Below are positions 1 through 30,936 of a stretch of DNA of 30,936 nucleotides, piece by piece. The stretch is from IMG/VR virus record IMGVR_UViG_3300025101_000107, positions 1-30,936 of that record; one strand, 5' to 3'. This stretch comes from a virus. The translations under genes were made by a program, and so were the position numbers. How positions within the stretch are numbered: position 1 is the first letter of the stretch; every line of letters starts with the position of its first letter. The notes below the pieces were generated by a model. It worked only from the letters and a program-made list of their open reading frames with translations, did not search any database and was not told where the DNA came from.

Positions 1-284
1 TAAATTATCTTTGGTTGTATGTACACTTCCTAGCTTTAGGTAGCGAGTATAAGTTTAGATATGGGAGAGAACATGCAAGTATAACTAAACTAAAAGAACC
101 TTTAAAAAAGATACCAAACATTACTAAAAAAAGTATGACACCACTTGCACAAGCTATGCCAGATGAATACAAGAACGATAACCCTATTAAAGCGTACAGA
201 GATTACTGTATCAATGAGAAGCATTACGCTAAGTGGGAGAAAGGCAGAGCCAGACCAGACTGGTGGACAAGGGAGGTAGCATGA
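1..284 (+). CDS. Conserved phage hypothetical protein, 5' truncated by window edge
   Basis: The reading frame is open from base 3 to the stop at 282-284 and has no convincing start inside the window, so the gene begins upstream. At least 94 residues are visible. The segment EYKFRYGREHASI followed by MPDEYKN, AYRDYCINEKHYAKW and a Trp-rich end (RPDWW) resembles the C-terminal half of a protein I recall as common in T4-like and other marine phages. No function can be assigned from sequence. The stop codon overlaps the start of the next gene (ATGA), so the two are probably translated together. Family resemblance is from memory. Confidence 0.7.
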   Translation, partial: NYLWLYVHFLALGSEYKFRYGREHASITKLKEPLKKIPNITKKSMTPLAQAMPDEYKNDNPIKAYRDYCINEKHYAKWEKGRARPDWWTREVA

Positions 285-499
285 TTATAGAAGTAAAAGC
301 AGACAACGTAGCTTACATAACAACATCAACAGGTAAGATAATCTACATTGATGATTCAACAGATGAATTAATTATAGATACTTGGGATATGAATGGACAA
401 CCTATCGAACCTTTGATAACATTTACACCAGACTTTGAAATAAAAGATAAACCAACACTACAATTAGTTAAAGATAACAAGGAGGAAGACAATGAGTGA
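281..499 (+). CDS. Small phage hypothetical protein (72 aa)
   Basis: I chose ATG 281 because it follows GGGAGG and overlaps the previous stop (ATGA); a longer GTG-started frame from 233 would overlap the upstream gene by about 50 bases. The protein is acidic with alternating hydrophobic residues (MIIEVKADNVAYITT) that suggest a small beta-rich fold, and it ends in a charged tail (KDNKEEDNE). It has no signal peptide or membrane segment. Function unknown. It overlaps the next gene by 8 bases. Confidence 0.65.
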   Translation: MIIEVKADNVAYITTSTGKIIYIDDSTDELIIDTWDMNGQPIEPLITFTPDFEIKDKPTLQLVKDNKEEDNE

Positions 500-731
500 T
501 ACATTAAGAATAGGAGATGATGTTCTATGGAGAGGTAGCTTTGGTATGGAAGAACCTAGAAAGGTAATGGTAACAGGAATCCAGCTAAACTATTCTAACG
601 GAAGTAAAGAAGGTATTCCAGTAGAGGAGATTGATTGGTGGCATATACAAGAACGTAATCAAATCCTTGACTTAGATAATGGTCATTGGTGTTGGGCATT
701 TCAAATAGAACCAGTAGTAGAGTATGTTTAA
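492..731 (+). CDS. Small phage hypothetical protein (79 aa)
   Basis: ATG 492 is preceded by a strong Shine-Dalgarno AAGGAGG. The protein reads like a compact soluble domain: GDDVLWRGSFG at the N-terminus, then a Trp-rich C-terminal half (EEIDWWHI, NGHWCWAFQIEPV). It has no catalytic motif I recognise. Its stop codon TAA lies inside a GTTTAAAC palindrome (726-733), one of 15 in the window. It is the last gene before a 139-base gap holding a sigma70 promoter. Confidence 0.7.
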   Translation: MSDTLRIGDDVLWRGSFGMEEPRKVMVTGIQLNYSNGSKEGIPVEEIDWWHIQERNQILDLDNGHWCWAFQIEPVVEYV

Positions 732-757
732 ACAGACTCAATTAATTAACAAAGTGT

Positions 758-786
758 TTGACTTACCTTATAAAAAATGTTATAAT
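758..786 (+). promoter_or_regulatory. Sigma70-type promoter
   Basis: TTGACT at 758-763 and TATAAT at 781-786 are separated by exactly 17 bases, an 11/12 match to the consensus. It sits in the 139-base gene-free stretch 732-870, which is otherwise very AT-rich and holds no other feature that I can see. It should drive the small genes starting at 871. Host RNA polymerase holoenzyme would be the reader. Confidence 0.8.
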
Positions 787-870
787 CTTTTAAATTTTTT
801 AAGGTATCAAACAAATAATTATAATAATTAATAAATTAAATAATTAAAATATTTTAAAAAGGATATAAAT

Positions 871-1005
871 ATGAGTGATGATACAAAAAGAATTATAAAT
901 ATTGATGATGTTGTAGATGATTACTACAATAATGCACCGATAGTAGATACAAATGAGTATAGTGAGGATGTGTTAGGAGAGGAGGACTATGATGACAGAG
1001 CATGA
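871..1005 (+). CDS. Acidic micro-protein (44 aa)
   Basis: ATG 871 follows AAGGAT and is the first start downstream of the promoter at 758-786. The product is strongly acidic (INIDDVVDDYYN, SEDVLGEEDYDD) with no Cys and one Met, no membrane segment, and no recognisable domain. Its 3' end overlaps the next gene by 17 bases and supplies that gene's ribosome binding site (GGAGAGGAGG). Small acidic early phage proteins are sometimes host-protein inhibitors or DNA mimics, but nothing here shows that. Confidence 0.5.
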   Translation: MSDDTKRIINIDDVVDDYYNNAPIVDTNEYSEDVLGEEDYDDRA

Positions 1006-1261
1006 TGATAGGGTTAGTCAACAAAGGTTGCTACTTGAAGCAGAAGAGTGGGCAAAAGTTCCTAAAGCGGTACATATTCACAGCTTAAAATCTATGTGGT
1101 ATGATGATAGACCTTGGGATACTGAGGTTGGTAAGGTTATGGACATAGAATACAATAATGGATTGATTGTTAGAAAAAAATATGGAGAGACAATACATAC
1201 TTTTGGAGAAGAAAAGACAGGTCAAGAATTAATAGATTTATATTGCAGAGGTGGAGCATGA
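989..1261 (+). CDS. Phage hypothetical protein (90 aa)
   Basis: ATG 989 (or 992) lies just after GGAGAGGAGG, a very strong Shine-Dalgarno. The protein has an acidic helical N-terminus (SQQRLLLEAEEWAKVP) followed by beta-like segments around WYDDRPWDTEVGKVMDIEY. No motif is recognised and no membrane segment is present. The stop overlaps the next start (ATGA at 1258-1261), indicating translational coupling in a run of small genes. Confidence 0.6.
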   Translation: MMTEHDDRVSQQRLLLEAEEWAKVPKAVHIHSLKSMWYDDRPWDTEVGKVMDIEYNNGLIVRKKYGETIHTFGEEKTGQELIDLYCRGGA

Positions 1262-1392
1262 CACCACAATTTAATGGAAGAGATTTTATTTATTTGTTTT
1301 TTATGTTGGCTTGTTTTATCGTAGCTTTTAGTATTTGCGACAGAACGTTTAAACAAGATTGCTATATCATAGATACAAGGTATATGGTATGA
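1258..1392 (+). CDS. Single-pass membrane micro-protein (44 aa)
   Basis: An ORF of 45 codons linked by 4-base ATGA overlaps to both the upstream gene and the downstream gene. The product has one hydrophobic stretch (IYLFFMLACFIVAFSI, residues 11-26) and then a short polar end with two Cys. It probably spans the inner membrane. A GTTTAAAC palindrome (1347-1354) lies within it. The double coupling is the main evidence that it is real; no family is recognised. Confidence 0.55.
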   Translation: MTPQFNGRDFIYLFFMLACFIVAFSICDRTFKQDCYIIDTRYMV

Positions 1393-1688
1393 CACAAAAC
1401 TTTTCTAAAAAAGAATTAGAAAATTCTAAAAGAATATTTAAATCAGCAACACCTAAGTATGATTTATCTTGGTATGTTAAATGGTCAGCATCAGCCATCA
1501 TGTTAGTAGCAATGTCGTTTAGAGGTGCACAAGTTTTACCACAGTTTGATTTATTACTATCCTTTGTAGGATGTTTAGGTTGGTTGTGGGTAGGGGTTCT
1601 GTGGAAAGACAGAGCATTAATTATTTTAAATGCGGTAGCAGTAGTGATATTGTTTAGCGGTATTTTAAAACTATTCTTAGGAGGGTAG
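1389..1688 (+). CDS. Small integral membrane protein, 3 TM segments (99 aa)
   Basis: I chose ATG 1389, which overlaps the preceding stop (ATGA), over a start 30 bases earlier. After a basic N-terminal segment (SKKELENSKRIFKS) there are hydrophobic stretches at about residues 29-45, 53-70 and 75-96, with the conserved-looking loop LWKDRALIILNA. It resembles small membrane proteins I recall from marine myo- and podophages, whose function is unknown. It sits in the early small-gene run, away from the lysis genes, so a holin role is not favoured. Confidence 0.65.
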   Translation: MTQNFSKKELENSKRIFKSATPKYDLSWYVKWSASAIMLVAMSFRGAQVLPQFDLLLSFVGCLGWLWVGVLWKDRALIILNAVAVVILFSGILKLFLGG

Positions 1689-1689
1689 T

Positions 1690-1887
1690 ATGAGAGAAGA
1701 GATTATACAAGCACTAAAAAATAATTTAGAAGGCTTGATTGGTTGGCACATTATGAACGTAAACATAATGCTAGACAAAGCGGTAGGAGTTCCAGAACAT
1801 CCAGACTTATTGAAGACTATTGAAGAAGAGCTACAAGCTATATCAGATTACAACGATAAGCTAGAAGTTTTAAATAAATATTTTTAA
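1690..1887 (+). CDS. Small conserved phage protein (65 aa)
   Basis: ATG 1690 lies two bases after the previous stop and behind GGAGGG. The sequence pattern MREEIIQALKNN ... HPDLLKTIEEELQ ... KLEVLNKYF is one I remember from small proteins widespread in T4-like cyanophages and other marine phages. It is predicted to be all-helical and soluble. The function is not known to me. The family assignment is from memory and unverified. Confidence 0.7.
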   Translation: MREEIIQALKNNLEGLIGWHIMNVNIMLDKAVGVPEHPDLLKTIEEELQAISDYNDKLEVLNKYF

Positions 1888-1894
1888 ATAACGC

Positions 1895-1923
1895 TGGACT
1901 TTACAAAGGAGATATGTTATAAT
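1895..1923 (+). promoter_or_regulatory. Possible sigma70 promoter overlapping a start codon
   Basis: TGGACT (1895-1900) and TATAAT (1918-1923) are 17 bases apart. The -35 is weak (4/6) and the -10 perfect. The -10 overlaps ATG 1922, so a transcript from here would begin near 1930, close to a second in-frame ATG at 1931. If active it could give a leaderless message. A Shine-Dalgarno AAAGGAG before 1922 supports ordinary read-through translation as well. Confidence 0.4.
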
Positions 1924-2131
1924 GCCTGACATGATTGACAACAAGACAAGGACATTAACGAGGGATGAGTATAGAAACTTTCAAAACTTCATCAGCTCAC
2001 AGCCAAATCAGTTTGGTTATATGGTTGAGCACATTGATGATTTTTTTAAGATTTCTTTTCTTAAAGATGTTAGTTTTTGTTGGGATGAATTTTTTAAATA
2101 CAATGATGAGAATGTTCGTGGCGTATCATAG
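1922..2131 (+). CDS. Small hypothetical protein (69 aa)
   Basis: ATG 1922 follows AAAGGAG with about 10 bases spacing; an alternative ATG is at 1931. The product has a charged N-terminus (DNKTRTLTRDEYRNF) and an aromatic-rich second half (DDFFKISFLKDVSFCWDEFFKY). No domain is recognised. It overlaps the next gene by 29 bases in another frame. Real coding is likely but not certain. Confidence 0.5.
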   Translation: MPDMIDNKTRTLTRDEYRNFQNFISSQPNQFGYMVEHIDDFFKISFLKDVSFCWDEFFKYNDENVRGVS

Positions 2132-2429
2132 GAATAGCCCTCATAAATTTCCTTTTAAACCTATGGTATTCGATTCAGTCGTGCAAGTTTCTGGTCTTGT
2201 GCCCTTAAAACCAGCTCCTTTTGAAACGTTTAAACGTGGTGCTAGAGCCACCGTAAAATCCTTTCCCCTTATCAATCAGGTTTGTGAAAGGTTGTGGATG
2301 AAGCAGGATAAGAACTACACCAAGTACTGCCACCCGTTTAAACAATCTCAAATTAATTTCAAAAAACTATTGAACTCAAAGCCAAAGTATGATATAATGG
2401 CAACACTTAATACAACCTACGGAGGATAA
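2103..2429 (+). CDS. Basic hypothetical protein (108 aa)
   Basis: The frame is open from further upstream, but ATG 2103 (or 2112) minimises overlap with the preceding gene. The product is basic and rich in Phe, Lys and Pro (RNSPHKFPFKPM, PFETFKRGARATVKSF, NYTKYCHPFKQSQINFKK), with no membrane segment, which could suit nucleic-acid binding. Two GTTTAAAC palindromes lie inside it (2228-2235, 2336-2343), only 108 bases apart. Its last codons also encode the promoter at 2370-2398. Base composition is slightly more GC-rich than its neighbours. Function unknown. Confidence 0.5.
   Translation: MMRMFVAYHRNSPHKFPFKPMVFDSVVQVSGLVPLKPAPFETFKRGARATVKSFPLINQVCERLWMKQDKNYTKYCHPFKQSQINFKKLLNSKPKYDIMATLNTTYGG
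2370..2398 (+). promoter_or_regulatory. Sigma70 promoter with extended -10, ahead of the SSB gene
   Basis: TTGAAC (2370-2375), 17 bases, TATAAT (2393-2398), preceded by TG at 2390-2391, which makes a perfect extended -10 (TGATATAAT). The start of the ssDNA-binding protein gene is at 2434, so the leader would be about 30 bases, with the Shine-Dalgarno GGAGG at 2421-2425. It would launch the replication module. Confidence 0.75.
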
Positions 2430-2433
2430 AACT

Positions 2434-2853
2434 ATGGAGTATGAGTATTTAGATGGAAAGAGTATGTATGCTAATGTCAGCACACCTAACAGGAGATTTG
2501 AACCACATAAGTATCAAATCGTTGTGCTTACAGATGAGGATACTGCTAATAGACTAGAGGGTCTAGGTTTAAAACAAGTGAGAACCAGAGATGGTCAACT
2601 CAAGTATGATGAACCTGCATTCTCTTTTAGTAGACATGCCAACAGAAAAGATGGTACGCCTAACGCTGCACCTAAGTTATTAGATGGAGAAGGTAATCCG
2701 CTTGATGTTGCTGTTGGAAATGGCTCAACTGTAAGGGTTAAGATAAAGCCTTATACAGGAAATTACGGGACGTTTGCAGAACTTATGGCTGTAAAAGTTC
2801 TTAACTTAGTAGAATATGATTCAGAGGGAGACTCTGATAACGAGGAATTTTAA
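2434..2853 (+). CDS. Probable single-stranded DNA-binding protein, T7 gp2.5-like
   Basis: Placed immediately upstream of the primase-helicase and polymerase genes. The 139-residue protein ends in an acidic tail closing with phenylalanine (DSEGDSDNEEF). In T7 gp2.5 an acidic tail with a terminal Phe contacts the polymerase and helicase and is essential, so this tail is the key evidence. The body is beta-rich (YQIVVLTDEDTANRLEGLG, STVRVKIKPYTG, MAVKVLNLVEY), as expected for an OB fold. It is much shorter than T7 gp2.5 (232 aa). It would coat unwound DNA at the phage fork. The assignment rests on tail and position, not on a close sequence match. Confidence 0.75.
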   Translation: MEYEYLDGKSMYANVSTPNRRFEPHKYQIVVLTDEDTANRLEGLGLKQVRTRDGQLKYDEPAFSFSRHANRKDGTPNAAPKLLDGEGNPLDVAVGNGSTVRVKIKPYTGNYGTFAELMAVKVLNLVEYDSEGDSDNEEF

Positions 2854-2855
2854 TT

Positions 2856-3122
2856 ATGATTATCAATATTAAAAATGATGACGGGGAAATTCAATACGAT
2901 GTTAATAAAATAGCAGATGAGGATAAGAAACGTGGAGCAACTGTAACTATCTCAAAGGTAGGAAGTTTAGAAACTATTATAGAGGCTTTACAGTTTGCTA
3001 GTTCTACTCATAGAAGTAATCTGGAGAATCTTTTAAAAGAAACTCCTGAAGCTATGGTAGAAAATGATGAGCCTGTTGAGGATGCAGAAACTATAGAAGA
3101 AGAATCAACAGATAACGTTTAA
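2856..3122 (+). CDS. Acidic hypothetical protein in replication module (88 aa)
   Basis: Two bases separate it from the SSB stop. It has a short beta-like N-terminus (MIINIKNDDGEIQYDV), a helical middle (SLETIIEALQFASSTHRSNLENLL) and an extended acidic C-terminus (ENDEPVEDAETIEEESTDNV). The stop codon lies within a GTTTAAAC palindrome (3117-3124), directly before the Shine-Dalgarno of the helicase gene. The position suggests a replication accessory role, but no family is recognised. Confidence 0.6.
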   Translation: MIINIKNDDGEIQYDVNKIADEDKKRGATVTISKVGSLETIIEALQFASSTHRSNLENLLKETPEAMVENDEPVEDAETIEEESTDNV

Positions 3123-3139
3123 ACAGTCGGAGGGCTAAC

Positions 3140-4801
3140 ATGGAAAAAACTTGGGATAAAGTTCATCAACCTTGTCCGCTTTGTGATAGTAGTGATGCTG
3201 TCGGAATCAACGAAGATGGTTCAGCAAAGTGTTTCAGTTGCGGGGAGTTTATGCCTGACTATAATAAATCATGTGAGGGAAAAGATATGGAATTTCAAAC
3301 TGAAACTAAAAAACCTGACGTAGTAGATGAGGGAATATTTGCAGCTTTGTCTGACAGAAAAATCTCTCAGCCTACTGCTACTAAGTATGGAGTAAAGGTA
3401 GCACATGACCATCAAGGTAATGTCATCAAACACTTTTACCCTTACTACAACGGACATGAACTAGCAGGTACTAAGTGTCGGCACGTGAAGACTAAAGACT
3501 TCTTCGTAGCTGGTACTTATAATGAAACAGGATTGTTCGGACAACAACTCTTCAAGAGTGGCAAGTATGTCACGATAACGGAAGGGGAGTGTGATGCTAT
3601 GGCAGCTTACGAATTGCTAGGAAGTAAATGGGCTGTAGTATCCATCAAACGTGGTGCTCAAGGAGCTGTACGTGATGTTAAAGAAAGCCTAGAGTTCTTT
3701 GATGAATTTGAAAATGTAATCATTGCATTTGATAATGACAAGGCAGGGAAGGAAGCAGCAGTAAAGGTAGCGAGGCTGTTTAAACCTAGTAAGGCTAAGA
3801 TAGTTACACTCCCCAATGGGTACAAAGACCCTAACGATATGCTTAAAAATAACAAGCATAAAGAGTTTGTTGAATCATGGTGGGCAGCTAAAGTCTATAC
3901 CCCATCTGGTGTTATCAATGTCTCAGAGCAGCGAGATAAGTTCCACAACAGAGAGAAGAAGCAAAGTGTTCCTTATCCTTACAAAGGATTGAATAAGAAA
4001 CTATATGGACTCAGACAAGGAGAACTTGTAACTCTTACAGGTGGTACAGGACTAGGTAAGTCAAGTGTTACTAGAGAACTAGAGCATTGGCTTATCAAAG
4101 AGACAAAGGATAACGTTGGTATCATAGCACTTGAAGAGGACTGGAGAAGAACTATCGATGGTATCTTATCTATCGAAGCTAACGCCAGACTTTACATTGA
4201 CCAAGAACGAGAGAAGTTTTCTGTTGAAGAATTAGATAAGATGTTTGACATCTTGTATGATGGGGACAACAAGAACAGAGTATGGGTACATTCTCATTTT
4301 GGAACTAACGACATCGATGACATCTTTACCAAACTAAGATTTATGATTATCGGATGTGATTGTAAGTGGGTAGTGGTAGACCATTTACATATGTTAGTTA
4401 GTGCGGTGCATGAAGGAGATGAGAGACGTGCCATTGATTCTATTATGACAAGACTTAGAAGCTTAGTAGAAGAAACAGGTGCTGGTATTATTTTAGTTTC
4501 CCACTTACGTAGAGTAGATGGTAACAAAGGACATGAGAATGGTATTGAGGTATCACTCTCTCATCTTAGAGGTTCAAATAGTATTGGACAATTAAGTGAT
4601 TGTGTGATAGCATTGGAACGTAATCAACAGTCAGACGATGCAGAAGAAGCGAGAACAACAAGGATGCGTATATTAAAATCAAGATACACAGGAGATGTTG
4701 GAATGGCTTGTAGTGTTATGTATGATAATGATACAGGAAGATTGACTGAAGTTAGTAATGATGATATAATGTTTGATGATGATTCAGACGAAGCATTTTA
4801 A
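3140..4801 (+). CDS. Primase-helicase, T7 gp4-like
   Basis: A 553-residue bifunctional replication protein, close to the length of T7 gp4 (566). A zinc-binding domain has C12-x2-C15 and C31-x2-C34. A Toprim primase core carries the EGECDA motif (E148) and the acidic FDNDKAG motif (D198, D200). The C-terminal DnaB/RecA-type helicase has Walker A GGTGLGKSS (301-309), an LEEDW motif, VVDHLHM as Walker B region, and SHLRR before a region rich in Ser/His. It would unwind duplex DNA and synthesise primers at the fork with the SSB and polymerase next door. ATG 3140 follows GGAGGG. The acidic C-terminus ending DDDSDEAF resembles the polymerase-contacting tail of T7 gp4. Confidence 0.96.
   Translation: MEKTWDKVHQPCPLCDSSDAVGINEDGSAKCFSCGEFMPDYNKSCEGKDMEFQTETKKPDVVDEGIFAALSDRKISQPTATKYGVKVAHDHQGNVIKHFYPYYNGHELAGTKCRHVKTKDFFVAGTYNETGLFGQQLFKSGKYVTITEGECDAMAAYELLGSKWAVVSIKRGAQGAVRDVKESLEFFDEFENVIIAFDNDKAGKEAAVKVARLFKPSKAKIVTLPNGYKDPNDMLKNNKHKEFVESWWAAKVYTPSGVINVSEQRDKFHNREKKQSVPYPYKGLNKKLYGLRQGELVTLTGGTGLGKSSVTRELEHWLIKETKDNVGIIALEEDWRRTIDGILSIEANARLYIDQEREKFSVEELDKMFDILYDGDNKNRVWVHSHFGTNDIDDIFTKLRFMIIGCDCKWVVVDHLHMLVSAVHEGDERRAIDSIMTRLRSLVEETGAGIILVSHLRRVDGNKGHENGIEVSLSHLRGSNSIGQLSDCVIALERNQQSDDAEEARTTRMRILKSRYTGDVGMACSVMYDNDTGRLTEVSNDDIMFDDDSDEAF
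4742..4770 (+). promoter_or_regulatory. Sigma70 promoter ahead of DNA polymerase
   Basis: TTGACT (4742-4747), 17 bases, TATAAT (4765-4770), with TG at 4762-4763 making an extended -10. This is 11/12 of the consensus. It lies inside the last codons of the helicase gene, 34 bases upstream of the polymerase ATG, so polymerase and downstream genes could be transcribed separately by host RNA polymerase. Confidence 0.75.
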
Positions 4802-4803
4802 TT

Positions 4804-6534
4804 ATGGATTTAGTATTTGACATAGAGACAGATGATTTAAACGCCACGAAGGTGTGGTGTATTGTAGCTCAAGACCCTTTAACTGGTCAGATATTTAAGT
4901 TTACACCAGATGAATTACAAAAAGGTTATGAGTTCTTAGCTACTGCTGATACTTTAATTGGTCATAACATTATTGGATTTGATATACCTATGATACATAA
5001 GTTTAGTGATGTAGATTTATCAAAGATACCTGTAATAGATACGCTAGTTTTATCCAGACTATTCAACCCAACTAGAGAGGGTGGACATAGCTTAGAAAAT
5101 TGGGGATACAAATTAGGATTCAACAAGATTGACTTCAATGATTATTTAAATTACTCTCAAGAAATGCTAGACTATTGTGTAAGAGATGTACAACTTAATA
5201 CTCAAGTCTTCAAAGAACTAAGAAAAGAAAGTAAAGGATTCTCAAAAGATTCCATCGAGTTAGAACAAGGTGTAGCTCGTATCATAAAGCAGCAAGAGAC
5301 AAATGGATTTAAGTTTGACATCTTACACGCTGAACTTTTGTTAGCAGAGTTAAGAGAAAAGAAACAAGCCATTGAGGATGAGGTACAGAAGACGTTTAAA
5401 CCTAAGTGGGTAGATAGTAAGTTAGTTACTCCATACATTAAAAAGGATGGACAACTTTCTAAACGTGGACTCACGGATGAAGAATATACAAACTGTTTAA
5501 ACACTTCCAACTATAATCCATTCATGCGTAAGACTTTACAAGAGTTTAATCTTGGTAGTCGTAAACAGATTGGAGAATACCTAATTGATTTTGGGTGGAA
5601 GCCAGATAGATTTACACCAACAGGTCAGCCTATTGTAGATGAGAAAACATTATCAAAGATAACGCACATACATGAAGCTAAATTGATTGCAGACTTTTTA
5701 TTACTACAGAAAAGAATTGCACAGATTGATTCATGGTTTGAAGCAGTCACAGATGATGGAAGAGTACATGGGTTTGTCATACCTAACGGTACGATAACAG
5801 GTCGTATGACTCATCGTAATCCTAACATGGCACAAGTACCAAGTGTATCTAGCCCTTTCGGTAAGGAATGCAGAGCATGTTGGACTGTAGAAGAAGGTAA
5901 TGTTTTACTAGGAGTAGATGCTAGTGGACTAGAAATAAGAATGTTAGCACACTATATGGCTGACGAGGAGTTTATAAATGAAATCATTAACGGAGACATT
6001 CACACCGCCAATCAAAGACTTGCACAGCTTGAATCTAGAGATAAGGCAAAAACATTCATCTATGCACTCATGTACGGAGCAGGAGATGAAAAGCTTGGAA
6101 GTGTGGTTGGAGGAAGTAAGGCAGATGGTCGAAGAGCTAGACAACATTTCTTCGATAATAAGCCTTCATTTAAATCTCTTAGAGATAGAGTACAAAGAGC
6201 ATCTACAAAAACTTACCTCAAAGGAATAGATGGTAGAAAGTTATATGTTAGAAATCAACACTCGGCATTGAATACATTATTACAGGGAGCAGGTTCTATT
6301 GTTATGAAGAAAGCTCTTGTTGATTTAGATTTAATGTTACGTTTAAACACTATTGATTATAAGTTTGTTGCTAACATACATGATGAATGGCAAATAGAAG
6401 TTAAAGAAAGTCAAGCAGAATTTACAGGCTCTCTTGCTGTTGATAGTATTATCAAAGCTGGAGAAAGTTTTAACCTTCGCTGTCCTTTAGATGGCGAATA
6501 TAAAATAGGAGGGAATTGGAGTGAAACCCATTAA
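4804..6534 (+). CDS. Family A DNA polymerase, T7 gp5-like
   Basis: The replicative phage polymerase with proofreading. The exonuclease domain has DIE (D6, E8), the second motif around GHNIIGFD (53-60) and the third YCVRDVQ (124-130). In the polymerase domain, motif A is VDASGLEIR (D372), motif B is R412-x3-K416-x7-YG with Tyr420 at the sugar-selectivity position, as in T7 polymerase, and motif C is HDE (526-528). At 576 residues it is well short of T7 gp5 (704), so it may lack the thioredoxin-binding insertion. It begins two bases after the helicase stop and has no clear Shine-Dalgarno, so translation may be coupled. Three GTTTAAAC palindromes lie inside it. Confidence 0.96.
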   Translation: MDLVFDIETDDLNATKVWCIVAQDPLTGQIFKFTPDELQKGYEFLATADTLIGHNIIGFDIPMIHKFSDVDLSKIPVIDTLVLSRLFNPTREGGHSLENWGYKLGFNKIDFNDYLNYSQEMLDYCVRDVQLNTQVFKELRKESKGFSKDSIELEQGVARIIKQQETNGFKFDILHAELLLAELREKKQAIEDEVQKTFKPKWVDSKLVTPYIKKDGQLSKRGLTDEEYTNCLNTSNYNPFMRKTLQEFNLGSRKQIGEYLIDFGWKPDRFTPTGQPIVDEKTLSKITHIHEAKLIADFLLLQKRIAQIDSWFEAVTDDGRVHGFVIPNGTITGRMTHRNPNMAQVPSVSSPFGKECRACWTVEEGNVLLGVDASGLEIRMLAHYMADEEFINEIINGDIHTANQRLAQLESRDKAKTFIYALMYGAGDEKLGSVVGGSKADGRRARQHFFDNKPSFKSLRDRVQRASTKTYLKGIDGRKLYVRNQHSALNTLLQGAGSIVMKKALVDLDLMLRLNTIDYKFVANIHDEWQIEVKESQAEFTGSLAVDSIIKAGESFNLRCPLDGEYKIGGNWSETH

Positions 6535-6943
6535 AGAAGACAGAAAGAAATTTGACATAGACTTACAGTATGGTACAATCCGTGAAGAAAAGATTGTAGA
6601 TATGCTAACTAATAAAAAGATAGAAGTCAAGTCAGAACGTGGTATGTGGATGAAGACAGGAAACATCTGTGTTGAATATGAATGCTGGAACAAACCATCA
6701 GGAATAAGAACAACAGAATCTGATTACTGGTTTCATAATCTATGTGTTGGCGATAATGAATTTTGTACTTTAGTTTTTAAAACAGATGTATTGAAAACTA
6801 TTGTAGATAAATTAGATTATTTTAAAACAGTATCGGGTGGAGATAACAACGCAAGTAAAATGTTCTTAGTTAATTTACAGAAATTATTTTCTAGTGATGT
6901 AATCAAAGCATTCAAGGAGTCAGAAAATGACAAAGAAAAATAA
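6521..6943 (+). CDS. Putative PD-(D/E)XK-type nuclease-like phage protein (140 aa)
   Basis: GTG 6521 is supported by AGGAGGG just upstream and overlaps the polymerase 3' end by 14 bases. The N-terminal half has FDIDLQYGTIREEKI, then IEVKSERGMW with an E35-x-K37 pair, then GNICVEYECWNKPSGI and SDYWFHN. This spacing of acidic residue, E-x-K and beta strands matches small PD-(D/E)XK-fold proteins found next to polymerase in many marine phages. It probably cuts or binds DNA during host DNA breakdown or recombination. The assignment is by motif only; the C-terminal half is unassigned. Confidence 0.65.
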   Translation: MKPIKEDRKKFDIDLQYGTIREEKIVDMLTNKKIEVKSERGMWMKTGNICVEYECWNKPSGIRTTESDYWFHNLCVGDNEFCTLVFKTDVLKTIVDKLDYFKTVSGGDNNASKMFLVNLQKLFSSDVIKAFKESENDKEK

Positions 6944-7748
6944 AAAAACTATTGACAGTTCTTCTCAGGAAGTATATAATAAACTAGCAGCTTCTAAATA
7001 TAAATCGGAAGCTGGTCATTGGTACTCCAAAGATGGAGAACCTATGTACACAATCATAGGTGCTAATGGTAAAGAAAGAAATACCAATCTACGAGATGCT
7101 AGGTCTCTAGGATTAGTACCTTCAGTCACTACGATTCTAGGTATGGTAGCTAAACCATCCTTAGAAAACTGGAAAATAAATCAAGCCTTAAACTCTGCAC
7201 TTACTTTAGAAAAGCAAGATGACGAATCCTTAGAGGGGTTTGCTTTCAGATGTAAACAACATTCTAAAGAGATAGGTTTAAACGCAGCGAAGAAAGGTAC
7301 AGAGATTCATGCTAAGATTGAACAAGGTTTCTTAGGGCTAGGTACGTCTAAGCCTTACGAAATAATTCAATCATGGTTGGATGAAAACTTTCCAGATGAA
7401 GAGTGGATAGCAGAAGATTCCTTCTGTGCAAAACAAGGATATGGTGGTAAGATAGACTTATATTCTAAGTCAGGTATCTTCGTTGACTTTAAAACTAAAG
7501 ACAACTTAGATGGTAAAGAACCTGCTAAATTAGTTTATGATGACCACGGTATGCAACTATCTGCGTATGCTCAAGGATGCAATATAGATAATCCAGAGAG
7601 GGTTTCTATCTTTGTAGATAGAGAGGATACAAGCTTAGTCTTATGTCATATATGGGATAAAGAATCCCACGAGAAACATAGAGATATGTTCAACAGTATA
7701 TTAAAGTATTGGCAACTGGTAAAGAATTATGAATGGCAAGAAAGCTAA
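6927..7748 (+). CDS. PD-(D/E)XK exonuclease, RecB/Cas4-type
   Basis: A 273-residue protein with a RecB-type nuclease core: GTEIHAKIE (H128), GGKIDLY (D177), VDFKTKD (D187-x-K189), and the QLSAY helix motif starting at Q210. In this superfamily His, Asp, Asp/Glu and Lys hold the metal, and the Q-x3-Y motif positions DNA. By position it fills the role of T7 gp6 exonuclease in recombination and host DNA degradation, although it belongs to a different family. ATG 6927 has AAGGAG upstream and overlaps the previous gene by 17 bases. A perfect sigma70 promoter starts 25 bases into the gene. Confidence 0.85.
   Translation: MTKKNKKTIDSSSQEVYNKLAASKYKSEAGHWYSKDGEPMYTIIGANGKERNTNLRDARSLGLVPSVTTILGMVAKPSLENWKINQALNSALTLEKQDDESLEGFAFRCKQHSKEIGLNAAKKGTEIHAKIEQGFLGLGTSKPYEIIQSWLDENFPDEEWIAEDSFCAKQGYGGKIDLYSKSGIFVDFKTKDNLDGKEPAKLVYDDHGMQLSAYAQGCNIDNPERVSIFVDREDTSLVLCHIWDKESHEKHRDMFNSILKYWQLVKNYEWQES
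6952..6980 (+). promoter_or_regulatory. Perfect consensus sigma70 promoter inside the exonuclease gene
   Basis: TTGACA (6952-6957), 17 bases, TATAAT (6975-6980): 12/12. It begins 25 bases after the exonuclease ATG, so a transcript would begin near 6987 and miss that start. It would serve the downstream genes (small protein at 7729, endonuclease I, DUF3310) or a shorter exonuclease from Met40. The match makes chance unlikely, but activity is not shown. Confidence 0.7.
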
Positions 7749-7980
7749 AAGATTAAGACGTAAAGCAGAGAACATGTTAATTGAATGGTTGAGAACTATG
7801 ACCCCTGATAGTGAAGACACTTCTAAGATTAACAAAAAAAACTTACATGAGTTTTTACCAGAGCAAACACACGTCTATGGTATGGGTAGAATTTTATTAA
7901 GTGCTTATAGCTTACGATGGTTTAATAAAAAAATAAAACGTAATCCTGATATTACATTAGAGGAATTATTACGTGGCTAG
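7729..7980 (+). CDS. Basic hypothetical protein (83 aa)
   Basis: ATG 7729 overlaps the exonuclease end by 20 bases. The protein has a very basic N-terminus (NGKKAKRLRRKAENMLIEW), a middle with HEFLPEQTHVYGMGRILL, and ends near KRNPDITLEELLRG. It is helical and possibly nucleic-acid binding. I recall similar short proteins beside endonuclease I genes in marine phages, without assigned function. It overlaps the next gene by 8 bases. Confidence 0.6.
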   Translation: MNGKKAKRLRRKAENMLIEWLRTMTPDSEDTSKINKKNLHEFLPEQTHVYGMGRILLSAYSLRWFNKKIKRNPDITLEELLRG

Positions 7981-8395
7981 AAAACCAAGAAAGCCAAGAC
8001 CTAAAAAGATTAACGTACCTAAAGGCTATGATAGTTTGTGGGAGGTTAGCTTACACGAAAATGTTTTAAGTAAATGGCAGCATCATAGTGAGATGATTGA
8101 CTATGTAGTGAAGCATAGATACGAACCAGACTTTGTTAAAGAGTTCAATGGTAAAACAATTTTGTTAGAAGCTAAAGGTAGATTTTGGGACTATGCAGAG
8201 TATAGTAAGTACATACATATACGAGAGGCATTACCTAAAAATTATGAGTTAGTATTTTTATTTCAGAAACCTTACTCACCTATGCCACAAGCTAAGAAAA
8301 GAAAAGATGGTACAAAAAGAACTCATGCAGAATGGGCAGAGACAAATAACTTTACATGGTATGGAGAAGATAACTTACCAGAGGAATGGGTATGA
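7973..8395 (+). CDS. Endonuclease I (Holliday-junction resolvase), T7 gp3-like
   Basis: A 140-residue protein with the T7 endonuclease I layout: LWEVSL (E24), EPDFV (D53), ILLEAKGRF (E66-x-K68), then YIHIREALP and an AEWAETNNFTWY end. The acidic residues and Lys match E20, D55, E65 and K67 of T7 gp3, including the shape of the IREQHPE helix. It resolves branched phage DNA before packaging and helps degrade host DNA. The start is GTG 7973, preceded by GAGG. The basic N-terminus (RKPRKPRPKK) fits DNA contact. Confidence 0.9.
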   Translation: MARKPRKPRPKKINVPKGYDSLWEVSLHENVLSKWQHHSEMIDYVVKHRYEPDFVKEFNGKTILLEAKGRFWDYAEYSKYIHIREALPKNYELVFLFQKPYSPMPQAKKRKDGTKRTHAEWAETNNFTWYGEDNLPEEWV

Positions 8396-8673
8396 AGAAA
8401 AGAGATTACAAATTTACAGAGGATAAAATTTTAGAAACAATTAAATCTCATATTGATTCAACATATACTGAACATTATGCTAGAGGTAAATATCAAGCGA
8501 CAGATATGATACTTGATGCTGGACACGGTGAAGGTTTCTGTATTGGTAACATTATGAAATACGCTATGAGGTATGGAAAGAAGAATGGTAAGAATCCAAA
8601 TGACTTGCTAAAGATTATTCACTATGCTATAATAGCCTTATATTTAACAGGAAAACAAGATGATGGAAGATAA
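8392..8673 (+). CDS. DUF3310 family protein
   Basis: I prefer ATG 8392, which overlaps the endonuclease stop (ATGA) and is well spaced from GAGG; ATG 8386 in the same frame adds two residues. The sequence has HYARGKYQATDMILDAG, then GNIMKYAMRYGKKNG and DLLKIIHYAIIALYL. This is the DUF3310 pattern (often labelled nucleotide kinase-like without proof), which is common next to phage nucleotide metabolism genes. The biochemical role is unsettled. It overlaps nrdA by 14 bases, consistent with a deoxynucleotide supply module. Confidence 0.8.
   Translation: MKKRDYKFTEDKILETIKSHIDSTYTEHYARGKYQATDMILDAGHGEGFCIGNIMKYAMRYGKKNGKNPNDLLKIIHYAIIALYLTGKQDDGR
8605..8633 (+). promoter_or_regulatory. Sigma70 promoter with extended -10, ahead of nrdA
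   Basis: TTGCTA (8605-8610), 17 bases, TATAAT (8628-8633), preceded by TG at 8625-8626. The weak -35 (4/6) is offset by a perfect extended -10. It sits in the end of the DUF3310 gene, 27 bases before the nrdA ATG, and would provide separate expression of the ribonucleotide reductase genes. Confidence 0.65.
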
Positions 8674-10555
8674 GATAGGCAAGAAACCTTACCTCGGTAT
8701 ATGTATAGATTATGATAAAGAAAAAAAGTTTGATAAGTTTAGTTTAGATACACTCAAAGACAGATACTTTTGGGATAATGAAACCCATGCTCAAGAAGCT
8801 TTTGCTAGAGCTTCAGTATTTGCAGCAACATATAAAGGAGAAACAGATTATGAATTGGCTCAGAGACTTTATAACTACAGCTCCGATTGTTGGTTTATGT
8901 TCAGTACTCCTATACTTAGCAACGGAGGCACAACTCGTGGGCTTCCTATCAGTTGCTTCCTTAATTATGTTCCTGACAGCAGGGTTGGTTTATCTGCTCA
9001 TTACGATGAGAACATTTGGTTGGCGAGTTCGGGTGGAGGCATCGGTGGATATTGGGGAGATGTGCGTAGTAATGGTATTTCTACTACTCACGGTTCTCGT
9101 TCTACTGGGTCAATCCCCTTTATGCATGTCGTAGATTCACAGATGTTAGCCTTTAATCAAGGCACTACAAGACGTGGAAGTTATGCAGCATACATGGACA
9201 TTAGCCATCCAGAGATTGAAGAGTTTATAAATATTAGAAGAGAGTCAGGTGGTGATATTAATAGGAAGTGTTTAAACCTTCACAATGGAATAAACATTAC
9301 CAATGCATTCTTAGAAGCTGTAGAGAACGATGAAGACTGGAGACTGATAGACCCTAAGACTAACGAAGCTGTTAAGACGGTCAATGCTAGAGACTTATGG
9401 TGGCAAATACTTTTTGCTAGAGCTGAAACAGGTGAGCCATACATGATTAACATTGATACGTGTAACGAAGCTTTACCAAAATCACAGAAAGATTTAGGAC
9501 TAAACATAAGGCAAAGTAATTTATGTTCAGAGATTACCTTACCTACTAACGAAGAACGTACAGCAGTTTGTTGTTTATCTTCTGTCAACTTAGAACACTT
9601 TGATAAGTGGTCAAAGAATGATGAGTTCATTAATGATTTAATTACAATGCTCGATAACGTCTTACAACATTATATTGATAATGCTGTAGACACATCACAA
9701 CTCGGAGAATATAGTGCAAACTTCAAACGTTTTTCAAAATATATTAAAGAAGATAAGGAAGGTTATACCAAGTCAGCTTACTCAGCGTATAGGGAAAGGT
9801 CTCTTGGTCTTGGGGCAATGGGCTTCCACGCTTATCTTCAATCTAAAGGAATACCTTTTGAAGGTATATTCGCAACTGGCTTTAATCATAAAGCCTTTAG
9901 TCACATCAAAAGAGAAGCGACAAAAGCTTCTCAATACTTGGCAGAAGAAAGGGGTGAAGCTCCTGATATACATGGTTCAGGGCTTAGAAATGCTAATCTA
10001 CTTGCTATTGCTCCTAACGCTTCTTCCGGTATTATTTGTAGTGGGACTTCCCCTAGTATTGAGCCTTATAGGGCTAATGCATATACGCACAAAACTTTGT
10101 CAGGTACTTACCAAGTTAAGAACAAATACTTAGATAAACTTTTAAAGTCTAAAGGATTGAAAGGTAAAGAACTTGAAGAAGTTTGGAAAGATATATCAGG
10201 TAATGATGGTTCAGTTCAACAGCTAGAGATACTAGATGAGAAAGAAAAAGAACTATTCAAAACCGCAAATGAAATAAATCAAATATGGATTGTCGAACAT
10301 GCACATATGAGACAAGAATTTATTTGTCAAAGTCAAAGTGTAAATTTATTTTTTACACTACCTAAGACTACGGATAGCCAAGAAGTACATGATGAATATA
10401 TGCAGTATGTAAATGATGTTCATTGGTATGGAATGCATAAACTTAAATCGCTATATTACTTTAGGTCTAATGCAGCTAGAAACGTAGAGAATGTTAACAT
10501 AAAAATTCCTCGTATTAAATTAGATGATGAGGGATGTATTGCCTGTGAAGGTTAA
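8660..10555 (+). CDS. nrdA: Class I ribonucleoside-diphosphate reductase, large subunit
   Basis: Reduces ribonucleotides to deoxyribonucleotides for phage DNA synthesis, with NrdB. Active-site residues are present: C99 in PISCFLNY, the NLCSEI motif (N287, C289, E291), C304/C305 in VCCLSSVNL, the radical-transfer Tyr pair in KSLYYFRSN, and a C-terminal redox pair CIACEG. At 631 residues it is about 130 shorter than E. coli NrdA, and the shortening is N-terminal: the ATP-cone is missing. Loss of that domain removes dATP feedback inhibition in the enzymes where it has been studied. ATG 8660 follows AGGAAAA; 8663 is an alternative. Confidence 0.96.
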   Translation: MMEDKIGKKPYLGICIDYDKEKKFDKFSLDTLKDRYFWDNETHAQEAFARASVFAATYKGETDYELAQRLYNYSSDCWFMFSTPILSNGGTTRGLPISCFLNYVPDSRVGLSAHYDENIWLASSGGGIGGYWGDVRSNGISTTHGSRSTGSIPFMHVVDSQMLAFNQGTTRRGSYAAYMDISHPEIEEFINIRRESGGDINRKCLNLHNGINITNAFLEAVENDEDWRLIDPKTNEAVKTVNARDLWWQILFARAETGEPYMINIDTCNEALPKSQKDLGLNIRQSNLCSEITLPTNEERTAVCCLSSVNLEHFDKWSKNDEFINDLITMLDNVLQHYIDNAVDTSQLGEYSANFKRFSKYIKEDKEGYTKSAYSAYRERSLGLGAMGFHAYLQSKGIPFEGIFATGFNHKAFSHIKREATKASQYLAEERGEAPDIHGSGLRNANLLAIAPNASSGIICSGTSPSIEPYRANAYTHKTLSGTYQVKNKYLDKLLKSKGLKGKELEEVWKDISGNDGSVQQLEILDEKEKELFKTANEINQIWIVEHAHMRQEFICQSQSVNLFFTLPKTTDSQEVHDEYMQYVNDVHWYGMHKLKSLYYFRSNAARNVENVNIKIPRIKLDDEGCIACEG

Positions 10556-10564
10556 GGAGAACTA

Positions 10565-11548
10565 ATGAGCTTACTATCAACAAGAGATTACTATAAACCG
10601 TTTGAGTATCCGTGGATGTACGATTACTACAAACTACAAAATCAAATGCATTGGATGCCAGAATCTGTACCATTACATACAGATGTAAAAGATTGGCAGG
10701 ACATTTCACCAACAGAAAAAAATCTATTGACTCAAATCTTTAGATTATTTACTCAGTCAGATGTCGATGTAGCGAGTGGATATATAGATAAATATATGCC
10801 CATCTTTAAAAAACCAGAAGCAAGAATGATGATGAGTTCTTTTGCTAACATGGAATCAATCCATCAAGATGCCTACAGTTTATTACTTGACACAGTTGGA
10901 ATGCCTGAGTTAGAATATAAAGCATTCTCAGAGTATGAAGAGATGGCAGACAAGCATGACTATGTGGGAACGTTTAAACCACGTAAGAATGATAAGAGAA
11001 CTATTGCAAAAACATTAGCAGTTTATTCTGCATTTACAGAAGGACTACAATTATTTAGTAGCTTTGCAATCTTGTTAAACTTTCCAAGATTCGGAAAGAT
11101 GAAAGGTATGGGACAGATTGTAACTTACTCTATTCGTGATGAGTCAATGCATGTTGAAGCCATGACTAAATTATTTAGAGAGTTCATACAAGAGAACATT
11201 GACATATGGACAGATGATTTTAAAAAAGAGTTGTATGAAATATGTAGAGAGATGGTAACGCTGGAAGATAAGTTTCTTGATTTAGTATTTGAGATGGGAG
11301 ACTTACAAGGATTGACCAAGAAAGATATGTATGCATATAATAGATACATAGCTGATAGAAGATTACTACAGCTAGGATTAAAAACTAATTATGACCAAAG
11401 AGAAAATCCTCTTGGTTGGATAGATGAAGTGATGGGTGTTGAGCATCAGAACTTCTTTGAAGGTAGAGCTACTACTTACATGAAGGCTGGACTCAGAGGA
11501 AAACAAGACTTAATTAACTTTGCAAATTTAAGGACAGTAAATGAGTAA
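10565..11548 (+). CDS. nrdB: Class I ribonucleoside-diphosphate reductase, small subunit
   Basis: A 327-residue radical-generating subunit. The di-iron ligands and tyrosyl radical site can be placed: D66, E97 and H100 with Tyr104 in MESIHQDAY, E159 in FTEGLQLF, and E193/H196 in RDESMHVEAM. The spacing D66-E97-Y104 equals that of D84-E115-Y122 in E. coli, so this looks like a Tyr-radical class Ia/Ib type rather than a Phe-substituted class Ic type. ATG 10565 has AAGGAG upstream and lies 9 bases after nrdA. A GTTTAAAC palindrome lies at 10972-10979. Confidence 0.96.
   Translation: MSLLSTRDYYKPFEYPWMYDYYKLQNQMHWMPESVPLHTDVKDWQDISPTEKNLLTQIFRLFTQSDVDVASGYIDKYMPIFKKPEARMMMSSFANMESIHQDAYSLLLDTVGMPELEYKAFSEYEEMADKHDYVGTFKPRKNDKRTIAKTLAVYSAFTEGLQLFSSFAILLNFPRFGKMKGMGQIVTYSIRDESMHVEAMTKLFREFIQENIDIWTDDFKKELYEICREMVTLEDKFLDLVFEMGDLQGLTKKDMYAYNRYIADRRLLQLGLKTNYDQRENPLGWIDEVMGVEHQNFFEGRATTYMKAGLRGKQDLINFANLRTVNE
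11312..11341 (+). promoter_or_regulatory. Possible sigma70 promoter inside nrdB
   Basis: TTGACC (11312-11317), 18 bases, TATAAT (11336-11341), 11/12 matches but one base longer spacing than optimal. It is about 200 bases upstream of the last + strand gene and would transcribe that gene and the convergent non-coding region. Confidence 0.45.
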
Positions 11549-11756
11549 GAAGCAGGAAGCTAATCTTATTAGTTTCAAACTATTATTAACAAAAGATAAC
11601 AAGATAGTAACAGAAATATCAGAGTTGCCAGTAGAAAAAGTAGATGAATGTTTTCCAGAATACGACAGAGTTCTAGTCAAAACTTTACTTCGTAGAGCAA
11701 AAGAAAGACTCGAACCACTTCATCGATATTTAGAACGTGAAACTGAGGCTTTGTGA
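11541..11756 (+). CDS. Hypothetical protein after nrdB (71 aa)
   Basis: ATG 11541 overlaps the nrdB stop by 8 bases, implying coupling. The protein has a beta-like N-terminal half (LISFKLLLTKDNKIVTEI) and a helical, charged C-terminal half (DRVLVKTLLRRAKERLEPLHRYLERE). It has one Cys and no CxxC, so it is not a glutaredoxin or thioredoxin, the usual RNR partner. It is the last gene of the + strand arm. Function unknown. Confidence 0.6.
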   Translation: MSKKQEANLISFKLLLTKDNKIVTEISELPVEKVDECFPEYDRVLVKTLLRRAKERLEPLHRYLERETEAL

Positions 11757-11877
11757 AAAAACGACCTCACAGAATGCCCGTAGTTGAACGATTAGGGTGT
11801 AAGTAATACCATTGGTCCAAAAACACCTAAAATGCAGCCACGGGCTTCTATGAAGCTCTCAGAGCATTTAGCTATTT
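11757..11877. other. Convergent intergenic region with nested inverted repeats (terminator or structured RNA candidate)
   Basis: Between the two convergent arms there is no ORF but dense inverted repetition. AGAATGCCCGT (11771-11781) pairs with ACGGGCTTCT (11840-11849) with one bulge. Inside it TTAGGGTGT (11792-11800) pairs with ACACCTAA (11823-11830), and inside that ACC/GGT (11808-11816). A competing local hairpin is GGGCTTC (11842-11848), loop TAT, GAAGCTC (11852-11858), using the same bases as the outer stem. TAGCTA-TTTT-TAGCTA (11869-11884) follows, running into the hsp20 stop. No clean hairpin plus U-run terminator is evident. The likely role is transcription end or 3' protection for both arms. 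Confidence 0.5.
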
Positions 11878-12291
11878 TTAGCTAGAAACTTTGATTTTTT
11901 TTGGCTTTTGTTCCTCTGGTATGTCTTTTTCCAGTTGAATAACCAAGACACCATCAATCATCTGAGCTTTCTTTACTTCTACGTATTCAGCTAGAGCAAA
12001 TTTTTTATAGAACTCTCGTTCAGAAATTCCTTTATGAATAAATTCTATATCATCCTCTCTCTTTCCGTAGTCTGCAGAGATAGTTAATGTATTATCTTTT
12101 ACTTCAATATCAATGTCAGAACGTTTAAACCCTGCCATTGCCATTTCAATAAAATATGATTCACCTTTTTTAAGAATATTGTAAGGTGGATAGTTTGTAT
12201 TAGGTATTGATGCTCTTTGTAATGTATTAAAGATGTCATCAAACCCGACTGAGAACGGACTGAATTGTCCAAATGCTTTTATGTTTGTCAT
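11878..12291 (-). CDS. Small heat-shock protein, Hsp20/alpha-crystallin family
   Basis: A 137-residue chaperone of IbpA type. The alpha-crystallin domain runs from about residue 35 (PPYNILKKGESYFIEMAMAG) to 125, with the typical DIDIEVKDNTLTISA, the loop RGISEREF-like HKGISEREFYKKFAL, and DGVLVIQLEKDIPEE. It would hold unfolding proteins in the infected cytoplasm. Small Hsp20 genes are well known in marine cyanophages. It is the last gene of the - strand arm and has its own perfect promoter and a thermometer-like leader, separate from the overlapping genes upstream. ATG 12291 is set by AAGGAG at 12297-12302 on the - strand. Confidence 0.93.
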   Translation of the reverse strand: MTNIKAFGQFSPFSVGFDDIFNTLQRASIPNTNYPPYNILKKGESYFIEMAMAGFKRSDIDIEVKDNTLTISADYGKREDDIEFIHKGISEREFYKKFALAEYVEVKKAQMIDGVLVIQLEKDIPEEQKPKKIKVSS

Positions 12292-12343
12292 ATTAACTCC
12301 TTATATAAAGCAAGTTTATGAGTGCCGAACCTTTCGCACACTC
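12292..12343 (-). promoter_or_regulatory. Candidate ROSE-like RNA thermometer in the hsp20 5' leader
   Basis: The expected leader of about 55 bases forms two hairpins. The 3' hairpin (12295-12316) pairs AACUUGCUU with AAGGAGUU around a UAUAU loop: A-U, A-U, C-G, U-A, U-G, a bulged G, then C-G, U-A, U-A. It buries the Shine-Dalgarno AAGGAG. The anti-SD strand contains UUGCU, which matches the U(U/C)GCU signature of ROSE elements that control bacterial small heat-shock genes, including the bulged G. The 5' hairpin (12320-12343) pairs GAGUG with CACUC and CGAA with UUCG. The gene controlled is itself an Hsp20. The fold is drawn by hand; melting is inferred. Confidence 0.7.
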
Positions 12344-12352
12344 TTCCCTACT

Positions 12353-12381
12353 ATTATAGGGTCGATATTCACATTTGTCAA
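12353..12381 (-). promoter_or_regulatory. Perfect consensus sigma70 promoter for hsp20
   Basis: On the - strand TTGACA (12376-12381), 17 bases, TATAAT (12353-12358), 12/12. The -35 starts one base after the stop codon of the cyclase gene (12383-12385). The start of transcription should be near 12346, giving the two-hairpin leader. There is no sigma32-like heat-shock promoter pattern, so any heat control would act through the leader. Confidence 0.85.
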
Positions 12382-12382
12382 G

Positions 12383-14116
12383 TCATATTGTATAAATTTT
12401 TATAGGTTTTTCTTTACCTTTAACACGGATAGAATCTAACTTTTGATACATAGTTCCATGATAATATTTAATTGTCTCTTCACCTATAACTAAATCTTTA
12501 CCTACTTCCTTACAGCTAGATTCTAAACGAGCTGCTAAGTTTACCGCATCACCTATAGCTGTATAATCAAAACGAGTATCACTTCCCATATTACCTATGA
12601 CAGCTTCACCCGTATTTACACCAATACCTATATCAATATCTAAATCTGATTCTTTCATTTTAGTTTTTATTTCTAACGCTGCTAATATAGCTTGATGTTC
12701 GTGTCTATCTAAATCCATAGGTGCATTAAATATAGCCATCATCGCATCACCAATATATTTATCTACCATTCCACCATACTTTTTAACTGCATCAGCTTGG
12801 ATAGTTAAAGCTTTGTTCATAATCTCTGTGACTTCTTCAGGCTCTAACTTCTCTGACAAACTTGTAAAGCCTCTAACATCTGTAAATAAAAATGTACATC
12901 GTCTTCTTTCACCACCTAACTTTAAAAGCTCTGGATTGTTTTGTAATCGTTTGACTTGAGCTGGGTCAAGATAATGCTCAAATTGTTTCTTAATTTGTTG
13001 ACGAAGTTTAAACTGTGTCCTAAAGTTTAGATAGAACTGTTGAGTTGCGATAAGTGTCATACTTATCAAACTCCAAGTTACATCAACTAAATAACCTAGA
13101 GATACAAAATAATAACCTAAACCAGCAACTGATGACATTACCATACCAGCTAAAAGTAATCCCCACGTTATACCAAAGTAACTTATAATAAAGGCGATTA
13201 GTAATCCGGAAATGCATAATATAAATAGTTCAACAAATAATCTGTAGTCAGGTATGGAAGGAGAGTCAATCAAAATACTTTCTGCAAGTGCAGCCTGTAT
13301 CTTATGAGGCTCTAACAATCCGTTTGGAGTTGCTAACTGTGGCATAACTCCTTTCGCAGTTACACCTATGAATACAAACTTACCTGCAACATCCATTTCT
13401 TTTAAGGTAGTTTGTGGTGTATCAACCCAACTAATCCATTTTCTCCCAAGACTATCTGTGCTTACCGGAGGTAATCCTTTGACTCTTATCATCTCAATAC
13501 CATTCTCGTTAGTCTTAATTTGATAAGTGTCACCACCTACTAATGACTTTAGTACTTGAGTACCAAAGGCAGCAACCCAACCATCTGGAGTTTGCTGTAG
13601 TAAAGGTAATCGTCTGACAAGATTATCTACATCAACTCTTGCCGACACTACTCCTTGAGCTGCTGATTGTTTTAGTATAGGTACATTTTCTAAAAACCCT
13701 GTAGCTTTTGGTAAGTCTACATCTGGTCCAAGGATAACAGTACCATGTGTTTCAGGATAAATATTATTCTCAAACTCTGGCATTGCTAGTACACTAGGAA
13801 CATAACTTAGCATCTGTGAAAAGATTTCATCTCCACCAAACCTATCTGGCTGTGGAAATAGAATAACCCAACCCACTCCTAATGCACCTTCGTTAATTAG
13901 TTGTCGTTGTATCTCTGCTAAGTCTTGTCTAGGAAAAGGATAGCCACCTCTTTCTTGTACGTCTTCTTCAGTAATATTTAAAATTGTAAAATGTCCGGAA
14001 GGCTCTGGAGTTTCTACAAACGTATCAAAAGTTTTAAGTCTAAGTATCTCTAAAGGTACAGAGTTAAAAAGTAAAGGTACAATTAAAAGTCCAAGTAAAG
14101 GTAAAGACCACTTCAT
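12383..14116 (-). CDS. CHASE2-domain class III adenylate cyclase
   Basis: A 577-residue membrane receptor-cyclase predicted to make cAMP from ATP. An N-terminal hydrophobic segment (residues 5-20) leads into a periplasmic CHASE2 domain (about 25-285) with VEITEED-like NITEEDVQERGGYPFPR and FVFIGVTAKG. Three membrane segments follow (about 293-312, 316-338, 343-358), then a coiled linker and the cyclase domain (about 400-577). Catalytic residues are complete: metal ligands D413 (FTDVRGF) and D457 (YIGDAMM), adenine-selecting K453 and T519 (DYTAIGD), and N526/R530 (VNLAAR). ATG 14116 follows AAGGAG overlapping the end of the FecR gene. In bacteria CHASE2 cyclases can lie beside FecR-domain genes, as here. 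It is full length with no broken motif. Confidence 0.93.
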   Translation of the reverse strand: MKWSLPLLGLLIVPLLFNSVPLEILRLKTFDTFVETPEPSGHFTILNITEEDVQERGGYPFPRQDLAEIQRQLINEGALGVGWVILFPQPDRFGGDEIFSQMLSYVPSVLAMPEFENNIYPETHGTVILGPDVDLPKATGFLENVPILKQSAAQGVVSARVDVDNLVRRLPLLQQTPDGWVAAFGTQVLKSLVGGDTYQIKTNENGIEMIRVKGLPPVSTDSLGRKWISWVDTPQTTLKEMDVAGKFVFIGVTAKGVMPQLATPNGLLEPHKIQAALAESILIDSPSIPDYRLFVELFILCISGLLIAFIISYFGITWGLLLAGMVMSSVAGLGYYFVSLGYLVDVTWSLISMTLIATQQFYLNFRTQFKLRQQIKKQFEHYLDPAQVKRLQNNPELLKLGGERRRCTFLFTDVRGFTSLSEKLEPEEVTEIMNKALTIQADAVKKYGGMVDKYIGDAMMAIFNAPMDLDRHEHQAILAALEIKTKMKESDLDIDIGIGVNTGEAVIGNMGSDTRFDYTAIGDAVNLAARLESSCKEVGKDLVIGEETIKYYHGTMYQKLDSIRVKGKEKPIKIYTI

Positions 14117-14117
14117 A

Positions 14118-15227
14118 TTAATCTCCTTGAGTTATCGTTATGGTAGAGCTTCCTCCACCATTCACCACAATCTGAGTGCTCTTACCATTCTGTATTAGTA
14201 TGACAGTATATGAGCCACTCTTATCTAAATCTAACCTAACAGTATCTTCTAACGTTTTGTAAAAAGTTATGAGATTATCTGTTGTAAAAGTATTGATTTG
14301 AGTTTCTTGGTCAAACCCAAATGCTGTACCTTTTAAATCTATATCTGTTTTTAATAGTGTATTAGTTGTATCTAATTCGTTTATATCTTCAATTATATTT
14401 AGTAGGTCTTCTAAAAAATTTACATCTAAATAATTTATATCTAGCTCTGTAAATTCTAATTCATCTCCTGCTAAATAGTCTTGTTCTAAATCGTCAAAAT
14501 CAAGATAATCAATATCAAGAACATTACTTGTACTACTATCTCCGTCTTGTCCTGTGGCAACTTTATTCTCCCTTGGTTTGCTTACAATCAACATGTTATC
14601 AATTAACTCAAGTGTTAAGTCAAGGATAACTGGCTTAGTGGGTTCAGCTTCAAATATAGAAACTGTAGTAGCTTGGTAAGGTTTATTAAGTACAACCTCT
14701 CCCATAGCTGTTGCAACGACAATCTCTCCACTAGGTAGACCGTCATCGTCAGGTAATAATATGACTAAAGAACGACCTAATTCGTCAACAGTCACAGTAA
14801 AATCAGTACCACGAATACCTATCGTAGCACTTGGAGTTTTTATAAATATGTTTTGTTTATCTATAGTTGCGAGTTTTCCTGTGATAAATCTTGCAGTACC
14901 ACTCGCAAACTGTAGAGCCATCTTAGATTTAGATGGGTCAGGGTCATATATAAACTCATCAATAATGAGTTCAGAATGTTCAGTCAATCTTACTTGACTA
15001 TCATCCAGAAACGTAATGCCCACTCTCCCATTGGAAGTTTGGACATTATCGTAACTGTTTATATCGAAGGCTAGTGCAGCTTTGTAAGTATCGTCTCTTA
15101 CAACTCTGCCAAAACCTTCAAGCTCTGTAATGCTGCCTATCTCAGCAACCGACTGCTGTTCCGCCATCGTTTTGGATGACACAAACAGTACCGTTAGAAC
15201 CAGTACTAAGTATTTTAAGCCAGTCAT
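14118..15227 (-). CDS. Periplasmic FecR-domain protein
   Basis: 369 residues with a signal peptide (hydrophobic 6-17, probable cleavage after TMA, residue 22). The FecR domain covers about 35-175: VGITFLDDSQVRLTEHSELIIDEF, then the signature TPSATIGIRGTDF (131-143). A second part is highly acidic and Leu/Asp-repetitive (about 225-290, for example LDIDYLDFDD, LDINYLDVNFLED). The end is beta-rich and Gly/Ser-rich (VVNGGGSSTITITQGD). There is no cytoplasmic anti-sigma helix, so this is a periplasmic structural or ligand-binding FecR, not a classical FecI regulator. It sits between a curlin gene and a CHASE2 cyclase; acting as the cyclase's periplasmic partner is inference. Its first 86 bases overlap the curlin gene. 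Confidence 0.88.
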   Translation of the reverse strand: MTGLKYLVLVLTVLFVSSKTMAEQQSVAEIGSITELEGFGRVVRDDTYKAALAFDINSYDNVQTSNGRVGITFLDDSQVRLTEHSELIIDEFIYDPDPSKSKMALQFASGTARFITGKLATIDKQNIFIKTPSATIGIRGTDFTVTVDELGRSLVILLPDDDGLPSGEIVVATAMGEVVLNKPYQATTVSIFEAEPTKPVILDLTLELIDNMLIVSKPRENKVATGQDGDSSTSNVLDIDYLDFDDLEQDYLAGDELEFTELDINYLDVNFLEDLLNIIEDINELDTTNTLLKTDIDLKGTAFGFDQETQINTFTTDNLITFYKTLEDTVRLDLDKSGSYTVILIQNGKSTQIVVNGGGSSTITITQGD

Positions 15228-15852
15228 TATCTAGTGTACTCTGTTGTTGTATGTTGAATGTTCTAGAACCTCCTGTCTGGTCTAAGTAAAAATAACCACC
15301 AGCATATCCTTGTCCATCAAAACTAACTGTATTACTATCACCATCAATATCTACATAACTTGTGCCACCATCATAATCTATATCAAAGTCTAGTTGGTTT
15401 CCTGAACCATTGATTATCCAATCAAGGTCAGTATTACTAGCCATTGAACTCGTTGCCAAGTCAAGTGTAAAGGTGTTAGTGCTTCCAGTAACATCAACAT
15501 TTAAATTAGAACTATCTGCTCCATAAGTATTTGTCGGGTCTACTTGAATTGTAAAGCTATTACTATCTCCATCAAACTCAAAGAAACCTGTCAAACTATC
15601 AGCTAGAATATCTCCTAAGAATTTATTAGTGTCACCAATTTGATTGATGTCTAATGTCATTCCTGTTCCGTCTAAGTCAAGAGGTGTTAATGTACCGGCT
15701 ACGGAATTTAAACCTCCAATAATATTAGCAGAACCGAGTTGCTCTAAATCAAGATTTGCTGTCGCACCAGATTGCTCAACATATATTTCATTATCTGCAG
15801 CATAAATACCTAAAGATATTATAGCTACTAAACTTAATATTATTTTATTCAT
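15142..15852 (-). CDS. Secreted curlin-repeat-like protein (candidate CsgG cargo)
   Basis: 236 residues with a clean signal peptide (MNKIILSLVAIISLGIYA, cut before ADN). The mature start has two good curlin-type units, NEIYVEQSGATANLDLEQLG and MTLDINQIGDTNKF, fitting the x-Q-x-G-x2-N pattern. Further N-rich beta units with Asp in place of Gln follow (FEFDGDSNSFTI, LNVDVTGSTNTFTL, YVDIDGDSNTVSF), then a GGYFYLDQTGGSRTFNIQQQ unit. The end CVIQNDGGTAVGC has a Cys pair. A stacked beta-solenoid like CsgA is likely, but the repeats are degenerate, so amyloid formation is not certain. It starts 8 bases inside the end of csgG, so coexpression is near certain. Confidence 0.8.
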   Translation of the reverse strand: MNKIILSLVAIISLGIYAADNEIYVEQSGATANLDLEQLGSANIIGGLNSVAGTLTPLDLDGTGMTLDINQIGDTNKFLGDILADSLTGFFEFDGDSNSFTIQVDPTNTYGADSSNLNVDVTGSTNTFTLDLATSSMASNTDLDWIINGSGNQLDFDIDYDGGTSYVDIDGDSNTVSFDGQGYAGGYFYLDQTGGSRTFNIQQQSTLDNDWLKILSTGSNGTVCVIQNDGGTAVGC

Positions 15853-16651
15853 ATTCCCAATAGCCTCTCTCTATTCCTATATTTATTATATTTAAAACTC
15901 CTGTCTCTATTGCCTTTTGTAAAGCTATAGATACAGATTCATTCTCAGCCACGCCTCCTTCTATTTCTACTAACTCTGTTTGTTGTTCAATAAAACGAAA
16001 AACATCCTGAGATATGCTTGTAGATAAAATACTTTTAGTCACTAAAGTTTCTATTAGTACTTCACCTGTGGATACTGAAACTAATCGCAATGATATAGTT
16101 ACATTATCTTCTCGGTATTGTTTACTGTTACCTATTCCTAAGTAACGAGCACCCAATCCTCCAGACCTTTGGTTCGCTTCATAAGAAACGACACCGCCCT
16201 GAACCAGTAGCCCTGCAAATAACAAGGGCTTTAATTTATTATCTTCTTCAAACTCTTTACGAGTTGTACGTATGAGTTGTCTTTCTTTGGTAAGGTCATC
16301 TAAACCTACACGTTCTACAACTCTAAAAAAGTTACCACCTGATGTATGCTTTAATGCTCTAATTAAAAACGCTTCAGGTGCTTGTGTTATTGCAGTACTA
16401 AATAAAGCAAACGAACTATTGCTTCTTCGTTGCCCTGTTAAATCTTTAAAACTATTAGGGTATATCGCTATTGTAGGCTGTACTTTTGCTGCCGGTAAGT
16501 TTAGTAATTCTTCTGATTGTAATGTTAGTGTTGTTGGAGCTTGTATCTTTTTTGTTAATACTAAATCATTATTCTGACTTATAACTGCACAACCACTAGA
16601 AAGTAAAACTACCAATAGGCAACTGAATAATCGTAACATTTCCATCTGCAT
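15845..16651 (-). CDS. csgG: Curli secretion channel lipoprotein CsgG
   Basis: 268 residues, very close to bacterial CsgG (277). A lipoprotein signal ends at C21 (LLSSGC; the -3 residue is Ser rather than the usual Leu). Conserved blocks are SFKDLTGQ (67-74), FFRVVERVGLDDLTKERQLIR (108-128), YEANQRSGGLGARYLGIG (157-174), ISLRLVSVSTGEVL (186-199), DVFRFIE (216-222) and AIETGVLNIINIGIERGYW (247-265). CsgG forms a nonameric outer-membrane pore that exports curlin subunits. ATG 16651 is the longest start; 16645 and 16639 are possible. It overlaps csgF by up to 56 bases. No CsgE, CsgB, CsgC or CsgD homologue is in the window. Confidence 0.95.
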   Translation of the reverse strand: MQMEMLRLFSCLLVVLLSSGCAVISQNNDLVLTKKIQAPTTLTLQSEELLNLPAAKVQPTIAIYPNSFKDLTGQRRSNSSFALFSTAITQAPEAFLIRALKHTSGGNFFRVVERVGLDDLTKERQLIRTTRKEFEEDNKLKPLLFAGLLVQGGVVSYEANQRSGGLGARYLGIGNSKQYREDNVTISLRLVSVSTGEVLIETLVTKSILSTSISQDVFRFIEQQTELVEIEGGVAENESVSIALQKAIETGVLNIINIGIERGYWEYE

Positions 16652-17105
16652 CCGTAATTGTAAGTGTTATTATTTCTCCATCGCTTATATAAGAAATGGT
16701 ATTTCCTTCAAGTTCTATAGTACCTTCTGTACTAGGGTTCTCCCCAAATAAATTTTCTACTAATTGCCTTGATAGTTGTGCGTAAATCCGTGACTCTAGA
16801 TTTCTAATAAATCTTGCGAGTGTTGTGTTTTCCTTGTCTCTTTTGATTTGCTCTTGTAAAGCTTTGATTTCTTCTTTGATTGTCATCTTACGATTAAACT
16901 CTTGGTTCTCAATAGTAAGATAATGAGAGCTAGTATTTTCTCCACTAAACGATGGGTTCTTAAACTTATGAACCATTTCATCTGCAAAAGCTATGTTAAT
17001 AAAAAACATAGACAAACCCATTAATCCTAGTACACAAACTTGTACTATCGAAGCAATAGTAATTTGTGTCATTGGATGTATATTTTCAATCTTTTCTTTG
17101 GTCAT
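16596..17105 (-). CDS. csgF: Curli assembly factor CsgF
   Basis: 169 residues from ATG 17105; a TTG 18 bases upstream is less likely, and ATG 17072 would give a shorter signal peptide. A hydrophobic signal (residues 14-40) ends at FA, and the mature start DEMVHKFKNPSFSGENTSS matches the CsgF N-terminus that plugs the CsgG pore (FRNPNFGG in E. coli). The middle (KEEIKALQEQIKRDKEN) is helical. The C-terminal block SRIYAQLSRQLVENLFG, ISYISDGEIITLTITD and TIIQLP matches the end of CsgF. It caps the extracellular side of CsgG and couples export to nucleation. The start overlaps the upstream gene by 20 bases and the end overlaps csgG, so all three form one operon with the lysis genes. Confidence 0.9.
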   Translation of the reverse strand: MTKEKIENIHPMTQITIASIVQVCVLGLMGLSMFFINIAFADEMVHKFKNPSFSGENTSSHYLTIENQEFNRKMTIKEEIKALQEQIKRDKENTTLARFIRNLESRIYAQLSRQLVENLFGENPSTEGTIELEGNTISYISDGEIITLTITDADGNVTIIQLPIGSFTF

Positions 17106-17436
17106 CTCTGTCTGCCTTTGCAATCTTATCTATCTCTACTAAGTTTGGTACGCCTAGTAAAGTTTTAAGTAGAACATCCTGTCTAATACTTTGATTATCC
17201 ATTGCTCTTACTCTATCAATTAAACTAACTATGATGCCATATTGACTGTCAAGTTTAGTGGTTACTCTCTCTTCCATTGTATCTAAACTTGCTTGTACCT
17301 TATCATCTAAAGTATCAAGTTTGGCTTCCATGCCATCTATAATTCTATTTATTAACTTCCATATAAACCATCCAAGTCCTAACGCTGCTGCGATTGGAAA
17401 ACCTACTTGGTTTATTACATTTATAAATTCGTCCAT
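17086..17436 (-). CDS. Single-pass membrane protein with coiled coil (116 aa), lysis region
   Basis: One N-terminal membrane segment (FPIAAALGLGWFIWKLI, residues 13-29) is followed by a long predicted coiled coil (GMEAKLDTLDDKVQASLDTM and on to residue 80), then a charged tail. Such N-in membrane-plus-coil proteins sit beside holin and lysozyme genes in many marine phages and may be a second holin, an antiholin or an inner-membrane spanin. A lipoprotein spanin partner is not seen. The start codon region overlaps the end of the holin-like gene by 1 base. Confidence 0.65.
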   Translation of the reverse strand: MDEFINVINQVGFPIAAALGLGWFIWKLINRIIDGMEAKLDTLDDKVQASLDTMEERVTTKLDSQYGIIVSLIDRVRAMDNQSIRQDVLLKTLLGVPNLVEIDKIAKADRDDQRKD

Positions 17437-17909
17437 TACTCTTTCGTAGAGTTAGAAGCTCCGAAGTAAAAACTAATTACTGCCGATGCTAGACCACCTA
17501 AATAACCTAACACTAAATTTATTAACGCTTCTGAGTTTTGTTCTGGTGGTTGTAGTGTTACTAAGAATATATATCCTAAGAATCCACCAACTGTAGCTAT
17601 ACCCATGATACGAGCTGTCCAATCTTTACTAAAGTTTTTTCTAGCATCTTGAGTGTCAGCTACTTCTAACTTGTAAACATCTACATCAAGCTCTTTCATC
17701 TGTACTTCAAAAGCTTGTTCAGCTTTCTTTAGCTCAAGCATCTGTTCAGGTGTAGCTTCTTGTACTGCTTTCTCTATAGCCTTTGGTGTATTAGGTACTC
17801 CCAATACATCAGCTATCATATTAGCTGCCATGCCTCCCATAGGTCCGCCTAATGCAGTTCCTAATGTAGGAGCAACAGCTCCAACTATATTTTTTAATAG
17901 TCCTTTCAT
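17436..17909 (-). CDS. Holin-like protein, GTA_holin_3TM type
   Basis: 157 residues. A hydrophobic Gly-rich N-terminus (GAVAPTLGTALGGPMGGMAA) precedes a charged helical section (EKAVQEATPEQMLELKKAEQ) and two strong membrane segments near the end (IMGIATVGGFLGYIFLVTL and INLVLGYLGGLASAVISFYF). The order and the GGPMGGMA plus tail pattern match the 3TM holin family of phages and gene transfer agents. It would permeabilise the inner membrane and release the adjacent lysozyme. It lies one base after the lysozyme gene. Confidence 0.75.
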   Translation of the reverse strand: MKGLLKNIVGAVAPTLGTALGGPMGGMAANMIADVLGVPNTPKAIEKAVQEATPEQMLELKKAEQAFEVQMKELDVDVYKLEVADTQDARKNFSKDWTARIMGIATVGGFLGYIFLVTLQPPEQNSEALINLVLGYLGGLASAVISFYFGASNSTKE

Positions 17910-17910
17910 T

Positions 17911-18360
17911 TCATACTCCTAGTACCATATCTTGTAATTCTTTACTACGTCTGCCCACTTGTCCGAACCATCTAGAGTCTTCCATTTGAACAGCCATTTC
18001 TTTCCAGTTATGTTCTCTACAAGCTTTTAACATGTTTCTAAATTTGGAAAGTCTGTTTGCACCTAAGTTAAAACACATATTAACTAAGACGTGTTGTATG
18101 TCTTCAGGTAAGTTATAAAAATCTTCATCACTTCCAAAGACGTGTCTAGCCTCTTCCAAGTGTTTATGAAAGTCATCTTCATAATACATGTCTACAACTT
18201 CTTGACTAATCGGTGTACCAACTTCTAAGTTATATTCAGGGTCTTGAGGCTGACATAAGTGTCCTATGCCTAAAGTTTTATATCCTAAACTATCTTCGTA
18301 AATTTCTAACACTTCTCCTTCGTGTCTTTTAATTTGTTCTTTACATAAATCTATATTCAT
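17911..18360 (-). CDS. T4-type lysozyme (GH24 endolysin)
   Basis: 149 residues. The catalytic triad has the T4 lysozyme spacing: E14 in RHEGEVLEIY, D23 in YEDSLGYKT and T29, followed by GIGHL (compare E11, D20 and T26 of T4). The second lobe carries LVNMCFNLGANRLSKFRNML and RWFGQVGRRSKELQDM. It cleaves the peptidoglycan glycan chain. There is no signal peptide or N-terminal membrane anchor, so release should depend on the holin. The start overlaps the stop of the large upstream gene by 4 bases. Confidence 0.95.
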   Translation of the reverse strand: MNIDLCKEQIKRHEGEVLEIYEDSLGYKTLGIGHLCQPQDPEYNLEVGTPISQEVVDMYYEDDFHKHLEEARHVFGSDEDFYNLPEDIQHVLVNMCFNLGANRLSKFRNMLKACREHNWKEMAVQMEDSRWFGQVGRRSKELQDMVLGV

Positions 18361-21300
18361 CCTAATAAATCCTCCATTTGGTCTCTGTATGTCAGTCCGC
18401 CTAACTCTGCACTTTCTCTGTCAGCAGGGTTTTCTTTTGTATTTGGTACTTTAAATTCTCCTTCAACTAAACCACCTGTAGAGTATCCTCTAGTAGAATC
18501 AATATAAACATCATCATCTATAGCTTCTTCTACAATAGGTACAACCTCTCTAGCGAATGGTAAGACTTCTGCTGTTTCTTTTGCTATACTTCCACCTGCT
18601 TCTCCAAGTGCTTCAAGTAAAGTATCTGCTTCAGAGTTTAATAATTTACCAACAGGCTTAGTACCAATCTCAGATAAATCTTGCATGTATCCTAAAACAG
18701 GTGCTACTTGTTCCATTGTATTGCTACCAAACGTATCAAATTTAATGAGTGACCTAATTTTTTCTACAATATAAGTATTCCAACCAGCAAAACTAATTCC
18801 TTCTCCTATTTTTTGAGGAATAGTTTCTTTAGCAACTTCTTCTTTATAATTTTTATTTGTCGAAAGTGCTATTTGAGTTTCTCTAACTCCCATAAATATA
18901 GGTATAGCAGCAGCCATACGTACAAATAATGCCCCATCTCCTTGTTCTACTCTAGCTATAAGAGCATTTGATTGAGATGTTTTAGCTTGTGCCCATGATA
19001 AAAAACTACCTAAGAATTTAACATAAGGATTTTTACTTTGAGCAAACAATCTTCTATTACCAATTTGAGGTATTAATGCATCTCTATCTGCAGCTTTCAA
19101 TCCTGCTTTTTTCAAATAAGATTTAGCAATAGGGTCAGCGATAGCTTTTTCTAAAGTATCAAATTGTCCAAGATATGTAAATTGTTTTTGCGATAATCCC
19201 ATGGCATCCATTTCTTTTTGTAAAGCTTCTTTAGTTTTTAAAAATTCTGAAGTTCTACCTTTCTTAACAGTTTGCCCAATGTCCATAGCTCTATGAACAC
19301 CAGAATCAAATGCCCAGTTTCTTGCTGTCCTAGTAACTCTACCTAGTTGAATTACTTCAAAATATTGTCTAGTAAAATCAGCTACTTTTCTTTGGTATCT
19401 TTTTACATTACCACCACCTACTAATAATACATCTGATAGTTCTCTTTCAAGTAAAGCATCGTGCCTATTGTTACCTACAAATTTATCAACAAAAGTAGCA
19501 TCTTTTCCAGCTACTTGTTTTTGAGTTCCCTTTAAACCTAATCCTTCTGTAGATAATTTTATTTCTGAGACTGCTCCTTTGTATGCAGCTTTATAGCCAC
19601 TATTTGTAATAGTCTGTAACAAGTCACCTAAACTTGGTATTGCTACTCTAGCTAATCTAGTTGTAGCTAACCCAGTTTGTAAAAATGTAACAATCGCTTG
19701 ACCAACATCTCCTGTAGGCATTTGGTCTACTTGATATACACCAAAGTAAGCTTCTAAAGAATCTTTAATTTTTTTCTTTTCTGCTTGTGCTCTAGCTCTC
19801 GCAGCCGGATTATTTAAATATAACTGCCTAGCATTTTTATATTGATTAGTTGGGTCAGCCATCAACTTAATTTCATCATCAATATCTTTAAAAAGTTTTT
19901 TTACTCCTTCTCCCTTTGCACCAAATCGTTTTACAAATTCTGCAACATTAACAGTATTACTAATTAGCTGACGTAAAGTTTCTGTAGGATTTTGTTCAAA
20001 TAAATGTGACACCGAAGCTCTTGCTTCTTGGTCATATAATGTTCTAGATTTATTAAAATGTCTAGCAGCATCTAAAACAAATTCTTCATCTCTTTGTTTC
20101 TTTAAACTATTAGCTTGAAAAATAGCATCGTCTGTTTCTTTTTTCCAAATAGAACGTGCTCTCAAACTTGTACTTGTTTGCAAATATTCTCCAGCTATAT
20201 CTTCAGCTCTTGCTCTAGCTGCAGCAATTTCCTTTTTACCTTTAGGTTTATAAAATTTATTTCCTACTTCTTTACTGTTTTGTATAAAAAAAGCATTTGC
20301 TAATTCTGATTTAACTTTATTATAATTAGCTGTATCAATAGCTTCTTGTTTTAATAGTTGAGTCAAACCATACTGAGCTTCATCATCAAAATTTAAACCT
20401 CGTGACACAGCATAGTTTCTAAAACTTAATGTAAACTCATCTACTTCTAAAGATAATTTTTGAGCTTGAGCAAGTTTTGGATTTGCTAAATCTTCATCTG
20501 TTAAAAAAGAATATTTTTTAGACTTTAAATTTCTATTATTGGAAAGTTTACCAGCTAATTCTAAAACATCATCATCATACTTACTAACTAAATTAGAATA
20601 CAAATCTCTCCAATATCCTGTTTGTAAAATAGCTTCTTCTTCTACACTTAGTTCTTTAGTACGAGAACCAAGCTGAACTCCACCACCTTGCATTTTAAAC
20701 ATTTTAGCTGCATAATTTACAACTGGTTTTGAGAATGACATAAGCTCTTGAACATGTGAACCGGCTGTCAGTCCTTTTAGATAGTTCCAATAAGAACGTC
20801 TATATTCTTTTACAAACTCGTTCCCCATTGCATCCTTAACTTTTTTAGATACTATTTCATAAGGTTTACTTTGGATAGTTTTTTGAAATTTACCATACGT
20901 TGCTCCGATTGCAGCAAAGTAAAGCATTTTAGCATTACCATCTCCTTCCTCTGTAAAGGTAGCTCCTATACCACCTCCAATAATACCACCTATAAGTGGT
21001 CTTACACTTTCTTGGATTATGCTTCGTGCAAAACTTTCAGTAAGTAATCCATTTTTTTGTCCGTTCAGTACACTTTTATTTATAACATCTAACAAATTAT
21101 CTGGTAATTCCTCAGTATAAATTTGTTTGAGTTCTTTATTAATTGCTCTTACTTCAGCAGTTAATTTACCTCTTTCTGTTTTAGCTTGGTTTGTAATAAA
21201 AGTAAAGTAATCATCTTCTTTTAATTCTTGTTTAGTTAAAACTTTTCTGTGTTGACTTTTAATTTTTTTAAGTTCGACAGAAATTTCTTTTCTTCTAACA

Positions 21301-22163
21301 CCTATTCTATCTAATCGTGTAGTAAGTGTACCAATATTTTTTAGTGCTTCATCACTATCAATGGTTACTTCTTTAATAAGTTTTTCAACTTTAGGCTGGT
21401 CTGTTTGCTTAATAATTTTAGGTTTGGTATCTCCTGAAATAGTTACAGGCTTACCGACTTTTTGTCCAGATGCATTAGTTACTTGTACAACTTCATTAAC
21501 AGGTTTACTTGCATATCTACTATATGCAGCCATTATCATATCACCTGCTTGAGCACCGGCAACACCTAATCCAAACCCTACTCCTACTGTATAAGGATTT
21601 ATTTCTCCGTATAAAGCTTCTTCTCTAAGAGCCATATCTCCTGCAGCAAATGAACCACCTGCACCTAGACTTGCAACTTTACCAAGCTTTGCAAATTTTG
21701 CCCATGGAATAATAAATGTAATAGGGTCAGCTAAAGCTACTGATGCTCTACCAGTTAATGTACCGGCTGTTTCTTTCCTACCTCTAAACTCTGAAAACTC
21801 TTCAAATATTTCTTCTTGTCGTTCATCTTCAATTCTTTTTCGTGCTTCTTCATAAGTTTCGTTACGATTAAATAATGAACCTAATCCAGCTTTAGCAATA
21901 CGATAAGCACTTCCTAATGCCATTGGTTCTTGAGCTTGACCAAAGGCTATTTCTCTTGCTAATGAAATTTCAGGCGTAGCAAAATATCCCAATGTTGATA
22001 TATCTTTAGGAGGTACTCTAGTTTCTTCTTGAGTCTCAATCGCTGGAGAAGAAAAATAACCTAAGTTTTGCACATTAGGTTCTATTACTAAAGGCGTAAC
22101 TACATTTTCATCAGGCTCTTGAGTTGAACTAAAATAACCAAGATTGTTATTATTAATTGTCAT
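18357..22163 (-). CDS. Large internal virion/DNA-ejection-type protein (1268 aa)
   Basis: The size, position between virion genes and lysis genes, and features point to a T7 gp16-like ejection protein, although no transglycosylase motif was seen. The N-terminus has three copies of LGYF(S/A)(S/T) within the first 75 residues. Gly-rich hydrophobic segments at about 195-208 (VGVGFGLGVAGAQAG) and 395 (LIGGIIGGGIGATF) could insert in membranes. The rest is long, charged and helical (for example EYLQTSTSLRARSIWKK, RARAQAEKKKIKDSLEAYFG). The end has a YSTGGLVEGEFKVPNTKENP segment, a pattern I recall from the C-termini of large internal proteins of marine podophages. It probably forms part of the channel that carries DNA across the envelope. 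Confidence 0.7.
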   Translation of the reverse strand: MTINNNNLGYFSSTQEPDENVVTPLVIEPNVQNLGYFSSPAIETQEETRVPPKDISTLGYFATPEISLAREIAFGQAQEPMALGSAYRIAKAGLGSLFNRNETYEEARKRIEDERQEEIFEEFSEFRGRKETAGTLTGRASVALADPITFIIPWAKFAKLGKVASLGAGGSFAAGDMALREEALYGEINPYTVGVGFGLGVAGAQAGDMIMAAYSRYASKPVNEVVQVTNASGQKVGKPVTISGDTKPKIIKQTDQPKVEKLIKEVTIDSDEALKNIGTLTTRLDRIGVRRKEISVELKKIKSQHRKVLTKQELKEDDYFTFITNQAKTERGKLTAEVRAINKELKQIYTEELPDNLLDVINKSVLNGQKNGLLTESFARSIIQESVRPLIGGIIGGGIGATFTEEGDGNAKMLYFAAIGATYGKFQKTIQSKPYEIVSKKVKDAMGNEFVKEYRRSYWNYLKGLTAGSHVQELMSFSKPVVNYAAKMFKMQGGGVQLGSRTKELSVEEEAILQTGYWRDLYSNLVSKYDDDVLELAGKLSNNRNLKSKKYSFLTDEDLANPKLAQAQKLSLEVDEFTLSFRNYAVSRGLNFDDEAQYGLTQLLKQEAIDTANYNKVKSELANAFFIQNSKEVGNKFYKPKGKKEIAAARARAEDIAGEYLQTSTSLRARSIWKKETDDAIFQANSLKKQRDEEFVLDAARHFNKSRTLYDQEARASVSHLFEQNPTETLRQLISNTVNVAEFVKRFGAKGEGVKKLFKDIDDEIKLMADPTNQYKNARQLYLNNPAARARAQAEKKKIKDSLEAYFGVYQVDQMPTGDVGQAIVTFLQTGLATTRLARVAIPSLGDLLQTITNSGYKAAYKGAVSEIKLSTEGLGLKGTQKQVAGKDATFVDKFVGNNRHDALLERELSDVLLVGGGNVKRYQRKVADFTRQYFEVIQLGRVTRTARNWAFDSGVHRAMDIGQTVKKGRTSEFLKTKEALQKEMDAMGLSQKQFTYLGQFDTLEKAIADPIAKSYLKKAGLKAADRDALIPQIGNRRLFAQSKNPYVKFLGSFLSWAQAKTSQSNALIARVEQGDGALFVRMAAAIPIFMGVRETQIALSTNKNYKEEVAKETIPQKIGEGISFAGWNTYIVEKIRSLIKFDTFGSNTMEQVAPVLGYMQDLSEIGTKPVGKLLNSEADTLLEALGEAGGSIAKETAEVLPFAREVVPIVEEAIDDDVYIDSTRGYSTGGLVEGEFKVPNTKENPADRESAELGGLTYRDQMEDLLG

Positions 22164-22177
22164 TAATATATCCTTGA

Positions 22178-24127
22178 TTAATTTTGATTGTCTACCATAC
22201 TTAACTGTTTATTTAATACATCTAAATATTCTTCAAATAAAGGTAGTCTTTCTTGTTTATCTAATTTATAAAAATCACTAGATTTTATATCTTTAGTGTC
22301 CTTCATCCACTTTCTAAATTCCGTTGAGTTTACGCTACCCATTCTACCAGCATTAATATTTTCTATAGCTCTATTAACTTGTTTAATTCGTCTATTAAGA
22401 ATTTGTTCAGGCTGCATTCCTAATAAAGATTTAACACCTTGTCTCATTTCTTTTCTAGCTTTATCATCTGTTCTTTCAAGTAACGCATTCATTTCCTCTT
22501 CATTTAATTCCGAAAATTGTTTTCGTTCTGTAGTCTGTTTTTCTTCTGGAACTTCTGAGTTATCTGGTAAATTTTTATTAGTTAAAATTTGTCTAATTTG
22601 TTCTTCATGTTCAGGATATAAATTAATATATGCATTAATTTCTCTTTCTTTTTCTACAGAAGATAAAGATGACCACTTTGTATCCATACCATCTTGAGCA
22701 TATAAATTCATTTTATTAGCATCAAACGCAGGAATACCATCATCTGAAACTTCAGGTGTTTTATCTTCTCCTTGAGTTTGATGAGTTGCTACCGCATCTG
22801 AAAGCTGTACTTTATTTTCAATTAAATTATTACCGTTTGTACTAGGTAATACTAAAAGAATATCTTCACCGTTCCATGTAATTTGCTCTGGTCCATCAAA
22901 AAATCCTTCACCTTTTCTTACATCTTTTAATCTTTGAAAACGACCTTCATTAGCCCATTGATTAAAAATAGAATGAATTGATTGAGCACCTATCAAAGCA
23001 TTAGAACCATTTTTTATTAACATTTCATTTTGTCTAAGTTGATGTACCGCTAATGCATCATATAACATTTCTGTGCTTAAAACTGAAACTTGTCCGTTTG
23101 CATCTAACACTTTAATATTTTGAAAATTACCTTCCTTAATATTAACAGTTTCCTTAACAGGATTACCATCTTCACCTATTTTATCTTTTCTAACAATAGG
23201 AATTTCTAAAGGTATATCAAAGAAAGCTTTATTAACTCTACCAGTATAACGACCAGATGAATTTCTTTCTTCTAAAATATCTTTATTTACTTTCTTTTGT
23301 TGACGTATTGTTTCTGCATCGTAAGGTTTTTGCGACATATTAATACTATCAAATTCTAAATCTCCAGCATCTCCACCTATTGAGCCAGAATAAAAGTCTT
23401 CTAAACGTCTAGTTGCTGCTTGTACAGAAAGTTGTTGATTATCATAATCTTCCACAGCTAATTCAATAGCTCTATCCATTCTTATTTTTTCAGCGTTATT
23501 ACCAGTATAGTTTCCATCTTTATCAAATTTAAATAAATTATTCCACTCTTCTCTAATAACTCCTCTTTTTGTAGGGTCATTCTTAGCTAATTCATCTTTT
23601 GCTAAAAAAGCTCTCCTACCAGCTTCGGTATAACCTTGCACCGTTCTAAATTTAACTCTTGGGTCTTGTCTTAAAATTTCAATTTCTTGTTTGCCTCTAT
23701 CTCTTTGTGAATTAAATTCATCTTGTAATGAATCTCTTACATCTTTAGGTAACTGCATTCTATTTTCCCAAGTAATGCCTCTTGCTATAGCATCATCTGA
23801 GTATGTCATGTTTTGTGATGCATATTTATTTAAATAAGCAGATTCACCCATTCTATTATATTCATCTACTCTAGCTCTTTCATCTGCAAAATCTGCCCAT
23901 TCACTTGAGTCCTTACTAAAAATTATATCAGATTCTGTTTTTAATCTATCTCTTGCATCTAATCTTTCTTCTTGTTGAAAGGCAGTTAAGTTACTTAAAA
24001 AGTCTTTTAAAAATCCAGCACCAAAAGCGATAGCCATATTTTTTTTGTAGTCATCATCTTTTTTAGCCAATAGAGCACCAGCAACCTGTCCAAACGGGCT
24101 GTTCGTCATATAATCTTTCATTGCCAT
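22178..24127 (-). CDS. Probable internal virion protein (649 aa)
   Basis: A mostly helical, charged protein with no recognised catalytic motif. The N-terminus (MAMKDYMTNSPFGQVAGALL, then NMAIAFGAGFLKDFLSNLTAF) has a moderately hydrophobic stretch; the rest is rich in Arg, Asp and Gln (QQEERLDARDRLKTESD, REEWNNLFKFDKDGNYTG). By position between a structural protein and the ejection-type protein it resembles T7 gp15. The start codon overlaps the preceding stop (TAATG), a join also used by its neighbours, so this block is one translationally coupled unit. Confidence 0.6.
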   Translation of the reverse strand: MAMKDYMTNSPFGQVAGALLAKKDDDYKKNMAIAFGAGFLKDFLSNLTAFQQEERLDARDRLKTESDIIFSKDSSEWADFADERARVDEYNRMGESAYLNKYASQNMTYSDDAIARGITWENRMQLPKDVRDSLQDEFNSQRDRGKQEIEILRQDPRVKFRTVQGYTEAGRRAFLAKDELAKNDPTKRGVIREEWNNLFKFDKDGNYTGNNAEKIRMDRAIELAVEDYDNQQLSVQAATRRLEDFYSGSIGGDAGDLEFDSINMSQKPYDAETIRQQKKVNKDILEERNSSGRYTGRVNKAFFDIPLEIPIVRKDKIGEDGNPVKETVNIKEGNFQNIKVLDANGQVSVLSTEMLYDALAVHQLRQNEMLIKNGSNALIGAQSIHSIFNQWANEGRFQRLKDVRKGEGFFDGPEQITWNGEDILLVLPSTNGNNLIENKVQLSDAVATHQTQGEDKTPEVSDDGIPAFDANKMNLYAQDGMDTKWSSLSSVEKEREINAYINLYPEHEEQIRQILTNKNLPDNSEVPEEKQTTERKQFSELNEEEMNALLERTDDKARKEMRQGVKSLLGMQPEQILNRRIKQVNRAIENINAGRMGSVNSTEFRKWMKDTKDIKSSDFYKLDKQERLPLFEEYLDVLNKQLSMVDNQN

Positions 24128-24873
24128 TATGCTTCTCCTCTACTTAATATACTTCTTATTTGTTGTATTTCTGGACCTTTTTCTTTAACTTTGTCTAATA
24201 TATCTGAAGGTACTGTACCATTATTAATGTTTTGAGGAGATATATTTTTTTCTATAGCTCCTTGTTTAACATCAGTAAAAGCATTTCTAAATTGATTTAA
24301 TTTTTCTTCGTTCTCTTCTAAATCATCTTCATCATCAAACTCATCTAAATCATTACCTTCAATATTATATTTAATATTTGCTTCTTCACCAATAGCCATC
24401 ATAATATACATAACGGGTTCTACTAATAGTAGCATGACATCAGGATTTATATCTCCTGTTGAAAACTTAGAATATAAAACTGCAATAGATAAATCTGCAA
24501 CTGCTGCACCATTTGCTAGTGCTGATACAATATTTTGAACAGCTTCAGGTTGTAATAGTTCAGTAACAATTACATTCAAAGCTTCTCTAGGGTTTGCAAA
24601 CTTTGCAGGTTTTTCCCATGGGTAAGCTTGGTCAGGGTCATTCATTAAAGACTGTCCCGGAATCGGTGCTCCTTCATTAGAAAGATTAACAAGTTCATCC
24701 ATTCCTTCTTGACTAAACTTTGCTTCACCTCTTAATTTTTGCCCTATATCAGGAGCAAGTTCATCAATACTATATCCTGCATCTAAAGCATCTAAAACAA
24801 TATCTCTTGAAGCTTCACTTACACTATTAGAAATAATAGGTTTAGCACCTCTTCGTTTTTGTACTTCTGCCAT
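24127..24873 (-). CDS. Phage virion-associated protein (248 aa)
   Basis: The segment PIPGQSLMNDPDQAYPWEKP followed by EALNVIVTELLQPEAVQNIV is a pattern I recall from a protein widespread in marine tailed phages, usually annotated only as structural or hypothetical. It has a moderately hydrophobic central helix (VMLLLVEPVMYIMMAIGEE) and a very acidic stretch (NDLDEFDDEDDLEENEEK). Both ends use TAATG joins with neighbours. Function unknown; virion location is inferred from context. Confidence 0.6.
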   Translation of the reverse strand: MAEVQKRRGAKPIISNSVSEASRDIVLDALDAGYSIDELAPDIGQKLRGEAKFSQEGMDELVNLSNEGAPIPGQSLMNDPDQAYPWEKPAKFANPREALNVIVTELLQPEAVQNIVSALANGAAVADLSIAVLYSKFSTGDINPDVMLLLVEPVMYIMMAIGEEANIKYNIEGNDLDEFDDEDDLEENEEKLNQFRNAFTDVKQGAIEKNISPQNINNGTVPSDILDKVKEKGPEIQQIRSILSRGEA

Positions 24874-25739
24874 TATGCTGGTACTCCTACAGTATCTTGT
24901 CTATATAAATCTGAATTAATTTGATAAGCTGGGTCAGCAGTTCCATAAGTTAATTGACCATAAATATCATCTAAATTAATATTATTGTTTTCTGCAAACA
25001 CTTGTAGCTTGTCTTGATATTCTTTACTTTCGTTAGCTAGTCCAGCCATTTGACCTGATGGGTCTCCTTCCATTAGTTTTGCTTGAGCAGCACCGCTAAC
25101 AACACCGCCAACTACACCAGCACCCGTTCTAACTGCAAGGTCTCCCCATTTATTACCAAAGAAATATTTTTCAGTTGCAGCTTCTCCAGCAACTTCTGTT
25201 ACAGGAGCTGTTACACCACCTACTGCAGCACCACTAAACGGAGCTGAAGCAGCTTGTCCTGTTCCTGCAACAATTTCTCCACCTTGAGAAACTAAAGGAT
25301 TACCATAAGCAGATACTTGTCCCGGACCAGCTTGAAATGCAGGTTGACCAGTTAATAAGTTAGCACCTACTCTAGCAGTACTTCCTAATGCACCACCAAT
25401 AGCACCAAAAGGTTTTGAAACAGTTTTAATTGCAACGTTTCCTATTTTAGCTAATGTACCAGTTCCACCAAATACAGTACCACCTAACATCTTACCACTT
25501 GCATTCATCATAAATGCTCCTAGTTTACTTGTGGCAAGTGCCCCTGTTCCACCAAACGCTGTAAGAGCTGCACCTCCCGTCACCACGACTGCAGCAGCTA
25601 TAGCTAGGGCTTTTAATATTTTACTTGAGCCTATTTTCTTAACAACTTTTTTAACACCTTTAACAACTTTCTTAACGACTTTCTTTACGCCCTTAACAAC
25701 TTTCTTAAAAGCTTTTTTAATTTTACTAAATAATCCCAT
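24873..25739 (-). CDS. Lys-rich amphipathic, Gly/Ala-rich virion-associated protein (288 aa)
   Basis: The first 37 residues are a near-periodic cationic helix built from KKVVKG and KKVVKK units (about 16 Lys), followed by a hydrophobic segment (ILKALAIAAAVVVTGGAALTAF, about 40-62) and a long Gly/Ala-rich region with repeated GG motifs. This layout looks like a membrane-active or DNA-binding head followed by a membrane-spanning part. It sits in the block of internal-virion-type genes, so a role in genome ejection is plausible. At DNA level the Lys repeat gives imperfect tandem copies around 25640-25720. No family with known function is recognised. Confidence 0.6.
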   Translation of the reverse strand: MGLFSKIKKAFKKVVKGVKKVVKKVVKGVKKVVKKIGSSKILKALAIAAAVVVTGGAALTAFGGTGALATSKLGAFMMNASGKMLGGTVFGGTGTLAKIGNVAIKTVSKPFGAIGGALGSTARVGANLLTGQPAFQAGPGQVSAYGNPLVSQGGEIVAGTGQAASAPFSGAAVGGVTAPVTEVAGEAATEKYFFGNKWGDLAVRTGAGVVGGVVSGAAQAKLMEGDPSGQMAGLANESKEYQDKLQVFAENNNINLDDIYGQLTYGTADPAYQINSDLYRQDTVGVPA

Positions 25740-25751
25740 AATGTTTCTCCG

Positions 25752-28583
25752 TTATCCGAATAGGTCTCCTGTTATTGCTCCAATTAAATCTTGTATATTT
25801 TTCAAACTACCACCATACTTCGATGGGTCTGAAGCTAGTGCAGTATTTACAATTTGTGCTATTCTATTCTTTTCGTTTTCACCTTCTCTAAAATCATAAT
25901 CAGCTTGGTCTCTCATTTCTTGCCATAAGAATGACATAGAAGTTTGTGACAAGTTAAATGCATTCTGTGCATTCTGCATATTAATAGCATTCTGTGCAGC
26001 AGTATTAGCAGCATTAGTTTTACGTCTCCACTCTACATTAGATTGTTCAACGATAGCTTCGTTCTGTGCATTCCATTGATTCCTTGCAAAGTCTTGGTTC
26101 GCATTAAACTGGTCTACCTGAGTTGCAAGTTGAGTATTAAACTTCTCAACATCTGCAGCTCTTTGAGCATCTCTTGCAGCAGCAGCATTTGTTTGCGTAT
26201 CATTAAACTGCCTCATTGCATTTGTTTGGTTTGTATTGTACTGACTCATTTGTGCAGCCATACTAGCCATAAACTGATTAGTTTGATTTTCACTAGCAGC
26301 ATTAAATTGCTTAGAAGCATTTGTTGCAGCTTGGTCAGACAACAATCTTTGTTGCTCTTGTTGAGCTTTCATCATGTTTGCTTGTTGTCTATTATTAAGA
26401 TTAGCCATATCCATTGCTAAAAAGTTCTGAGCATTTTGTACAGCTAGTCTTTCTCTTGTTCCTAAGTTTGCTAAATCCATTGAAGCCATTGCAGTTGCAT
26501 TTTGCATGATAGCTTGTTGTTCAGCATTCATGTCTGCAATCGCTACAGTCTGCATAAATTTACTATTAGCTAATTCAACTTGTTGAGCAGCATTAAACTT
26601 AGTCATATCCATGTTTGCTTTTGTAGTAGCATTCTGGATAGCTGATTGTTGGTCAACATTAAGTTGAGCCAAATTCATTTGACTAGCTATCTGTGCTTGA
26701 AGCTGATTCGTTTGCATAGTCTTATTAAGATTTGCAAGTTCTATCTTTTCTGCATTACTTAAATTTTCACTAGCAGCTAAATTACGTGAAGATAAATTAG
26801 CTAATCGCATCTGTTGTTCGTTACTTAAATTAGCAACTTCCATCTGCTGTTTAAACGCAGCATTCTTAGAAAGGAAGTCAGCAGCAATTTGCATTTCTGC
26901 CATCTTCTCTTGATTCTCTGCAGTTTGGTTTGCACCTTCAACATTAGCTTCTATCTGAAGCTCTGCCATCTCAACTTGTTGCTCATTGCCAAGATTTTGC
27001 ATACGCATCTGTTGCTCATTCTGTGATTGAATAACAGCAGCTTGTTGTTGATTCTGTAGGTTCTGTGTTCTTGTTTGTTGTTGTTGGTCAGCAGTAGTCA
27101 TTACAGCTTGTTGGTCAAACTGACTCTGCATAACTTTCATTTGCTGTGCCATTTGAGCTGTTTGGCTTTCAGCACTTTGACGATTAGCTAAGTTAGCCAT
27201 TCGTAATTGTTGCTCTTGTTGAGCTTCTTGTAAGTTAGCTTGTTGCTCGTTACTTAAATTTTGAGCTGCTCTTGTTTGTAAAGCTTGTGCATTACTTTGA
27301 GCCATAGGTAAAGCACTTTGAATAATAGCATTAAATAAAGCATCTCTTCCTACACTAGAAACATCTAAACCTCTTTGAGCCATTCTTTGATTAACAGCAT
27401 CAACAGCAGGTTTTGCCCATAGTGGTACTTCACCATCTTCCATACCACCTAAAAGTGTATCCATTTGTGAAGATACTAAAGCTTCTGTAGGTAAAGCAGC
27501 AACTGCAGCTTGTACTTCTACTGGCTCGTTATCTATTTGAGCTTCTACTGTTGCAGGGTCTTGAACAATAGCAGCAGATATTTCTGGAGGTAAATTACCA
27601 GTAGCTGCAATCATATCAGCAGCAGCACCTTGAGCAGCAGTACCTTTTACAGCTCTTTGTTTTGCAGCTTCATATCCAACAGTATCATTAATAGCAGCAG
27701 CGACTGCATCTGGAGCAGGTTCTCCAAGAAGAGTTTCACGTTCTTGTCTTTCAGCATCAGGAGTTTGATTAACTGTAGTATCTTCTCCCTCAACTTCATC
27801 AACTAAATATGTACCTGTAAGAATATCATCTACAGTTTTAGCTTTAGCTGCTTCAGCTTTAACTTCATCAACACTAGCAAATTTAACTGGTGCTGTAATT
27901 GTTCCTTGTATGTCTCCTATTGGACCTCTCGTAACTGTACCTTGTGCAGCATCAACTGCTACATCTTTATCAGCTACTGTCGCTGCATCATAACCTGCAG
28001 CTTTTAAATCTTGACCGATTGTTTCATCAGCTTGTGCAGCTTGTGAAGTGGCTACTGCTTCTTTAGGTTGGTTTTTAGCTTGAAATGTTTGTGCCTTTGT
28101 AGGCTCTGCCATAGTAGTTGTCTTCTGCTTAATATTCTCATCAATCTTTTGAGCATCAGGTATTTTAGCAGCATCAGGCACTATCCCTTGCATTCCTTCT
28201 TCAACTCTAGTTCTAGTGGCTTGTTTCTGCTCTACCGTTTCTCCAGCAGCTTGAGCTTCTGCAGCTTCTTGAGCAGCTTTTTCTGCAGCTAATCTTGCAG
28301 CTTCCTCTAATGCAGCTTGTCTAGCCGCTTCCTCTGCAGCTAACCTAGCAGCTCTTTCTTCTGCAGTTTCTCCAGTATAGGTATTATTATTTCCTGCACC
28401 TCTTCCTCTACCTCTACCTCTATCTTCATAGTAATCTTCACCATAGTCCTGAAAACCTGCAGTTATTCCTCCGACATCAAAACCGACACGACCACCCTTA
28501 CGATAATCTTGTCTTTCGCTAATAGCTCTTACTCTCTTACCAGAAGAGTATTTGTTTCGTTTTGTTTTTTGTTTTTTAGCCAT
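25752..28583 (-). CDS. Large virion-type protein with 41 hendecad repeats (943 aa)
   Basis: The basic N-terminus has DYRKGGRVGFDVGGI, a KGGRVG motif I recall from marine phage structural proteins, then an Arg-Gly tract (DRGRGRGRGAG) and an Ala/Glu coiled coil (ERAARLAAEEAARQAALEEA). A low-complexity Ala/Thr/Val-rich linker follows to about 430. Residues 435-885 are 41 unbroken 11-residue repeats of type EQQ-h-x-h-A-N-L-x-N. The last 58 residues are a compact domain (ALASDPSKYGGSLKNIQDLI). Such hendecads favour long right-handed or straight helical bundles, so this is probably a rod or trans-envelope fibre in the virion. ATG 28583 is the first start; the Shine-Dalgarno is weak. Confidence 0.7.
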   Translation of the reverse strand: MAKKQKTKRNKYSSGKRVRAISERQDYRKGGRVGFDVGGITAGFQDYGEDYYEDRGRGRGRGAGNNNTYTGETAEERAARLAAEEAARQAALEEAARLAAEKAAQEAAEAQAAGETVEQKQATRTRVEEGMQGIVPDAAKIPDAQKIDENIKQKTTTMAEPTKAQTFQAKNQPKEAVATSQAAQADETIGQDLKAAGYDAATVADKDVAVDAAQGTVTRGPIGDIQGTITAPVKFASVDEVKAEAAKAKTVDDILTGTYLVDEVEGEDTTVNQTPDAERQERETLLGEPAPDAVAAAINDTVGYEAAKQRAVKGTAAQGAAADMIAATGNLPPEISAAIVQDPATVEAQIDNEPVEVQAAVAALPTEALVSSQMDTLLGGMEDGEVPLWAKPAVDAVNQRMAQRGLDVSSVGRDALFNAIIQSALPMAQSNAQALQTRAAQNLSNEQQANLQEAQQEQQLRMANLANRQSAESQTAQMAQQMKVMQSQFDQQAVMTTADQQQQTRTQNLQNQQQAAVIQSQNEQQMRMQNLGNEQQVEMAELQIEANVEGANQTAENQEKMAEMQIAADFLSKNAAFKQQMEVANLSNEQQMRLANLSSRNLAASENLSNAEKIELANLNKTMQTNQLQAQIASQMNLAQLNVDQQSAIQNATTKANMDMTKFNAAQQVELANSKFMQTVAIADMNAEQQAIMQNATAMASMDLANLGTRERLAVQNAQNFLAMDMANLNNRQQANMMKAQQEQQRLLSDQAATNASKQFNAASENQTNQFMASMAAQMSQYNTNQTNAMRQFNDTQTNAAAARDAQRAADVEKFNTQLATQVDQFNANQDFARNQWNAQNEAIVEQSNVEWRRKTNAANTAAQNAINMQNAQNAFNLSQTSMSFLWQEMRDQADYDFREGENEKNRIAQIVNTALASDPSKYGGSLKNIQDLIGAITGDLFG
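25929..27281 (-). repeat. 41 tandem 33-base coding units (11-residue hendecads)
   Basis: The 943-aa protein can be cut into 41 consecutive 11-mers without insertion or deletion, for example EQQLRMANLAN, EQQMRMQNLGN, KQQMEVANLSN, EQQMRLANLSS, DQQSAIQNATT and EQQAIMQNATA. The DNA copies have diverged, so the period is clear in protein but only partial in bases. Early units are Gln-rich, later ones carry Phe/Tyr/Trp (ATQVDQFNANQ, DFARNQWNAQN). The strict phase implies selection on helix geometry. Confidence 0.85.
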
Positions 28584-28609
28584 AATTATTTTCCATTCAA
28601 GATTGTATT

Positions 28610-28852
28610 TTACTTGACTTCAAAGAGTTTGTCAAGCTTTTCGTCAAGTTTTTCTAGCCTGTCCATTAGTCTAGTCATGTCATCTTTAAGTTCTTGTTTT
28701 GTTACGTAGTCTCGTGCTATTTCTTCTCTGGTTTTGTTTAACAATATATCTAACCTTTTAGCTTCAGCAGTATTTTGTTTTATGTTATAGAGGATAGGTC
28801 CTAATACTAAAGTTATAAAGACGTTCCAAATTATGTAAGTTGATATTTCCAT
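28610..28852 (-). CDS. Small membrane-anchored coiled-coil protein (80 aa)
   Basis: An N-terminal membrane segment (IIWNVFITLVLGPILY, residues 7-22) is followed by a charged helix (NTAEAKRLDILLNKTREEIA) and RDYVTKQELKDDMTRLMDRL with a coiled coil to the end. I recall this RDYVTK(Q/A)EL pattern from small phage proteins near structural genes. Topology resembles the 116-aa protein in the lysis region. A holin or spanin role is possible, but it lies 10 kb from the lysozyme. It starts at TAATG with the fibre gene stop. Confidence 0.65.
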   Translation of the reverse strand: MEISTYIIWNVFITLVLGPILYNIKQNTAEAKRLDILLNKTREEIARDYVTKQELKDDMTRLMDRLEKLDEKLDKLFEVK

Positions 28853-30936
28853 TATACTTGATATTGTACAAAAAAGTCTATTCGTTTAGTTGATGCCTCA
28901 TTACATTTTACATTTAAATCAACAGTACTATTGTCTCCATATAAAAAGAATACATTACTAGCAGCGTTTTCAATATTTGGTCTTAAATTAACAGATTGTG
29001 TTGTAGGTAATTGGTGGTAACTTACATTTCCACCCCCTAAATAATATCCATTAATACTTGATGTAAAAGGAAGACTCAAATTTAATGTATTAGCATTTGT
29101 AGTTGTACCTATAGTAACAGAAGCCGAAGCATAAACCATTCTTCCAATTTTAGTATAATTAGCTCTGTTTGTTGTTACAGTTCCACCTTGACCATTTACT
29201 TCAGATACAGTCCATGTACCTTCTTCGTAATCGTCTAAAGTATTAGCTGCTGCTGTGTCTGAACCAAAAGCTATACCACCGTGTTGTGTAATTCTTGCTT
29301 GAACAGAATTAGCAGTTCTAAAAGCTAAACTTCTTCTTGAACCTGCATGTGAATATGATTCATGTGTGTATTCTACAGCAGCTTCTGTATCACCATTCGT
29401 ACCATCATTACCAAAAAATATAGTAGATTGAGAATCAGAACCTGAATATATTGTTAGTCCATTAGCACCTGAGCCTGAACCAATAACTAAGTTATTTCCA
29501 CCTGCGTTTCCAAAAGTTCCTGTATTATGTAGTCGCAAACTTCCAGAATTATCAAGTTTTGCTCTAAAAGCATTATTAGTATAAAAATTTATATCAGCAT
29601 CTTCTTGTTGATAAAGAAAAGCATCGCCTGTTGTATTGCCTTCAATACCAACAAAAAACTTATCTGTATTGTGGTCGTTAGCGAAAGCAAGTTGTGCACC
29701 TACACCACTACCAGAGCCATGAAAATCAGCTAAAATACTACCACCTGAGAATGATGTTTGTCCAACAGCTATAGCAGTACTAGACATTGTACTATCTAAA
29801 GTAGTAGCACCTGTCACATCAAACGTACCTGCTATGTCTATGTTGGTATCTAACTTAGCACTTGTAACAGCATCATCTACAATTTTAGCTGTAGTAATTG
29901 TATTGTCTACAGGAACATTAATATCAGTTTGAGTAAATGTCATAACCTCAACAGCCACACCAGTTGGAGGAGCTGTAGAGAATGTCAGAGTTGTACCTGA
30001 GATACTGTATGTTGATTTGTTCTGATATACACCATCAAAGAATACTTGTGTATTGTTTTCATTTACAGGAGCTATACTTAGAGTTAGAGTAGTATCACTA
30101 CCATCCCCTGTCATTGTATCTATGTTTAAGTTTGAACCAGAGACACCTGCAGCAACTATATAAACTACAATTTTTCTTCCGTTTGCAGGAGCAGCACTAA
30201 ATGTTAATGTTGTAGTACCACTTGAAGTAGCTATAGAGTATGCACCTTGTTCTTGGAATACACCATCTATAAATACTATTAAATTATCTTCTGATTCTGT
30301 TGATTGGCTAAGAGCATACGCTGTAGTAGAGCCATTACCTGTAAAGACATCGTGTGTAAATGTATTAGTACCACCACCGCCACCAATAGCACCCCATGCA
30401 TCTGTATAACCTTCAAATTGTGCTAATGAAGTGTTATATCTAAAGTAACCTGCAGCAGGGCTTCCGGGTCTTTGAGCTGTAGTACCTACTGGTACATGAA
30501 TAGAATCTGTATTAGAACCTAAATCAAGTGAAACATCTGGAGATGCATTACCTATACCTACTCTATTTGTAGAAGAATCAACTACTAAAGTATTTGAATC
30601 CCAGTTAAAGTCTCCTGTTCCACCTGTTAAAGCTGTTAGAGTTCCAAGGCTTGTAATGTTAGGTTGAGCTGCTGTAGCTAATGTACCTGTTAAATTATTA
30701 ACAATTAAGTTTGCAGCAGCATATCCTGTTGCACCAGTATTTACTGTAACAGCAGGTTCTGTTTGTGTATCTGCAAATAATCTAAATGTATTATCAGTAG
30801 AAGCATCATAGAACAAACCAGCATATTTAGTTGTGCTAGACTCTACATACTTACCAAAGAATCCAAAGTCTGTACTATTAGCTGAGTTAGCATTTGTAAG
30901 ACCTGTAAAGTTATCATCCGATACTATTGCACCTGT
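28852..30936 (-). CDS. Tail-fibre-like structural protein, N-terminus beyond the window
   Basis: The frame stays open to the right edge, so at least 694 residues are coded and the true start is outside. An internal TTG at 30816 is not the start. The sequence is rich in Thr, Gly, Asn and Ser. Two tandem beta domains (FTGNGSTTAYALS ... VFIDGVFQEQGAYSI and MTGDGSDTTLTLS ... VFFDGVYQNKSTYSI) resemble repeats in marine phage fibres. A linker with ITTAKIVDDAVTSAKLD and the end DDYEEGTWTVSEVNG ... ANYTKIGRMVYASASV match the C-terminal region found in many phage fibre proteins. It probably takes part in host recognition. Confidence 0.8.
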   Translation of the reverse strand, partial: TGAIVSDDNFTGLTNANSANSTDFGFFGKYVESSTTKYAGLFYDASTDNTFRLFADTQTEPAVTVNTGATGYAAANLIVNNLTGTLATAAQPNITSLGTLTALTGGTGDFNWDSNTLVVDSSTNRVGIGNASPDVSLDLGSNTDSIHVPVGTTAQRPGSPAAGYFRYNTSLAQFEGYTDAWGAIGGGGGTNTFTHDVFTGNGSTTAYALSQSTESEDNLIVFIDGVFQEQGAYSIATSSGTTTLTFSAAPANGRKIVVYIVAAGVSGSNLNIDTMTGDGSDTTLTLSIAPVNENNTQVFFDGVYQNKSTYSISGTTLTFSTAPPTGVAVEVMTFTQTDINVPVDNTITTAKIVDDAVTSAKLDTNIDIAGTFDVTGATTLDSTMSSTAIAVGQTSFSGGSILADFHGSGSGVGAQLAFANDHNTDKFFVGIEGNTTGDAFLYQQEDADINFYTNNAFRAKLDNSGSLRLHNTGTFGNAGGNNLVIGSGSGANGLTIYSGSDSQSTIFFGNDGTNGDTEAAVEYTHESYSHAGSRRSLAFRTANSVQARITQHGGIAFGSDTAAANTLDDYEEGTWTVSEVNGQGGTVTTNRANYTKIGRMVYASASVTIGTTTNANTLNLSLPFTSSINGYYLGGGNVSYHQLPTTQSVNLRPNIENAASNVFFLYGDNSTVDLNVKCNEASTKRIDFFVQYQV

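Follow-up and report, generated by a model that had tools for sequence, protein, structure and literature searches.

The question raised by this viral DNA is why one short word recurs throughout its left arm, and what reads it. The window, that is, the whole stretch of 30,936 nucleotides that was analysed, is a fragment of a marine phage genome, of which a full-length twin is 99.9% identical. An earlier note had claimed a more than tenfold excess of the palindrome GTTTAAAC, concentrated in the left arm, and this has been confirmed: the window holds 15 copies against about 1 expected, 14 of these lie within its first 13 kb, and 7 of the 15 share the extended form ACGTTTAAAC. The Markov correction leaves the excess in place, with 1.1 (order 1) or 1.8 (order 3) copies expected, and dinucleotide shuffles of the window contain 1.03 copies on average, with 0 of 100 shuffles attaining 15. 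In the Markov ranking, GTTTAAAC is the top word among all 8-mers and the top 8-bp palindrome of the window. Composition or chance as the source of the excess is ruled out by the shuffles and Markov models. The clustering is also seen in the complete genome of the twin, where the control and early/middle arm contains 27 of the 31 copies, the hsp20/cyclase junction 2 and the late genes (approximately 36 kb) just 2. One-mismatch neighbours show no excess (for example, the early region of the twin has 7 where 11.7 are expected), which rules out a degenerate operator with weak sites; GTTTAAAC is an exact word and a sharp 8-bp palindrome.

The copy at 726..733 encloses the TAA stop (729-731) of ORF 492-731, the one at 1347..1354 lies between or overlaps small early ORFs, with ORF 1359-1688 beginning shortly after, and those at 2228..2235 and 2336..2343 are located in the small early gene region. 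The copy at 3117..3124 encloses the stop codon of ORF 2856-3122, shortly 5' of the Shine-Dalgarno sequence (SD) and ATG (3140) of the primase-helicase gene, which itself contains a copy at 3778..3785. Three copies are found within DNA polymerase at offsets 590 (5394..5401), 691 (5495..5502) and 1537 (6341..6348), followed by single copies within the genes for an exonuclease (7276..7283, not conserved among relatives), ribonucleotide reductase alpha (9270..9277) and ribonucleotide reductase beta (10972..10979). Two minus-strand genes, hsp20 (12123..12130) and a putative CHASE2-type adenylate cyclase gene (13006..13013), also contain one copy each. The lone copy in the late, minus-strand arm (26849..26856) is close to the chance level there.

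The earlier note had made its proposal depend on an excess in close relatives, and this holds for the nearest ones (93% DNA polymerase identity, 4-27 copies) but not for many relatives at 80-83%. Where a whole genome of such an array-less relative is at hand, the SprT-like partner protein described below is absent. HTVC115P has 1 copy of GTTTAAAC and HTVC103P has 0; together with the many array-less relatives at 80-83%, they rule out a motif typical of the whole phage group. When array-bearing relatives are compared, the in-gene sites are exact in 32 of 56 cases (background 22%), against 3 of 100 for array-less ones (background 18%). The primase-helicase site at 3778 is exact in 8/10 array-bearing relatives and in 0/17 array-less relatives, despite identical encoded amino acids. 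The DNA polymerase site at 5495 is present in all array-bearing relatives compared and in none of the array-less ones, and the ribonucleotide reductase alpha site at 9270 is exact in 6/6 array-bearing relatives. In-gene copies of GTTTAAAC are retained through synonymous codon choice, and only in array-carrying relatives. A relic of gene-block shuffling is ruled out because synonymous codons hold the in-gene copies, and a recombination-linked motif, which the earlier note had offered, is unlikely because the copies are kept in place in this way.

The only protein family found to be common to array-bearing contigs of unrelated phages is a SprT-like metallopeptidase, PHROG 6361, which is present in 16 of 19 array-bearing contigs and in 0 of 5 array-less relatives; the three array-bearing contigs without it are fragments, and an HMM search recovers it in one of them. 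Existing annotations of PHROG 6361 go no further than 'unknown function', 'SprT-like protease' or 'transcription elongation protein'. The sprT gene falls outside the window; the full-length twin has it about 2.9 kb further upstream. When 120 contigs were collected by start-context pattern and then checked for GTTTAAAC count and sprT, the 17 stretches in which GTTTAAAC occurs five or more times all carried sprT or were the cut-off twin of a sprT-bearing contig, and sprT was found in 0/103 with at most 4 copies. In addition, 80 loci were picked by the SprT-like protein alone, irrespective of the motif; 69 of them are enriched (p<1e-3) for GTTTAAAC or its variant GTGTAAAC, and 442 copies of GTTTAAAC are observed across these loci against 16 expected. 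Venkman contains 34 copies of GTTTAAAC, R26L 20 (0.02 expected), R5C 17 and Pan1 16; JackieB contains 41 copies of GTGTAAAC (0.05 expected), Powerpuff 27 and Zeta1847 22. The SprT-like protein is gp49 in Powerpuff, an Arthrobacter phage, and gp73 in JackieB, a Streptomyces phage; R5C infects Dinoroseobacter shibae. Arrays together with a homologue are also found on three alphaproteobacterial plasmids, such as the Magnetospira plasmid MGMAQ_p (16 copies against 0.35 expected). In all, homologues are present in 163 phage records and 70 plasmids. A single-protein search of bacterial genomes yielded three loci, two of which are enriched (Pseudarthrobacter, 8 GTGTAAAC; Catellatospora, 5 GTTTAAAC) and one is not.

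The site variant clusters on the SprT protein tree, with 11 changes against 31 when labels are shuffled. In four named phages (Dismas, Armstrong, FP1 and Epa5), the C-terminus of the SprT homologue has diverged, and the array is absent. Two loci (L265 and L285) count against this pattern, having an intact-looking C-terminus and no array in the fetched stretch, and a crude test of the QxTR C-terminus is borderline (enriched 61/68 against 8/12, Fisher p=0.055). As judged from these correlative sequence comparisons, the SprT-like protein and the site word very probably belong together. This supports the first option of the earlier note, a binding site for a phage protein, although the partner is no obvious replication or packaging protein. 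A host motif, also suggested there, is unlikely because the word tracks one phage gene across hosts as different as Pelagibacter relatives, cyanobacteria and actinobacteria.

The SprT-like protein has a length of about 200 amino acids; its N-terminal part is predicted to adopt a Spartan-type metallopeptidase fold, and its C-terminal part to form a zinc ribbon. Pfam SprT-like matches have values of 1.7e-6 (above the cut-off) and 1.2e-5 (at the cut-off) and are weak or absent in other homologues. The model fold matches human Spartan (6MDW) with a Z of 8.3 over 100 residues; with Foldseek alone, the top ranks were zinc-ribbon fragments only, and the Spartan match came from further fold comparison. 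The fold lists contained no sequence-specific DNA-binding domain among their matches. The HExxH motif is present in nearly all homologues and lost in two (G020 and L393).

A site is located at most 150 bp upstream of sprT at 27 of 75 loci, against 7.6 expected; most mid-GC loci have no site close to sprT, which counts against the reading preferred below. In actinophages, TTGCGC and TAGGAT-like boxes are separated by a 17-bp spacer, and the sites lie within it. About nine early genes of the full-length twin show the arrangement GGAG-GTTTAAAC-ATG, and 7 Venkman sites lie at most 9 bases before an ATG. The genic share of sites ranges from 12/34 in Venkman to 24/32 in another genome (G019), so the sites are start-associated only in part, and a promoter-only or translation-start-only element is ruled out, since many or most copies are genic. 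In R26L, Pan1, JackieB and Powerpuff, the sites are evenly spaced through the structural genes (gap CV 0.38-0.56), which exceeds what promoter control needs and counts against a repressor reading. Inside genes, the non-palindromic GTGTAAAC occurs 37 times in one orientation and 24 in the other (p=0.12), and its overall count in JackieB is 19 against 22. Since GTGTAAAC is used in both orientations, double-stranded DNA rather than RNA is indicated as the target.

On balance, the SprT-like protein probably binds double-stranded DNA in a sequence-specific manner, controls its own expression and blocks transcription of the phage from sites dispersed over its DNA. The support is correlative and comprises the protein-site pairing, the variants that track the protein tree, the nucleotide conservation within genes and the sites 5' of sprT; that the protein binds directly, that its zinc ribbon does the reading and that it represses are steps that we infer. 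The C-terminal zinc ribbon would read GTTTAAAC DNA, with GTTTACAC/GTTTAAAC DNA as the putative specific target, and the protein would bind its own promoter and tens of exact 8-bp sites in double-stranded DNA. Occupancy of promoters, SD/start junctions and coding sequence would repress sprT and the early genes, and the bound protein may halt the transcribing polymerase, like operators plus stoperators. The putative peptidase activity may turn the regulator off or remove a partner protein. A repressor role is uncertain where phages are thought to be lytic, which counts against this reading.

The main rival, which we regard as unlikely, is that the SprT-like protein forms a DNA-tethered protease shield that removes or blocks host defence or silencing proteins at regular sites; its peptidase or mere presence would act on DNA-bound or translocating proteins, in an anti-restriction role like that of plasmid ArdC. 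Whole-genome even spacing in R26L, Pan1, JackieB and Powerpuff is consistent with this, as are the tendency of the array toward the early arm in the window's phage and Venkman, the homologues with arrays on plasmids such as MGMAQ_p, and the ability of ArdC, with its Spartan-like domain, to overcome HsdRMS without needing protease activity (PMC7213743). However, coverage alone would not require sites at promoters, that of sprT among them, or at SD/ATG junctions, and an HExxH-less homologue retains 16+31 (47) sites, so proteolysis does not maintain the array there. The same homologue argues against a separate reader, in which another fast-diverging phage DNA-binding protein would recognise the sites and the SprT-like protease would merely process it. 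This improbable arrangement has a precedent in IrrE, a metalloprotease whose target is the DdrO repressor (cited in PMC7213743), and other DNA-binding genes are located near sprT in some phages, but the SprT-like family is the sole shared one found, and both the type and the presence of sites track the tree of SprT proteins and their C-terminal domain.

It is highly unlikely that the word works at the RNA level, whether in translation or as an RNase site between SD and start codon. The GGAG-GTTTAAAC-ATG genes of the twin and the Venkman sites shortly before an ATG would fit such a role, whereas GTGTAAAC occurs in both orientations inside genes and within promoter spacers, and most copies lie away from starts. 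The sharp palindrome might point to a target of modification or restriction, to a motif taken from the host or to composition, yet any of these is hardly to be expected given the shuffles and Markov models, the tracking of one phage gene across many hosts, and synonymous-codon conservation in array carriers only. No methyltransferase family common to the array-bearing genomes was found, at an annotation that is incomplete for single genomes.

Several known systems resemble parts of this one. In IrrE/DdrO and ImmA/ImmR, a metallopeptidase is likewise tied to a DNA-binding regulator; ImmA/IrrE peptidases process their repressors, the peptidase and the DNA-binding regulator being two distinct proteins. 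Spartan cleaves DNA-protein crosslinks, and we know of no sequence-specific target sites for it. Spartan/SPRTN (PDB 6MDW/6MDX) shares the SprT metallopeptidase fold and a zinc-binding subdomain with the phage protein. ArdC of plasmid R388 is also a DNA-binding protein of a mobile element, with a Spartan-like metalloprotease domain of dispensable activity (PMC7213743), but it has a non-specific N-terminal ssDNA-binding domain and no reported site array; such a domain is absent here, where the model places the SprT fold N-terminally and the zinc ribbon C-terminally. The Start-Associated Sequences of cluster K mycobacteriophages are repeats found directly 5' of the start codon in many small genes (PMC3203893); they are confined to starts, whereas SprT-linked sites are mostly elsewhere and have an identified partner protein. 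Closest in layout is the cluster A mycobacteriophage repressor (L5 gp71 type), with tens of short-site copies genome-wide in promoters and transcription units, site variants that track protein variants, and stoperators for which a block of initiation and elongation has been proposed (PMC9283540, PMC6550527). Many dispersed exact sites, including promoter sites, are present in the array phages as well. In contrast, the L5 sites are 13-bp, asymmetric and orientation-dependent. The phage SprT sites are 8 bp long, exact, and palindromic or nearly so; they occur in both orientations, often within genes, and their orientation is not tied to transcription. The L5 repressor is monomeric with two HTH-type DNA-binding domains; the partner here is not an HTH repressor of that family but a SprT-like protein with a zinc ribbon.

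Many unrelated phages and some plasmids share this pairing of protein and word, which is apparently undescribed so far; in the open-access literature, no relevant phage report on GTTTAAAC or GTGTAAAC was found. To our knowledge, this would be the first SprT-domain protein with sequence-specific double-stranded DNA targets. For PHROG 6361, there is now a precise DNA partner, recognisable in the bare sequence across plasmids and the phages of distant hosts, and, if the proposed mechanism is true, a system parallel to stoperators would exist on the basis of an unrelated protein. More tentatively, a new class of mobile-element regulators may be proposed, with a metalloprotease fold, a zinc-ribbon reader for an exact 8-bp word, autoregulation, a role as early silencer or immunity repressor at dozens of dispersed sites in phages and plasmids that are unrelated, and proteolysis as a switch; if true, it would supply the missing repressor of the temperate cluster AZ/EH actinophages. 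Powerpuff is temperate and forms immune lysogens, yet has been described as 'lacking identifiable repressors' (PMC8758107). The SprT-like protein is a concrete candidate for this missing repressor, and Powerpuff renders the idea testable.

The left part of the window carries T7-like replication genes (SSB, primase-helicase, family A polymerase, exonuclease and endonuclease) and both ribonucleotide reductase subunits, followed by hsp20 and a cyclase, and the late genes of this 30,936-b phage fragment from IMG/VR are on the minus strand. The closest isolates are the Pelagibacter phages HTVC115P, HTVC103P and HTVC104P (51-54%, DNA polymerase). The palindromic word GTTTAAAC occurs 15 times in the window, against about one expected. 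A more than tenfold enrichment concentrated in the left arm had been claimed in the earlier note; the excess holds under a third-order Markov model (1.8 expected; Markov-based expectations are used throughout), and the concentration is also seen in IMGVR_UViG_3300030380_000587 (52,962 b), a full-length twin that includes the whole window at 99.9% identity. This twin has 31 copies, 27 of which are found in the control region and early/middle arm, two at the hsp20/cyclase junction and two in the late genes (~36 kb). In its leftmost early cluster, the starts of small genes have the form AGGAGGTTTAAAC-ATG, and the word often includes the TAA stop of the upstream gene. Recognition of the word appears to be exact, since one-mismatch variants are not enriched (7 vs 11.7 expected).

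Other features were observed in the same DNA. Repeats of ACTTGCAAAGC(GTGG) occur together with inverted units of the CTGTACAAAATTTATACAG type in the twin's control region (L087:1440-3060), where early and late genes diverge; these units look like origin iterons or sites of another regulator. A putative CHASE2-type adenylate cyclase, akin to that of HTVC008M and Methylophilales phages, lies with adjoining genes at 12383-15852 of the window (minus strand); together they might form a phage-borne signalling module.

The array of dispersed copies is found in relatives at 93% polymerase identity and in several at about 80%, whereas most relatives at 80-83% are without it. Among relatives, polymerase sites occur at constant offsets (590, 691 and 1537). 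In the genes for primase, polymerase, exonuclease and the two reductase subunits, 32 of 56 comparisons with array-bearing relatives preserved the in-gene site 8-mers exactly (other 8-mers, 22%), against 3 of 100 with array-less relatives (other 8-mers, 18%); these counts are not p-values, as relatives are not independent. The 17 array-less relatives all use other codons for the same amino acids at position 3778 in the primase gene. This conservation in carriers and codon change in array-less relatives indicate that the word is selected as a nucleotide sequence within genes. Two array-less relatives (L051 and L052) have another dispersed word, AATACTAATA (8-9 copies vs ~0.1 expected), possibly the array of another factor.

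A search with the word's start-context pattern yielded unrelated contigs of 35-62% GC that are dense in GTTTAAAC. In an all-against-all comparison of proteins from 19 array-bearing and five array-less contigs, one family was shared by 16 of the former and none of the latter: a SprT-like metallopeptidase with a Cys-rich C-terminal domain (PHROG 6361, annotated as unknown function). By HMM search, SprT is present in 12 of 17 contig stretches with at least five copies and in none of 103 with four or fewer; four of the remaining five have it elsewhere in the contig, and the last is an incomplete 99.9% twin of a SprT carrier. SprT was not found in five array-less metagenomic relatives or in the 50 kb searched of each of HTVC115P and HTVC103P. 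It was also not found within the window, which stops short of the gene; in the twin, sprT is located at 1842-2444 (minus strand, as deposited), and ~2.9 kb separates it from the left end of the window.

Conversely, 80 loci, many of them fragments, were gathered via the SprT protein alone, without using the motif. They contain 442 copies of GTTTAAAC against 16 expected, and actinophage-like high-GC loci use the non-palindromic GTGTAAAC/GTTTACAC instead (e.g., 15 vs 0.06); 69 of 80 are enriched for one or other form (p<1e-3). Named phages include Venkman (34), R26L (20), R5C (17) and Pan1 (16) for GTTTAAAC, and JackieB (41), Powerpuff (27) and Zeta1847 (22) for GTGTAAAC. The excess is modest in Mica, Alexa, ep3, Persinger and MQ-4 (3-8 in 40 kb) and absent from Dismas, Armstrong, FP1 and Epa5, whose SprT C-termini are visibly diverged in the alignment. 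One exception, L302, has six copies of CTTTAAAG (0.02 expected) in place of GTTTAAAC; its SprT homologue has an altered C-terminus. The word also occurs on three plasmids that were checked: Magnetospira MGMAQ_p (16 copies), Sphingobium pPDL2 (5) and one of S. yanoikuyae (4). Taken together, these correlations show that the SprT-like protein and the word form a protein-site pair.

In the Sphingobium plasmids (L386:14736-16409; L387:4621-6264), sprT directly precedes a gene for an AAA family ATPase and a small RHH or hypothetical gene, beside rep, in what looks like a partition-type operon. Nanhaivirus R26L and Pan1 (63% GC) are also enriched for GAGTTATA and the gapped palindrome ATAA-N5-TTAT, perhaps promoters, and CGAGCTCG/GAGCTC is far commoner than expected in actinophages L327, L287 and Zeta1847 (81 vs 17 in the last).

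The type of site clusters strongly on the SprT tree (11 changes vs 31 shuffled), in which many deep branches are weak. A plain QxTR rule applied to the 80 loci gives only a borderline result (p=0.055), so the C-terminal claim is based on the alignment and tree. An AlphaFold2 model of the homologue from the close relative L022 (mean pLDDT 90.9) resembles human Spartan (6MDW) over residues 11-128 (Z 8.3 over 100 residues, rmsd 3.2), while a predicted zinc ribbon like those of rubredoxin and MCM (Z ~4) spans residues 160-201. Exclusivity, covariation and C-terminal divergence lead us to infer that the protein binds the site directly. The protease of ArdC is dispensable (PMC7213743), and contig G020 encodes a homologue without HExxH while carrying 16 GTTTAAAC and 31 GTGTAAAC sites, which suggests that DNA binding comes first, ahead of the peptidase. 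Several G020 sites lie inside and adjoining this gene. A more distant HExxH-less homologue (L393:1992-2513; 36% GC contig, four GTGTAAAC sites) is possibly a second protease-dead lineage.

Sites are over-used at stop codons, upstream regions and intergenes, and in most genomes the majority are genic. Of 75 loci, 27 have a site no more than 150 bp upstream of sprT, against 7.6 expected from density; that of the twin overlaps what looks by eye like a promoter before sprT (TTGTGTTTAAAC, 18 bp, TAAAAT). Zeta1847 and L287 have the site within the 17-bp spacer of TTGCGC/TATGAT-like promoters. Spacing is even in R26L, Pan1, JackieB and Powerpuff (gap CV 0.38, 0.51, 0.56 and 0.55; each p<=0.0025), and in other genomes sites are grouped in one arm, not evenly spaced. 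Genic copies of the non-palindromic variant lie in either orientation (37 vs 24, p=0.12), which argues for action in double-stranded DNA rather than RNA. From these positions, the protein may control its own gene and early genes, and by analogy with stoperators (PMC9283540, PMC6550527) it could block elongation at genic sites.

The pair differs from L5 stoperators in its symmetric site use and different protein, the domain order of ArdC is different from that of the SprT-like protein, and Start-Associated Sequences are at starts, whereas GTTTAAAC sites are not limited to these. To our knowledge, based on open-access papers, sequence-specific sites are not known for any SprT-domain protein. For this reason, and because each of the systems compared has a tested hallmark that the pair lacks, it appears to be new in kind relative to these three systems. 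Powerpuff forms immune lysogens with no identifiable repressor (PMC8758107), and its SprT-like gp49 (27 sites) is a candidate for this role. If the repressor reading is true, the pair would be a functional analogue of operator/stoperator systems.

Follow-up and report, generated by a model that had tools for sequence, protein, structure and literature searches.

The window analysed here, a marine phage record of 30,936 nt taken as a whole, has the pelagiphages HTVC103P, HTVC104P and HTVC115P as its nearest relatives (primase 47-49% identity). On its minus strand lies a gene for a small heat-shock protein that is 48% identical to the Hsp20 of HTVC115P, preceded by a short leader and a σ70-type promoter (Table 1). 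The position of the leader directly 5' of a small heat-shock gene is the one expected of a ROSE element. Upstream of hsp20 on the same strand are genes for a CHASE2-domain adenylate/guanylate cyclase and a FecR-domain protein (12383-14116 and 14118-15227); no annotated phages other than HTVC008M and those of the Melnitz group have a full-length relative of the cyclase.

Table 1. Features of the hsp20 locus in the window, and ROSE-type elements at other phage genes
Feature	Position	Strand	Basis or loci
hsp20 / alpha-crystallin small heat-shock protein, 137 aa	11878..12291	(-)	PF00011 E 2e-18; PHROG 432 E 9.4e-41
hsp20 5' leader, ROSE-type element, ~55 nt	12292..12346	(-)	R1 match 12297-12345; ROSE_3 16.6 bits 12286-12345
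Hairpin II AACUUGCUUUAUAUAAGGAGU: anti-SD UUGCU strand, bulged G, SD AAGGAG	12296..12316	(-)	Predicted fold; helix 2 pairing in relatives
Shine-Dalgarno AAGGAG, occluded within hairpin II	12297..12302	(-)	Sequence and predicted fold
Hairpin I GAGUGUGCGAAAGGUUCGGCACUC, with its own bulged G	12320..12343	(-)	MFE fold; equivalent helix covaries in relatives
σ70-type promoter TTGACA-17-TATAAT, 12/12 consensus, drives hsp20	12353..12381	(-)	Sequence; boxes kept in relatives
ROSE-type elements directly upstream of phage dnaK	L078 1934-1983; G002, G003, G007, G010, G012, G013, G017, G026		Loci L449-L451, L453, L454, L456-L458
ROSE-type elements upstream of 71-91 aa phasin-like genes	L459, L455, L452 (contig 160197-160248), L320 1179-1233		Four contigs

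The promoter matches the σ70 consensus at all 12 positions, as the initial annotation had stated, with TTGACA at 12381-12376 and TATAAT at 12358-12353 separated by a 17-nt spacer, and it is the top-scoring of seven promoter-like sites in 1.2 kb. The window thus carries a σ70 consensus instead of a σ32 heat-shock promoter of the CTTGAAA...CCCCATNT type. Such a vegetative promoter makes it possible for hsp20 mRNA to be produced without the host heat-shock sigma factor. Among 18 distinct IMG/VR relatives from the same clade both hexamers are kept (as TATACT in one lineage), while the promoter spacer and the DNA further upstream vary; in the same relatives both hairpins are nearly invariant and the Shine-Dalgarno (SD) sequence is kept. 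The start of the leader is inferred to lie near 12346, 7 nt past the -10 box. The sequence AGUAGGG that directly follows this box (12346-12352, minus strand) is peculiar to the window's closest relatives.

The minimum free energy (MFE) fold of 12289-12350 contains both hairpins that the initial annotation had described. Hairpin I forms as GAGUGU(G)CGAA...UUCGGCACUC and hairpin II as ACUUG/CUU...AAGGAGU; AAGGAG is paired, and one G bulges out of ACUU-G-CUU. The leader therefore meets the description of a ROSE element in that its SD is sequestered in a 3' hairpin by a U(U/C)GCU anti-SD strand (ACUUGCUU / AAGGAGU) and in that a further hairpin, which covaries in relatives, lies on the 5' side. 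It does not meet the description of a fourU thermometer, which requires four consecutive U against the SD, as the pairing U run of its anti-SD strand CUUGCUUU is broken by the bulged G and a C.

Fold energy by itself is weak evidence for this structure and barely goes beyond chance (z = -1.80, with 13 of 200 shuffled sequences folding equally well). For a transcript starting at 12346, hairpin II dominates and the SD is predicted to be open with a probability of 0.0001 at 20 °C, 0.0046 at 37 °C (a roughly 46-fold increase) and 0.0134 at 42 °C. With other choices of transcript, competitors appear. A start at 12352 adds an AGUAGG strand that is predicted to compete for the anti-SD, as it could base-pair with CUUGCU and release the SD; when 30-60 nt of coding sequence are included the anti-SD is predicted to prefer AUAAAAGC inside the gene. 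With a start at 12351, predicted SD closure is no better than in shuffled sequences. Leaders of other genes in the window have a comparable predicted temperature response, and for most other phage leaders predicted SD opening is low even at 40 °C (0.001-0.03). Thermometer prediction from energy alone was judged not to be diagnostic and the energy model to be ambiguous for the window leader. Because this energetic picture is fragile, we rest the thermometer claim on homology and covariation rather than on energies.

Rfam models gave partial support, so that the absence of a model hit, which the initial annotation had listed as a refuting outcome, was neither fully borne out nor fully avoided. 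At gathering scores there was no Rfam hit in the window or in 19 relatives, and neither RF00435 (ROSE) nor RF01832 (ROSE_2) matched at E<=10 within 12200-12500. ROSE_3 (RF02523) was the only thermometer family to align, and although its score of 16.6 bits (E 0.41 over 4227 families) falls short of the gathering score of 43, the alignment is full length and in register with the SD and AUG. On the leaders of relatives, including ones of textbook appearance, ROSE_3 was sub-threshold for many (maximum 34.1 bits among the phage loci scanned), and no Rfam ROSE hit at E<=10 was found in the SAR11 hsp20 loci scanned. These misses indicate that the curated ROSE_3 model is narrow. The Rfam family freshwater-2 (RF02980) scored 30.2 bits over a freshwater phage leader and was rejected, its stems lying off the ROSE hairpins and its match falling mainly on the purine-rich SD tail.

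We also built a covariance model, R1, from the hsp20 leaders of 17 other phages, none of them belonging to the window's clade. Its top match in 62 kb of strand was the window leader, with 18.0 bits (E 1.2e-4) against 9.9 bits for the next match. At E<=0.02 R1 picked up 66 of 80 phage loci, and nearly all of these matches abut the start of hsp20; at E<=0.1 it had matches in 53 of 60 whole phage records. The window leader is very likely a homologue of the ROSE family, without being a member by the Rfam cut-off.

Comparison across phages indicates that the pairing itself has been maintained. In an alignment of 93 distinct phage leaders fitted to the model, standard pairs fill 96.9% of pair cells versus 75.7% after shuffling, and 247 cells are changed on both sides versus 60. 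Covariation in this alignment is 0.549, compared with 0.141 for shuffled alignments (none of 500 reached the observed value) and 0.04-0.09 for slid structures; a MAFFT seed alignment, the members of which were chosen by a hairpin parser, gave 0.473 versus 0.152 when shuffled. Double changes occur at all eight pairs of the helix equivalent to hairpin I, and helix 2 is 99.1% paired across the 93 leaders. The SD is bordered by a C-G, G-C, U.G or A-U pair, and at the position preceding the bulged G, U.G alternates with C-G. Both bulged Gs are invariant (99/99 aligned leaders), as is expected of a ROSE element, and together with the pairs they indicate that the U-G(bulge)-C against G-G motif of hairpin II is repeated in hairpin I. 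Within the window's clade the single stem change is an A to G in hairpin I (A-U to G.U), the other changes being confined to loops and linkers. Two alignments were set aside in favour of an in-register subset (A3): a MAFFT alignment of all leaders (A1), in which the hairpins were misregistered, and a second (A2) with a misplaced SD end. As judged from these substitution patterns, the base pairing is under selection. A lack of conserved pairing in related phages was one of the outcomes that the initial annotation had named as refuting it, and it did not materialise; the ROSE arrangement that it proposed is supported by homology and covariation together.

The element is not peculiar to the window. 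Among 331 untruncated phage hsp20 loci, 328 are preceded by the anti-SD/SD arrangement (by a permissive pattern, a few of whose matches are due to chance), and 211 of 217 distinct leaders parse into both hairpins, a generous figure since the parser seeks pairing. The GAUGCC...GGGUC hairpin I and the CU(U/C)GCU motif, found in most phage leaders, are shared with ROSE_3. Sixteen of 17 reference phages show the element (HTVC115P, HTVC103P, HTVC008M, Mosig, Melnitz-3, C48C1, AG-345-P14 and nine cyanophages), the exception being Vibrio phage VpB-34, whose hsp20 leader had no R1 match. Nearly every phage hsp20 examined, whether from pelagiphages, T4-like cyanophages or freshwater phages, carries it. 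The initial annotation was thus right to place such a leader on a phage hsp20, but its scope was too narrow, the element being common across phage hsp20 genes and no singleton. Two further observations were made at individual loci. In P-HM2 (GU075905.1, 133301) the gene start annotated for hsp20 falls 5' of the ROSE element and is probably wrong. In S-CREM1 an annotated pair of glutamine (glnA) riboswitches, close to the Rfam cut-off, lies on the opposite strand about 600 nt upstream of hsp20 (797-895, minus strand, of locus L091).

Related elements also precede other genes. R1 matched directly upstream of dnaK in all nine HSP70-bearing IMG/VR contigs (24 records checked), one such leader reading ...UAUAGAUGCCUAACGGGUCUAUAACAUCUAUCUUGCUUUAACAAAGGAGAAAAUU-AUG, and in two dnaK contigs hsp20 follows dnaK without an element of its own. 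This dnaK-borne element occurs in some large freshwater viruses. In two contigs (L311 and L320) a small phasin-like gene is followed by hsp20 in the same orientation; of two small genes tested, one had a Phasin_2 match, which was sub-threshold. A Gp23 capsid gene was confirmed in three of the four small-gene contigs and, among the nine dnaK contigs, in a single one, G012; some of the shorter dnaK contigs could have been misclassified as viral by IMG/VR. That large aquatic phages possess dnaK and hsp20 genes is already known, from a report that does not mention thermometers (PMC12619734).

Scanning bacterial genomes with an alignment of phage Hsp20 sequences returned mainly small heat-shock genes of SAR11 (Pelagibacteraceae), many from single-cell genomes, and SAR11 bacteria are the likely hosts. 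R1 matched the bacterial hsp20 leaders at 25 of 26 loci (E<0.05, 12.6-42.6 bits), Pseudoroseicyclus being without a match. By R1 the SAR11 leaders (most of loci L341-L418, about 22-43 bits in those scanned), which read GUUGGUCGCCUAAUGGGGCUAAC...AACUUGCUUAACAAAGGAGG, carry the same element on the same gene as the window. Unlike the window's σ70 promoter, the SAR11 hsp20 promoter is σ32-like (CTTGAAA...CCCATAT). Such a promoter stands ahead of 57 of 73 distinct SAR11 leaders (0.9 expected), none of which has perfect σ70 boxes, versus only 4 of 209 phage leaders (1.25 expected). This contrast supports, at the promoter level, the suggested independence of the phage gene from host σ32. Among 211 phage leaders, 38 have σ70-like boxes (0.2 expected) and 93 a TAAATA box of the T4-late type (8.2 expected), the remainder being unclassified. 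The simplest reading of these sequences is that thermometer and gene may have moved together while the promoter was swapped for phage types, the direction of transfer remaining undetermined without a tree. That the two travelled together is suggested by the class A affinity of cyanophage sHSPs (PMC3827213).

We consider it likely that the hsp20 leader is a phage-borne, short, two-hairpin translational thermometer of the ROSE type behind a vegetative σ70 promoter, its thermoregulation being inferred. In the cold, hairpin II would pair the SD AAGGAG against the UUGCU strand and so block it; the U.G wobble and the bulged G would weaken this hairpin, such that warming could open it and let the ribosome load. 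Hairpin I would remain folded and might aid folding or mRNA stability. From the comparison with known elements, hairpin II probably does block the SD in the cold and open on warming. The promoter, the anatomy and homology of the leader, its conserved pairing and the promoter difference from SAR11 rest on the sequences themselves. In the absence of expression data, however, temperature-dependent SD opening, heat-induced Hsp20 synthesis and a benefit during infection are all inferences. On an evolutionary scale, the ROSE-type element would have been retained on phage chaperone genes and the heat-shock promoter replaced.

That the structure is merely a chance hairpin in AT-rich phage DNA is scarcely credible. 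The modest z score and the absence of an Rfam gathering hit would be compatible with it, but it is already refuted by the comparative data, namely the independent R1 match, the constancy of the hairpins against a varying promoter spacer, and a covariation that no shuffle attained. A leader that works mainly at the DNA or protein level, for instance as a promoter-proximal operator or a RegA-like translational repressor site, with the hairpins secondary, would account for the high sequence conservation directly after the -10 box in the window's clade, and hsp20 does adjoin regA in several T4-like phages. Across clades, however, the sequence of hairpin I changes freely and its pairing is kept, which points to RNA structure, and the element is also found, behind different promoters, in bacteria and ahead of dnaK; we regard a binding element as very improbable.

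A ROSE homologue might also act as a constant translational brake or a timing element, keeping the yield of Hsp20 low and regulated, or as an mRNA-stabilising 5' hairpin, without meaningful switching at host temperatures. The low SD opening predicted for most other phage leaders even at 40 °C fits such a role, as do vegetative or late promoters, which imply expression in every infection, and hairpin I has been suggested to stabilise ibpA mRNA in Pseudomonas (PMC3669281). Yet the features that weaken hairpin II (U.G or C-G before an invariant bulged G) have been kept without drift to perfect pairing, the element recurs specifically on the heat-shock genes dnaK and hsp20, and loss of the bulged G abolishes regulation in Pseudomonas (PMC3669281). 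A fixed brake is thus unlikely, though it is the least implausible of these alternatives.

If the thermometer reading is correct, it might extend beyond single genes. We lean, with some reserve, towards a thermometer-run phage chaperone regulon, in which ROSE elements on nearly all aquatic phage hsp20 genes, on dnaK (9/9 contigs) and on small phasin-like genes, behind σ70 or T4-late promoters, would set output by RNA melting alone, without a host heat-shock sigma factor. ROSE elements here are phage-borne, widespread and in some phages placed on dnaK, an indication that viruses infecting abundant aquatic bacteria match their chaperone supply to the temperature of the water without depending on heat-shock transcription by the host. 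The more than 200 distinct leaders form a large natural alignment from which the sequence rules of ROSE elements could be worked out, and the system allows the exchange of promoters around a retained RNA sensor to be tested directly.

The initial annotation knew of no ROSE thermometer in a phage, and we likewise found no published report of one in the open-access literature. The cyanophage sHSP literature that we examined does not mention a thermometer, a survey of structured RNAs in Pelagibacter does not mention the hsp20 leader, and no published name for the SAR11 hsp20 element was found. RNA thermometers of other types are known from phages, however: λ cIII is one (PMC4166951), and blyA of the SPβ prophage is reported to have a fourU thermometer (PMC10586365). 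Both resemble the window in placing a thermometer in a phage mRNA leader, and both belong to other classes and control other genes. The λ cIII element differs from the window's in that it closes on warming, and the blyA element in that it sets four U against the SD.

The closest known counterparts are the ibpA leaders of Pseudomonas, which have been shown to be thermometers of about 60 nt with two hairpins and a U(U/C)GCU strand, in which hairpin II melts, hairpin I does not, and loss of the bulged G abolishes induction (PMC3669281). These leaders lie on a bacterial chromosome, are transcribed by σ32 and have a measured temperature response, whereas the window has a phage gene, a σ70 promoter and no such measurement. 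In their length, their two hairpins, the U(U/C)GCU anti-SD strand, the bulged G and the SD within hairpin II, as well as in an unpaired AUG and a small heat-shock gene downstream, the Pseudomonas leaders and the window leader are alike.

Follow-up and report, generated by a model that had tools for sequence, protein, structure and literature searches.

What does a pelagic phage do with genes for curli-type secretion, and which of their neighbours belong with them? This question is raised by a viral DNA stretch of 30,936 nucleotides (IMG/VR record IMGVR_UViG_3300025101_000107), which we call the window. Five consecutive genes on its minus strand encode CsgF, CsgG, a curlin-like protein, a FecR-domain protein and a CHASE2 class III cyclase (Table 1). 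The cassette is placed between hsp20 and the lysis genes and lies on the same strand as the virion and lysozyme genes. A first-pass annotation, made from the sequence alone, had described five genes running in one direction behind the lysis genes, and the open reading frames are indeed found at the positions it gave. It had also called all five overlapping, which is true of the junctions CsgF/CsgG (56 bp), CsgG/curlin (8 bp) and curlin/FecR (86 bp) but not of FecR and the cyclase, which are separated by a 1-bp gap. Within the longest overlap (15142-15227) the curlin gene ends and FecR begins, with its signal peptide; it is likewise 86 bp long in locus L233, and the corresponding genes of HTVC008M do not overlap. 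The neighbouring g157 protein has C-terminal hydrophobic segments that look holin-like by inspection, and the location of its gene differs among phage lineages. The lysozyme is a gene of its own in the window; in HTVC103P the large virion protein gp52 (L084:19146-24161) has a related domain at its C-terminal end.

Table 1. Genes of the module and its neighbours, with positions in the window.
Feature	Position	Strand	Evidence
Hsp20, gene flanking the cassette	11878-12291	-	Pfam HSP20 2e-18
Cyclase (CHASE2 + class III adenylate cyclase)	12383-14116	-	Pfam CHASE2 7.5e-27, Guanylate_cyc 8.1e-21
FecR-domain protein	14118-15227	-	Pfam FecR 5.7e-11; signal peptide (by eye)
Curlin-like secreted protein, CsgA/B-type likely cargo	15142-15852	-	Family profile; signal peptide (by eye)
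csgG, outer-membrane secretion channel lipoprotein	15845-16651	-	Pfam CsgG 5.7e-49; lipobox LSSGC
csgF, secreted CsgG-binding accessory protein	16596-17105 (ATG) or 17123 (TTG)	-	Pfam CsgF 1.9e-20
g116, 116 aa, first module gene	17086-17436	-	PHROG 18771
g157, small protein, neighbour outside the core	17436-17909	-	PHROG 1544, function unknown
GH24 phage lysozyme, neighbour	17911-18360	-	Pfam Phage_lysozyme 3.1e-9

An independent IMG/VR contig of 52,962 bp (G001) matches all 30,936 bases of the window at 99.9% identity. There is thus no assembly-specific junction near 11.8 or 17.1 kb, and a chimera or assembly artefact is ruled out. The worry voiced beforehand, that the gene set might be confined to a single contig or to a host-phage chimera, is dispelled by this match and by two sets of 80 IMG/VR loci that carry the set. 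On G001, identities to HTVC115P are 66% for the terminase, 60% for the portal, 60% for the capsid, 54% for the polymerase and 72% for nrdB; HTVC115P is the closer of the two HTVC103P-type genomes compared, and for the polymerase it was also the closest in a wide search. From these HTVC103P-like replication and morphogenesis genes, we assign the window's carrier to the HTVC103P-type pelagiphages (HTVC103P, HTVC104P, HTVC115P), with which it has its genome plan in common. An HTVC023P-type identity was considered and rejected, as HTVC115P and HTVC103P are closest; two other loci, L049 and L059, are of the HTVC023P type. In HTVC103P and HTVC115P, which do not have the module, hsp20 directly adjoins the large virion gene, whereas the window phage has the module in between, as an accessory cassette. 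The host was probably SAR11 or a relative, and SAR11 hosts are described in the literature as being without such a secretion system. GC content is 35%, against 30-33% in two reference stretches.

The first-pass annotation had taken the five-gene set to be missing from the literature. This was wrong: Wittmers et al. 2022 (PMC9599517) had found the module in podophages of the HTVC023P type and in myophages like HTVC008M. They give its order as 'HK'-CsgF-CsgG-CsgA/B-FecR-(CsgA/B)-adenylate cyclase and describe cross-family transfer, an ocean-wide distribution, expression in ocean metatranscriptomes, and superinfection-defence and sibling-capture hypotheses. The csgFG genes have also been noted in pelagimyophages (PMC7029224), and a lysis-related, pinholin-like CsgG pore has been proposed for the phage Melnitz (PMC9004378). 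Blocking superinfection and gathering cells, both put forward for the window by the annotation, are therefore ideas already present in PMC9599517, and its lysis-pore idea is present in PMC9004378. The CsgF-CsgG-CsgA/B-FecR-adenylate cyclase order is common to the published module and the window, and the proposed roles are alike. HTVC103P does not appear in the text of PMC9599517, and the window module is a member of the published pelagiphage type VIII secretion kind in a lineage that this paper does not name. HTVC008M (a Pelagibacter phage) and Melnitz (a Methylophilales phage) have the same order, with CsgG 40-45% and the cyclase about 35% identical to those of the window; these T4-like myophages differ in having a further curlin gene, placed between FecR and the cyclase, two g116 copies and, unlike the window, no lysozyme adjoining the module. 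What is new here is the HTVC103P-type carrier, the distinction between invariant and optional genes, the probable identity of the published 'HK' as g116, and the apparently separate bacterial halves.

A search anchored on the cyclase returned 80 IMG/VR loci with the same gene order, so that the conserved co-occurrence in phage contigs for which the earlier annotation proposed to look does recur, in scores of contigs. To avoid choosing loci by their cyclase, the search was repeated from csgG, counting only loci with enough flanking DNA; each set comprises the best 80 matches and so is biased towards phages close to the window, and the two sets have some contigs in common. Around csgG, CsgF was present in 71/71 testable loci, g116 in 70/70 (always upstream of csgF), the curlin-like gene in 61/61 and FecR in 55/55. 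No testable csgG-anchored locus departs from the order g116-csgF-csgG-curlin-FecR, which is also constant across three phage lineages, and a lysozyme lies nearby in 34 of 53 testable loci. All six module genes are under purifying selection, with median dN/dS of 0.17-0.37 (a crude NG86 estimate on uncurated open reading frames).

The cyclase behaves differently. It occurs in 28 of the 34 testable csgG loci, directly after FecR in 24 and inverted beside nrdB in four. A class III cyclase is absent from the entire records of the other six loci (one record is 52 kb long, the others 7-19 kb), and in the five of them that we inspected FecR is followed at once by the next gene, which is convergent. 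In this respect our data differ from PMC9599517: some modules that are complete in every other respect lack the cyclase altogether. Because CsgF, g116, curlin and FecR are always present while the cyclase is not, the cyclase is an optional member, and the 'FecR-CHASE2 cyclase pair' of the first-pass annotation is not the unit; its FecR half belongs to the core, and its cyclase half may be missing or moved.

The core also has a member that had been overlooked, since g116 was at first counted in the lysis cassette. The gene belongs to one family (PHROG 18771) across all three phage lineages; relatives carry it once or twice (twice in HTVC008M and Melnitz), and their proteins are 85-117 aa long. 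Reading its topology from the sequence by inspection, we found one predicted N-terminal membrane helix, a coiled coil and a conserved basic C-terminus. It shows weak similarity to the holin family phrog_4898 (best 1e-4) and to YvrJ. Neither HisKA, HATPase nor any other kinase domain was matched when ten family members were scanned with Pfam and PHROGs. PMC9599517 describes one or two 'histidine kinase' ('HK') genes, called short, that precede CsgF. By position, copy number and short length, the published 'HK' is most likely g116; in the window, no recognisable histidine kinase precedes the module and this short one-helix membrane protein stands there instead. The 'histidine kinase' label seems to need a second look.

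The two secretion components are well supported, as the first-pass annotation had read from their signatures (E-values in Table 1). The window CsgG matches the E. coli channel (structure 3x2r) along its whole length (3.9e-44, residues 6-267). CsgF gave no match in a phmmer search of the PDB; read by hand, its N-terminal motif FKNPSFSG partly keeps the CsgG-binding motif, and relatives often have FKSPSFSG. No gene for CsgE, CsgC or CsgD was found in the module with Pfam. These three are also missing from alphaproteobacterial systems (PMC9599517), so their absence leaves membership of type VIII secretion possible. For the curlin-like protein there was no Pfam match above cut-off. A profile of its family matches open reading frames beside csgG in 5/5 alphaproteobacterial csgF loci (E 1e-11 to 3.6e-4), with no match outside csg loci and phage modules, including 80 bacterial loci without csg genes. 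Its Q-x-G-x-x-N repeats are degenerate, and few are clear. An AlphaFold2 model (pLDDT 80, pTM 0.75) is all-beta after the signal helix and predicts an irregular beta-solenoid; against solved structures it had no significant match, the CsgA fibril ranking 41st with E = 2. The profile matches to bacterial curlins adjoining csgG favour the earlier suggestion that this protein is the likely export cargo.

Structure prediction was of no use for FecR, whose model is of low quality (pLDDT 50). Its C-terminal tail ends in an ITITQ motif; FecR tails such as TITITQGD resemble the C-termini of the curlin-like proteins in HTVC008M and Melnitz (VTQN, IIQRD, ISQTD), and a common C-terminal export or nucleation signal in the two proteins is possible. 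In the cyclase, all seven catalytic positions inspected are intact, which bears out the complete set of catalytic residues noted earlier. The two metal-binding Asp, the purine-binding Lys and the transition-state Asn and Arg are invariant in 79/79 cyclase homologues, and the other two positions vary only between D/E and T/S. The Melnitz cyclase (L083) has Ser in place of the transition-state Asn (VSTAAR), and its activity may be reduced. No cNMP-binding protein is encoded in the 13 module-bearing phage records searched, most of which are fragments; with no phage receptor among these records, cAMP would have to act through a receptor supplied by the host. In the order to which one marine genome with FecR and cyclase belongs, cNMP-binding domains turned up in 32/32; as this order is not shown to be SAR11, the count decides nothing about a SAR11 receptor. 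FecR and the cyclase may, as the first-pass annotation inferred, signal from the periplasm to cAMP.

Bacterial genomes hold counterparts of both halves of the module. No csgF or csgG lies within 10 kb of the 80 closest bacterial CHASE2-cyclase loci, and CsgF is found in 1 of 42 genomes with such loci. A FecR gene occurs within 3 kb in 24/80 of these loci, directly upstream in 16/80. The FecR-domain gene thus adjoins a CHASE2 signalling gene as in the window, but in bacteria the partner FecR proteins are longer, at about 480-1750 aa, and cadherin, VWA or laminin-G domains occur in some of them; a Burkholderia operon pairs FecR with a CHASE2 histidine kinase (PMC5192318). Conversely, csgF was present in 5 of 385 alphaproteobacterial genomes sampled. 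At these five loci csgF, csgG and curlin are adjacent (5/5), as in the phage module, and no FecR, cyclase or g116 gene lies within about 10 kb. PMC9599517 had placed FecR and the cyclase outside canonical curli operons; our counts agree and add numbers. From gene neighbourhoods, curli genes and FecR/CHASE2-cyclase genes appear to be separate units in the bacteria sampled and joined only in phages. No bacterial precursor operon with both halves was found within this limited sample.

We favour, with a probability of roughly 0.5, a pelagiphage type VIII secretion module that is expressed late and places the curlin-like protein on the infected cell. In its favour are the fixed order of the core, the full-length CsgG match, the curlin profile matches in bacteria, the dN/dS values, the location on the virion and lysozyme strand, and the published module with its like gene order and reported expression. 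The module would be transcribed on the late (virion and lysis) strand; CsgG would form an outer-membrane channel with CsgF docked on it, and the exported curlin-like protein would assemble into fibres that coat the infected cell with an amyloid-like layer. FecR would act in the periplasm as a core part and g116 as the inner-membrane part, and the CHASE2 cyclase, as an optional add-on, would report the state of the envelope or of FecR as cAMP. The benefit, following the published hypotheses, could be the exclusion of competing phages or the holding together of sibling cells. Against this reading count the absence of CsgE and CsgC, the few clear curlin repeats, the lack of a fold match, the lack of a cAMP receptor in the phage records searched, the lean of the csgG-anchored set towards relatives of the window, and the infected culture of Melnitz, a phage with csgGF, which showed no clumping (PMC9004378). 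CsgG and CsgF could also serve alone as a pore. A more specific proposal, which we hold tentatively, is that the working unit, rather than curli plus cyclase, is a phage-specific envelope machine of five proteins (g116-CsgF-CsgG-curlin-FecR). Holin-like g116 in the inner membrane and FecR in the periplasm would be obligate for its curlin export, a route unseen in the bacteria sampled, and the cyclase would be a plug-in sensor.

Pore formation is the core of a different reading, in which the module is a lysis or leak device: CsgG, perhaps together with holin-like g116, would breach the envelope late in infection, and the curlin and FecR genes would be inherited baggage. The module and g116 adjoin the lysozyme and a holin-like gene in the window, the lysozyme counts and the weak holin similarity of g116 fit this idea, and so does the pore proposed in PMC9004378. 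Curlin and FecR, however, are invariant and under purifying selection, which ill suits baggage; the HTVC008M and Melnitz modules have no adjoining lysozyme; and CsgG, as an outer-membrane channel, would leave the inner-membrane potential uncollapsed. We consider a lysis device unlikely. An ungated CsgG channel could instead admit nutrients or siderophores during infection with FecR and the cyclase as sensor, an idea raised in PMC9599517 and PMC7029224 and consistent with the missing CsgE gate gene. Uptake, which we regard as quite unlikely, needs neither CsgF nor curlin, both of them invariant. Classical FecIRA systems have a sigma factor and a TonB receptor alongside FecR and no such signal peptide, whereas the FecR of the window carries a signal peptide and has neither gene as a neighbour.

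The cyclase might also be independent of secretion, for example tuning host or phage physiology through cAMP while riding with the curli genes. Its absence from 6/34 csgG loci, its inverted position beside nrdAB in four more and, within the cyclase-anchored set, in L005-L009, and the life of its closest bacterial relatives without curli all speak for this. The 24/34 testable loci that keep it directly after FecR, and the 24/80 bacterial loci with a FecR gene nearby, make a FecR link plausible, and full independence is to our minds possible but doubtful. Returning to the secretion module, its wider interest is that related marine phages keep a multi-gene surface-secretion system of no established purpose under purifying selection. 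The division into invariant genes, g116 and FecR included, and an optional cyclase is a guide to which genes experiments should express first, and a cAMP-regulation story built on the cyclase seems to need a second look.

Several minor observations concern neighbouring regions and records. A csgG-like gene is present in OR851715.1, a record of 1,499 bases under a Salmonella phage label, which may be host DNA. The inverted cyclase beside nrdB, in several cases together with hsp20, was seen in L223-L225 and L228 as well as in L005-L009; the inversion would shift the cyclase from the late strand to that of the replication genes. Three cyclase-less loci (L241, L243 and L248) carry a 643-aa protein where others have nrdA/nrdB, by eye a different ribonucleotide reductase, possibly of class II.

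Follow-up and report, generated by a model that had tools for sequence, protein, structure and literature searches.

Introduction

Pelagiphage T8SS (curli) clusters were described by Wittmers et al. (2022; PMC9599517). Nine podophages, and also pelagimyophages, were found to carry CsgF, CsgG, curlin and FecR, often together with an adenylate cyclase. According to that study, such clusters are widespread in the ocean, expression of both FecR and the curli proteins is seen in Pacific metatranscriptomes, the host is without curli, and a histidine kinase gene precedes CsgF; CHASE2 is not named. Curli genes are also discussed in two further papers that do not use the word cyclase (PMC7029224, PMC9004378). 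The role of phage curli clusters is unsettled.

A CHASE2-cyclase together with FecR, curlin, CsgG and CsgF is also present in two myophages, Pelagibacter phage HTVC008M and Methylophilales phage Melnitz, where the gene at the curlin position is annotated as CsgB-like or as a curlin repeat. Another gene separates FecR from the cyclase in these phages, which is a second curlin-repeat gene in Melnitz and a hypothetical gene in HTVC008M. The Melnitz paper gives the phage as lacking csgA/B, yet its record MZ577097 (L003, 6107-8901) annotates two curlin-repeat proteins along with FecR and the cyclase.

Two bacterial systems resemble parts of this arrangement. The CHASE2 adenylate/guanylate receptor cyclases CyaD1, CyaD2 and CyaK of Sinorhizobium meliloti raise cAMP on sensing a protein through the outer-membrane barrel NsrA, which the signal needs (PMC13001267). 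In the Burkholderia BiofilmReg operon, which serves biofilm control, a periplasmic FecR-domain protein lies beside a CHASE2 receptor, as in the locus described here, but the output of that receptor is a histidine kinase and not a cyclase (PMC5192318).

Results

Gene context of the cyclase

The window is the whole stretch of viral DNA that was analyzed, 30,936 nucleotides of IMG/VR record IMGVR_UViG_3300025101_000107, for which a near-identical 53 kb contig exists. The features of the cyclase region are as follows:

11878..12291, minus strand: Hsp20 small heat-shock protein (Pfam HSP20, 66.8 bits)
12383..14116, minus strand: CHASE2, transmembrane and class III (IIIb-type) adenylate cyclase protein (AC), 577 aa (Pfam, catalytic residues, model and fold match)
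14118..15227, minus strand: FecR-domain protein, periplasmic, with signal peptide; neighbor of AC (Pfam FecR, 43.2 bits; phrog_37870)
15142..15852, minus strand: curlin-like (CsgA/B-type) repeat protein with signal peptide (repeats in the sequence; position as in HTVC008M and Melnitz)
15845..16651, minus strand: CsgG, outer-membrane curli secretion pore, lipoprotein (Pfam CsgG, 166.7 bits; 46% identical to HTVC008M CsgG)
16596..17123, minus strand: CsgF, curli assembly factor (Pfam CsgF, 73.8 bits)
17911..18360, minus strand: phage lysozyme, upstream in the same-strand run into the curli genes (Pfam Phage_lysozyme, 37.7 bits)

The minus-strand order is therefore lysozyme, two small membrane-looking proteins, CsgF, CsgG, the curlin-like repeat protein, FecR, AC and Hsp20, while the plus strand carries a primase-helicase, a family A DNA polymerase, an exonuclease, NrdA (assigned by sequence and position) and NrdB. 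The first part of the FecR gene, signal peptide included, shares 86 nt (15142-15227) with the 3′ end of the curlin gene, in a different frame; in the related locus L008 the stop-to-stop frames of the two genes overlap equally, by 86 nt. The ATG of AC lies 2 nt past the FecR stop and is preceded by a GGAG Shine-Dalgarno-like sequence. Farther upstream, at 18357-28583, five minus-strand ORFs (1268, 649, 248, 288 and 943 aa) are without a convincing Pfam or PHROG match.

The order CsgF-CsgG-curlin-FecR-AC is that of the clusters of Wittmers et al. (PMC9599517), here in a likely podophage that has Pelagibacter phages as relatives. The curlin gene was recognized by its repeat pattern and position, as Pfam curlin was not matched even at E 1. 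The window differs from the published clusters in having neither a second curlin gene nor a recognizable histidine kinase: the two genes before CsgF (17086-17436 and 17436-17909) gave no histidine kinase match at E 1, and their products resemble small membrane proteins or holins. AC is a gene of an already published phage cluster, and the view from the sequence-only reading that making cAMP at the membrane is unusual for phages has to be given up, as relatives of AC are encoded in at least 595 candidate IMG/VR stretches, are annotated in cultured pelagiphages, and were published in 2022. What is new here is the FecR-CHASE2 pairing, the inverted block found in six relatives, and the gap in cyclases and cAMP receptors in SAR11.

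Domains and active site of AC

Pfam assigned residues 10-305 of AC to CHASE2 (PF05226; 95 bits, cut-off 26.3) and residues 406-575 to Guanylate_cyc (PF00211; 74.9 bits, cut-off 21.9). Hydrophobic stretches were found at residues 7-25, 293-311 and 320-338, with a weak fourth segment near 343-363, so that CHASE2 is flanked by N-terminal and C-terminal transmembrane segments in the layout of CHASE2 receptors. This bears out the initial assignment of a CHASE2 domain and membrane segments over a cyclase domain.

The six catalytic residues picked out by the sequence-only reading (D413, K453, D457, T519, N526 and R530) are correctly placed; they line up with the active-site residues of class III cyclases of solved structure, and none was misassigned. 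AC has the two metal-binding aspartates (D413 and D457), the transition-state asparagine (N526) and the arginine (R530) of class III nucleotidyl cyclases. The base-selecting position is a lysine, as in the chimera 6fht, and a glutamate in the guanylyl cyclase Cya2 (2w01). At the second base-selecting position T519, the same residue as in Pseudomonas aeruginosa CyaB, stands in the place of aspartate; such a Thr/Ser site is what we take to be the mark of class IIIb. From K453 and T519, the predicted substrate of AC is ATP, and AC is probably an active enzyme specific for it.

The AlphaFold2 model of AC had a mean pLDDT of 88. Its catalytic domain matched CyaC of Spirulina platensis (1wc1) with a Z of 25.7 and 1.6 Å over 176 residues, and the fold matches to CyaC and CyaB had Z values of about 25. 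The closest solved relatives (P. aeruginosa CyaB, Cya2, which is annotated as a guanylyl cyclase, and S. platensis CyaC) are all class III. When the CHASE2 domain was folded alone and searched against the PDB, the best match was no better than E 0.08, a result that is not evidence of a new fold.

Conservation and selection

Some 80 related viral loci retain the catalytic residues. Of 84 aligned sequences, all 84 had D413 and K453, 83 had D457 and R530 (one gap each) and 82 had N526; position 519 was Thr in 47 and Ser in 35, or one of the two in 82/84. The dN/dS of AC, determined by the Nei-Gojobori method for sequence pairs that had diverged enough to measure, was 0.08-0.19, which indicates purifying selection and therefore a gene that is kept for function. 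The claim that the phage encodes a complete class III cyclase is confirmed by these results, as the gene is intact and under selection, far beyond chance.

The annotated homologs in HTVC008M (AGE60353) and Melnitz (QZI94833) are 35% and 32% identical to AC, respectively, over 96% of the protein. In the cyclase tree all of the phage cyclases cluster together, and because they lie on long branches the tree does not resolve a bacterial donor. Two of eight tblastn matches in the phage collection, both labeled Acinetobacter phage MD-2021a (L004, which is CAKLQF020000009.1, and H7), were set aside; the L004 stretch carries mfd, hscAB and iscA and is bacterial chromosome by its gene content, despite its label. 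Another sequence, L089, is labeled Frankia and has a cyclase almost identical to that of Bradyrhizobium, and is probably a case of contamination or mislabeling.

Pairing of FecR with CHASE2

FecR adjoins AC in 77 of 80 viral loci, which are all of those with enough flanking sequence; the remaining three are cut off at the gene. Among the bacterial relatives of AC (Bradyrhizobium, Thalassospira and others), 12 of 36 same-strand upstream ORFs encode FecR and 10 of 36 encode HlyD of type I secretion, the latter also suggesting a link to surface secretion.

The pairing is also found with other outputs. Besides the Burkholderia operon, where FecR accompanies a CHASE2 histidine kinase, a SAR11-family chromosome (L179:61-3483) encodes a signal-peptide FecR protein and, 54 nt after it, a CHASE2 protein whose C-terminal part is a SpoIIE phosphatase. 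In a second SAR11-family genome (L182:3969-9987), the CHASE2 protein is of this type too, and after it come a barrel-like protein and then one in which a FecR segment is evident, the last two as read from their sequences only. CHASE2 proteins off phage contigs occurred in 7 of 60 SAR11-family genomes. The FecR-CHASE2 input recurs and the output varies; with SpoIIE phosphatase as the output of the SAR11 loci, the output is therefore swappable. Judging from gene neighborhood, AC would be the output arm of such a pair, in putative contact with FecR through CHASE2.

FecR proteins may suggest sigma regulation of the FecI/FecR type, in which the N-terminus of FecR is a cytoplasmic anti-sigma part and an ECF sigma factor is encoded alongside. 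The phage FecR, however, begins with its signal peptide, and no domain lies N-terminal to that peptide; a Pfam scan of 20 window proteins found no sigma-factor domain. Because the pair recurs with varied outputs, the anti-sigma part is lacking and the scan showed no sigma factor, the phage FecR is better read as a partner of CHASE2 than as an iron regulator.

An inverted cyclase block in relatives

In six close relatives (L008-L012 and L050), AC lies downstream of nrdAB and runs in the nrdAB direction, opposite to FecR. The inverted gene still adjoins FecR wherever the contig extends that far, and Hsp20 is inverted along with it where detected. Co-expression with FecR is therefore not obligatory, and the cyclase can evidently sit in a different transcription unit; as part of the nrdAB unit it is perhaps expressed earlier in infection. 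The six inverted loci share one clade with one non-inverted locus, which is most simply accounted for by one old inversion, followed by a single reversal should the non-inverted locus be nested. An invertible switch for the AC-Hsp20 block was considered and rejected: exact inverted repeats in the window are just 10-12 nt, none of them brackets the whole block, and no sign of site-specific inversion was seen.

Host and cAMP receptors

The DNA polymerase is nearest to those of Pelagibacter podophages HTVC115P, HTVC103P and HTVC104P (51-54% identity), and the contig is likely a pelagiphage of podovirus type with a SAR11 host. Two SAR11-family genome bins hold contigs with the order CsgF-CsgG-curlin-FecR-AC, which weakly supports this host, as bins can contain stray contigs. 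SAR11 genomes were picked by the 16S probe SAR11-441R, giving 60 genomes of that family, some of them incomplete. Three further probes, which like SAR11-441R we take to be SAR11 probes, had exact matches in both genomes.

Class III cyclases were found in 2 of the 60 SAR11-family genomes, both on phage contigs, and a search for this class found no chromosomal one in the 60. The cNMP_binding domain was found in 2 of the 60, compared to 43 of 58 genomes in an even sample across the Alphaproteobacteria, and one of these two was the only genome with HTH_Crp_2 over the cut-off. HTVC008M, Melnitz and eleven podophage contigs were likewise searched without finding a cNMP_binding domain, and literature searches for SAR11 receptors of cAMP yielded nothing useful among their matches. 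The S. meliloti CHASE2 cyclases act via the CRP-family protein Clr, whereas SAR11 genomes appear to be without this type of receptor.

Because the likely SAR11 hosts have no cyclase of this class and almost no cNMP-binding protein, and none was found in the phage records, the target of the cAMP is probably not CRP. Cyclic AMP binders of other folds exist, such as PII-like and universal stress proteins, which a cNMP_binding search would miss. The target may be an unrecognized host or phage receptor, or a host protein of the PII-like or universal stress type.

Discussion

In the reading that we prefer, and to which we assign a probability of roughly 60%, AC is a working class IIIb-type cyclase that makes cAMP at the inner membrane while its CHASE2 domain reads the state of the curli via FecR. 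AC would sit in the inner membrane with CHASE2 toward the periplasm, where the domain would read the state of the phage curli pore and fiber through its secreted neighbor FecR. When the signal is present, the dimerized cytoplasmic domains would convert ATP to cAMP. What FecR and CHASE2 sense is likely an envelope state created by the curli; the ligand of CHASE2 is a guess because no solved relative of the domain was found. The S. meliloti CHASE2 cyclases are a working parallel for this type of sensing.

Other uses of the gene have to be weighed against this. AC might feed the CRP/catabolite network of the host, either resetting metabolism or turning on curli genes in the CRP-cAMP style of Gammaproteobacteria. 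Cyclic AMP works in this way in E. coli, and a CsgD route is offered by analogy by Wittmers et al. (PMC9599517), but the scarcity of cNMP_binding and of the CRP-type helix-turn-helix in SAR11-family genomes, and their absence from the phage records in the case of cNMP_binding, make this unlikely. The same near absence of receptors, with no chromosomal class III cyclase found in the 60 genomes, speaks against the earlier suggestion that phage cAMP resets host catabolite programs. The accompanying suggestion of an effect on surface programs stands in a different form, in that the phage brings its own surface machinery, the curli, with AC inside it. The absence of recognized receptors from host and phage would instead suit a cAMP that acts without a receptor in the cell, being exported, for example as a signal to neighboring cells, or changing nucleotide pools as a local drain or a source of pyrophosphate at the membrane. 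The joining of AC to nrdAB, a nucleotide-metabolism unit, in the six relatives also fits; we nevertheless consider this doubtful, as the strongly conserved receptor-type CHASE2 points to regulated signaling.

AC might also act in phage-phage or phage-host conflict and produce cCMP or cUMP in the manner of Pycsar, as PADLOC PycC models match its cyclase domain at E 1e-30. These models share the class III fold, however, and match the catalytic domain only, the base-selecting residues are of the adenylate cyclase type, and no Pycsar effector was found next to AC among the four neighbors scanned, so that this role is very improbable. Equally far-fetched is an inactive relic that travels as a passenger with the curli genes. 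The lack of a known receptor in host and phage would be expected of such a relic, but the invariant catalytic residues and a dN/dS under 0.2 would not.

Under the preferred reading of AC as a curli-state sensor that makes cAMP, FecR and CHASE2 may form the input of a phage-specific second-messenger circuit, which would read the curli of the phage during infection and act through an undescribed receptor in a host that has no class III cyclase and essentially no CRP-type receptor. We put this forward tentatively, at short of even odds. With cAMP receptors nearly absent from SAR11, the loose notion of host reprogramming becomes a sharp question, namely who binds the cAMP. If FecR and the cyclase are viewed as one sensory pair, and not as an iron regulator plus an independent enzyme, a testable hypothesis follows about what the phage curli cluster reports.
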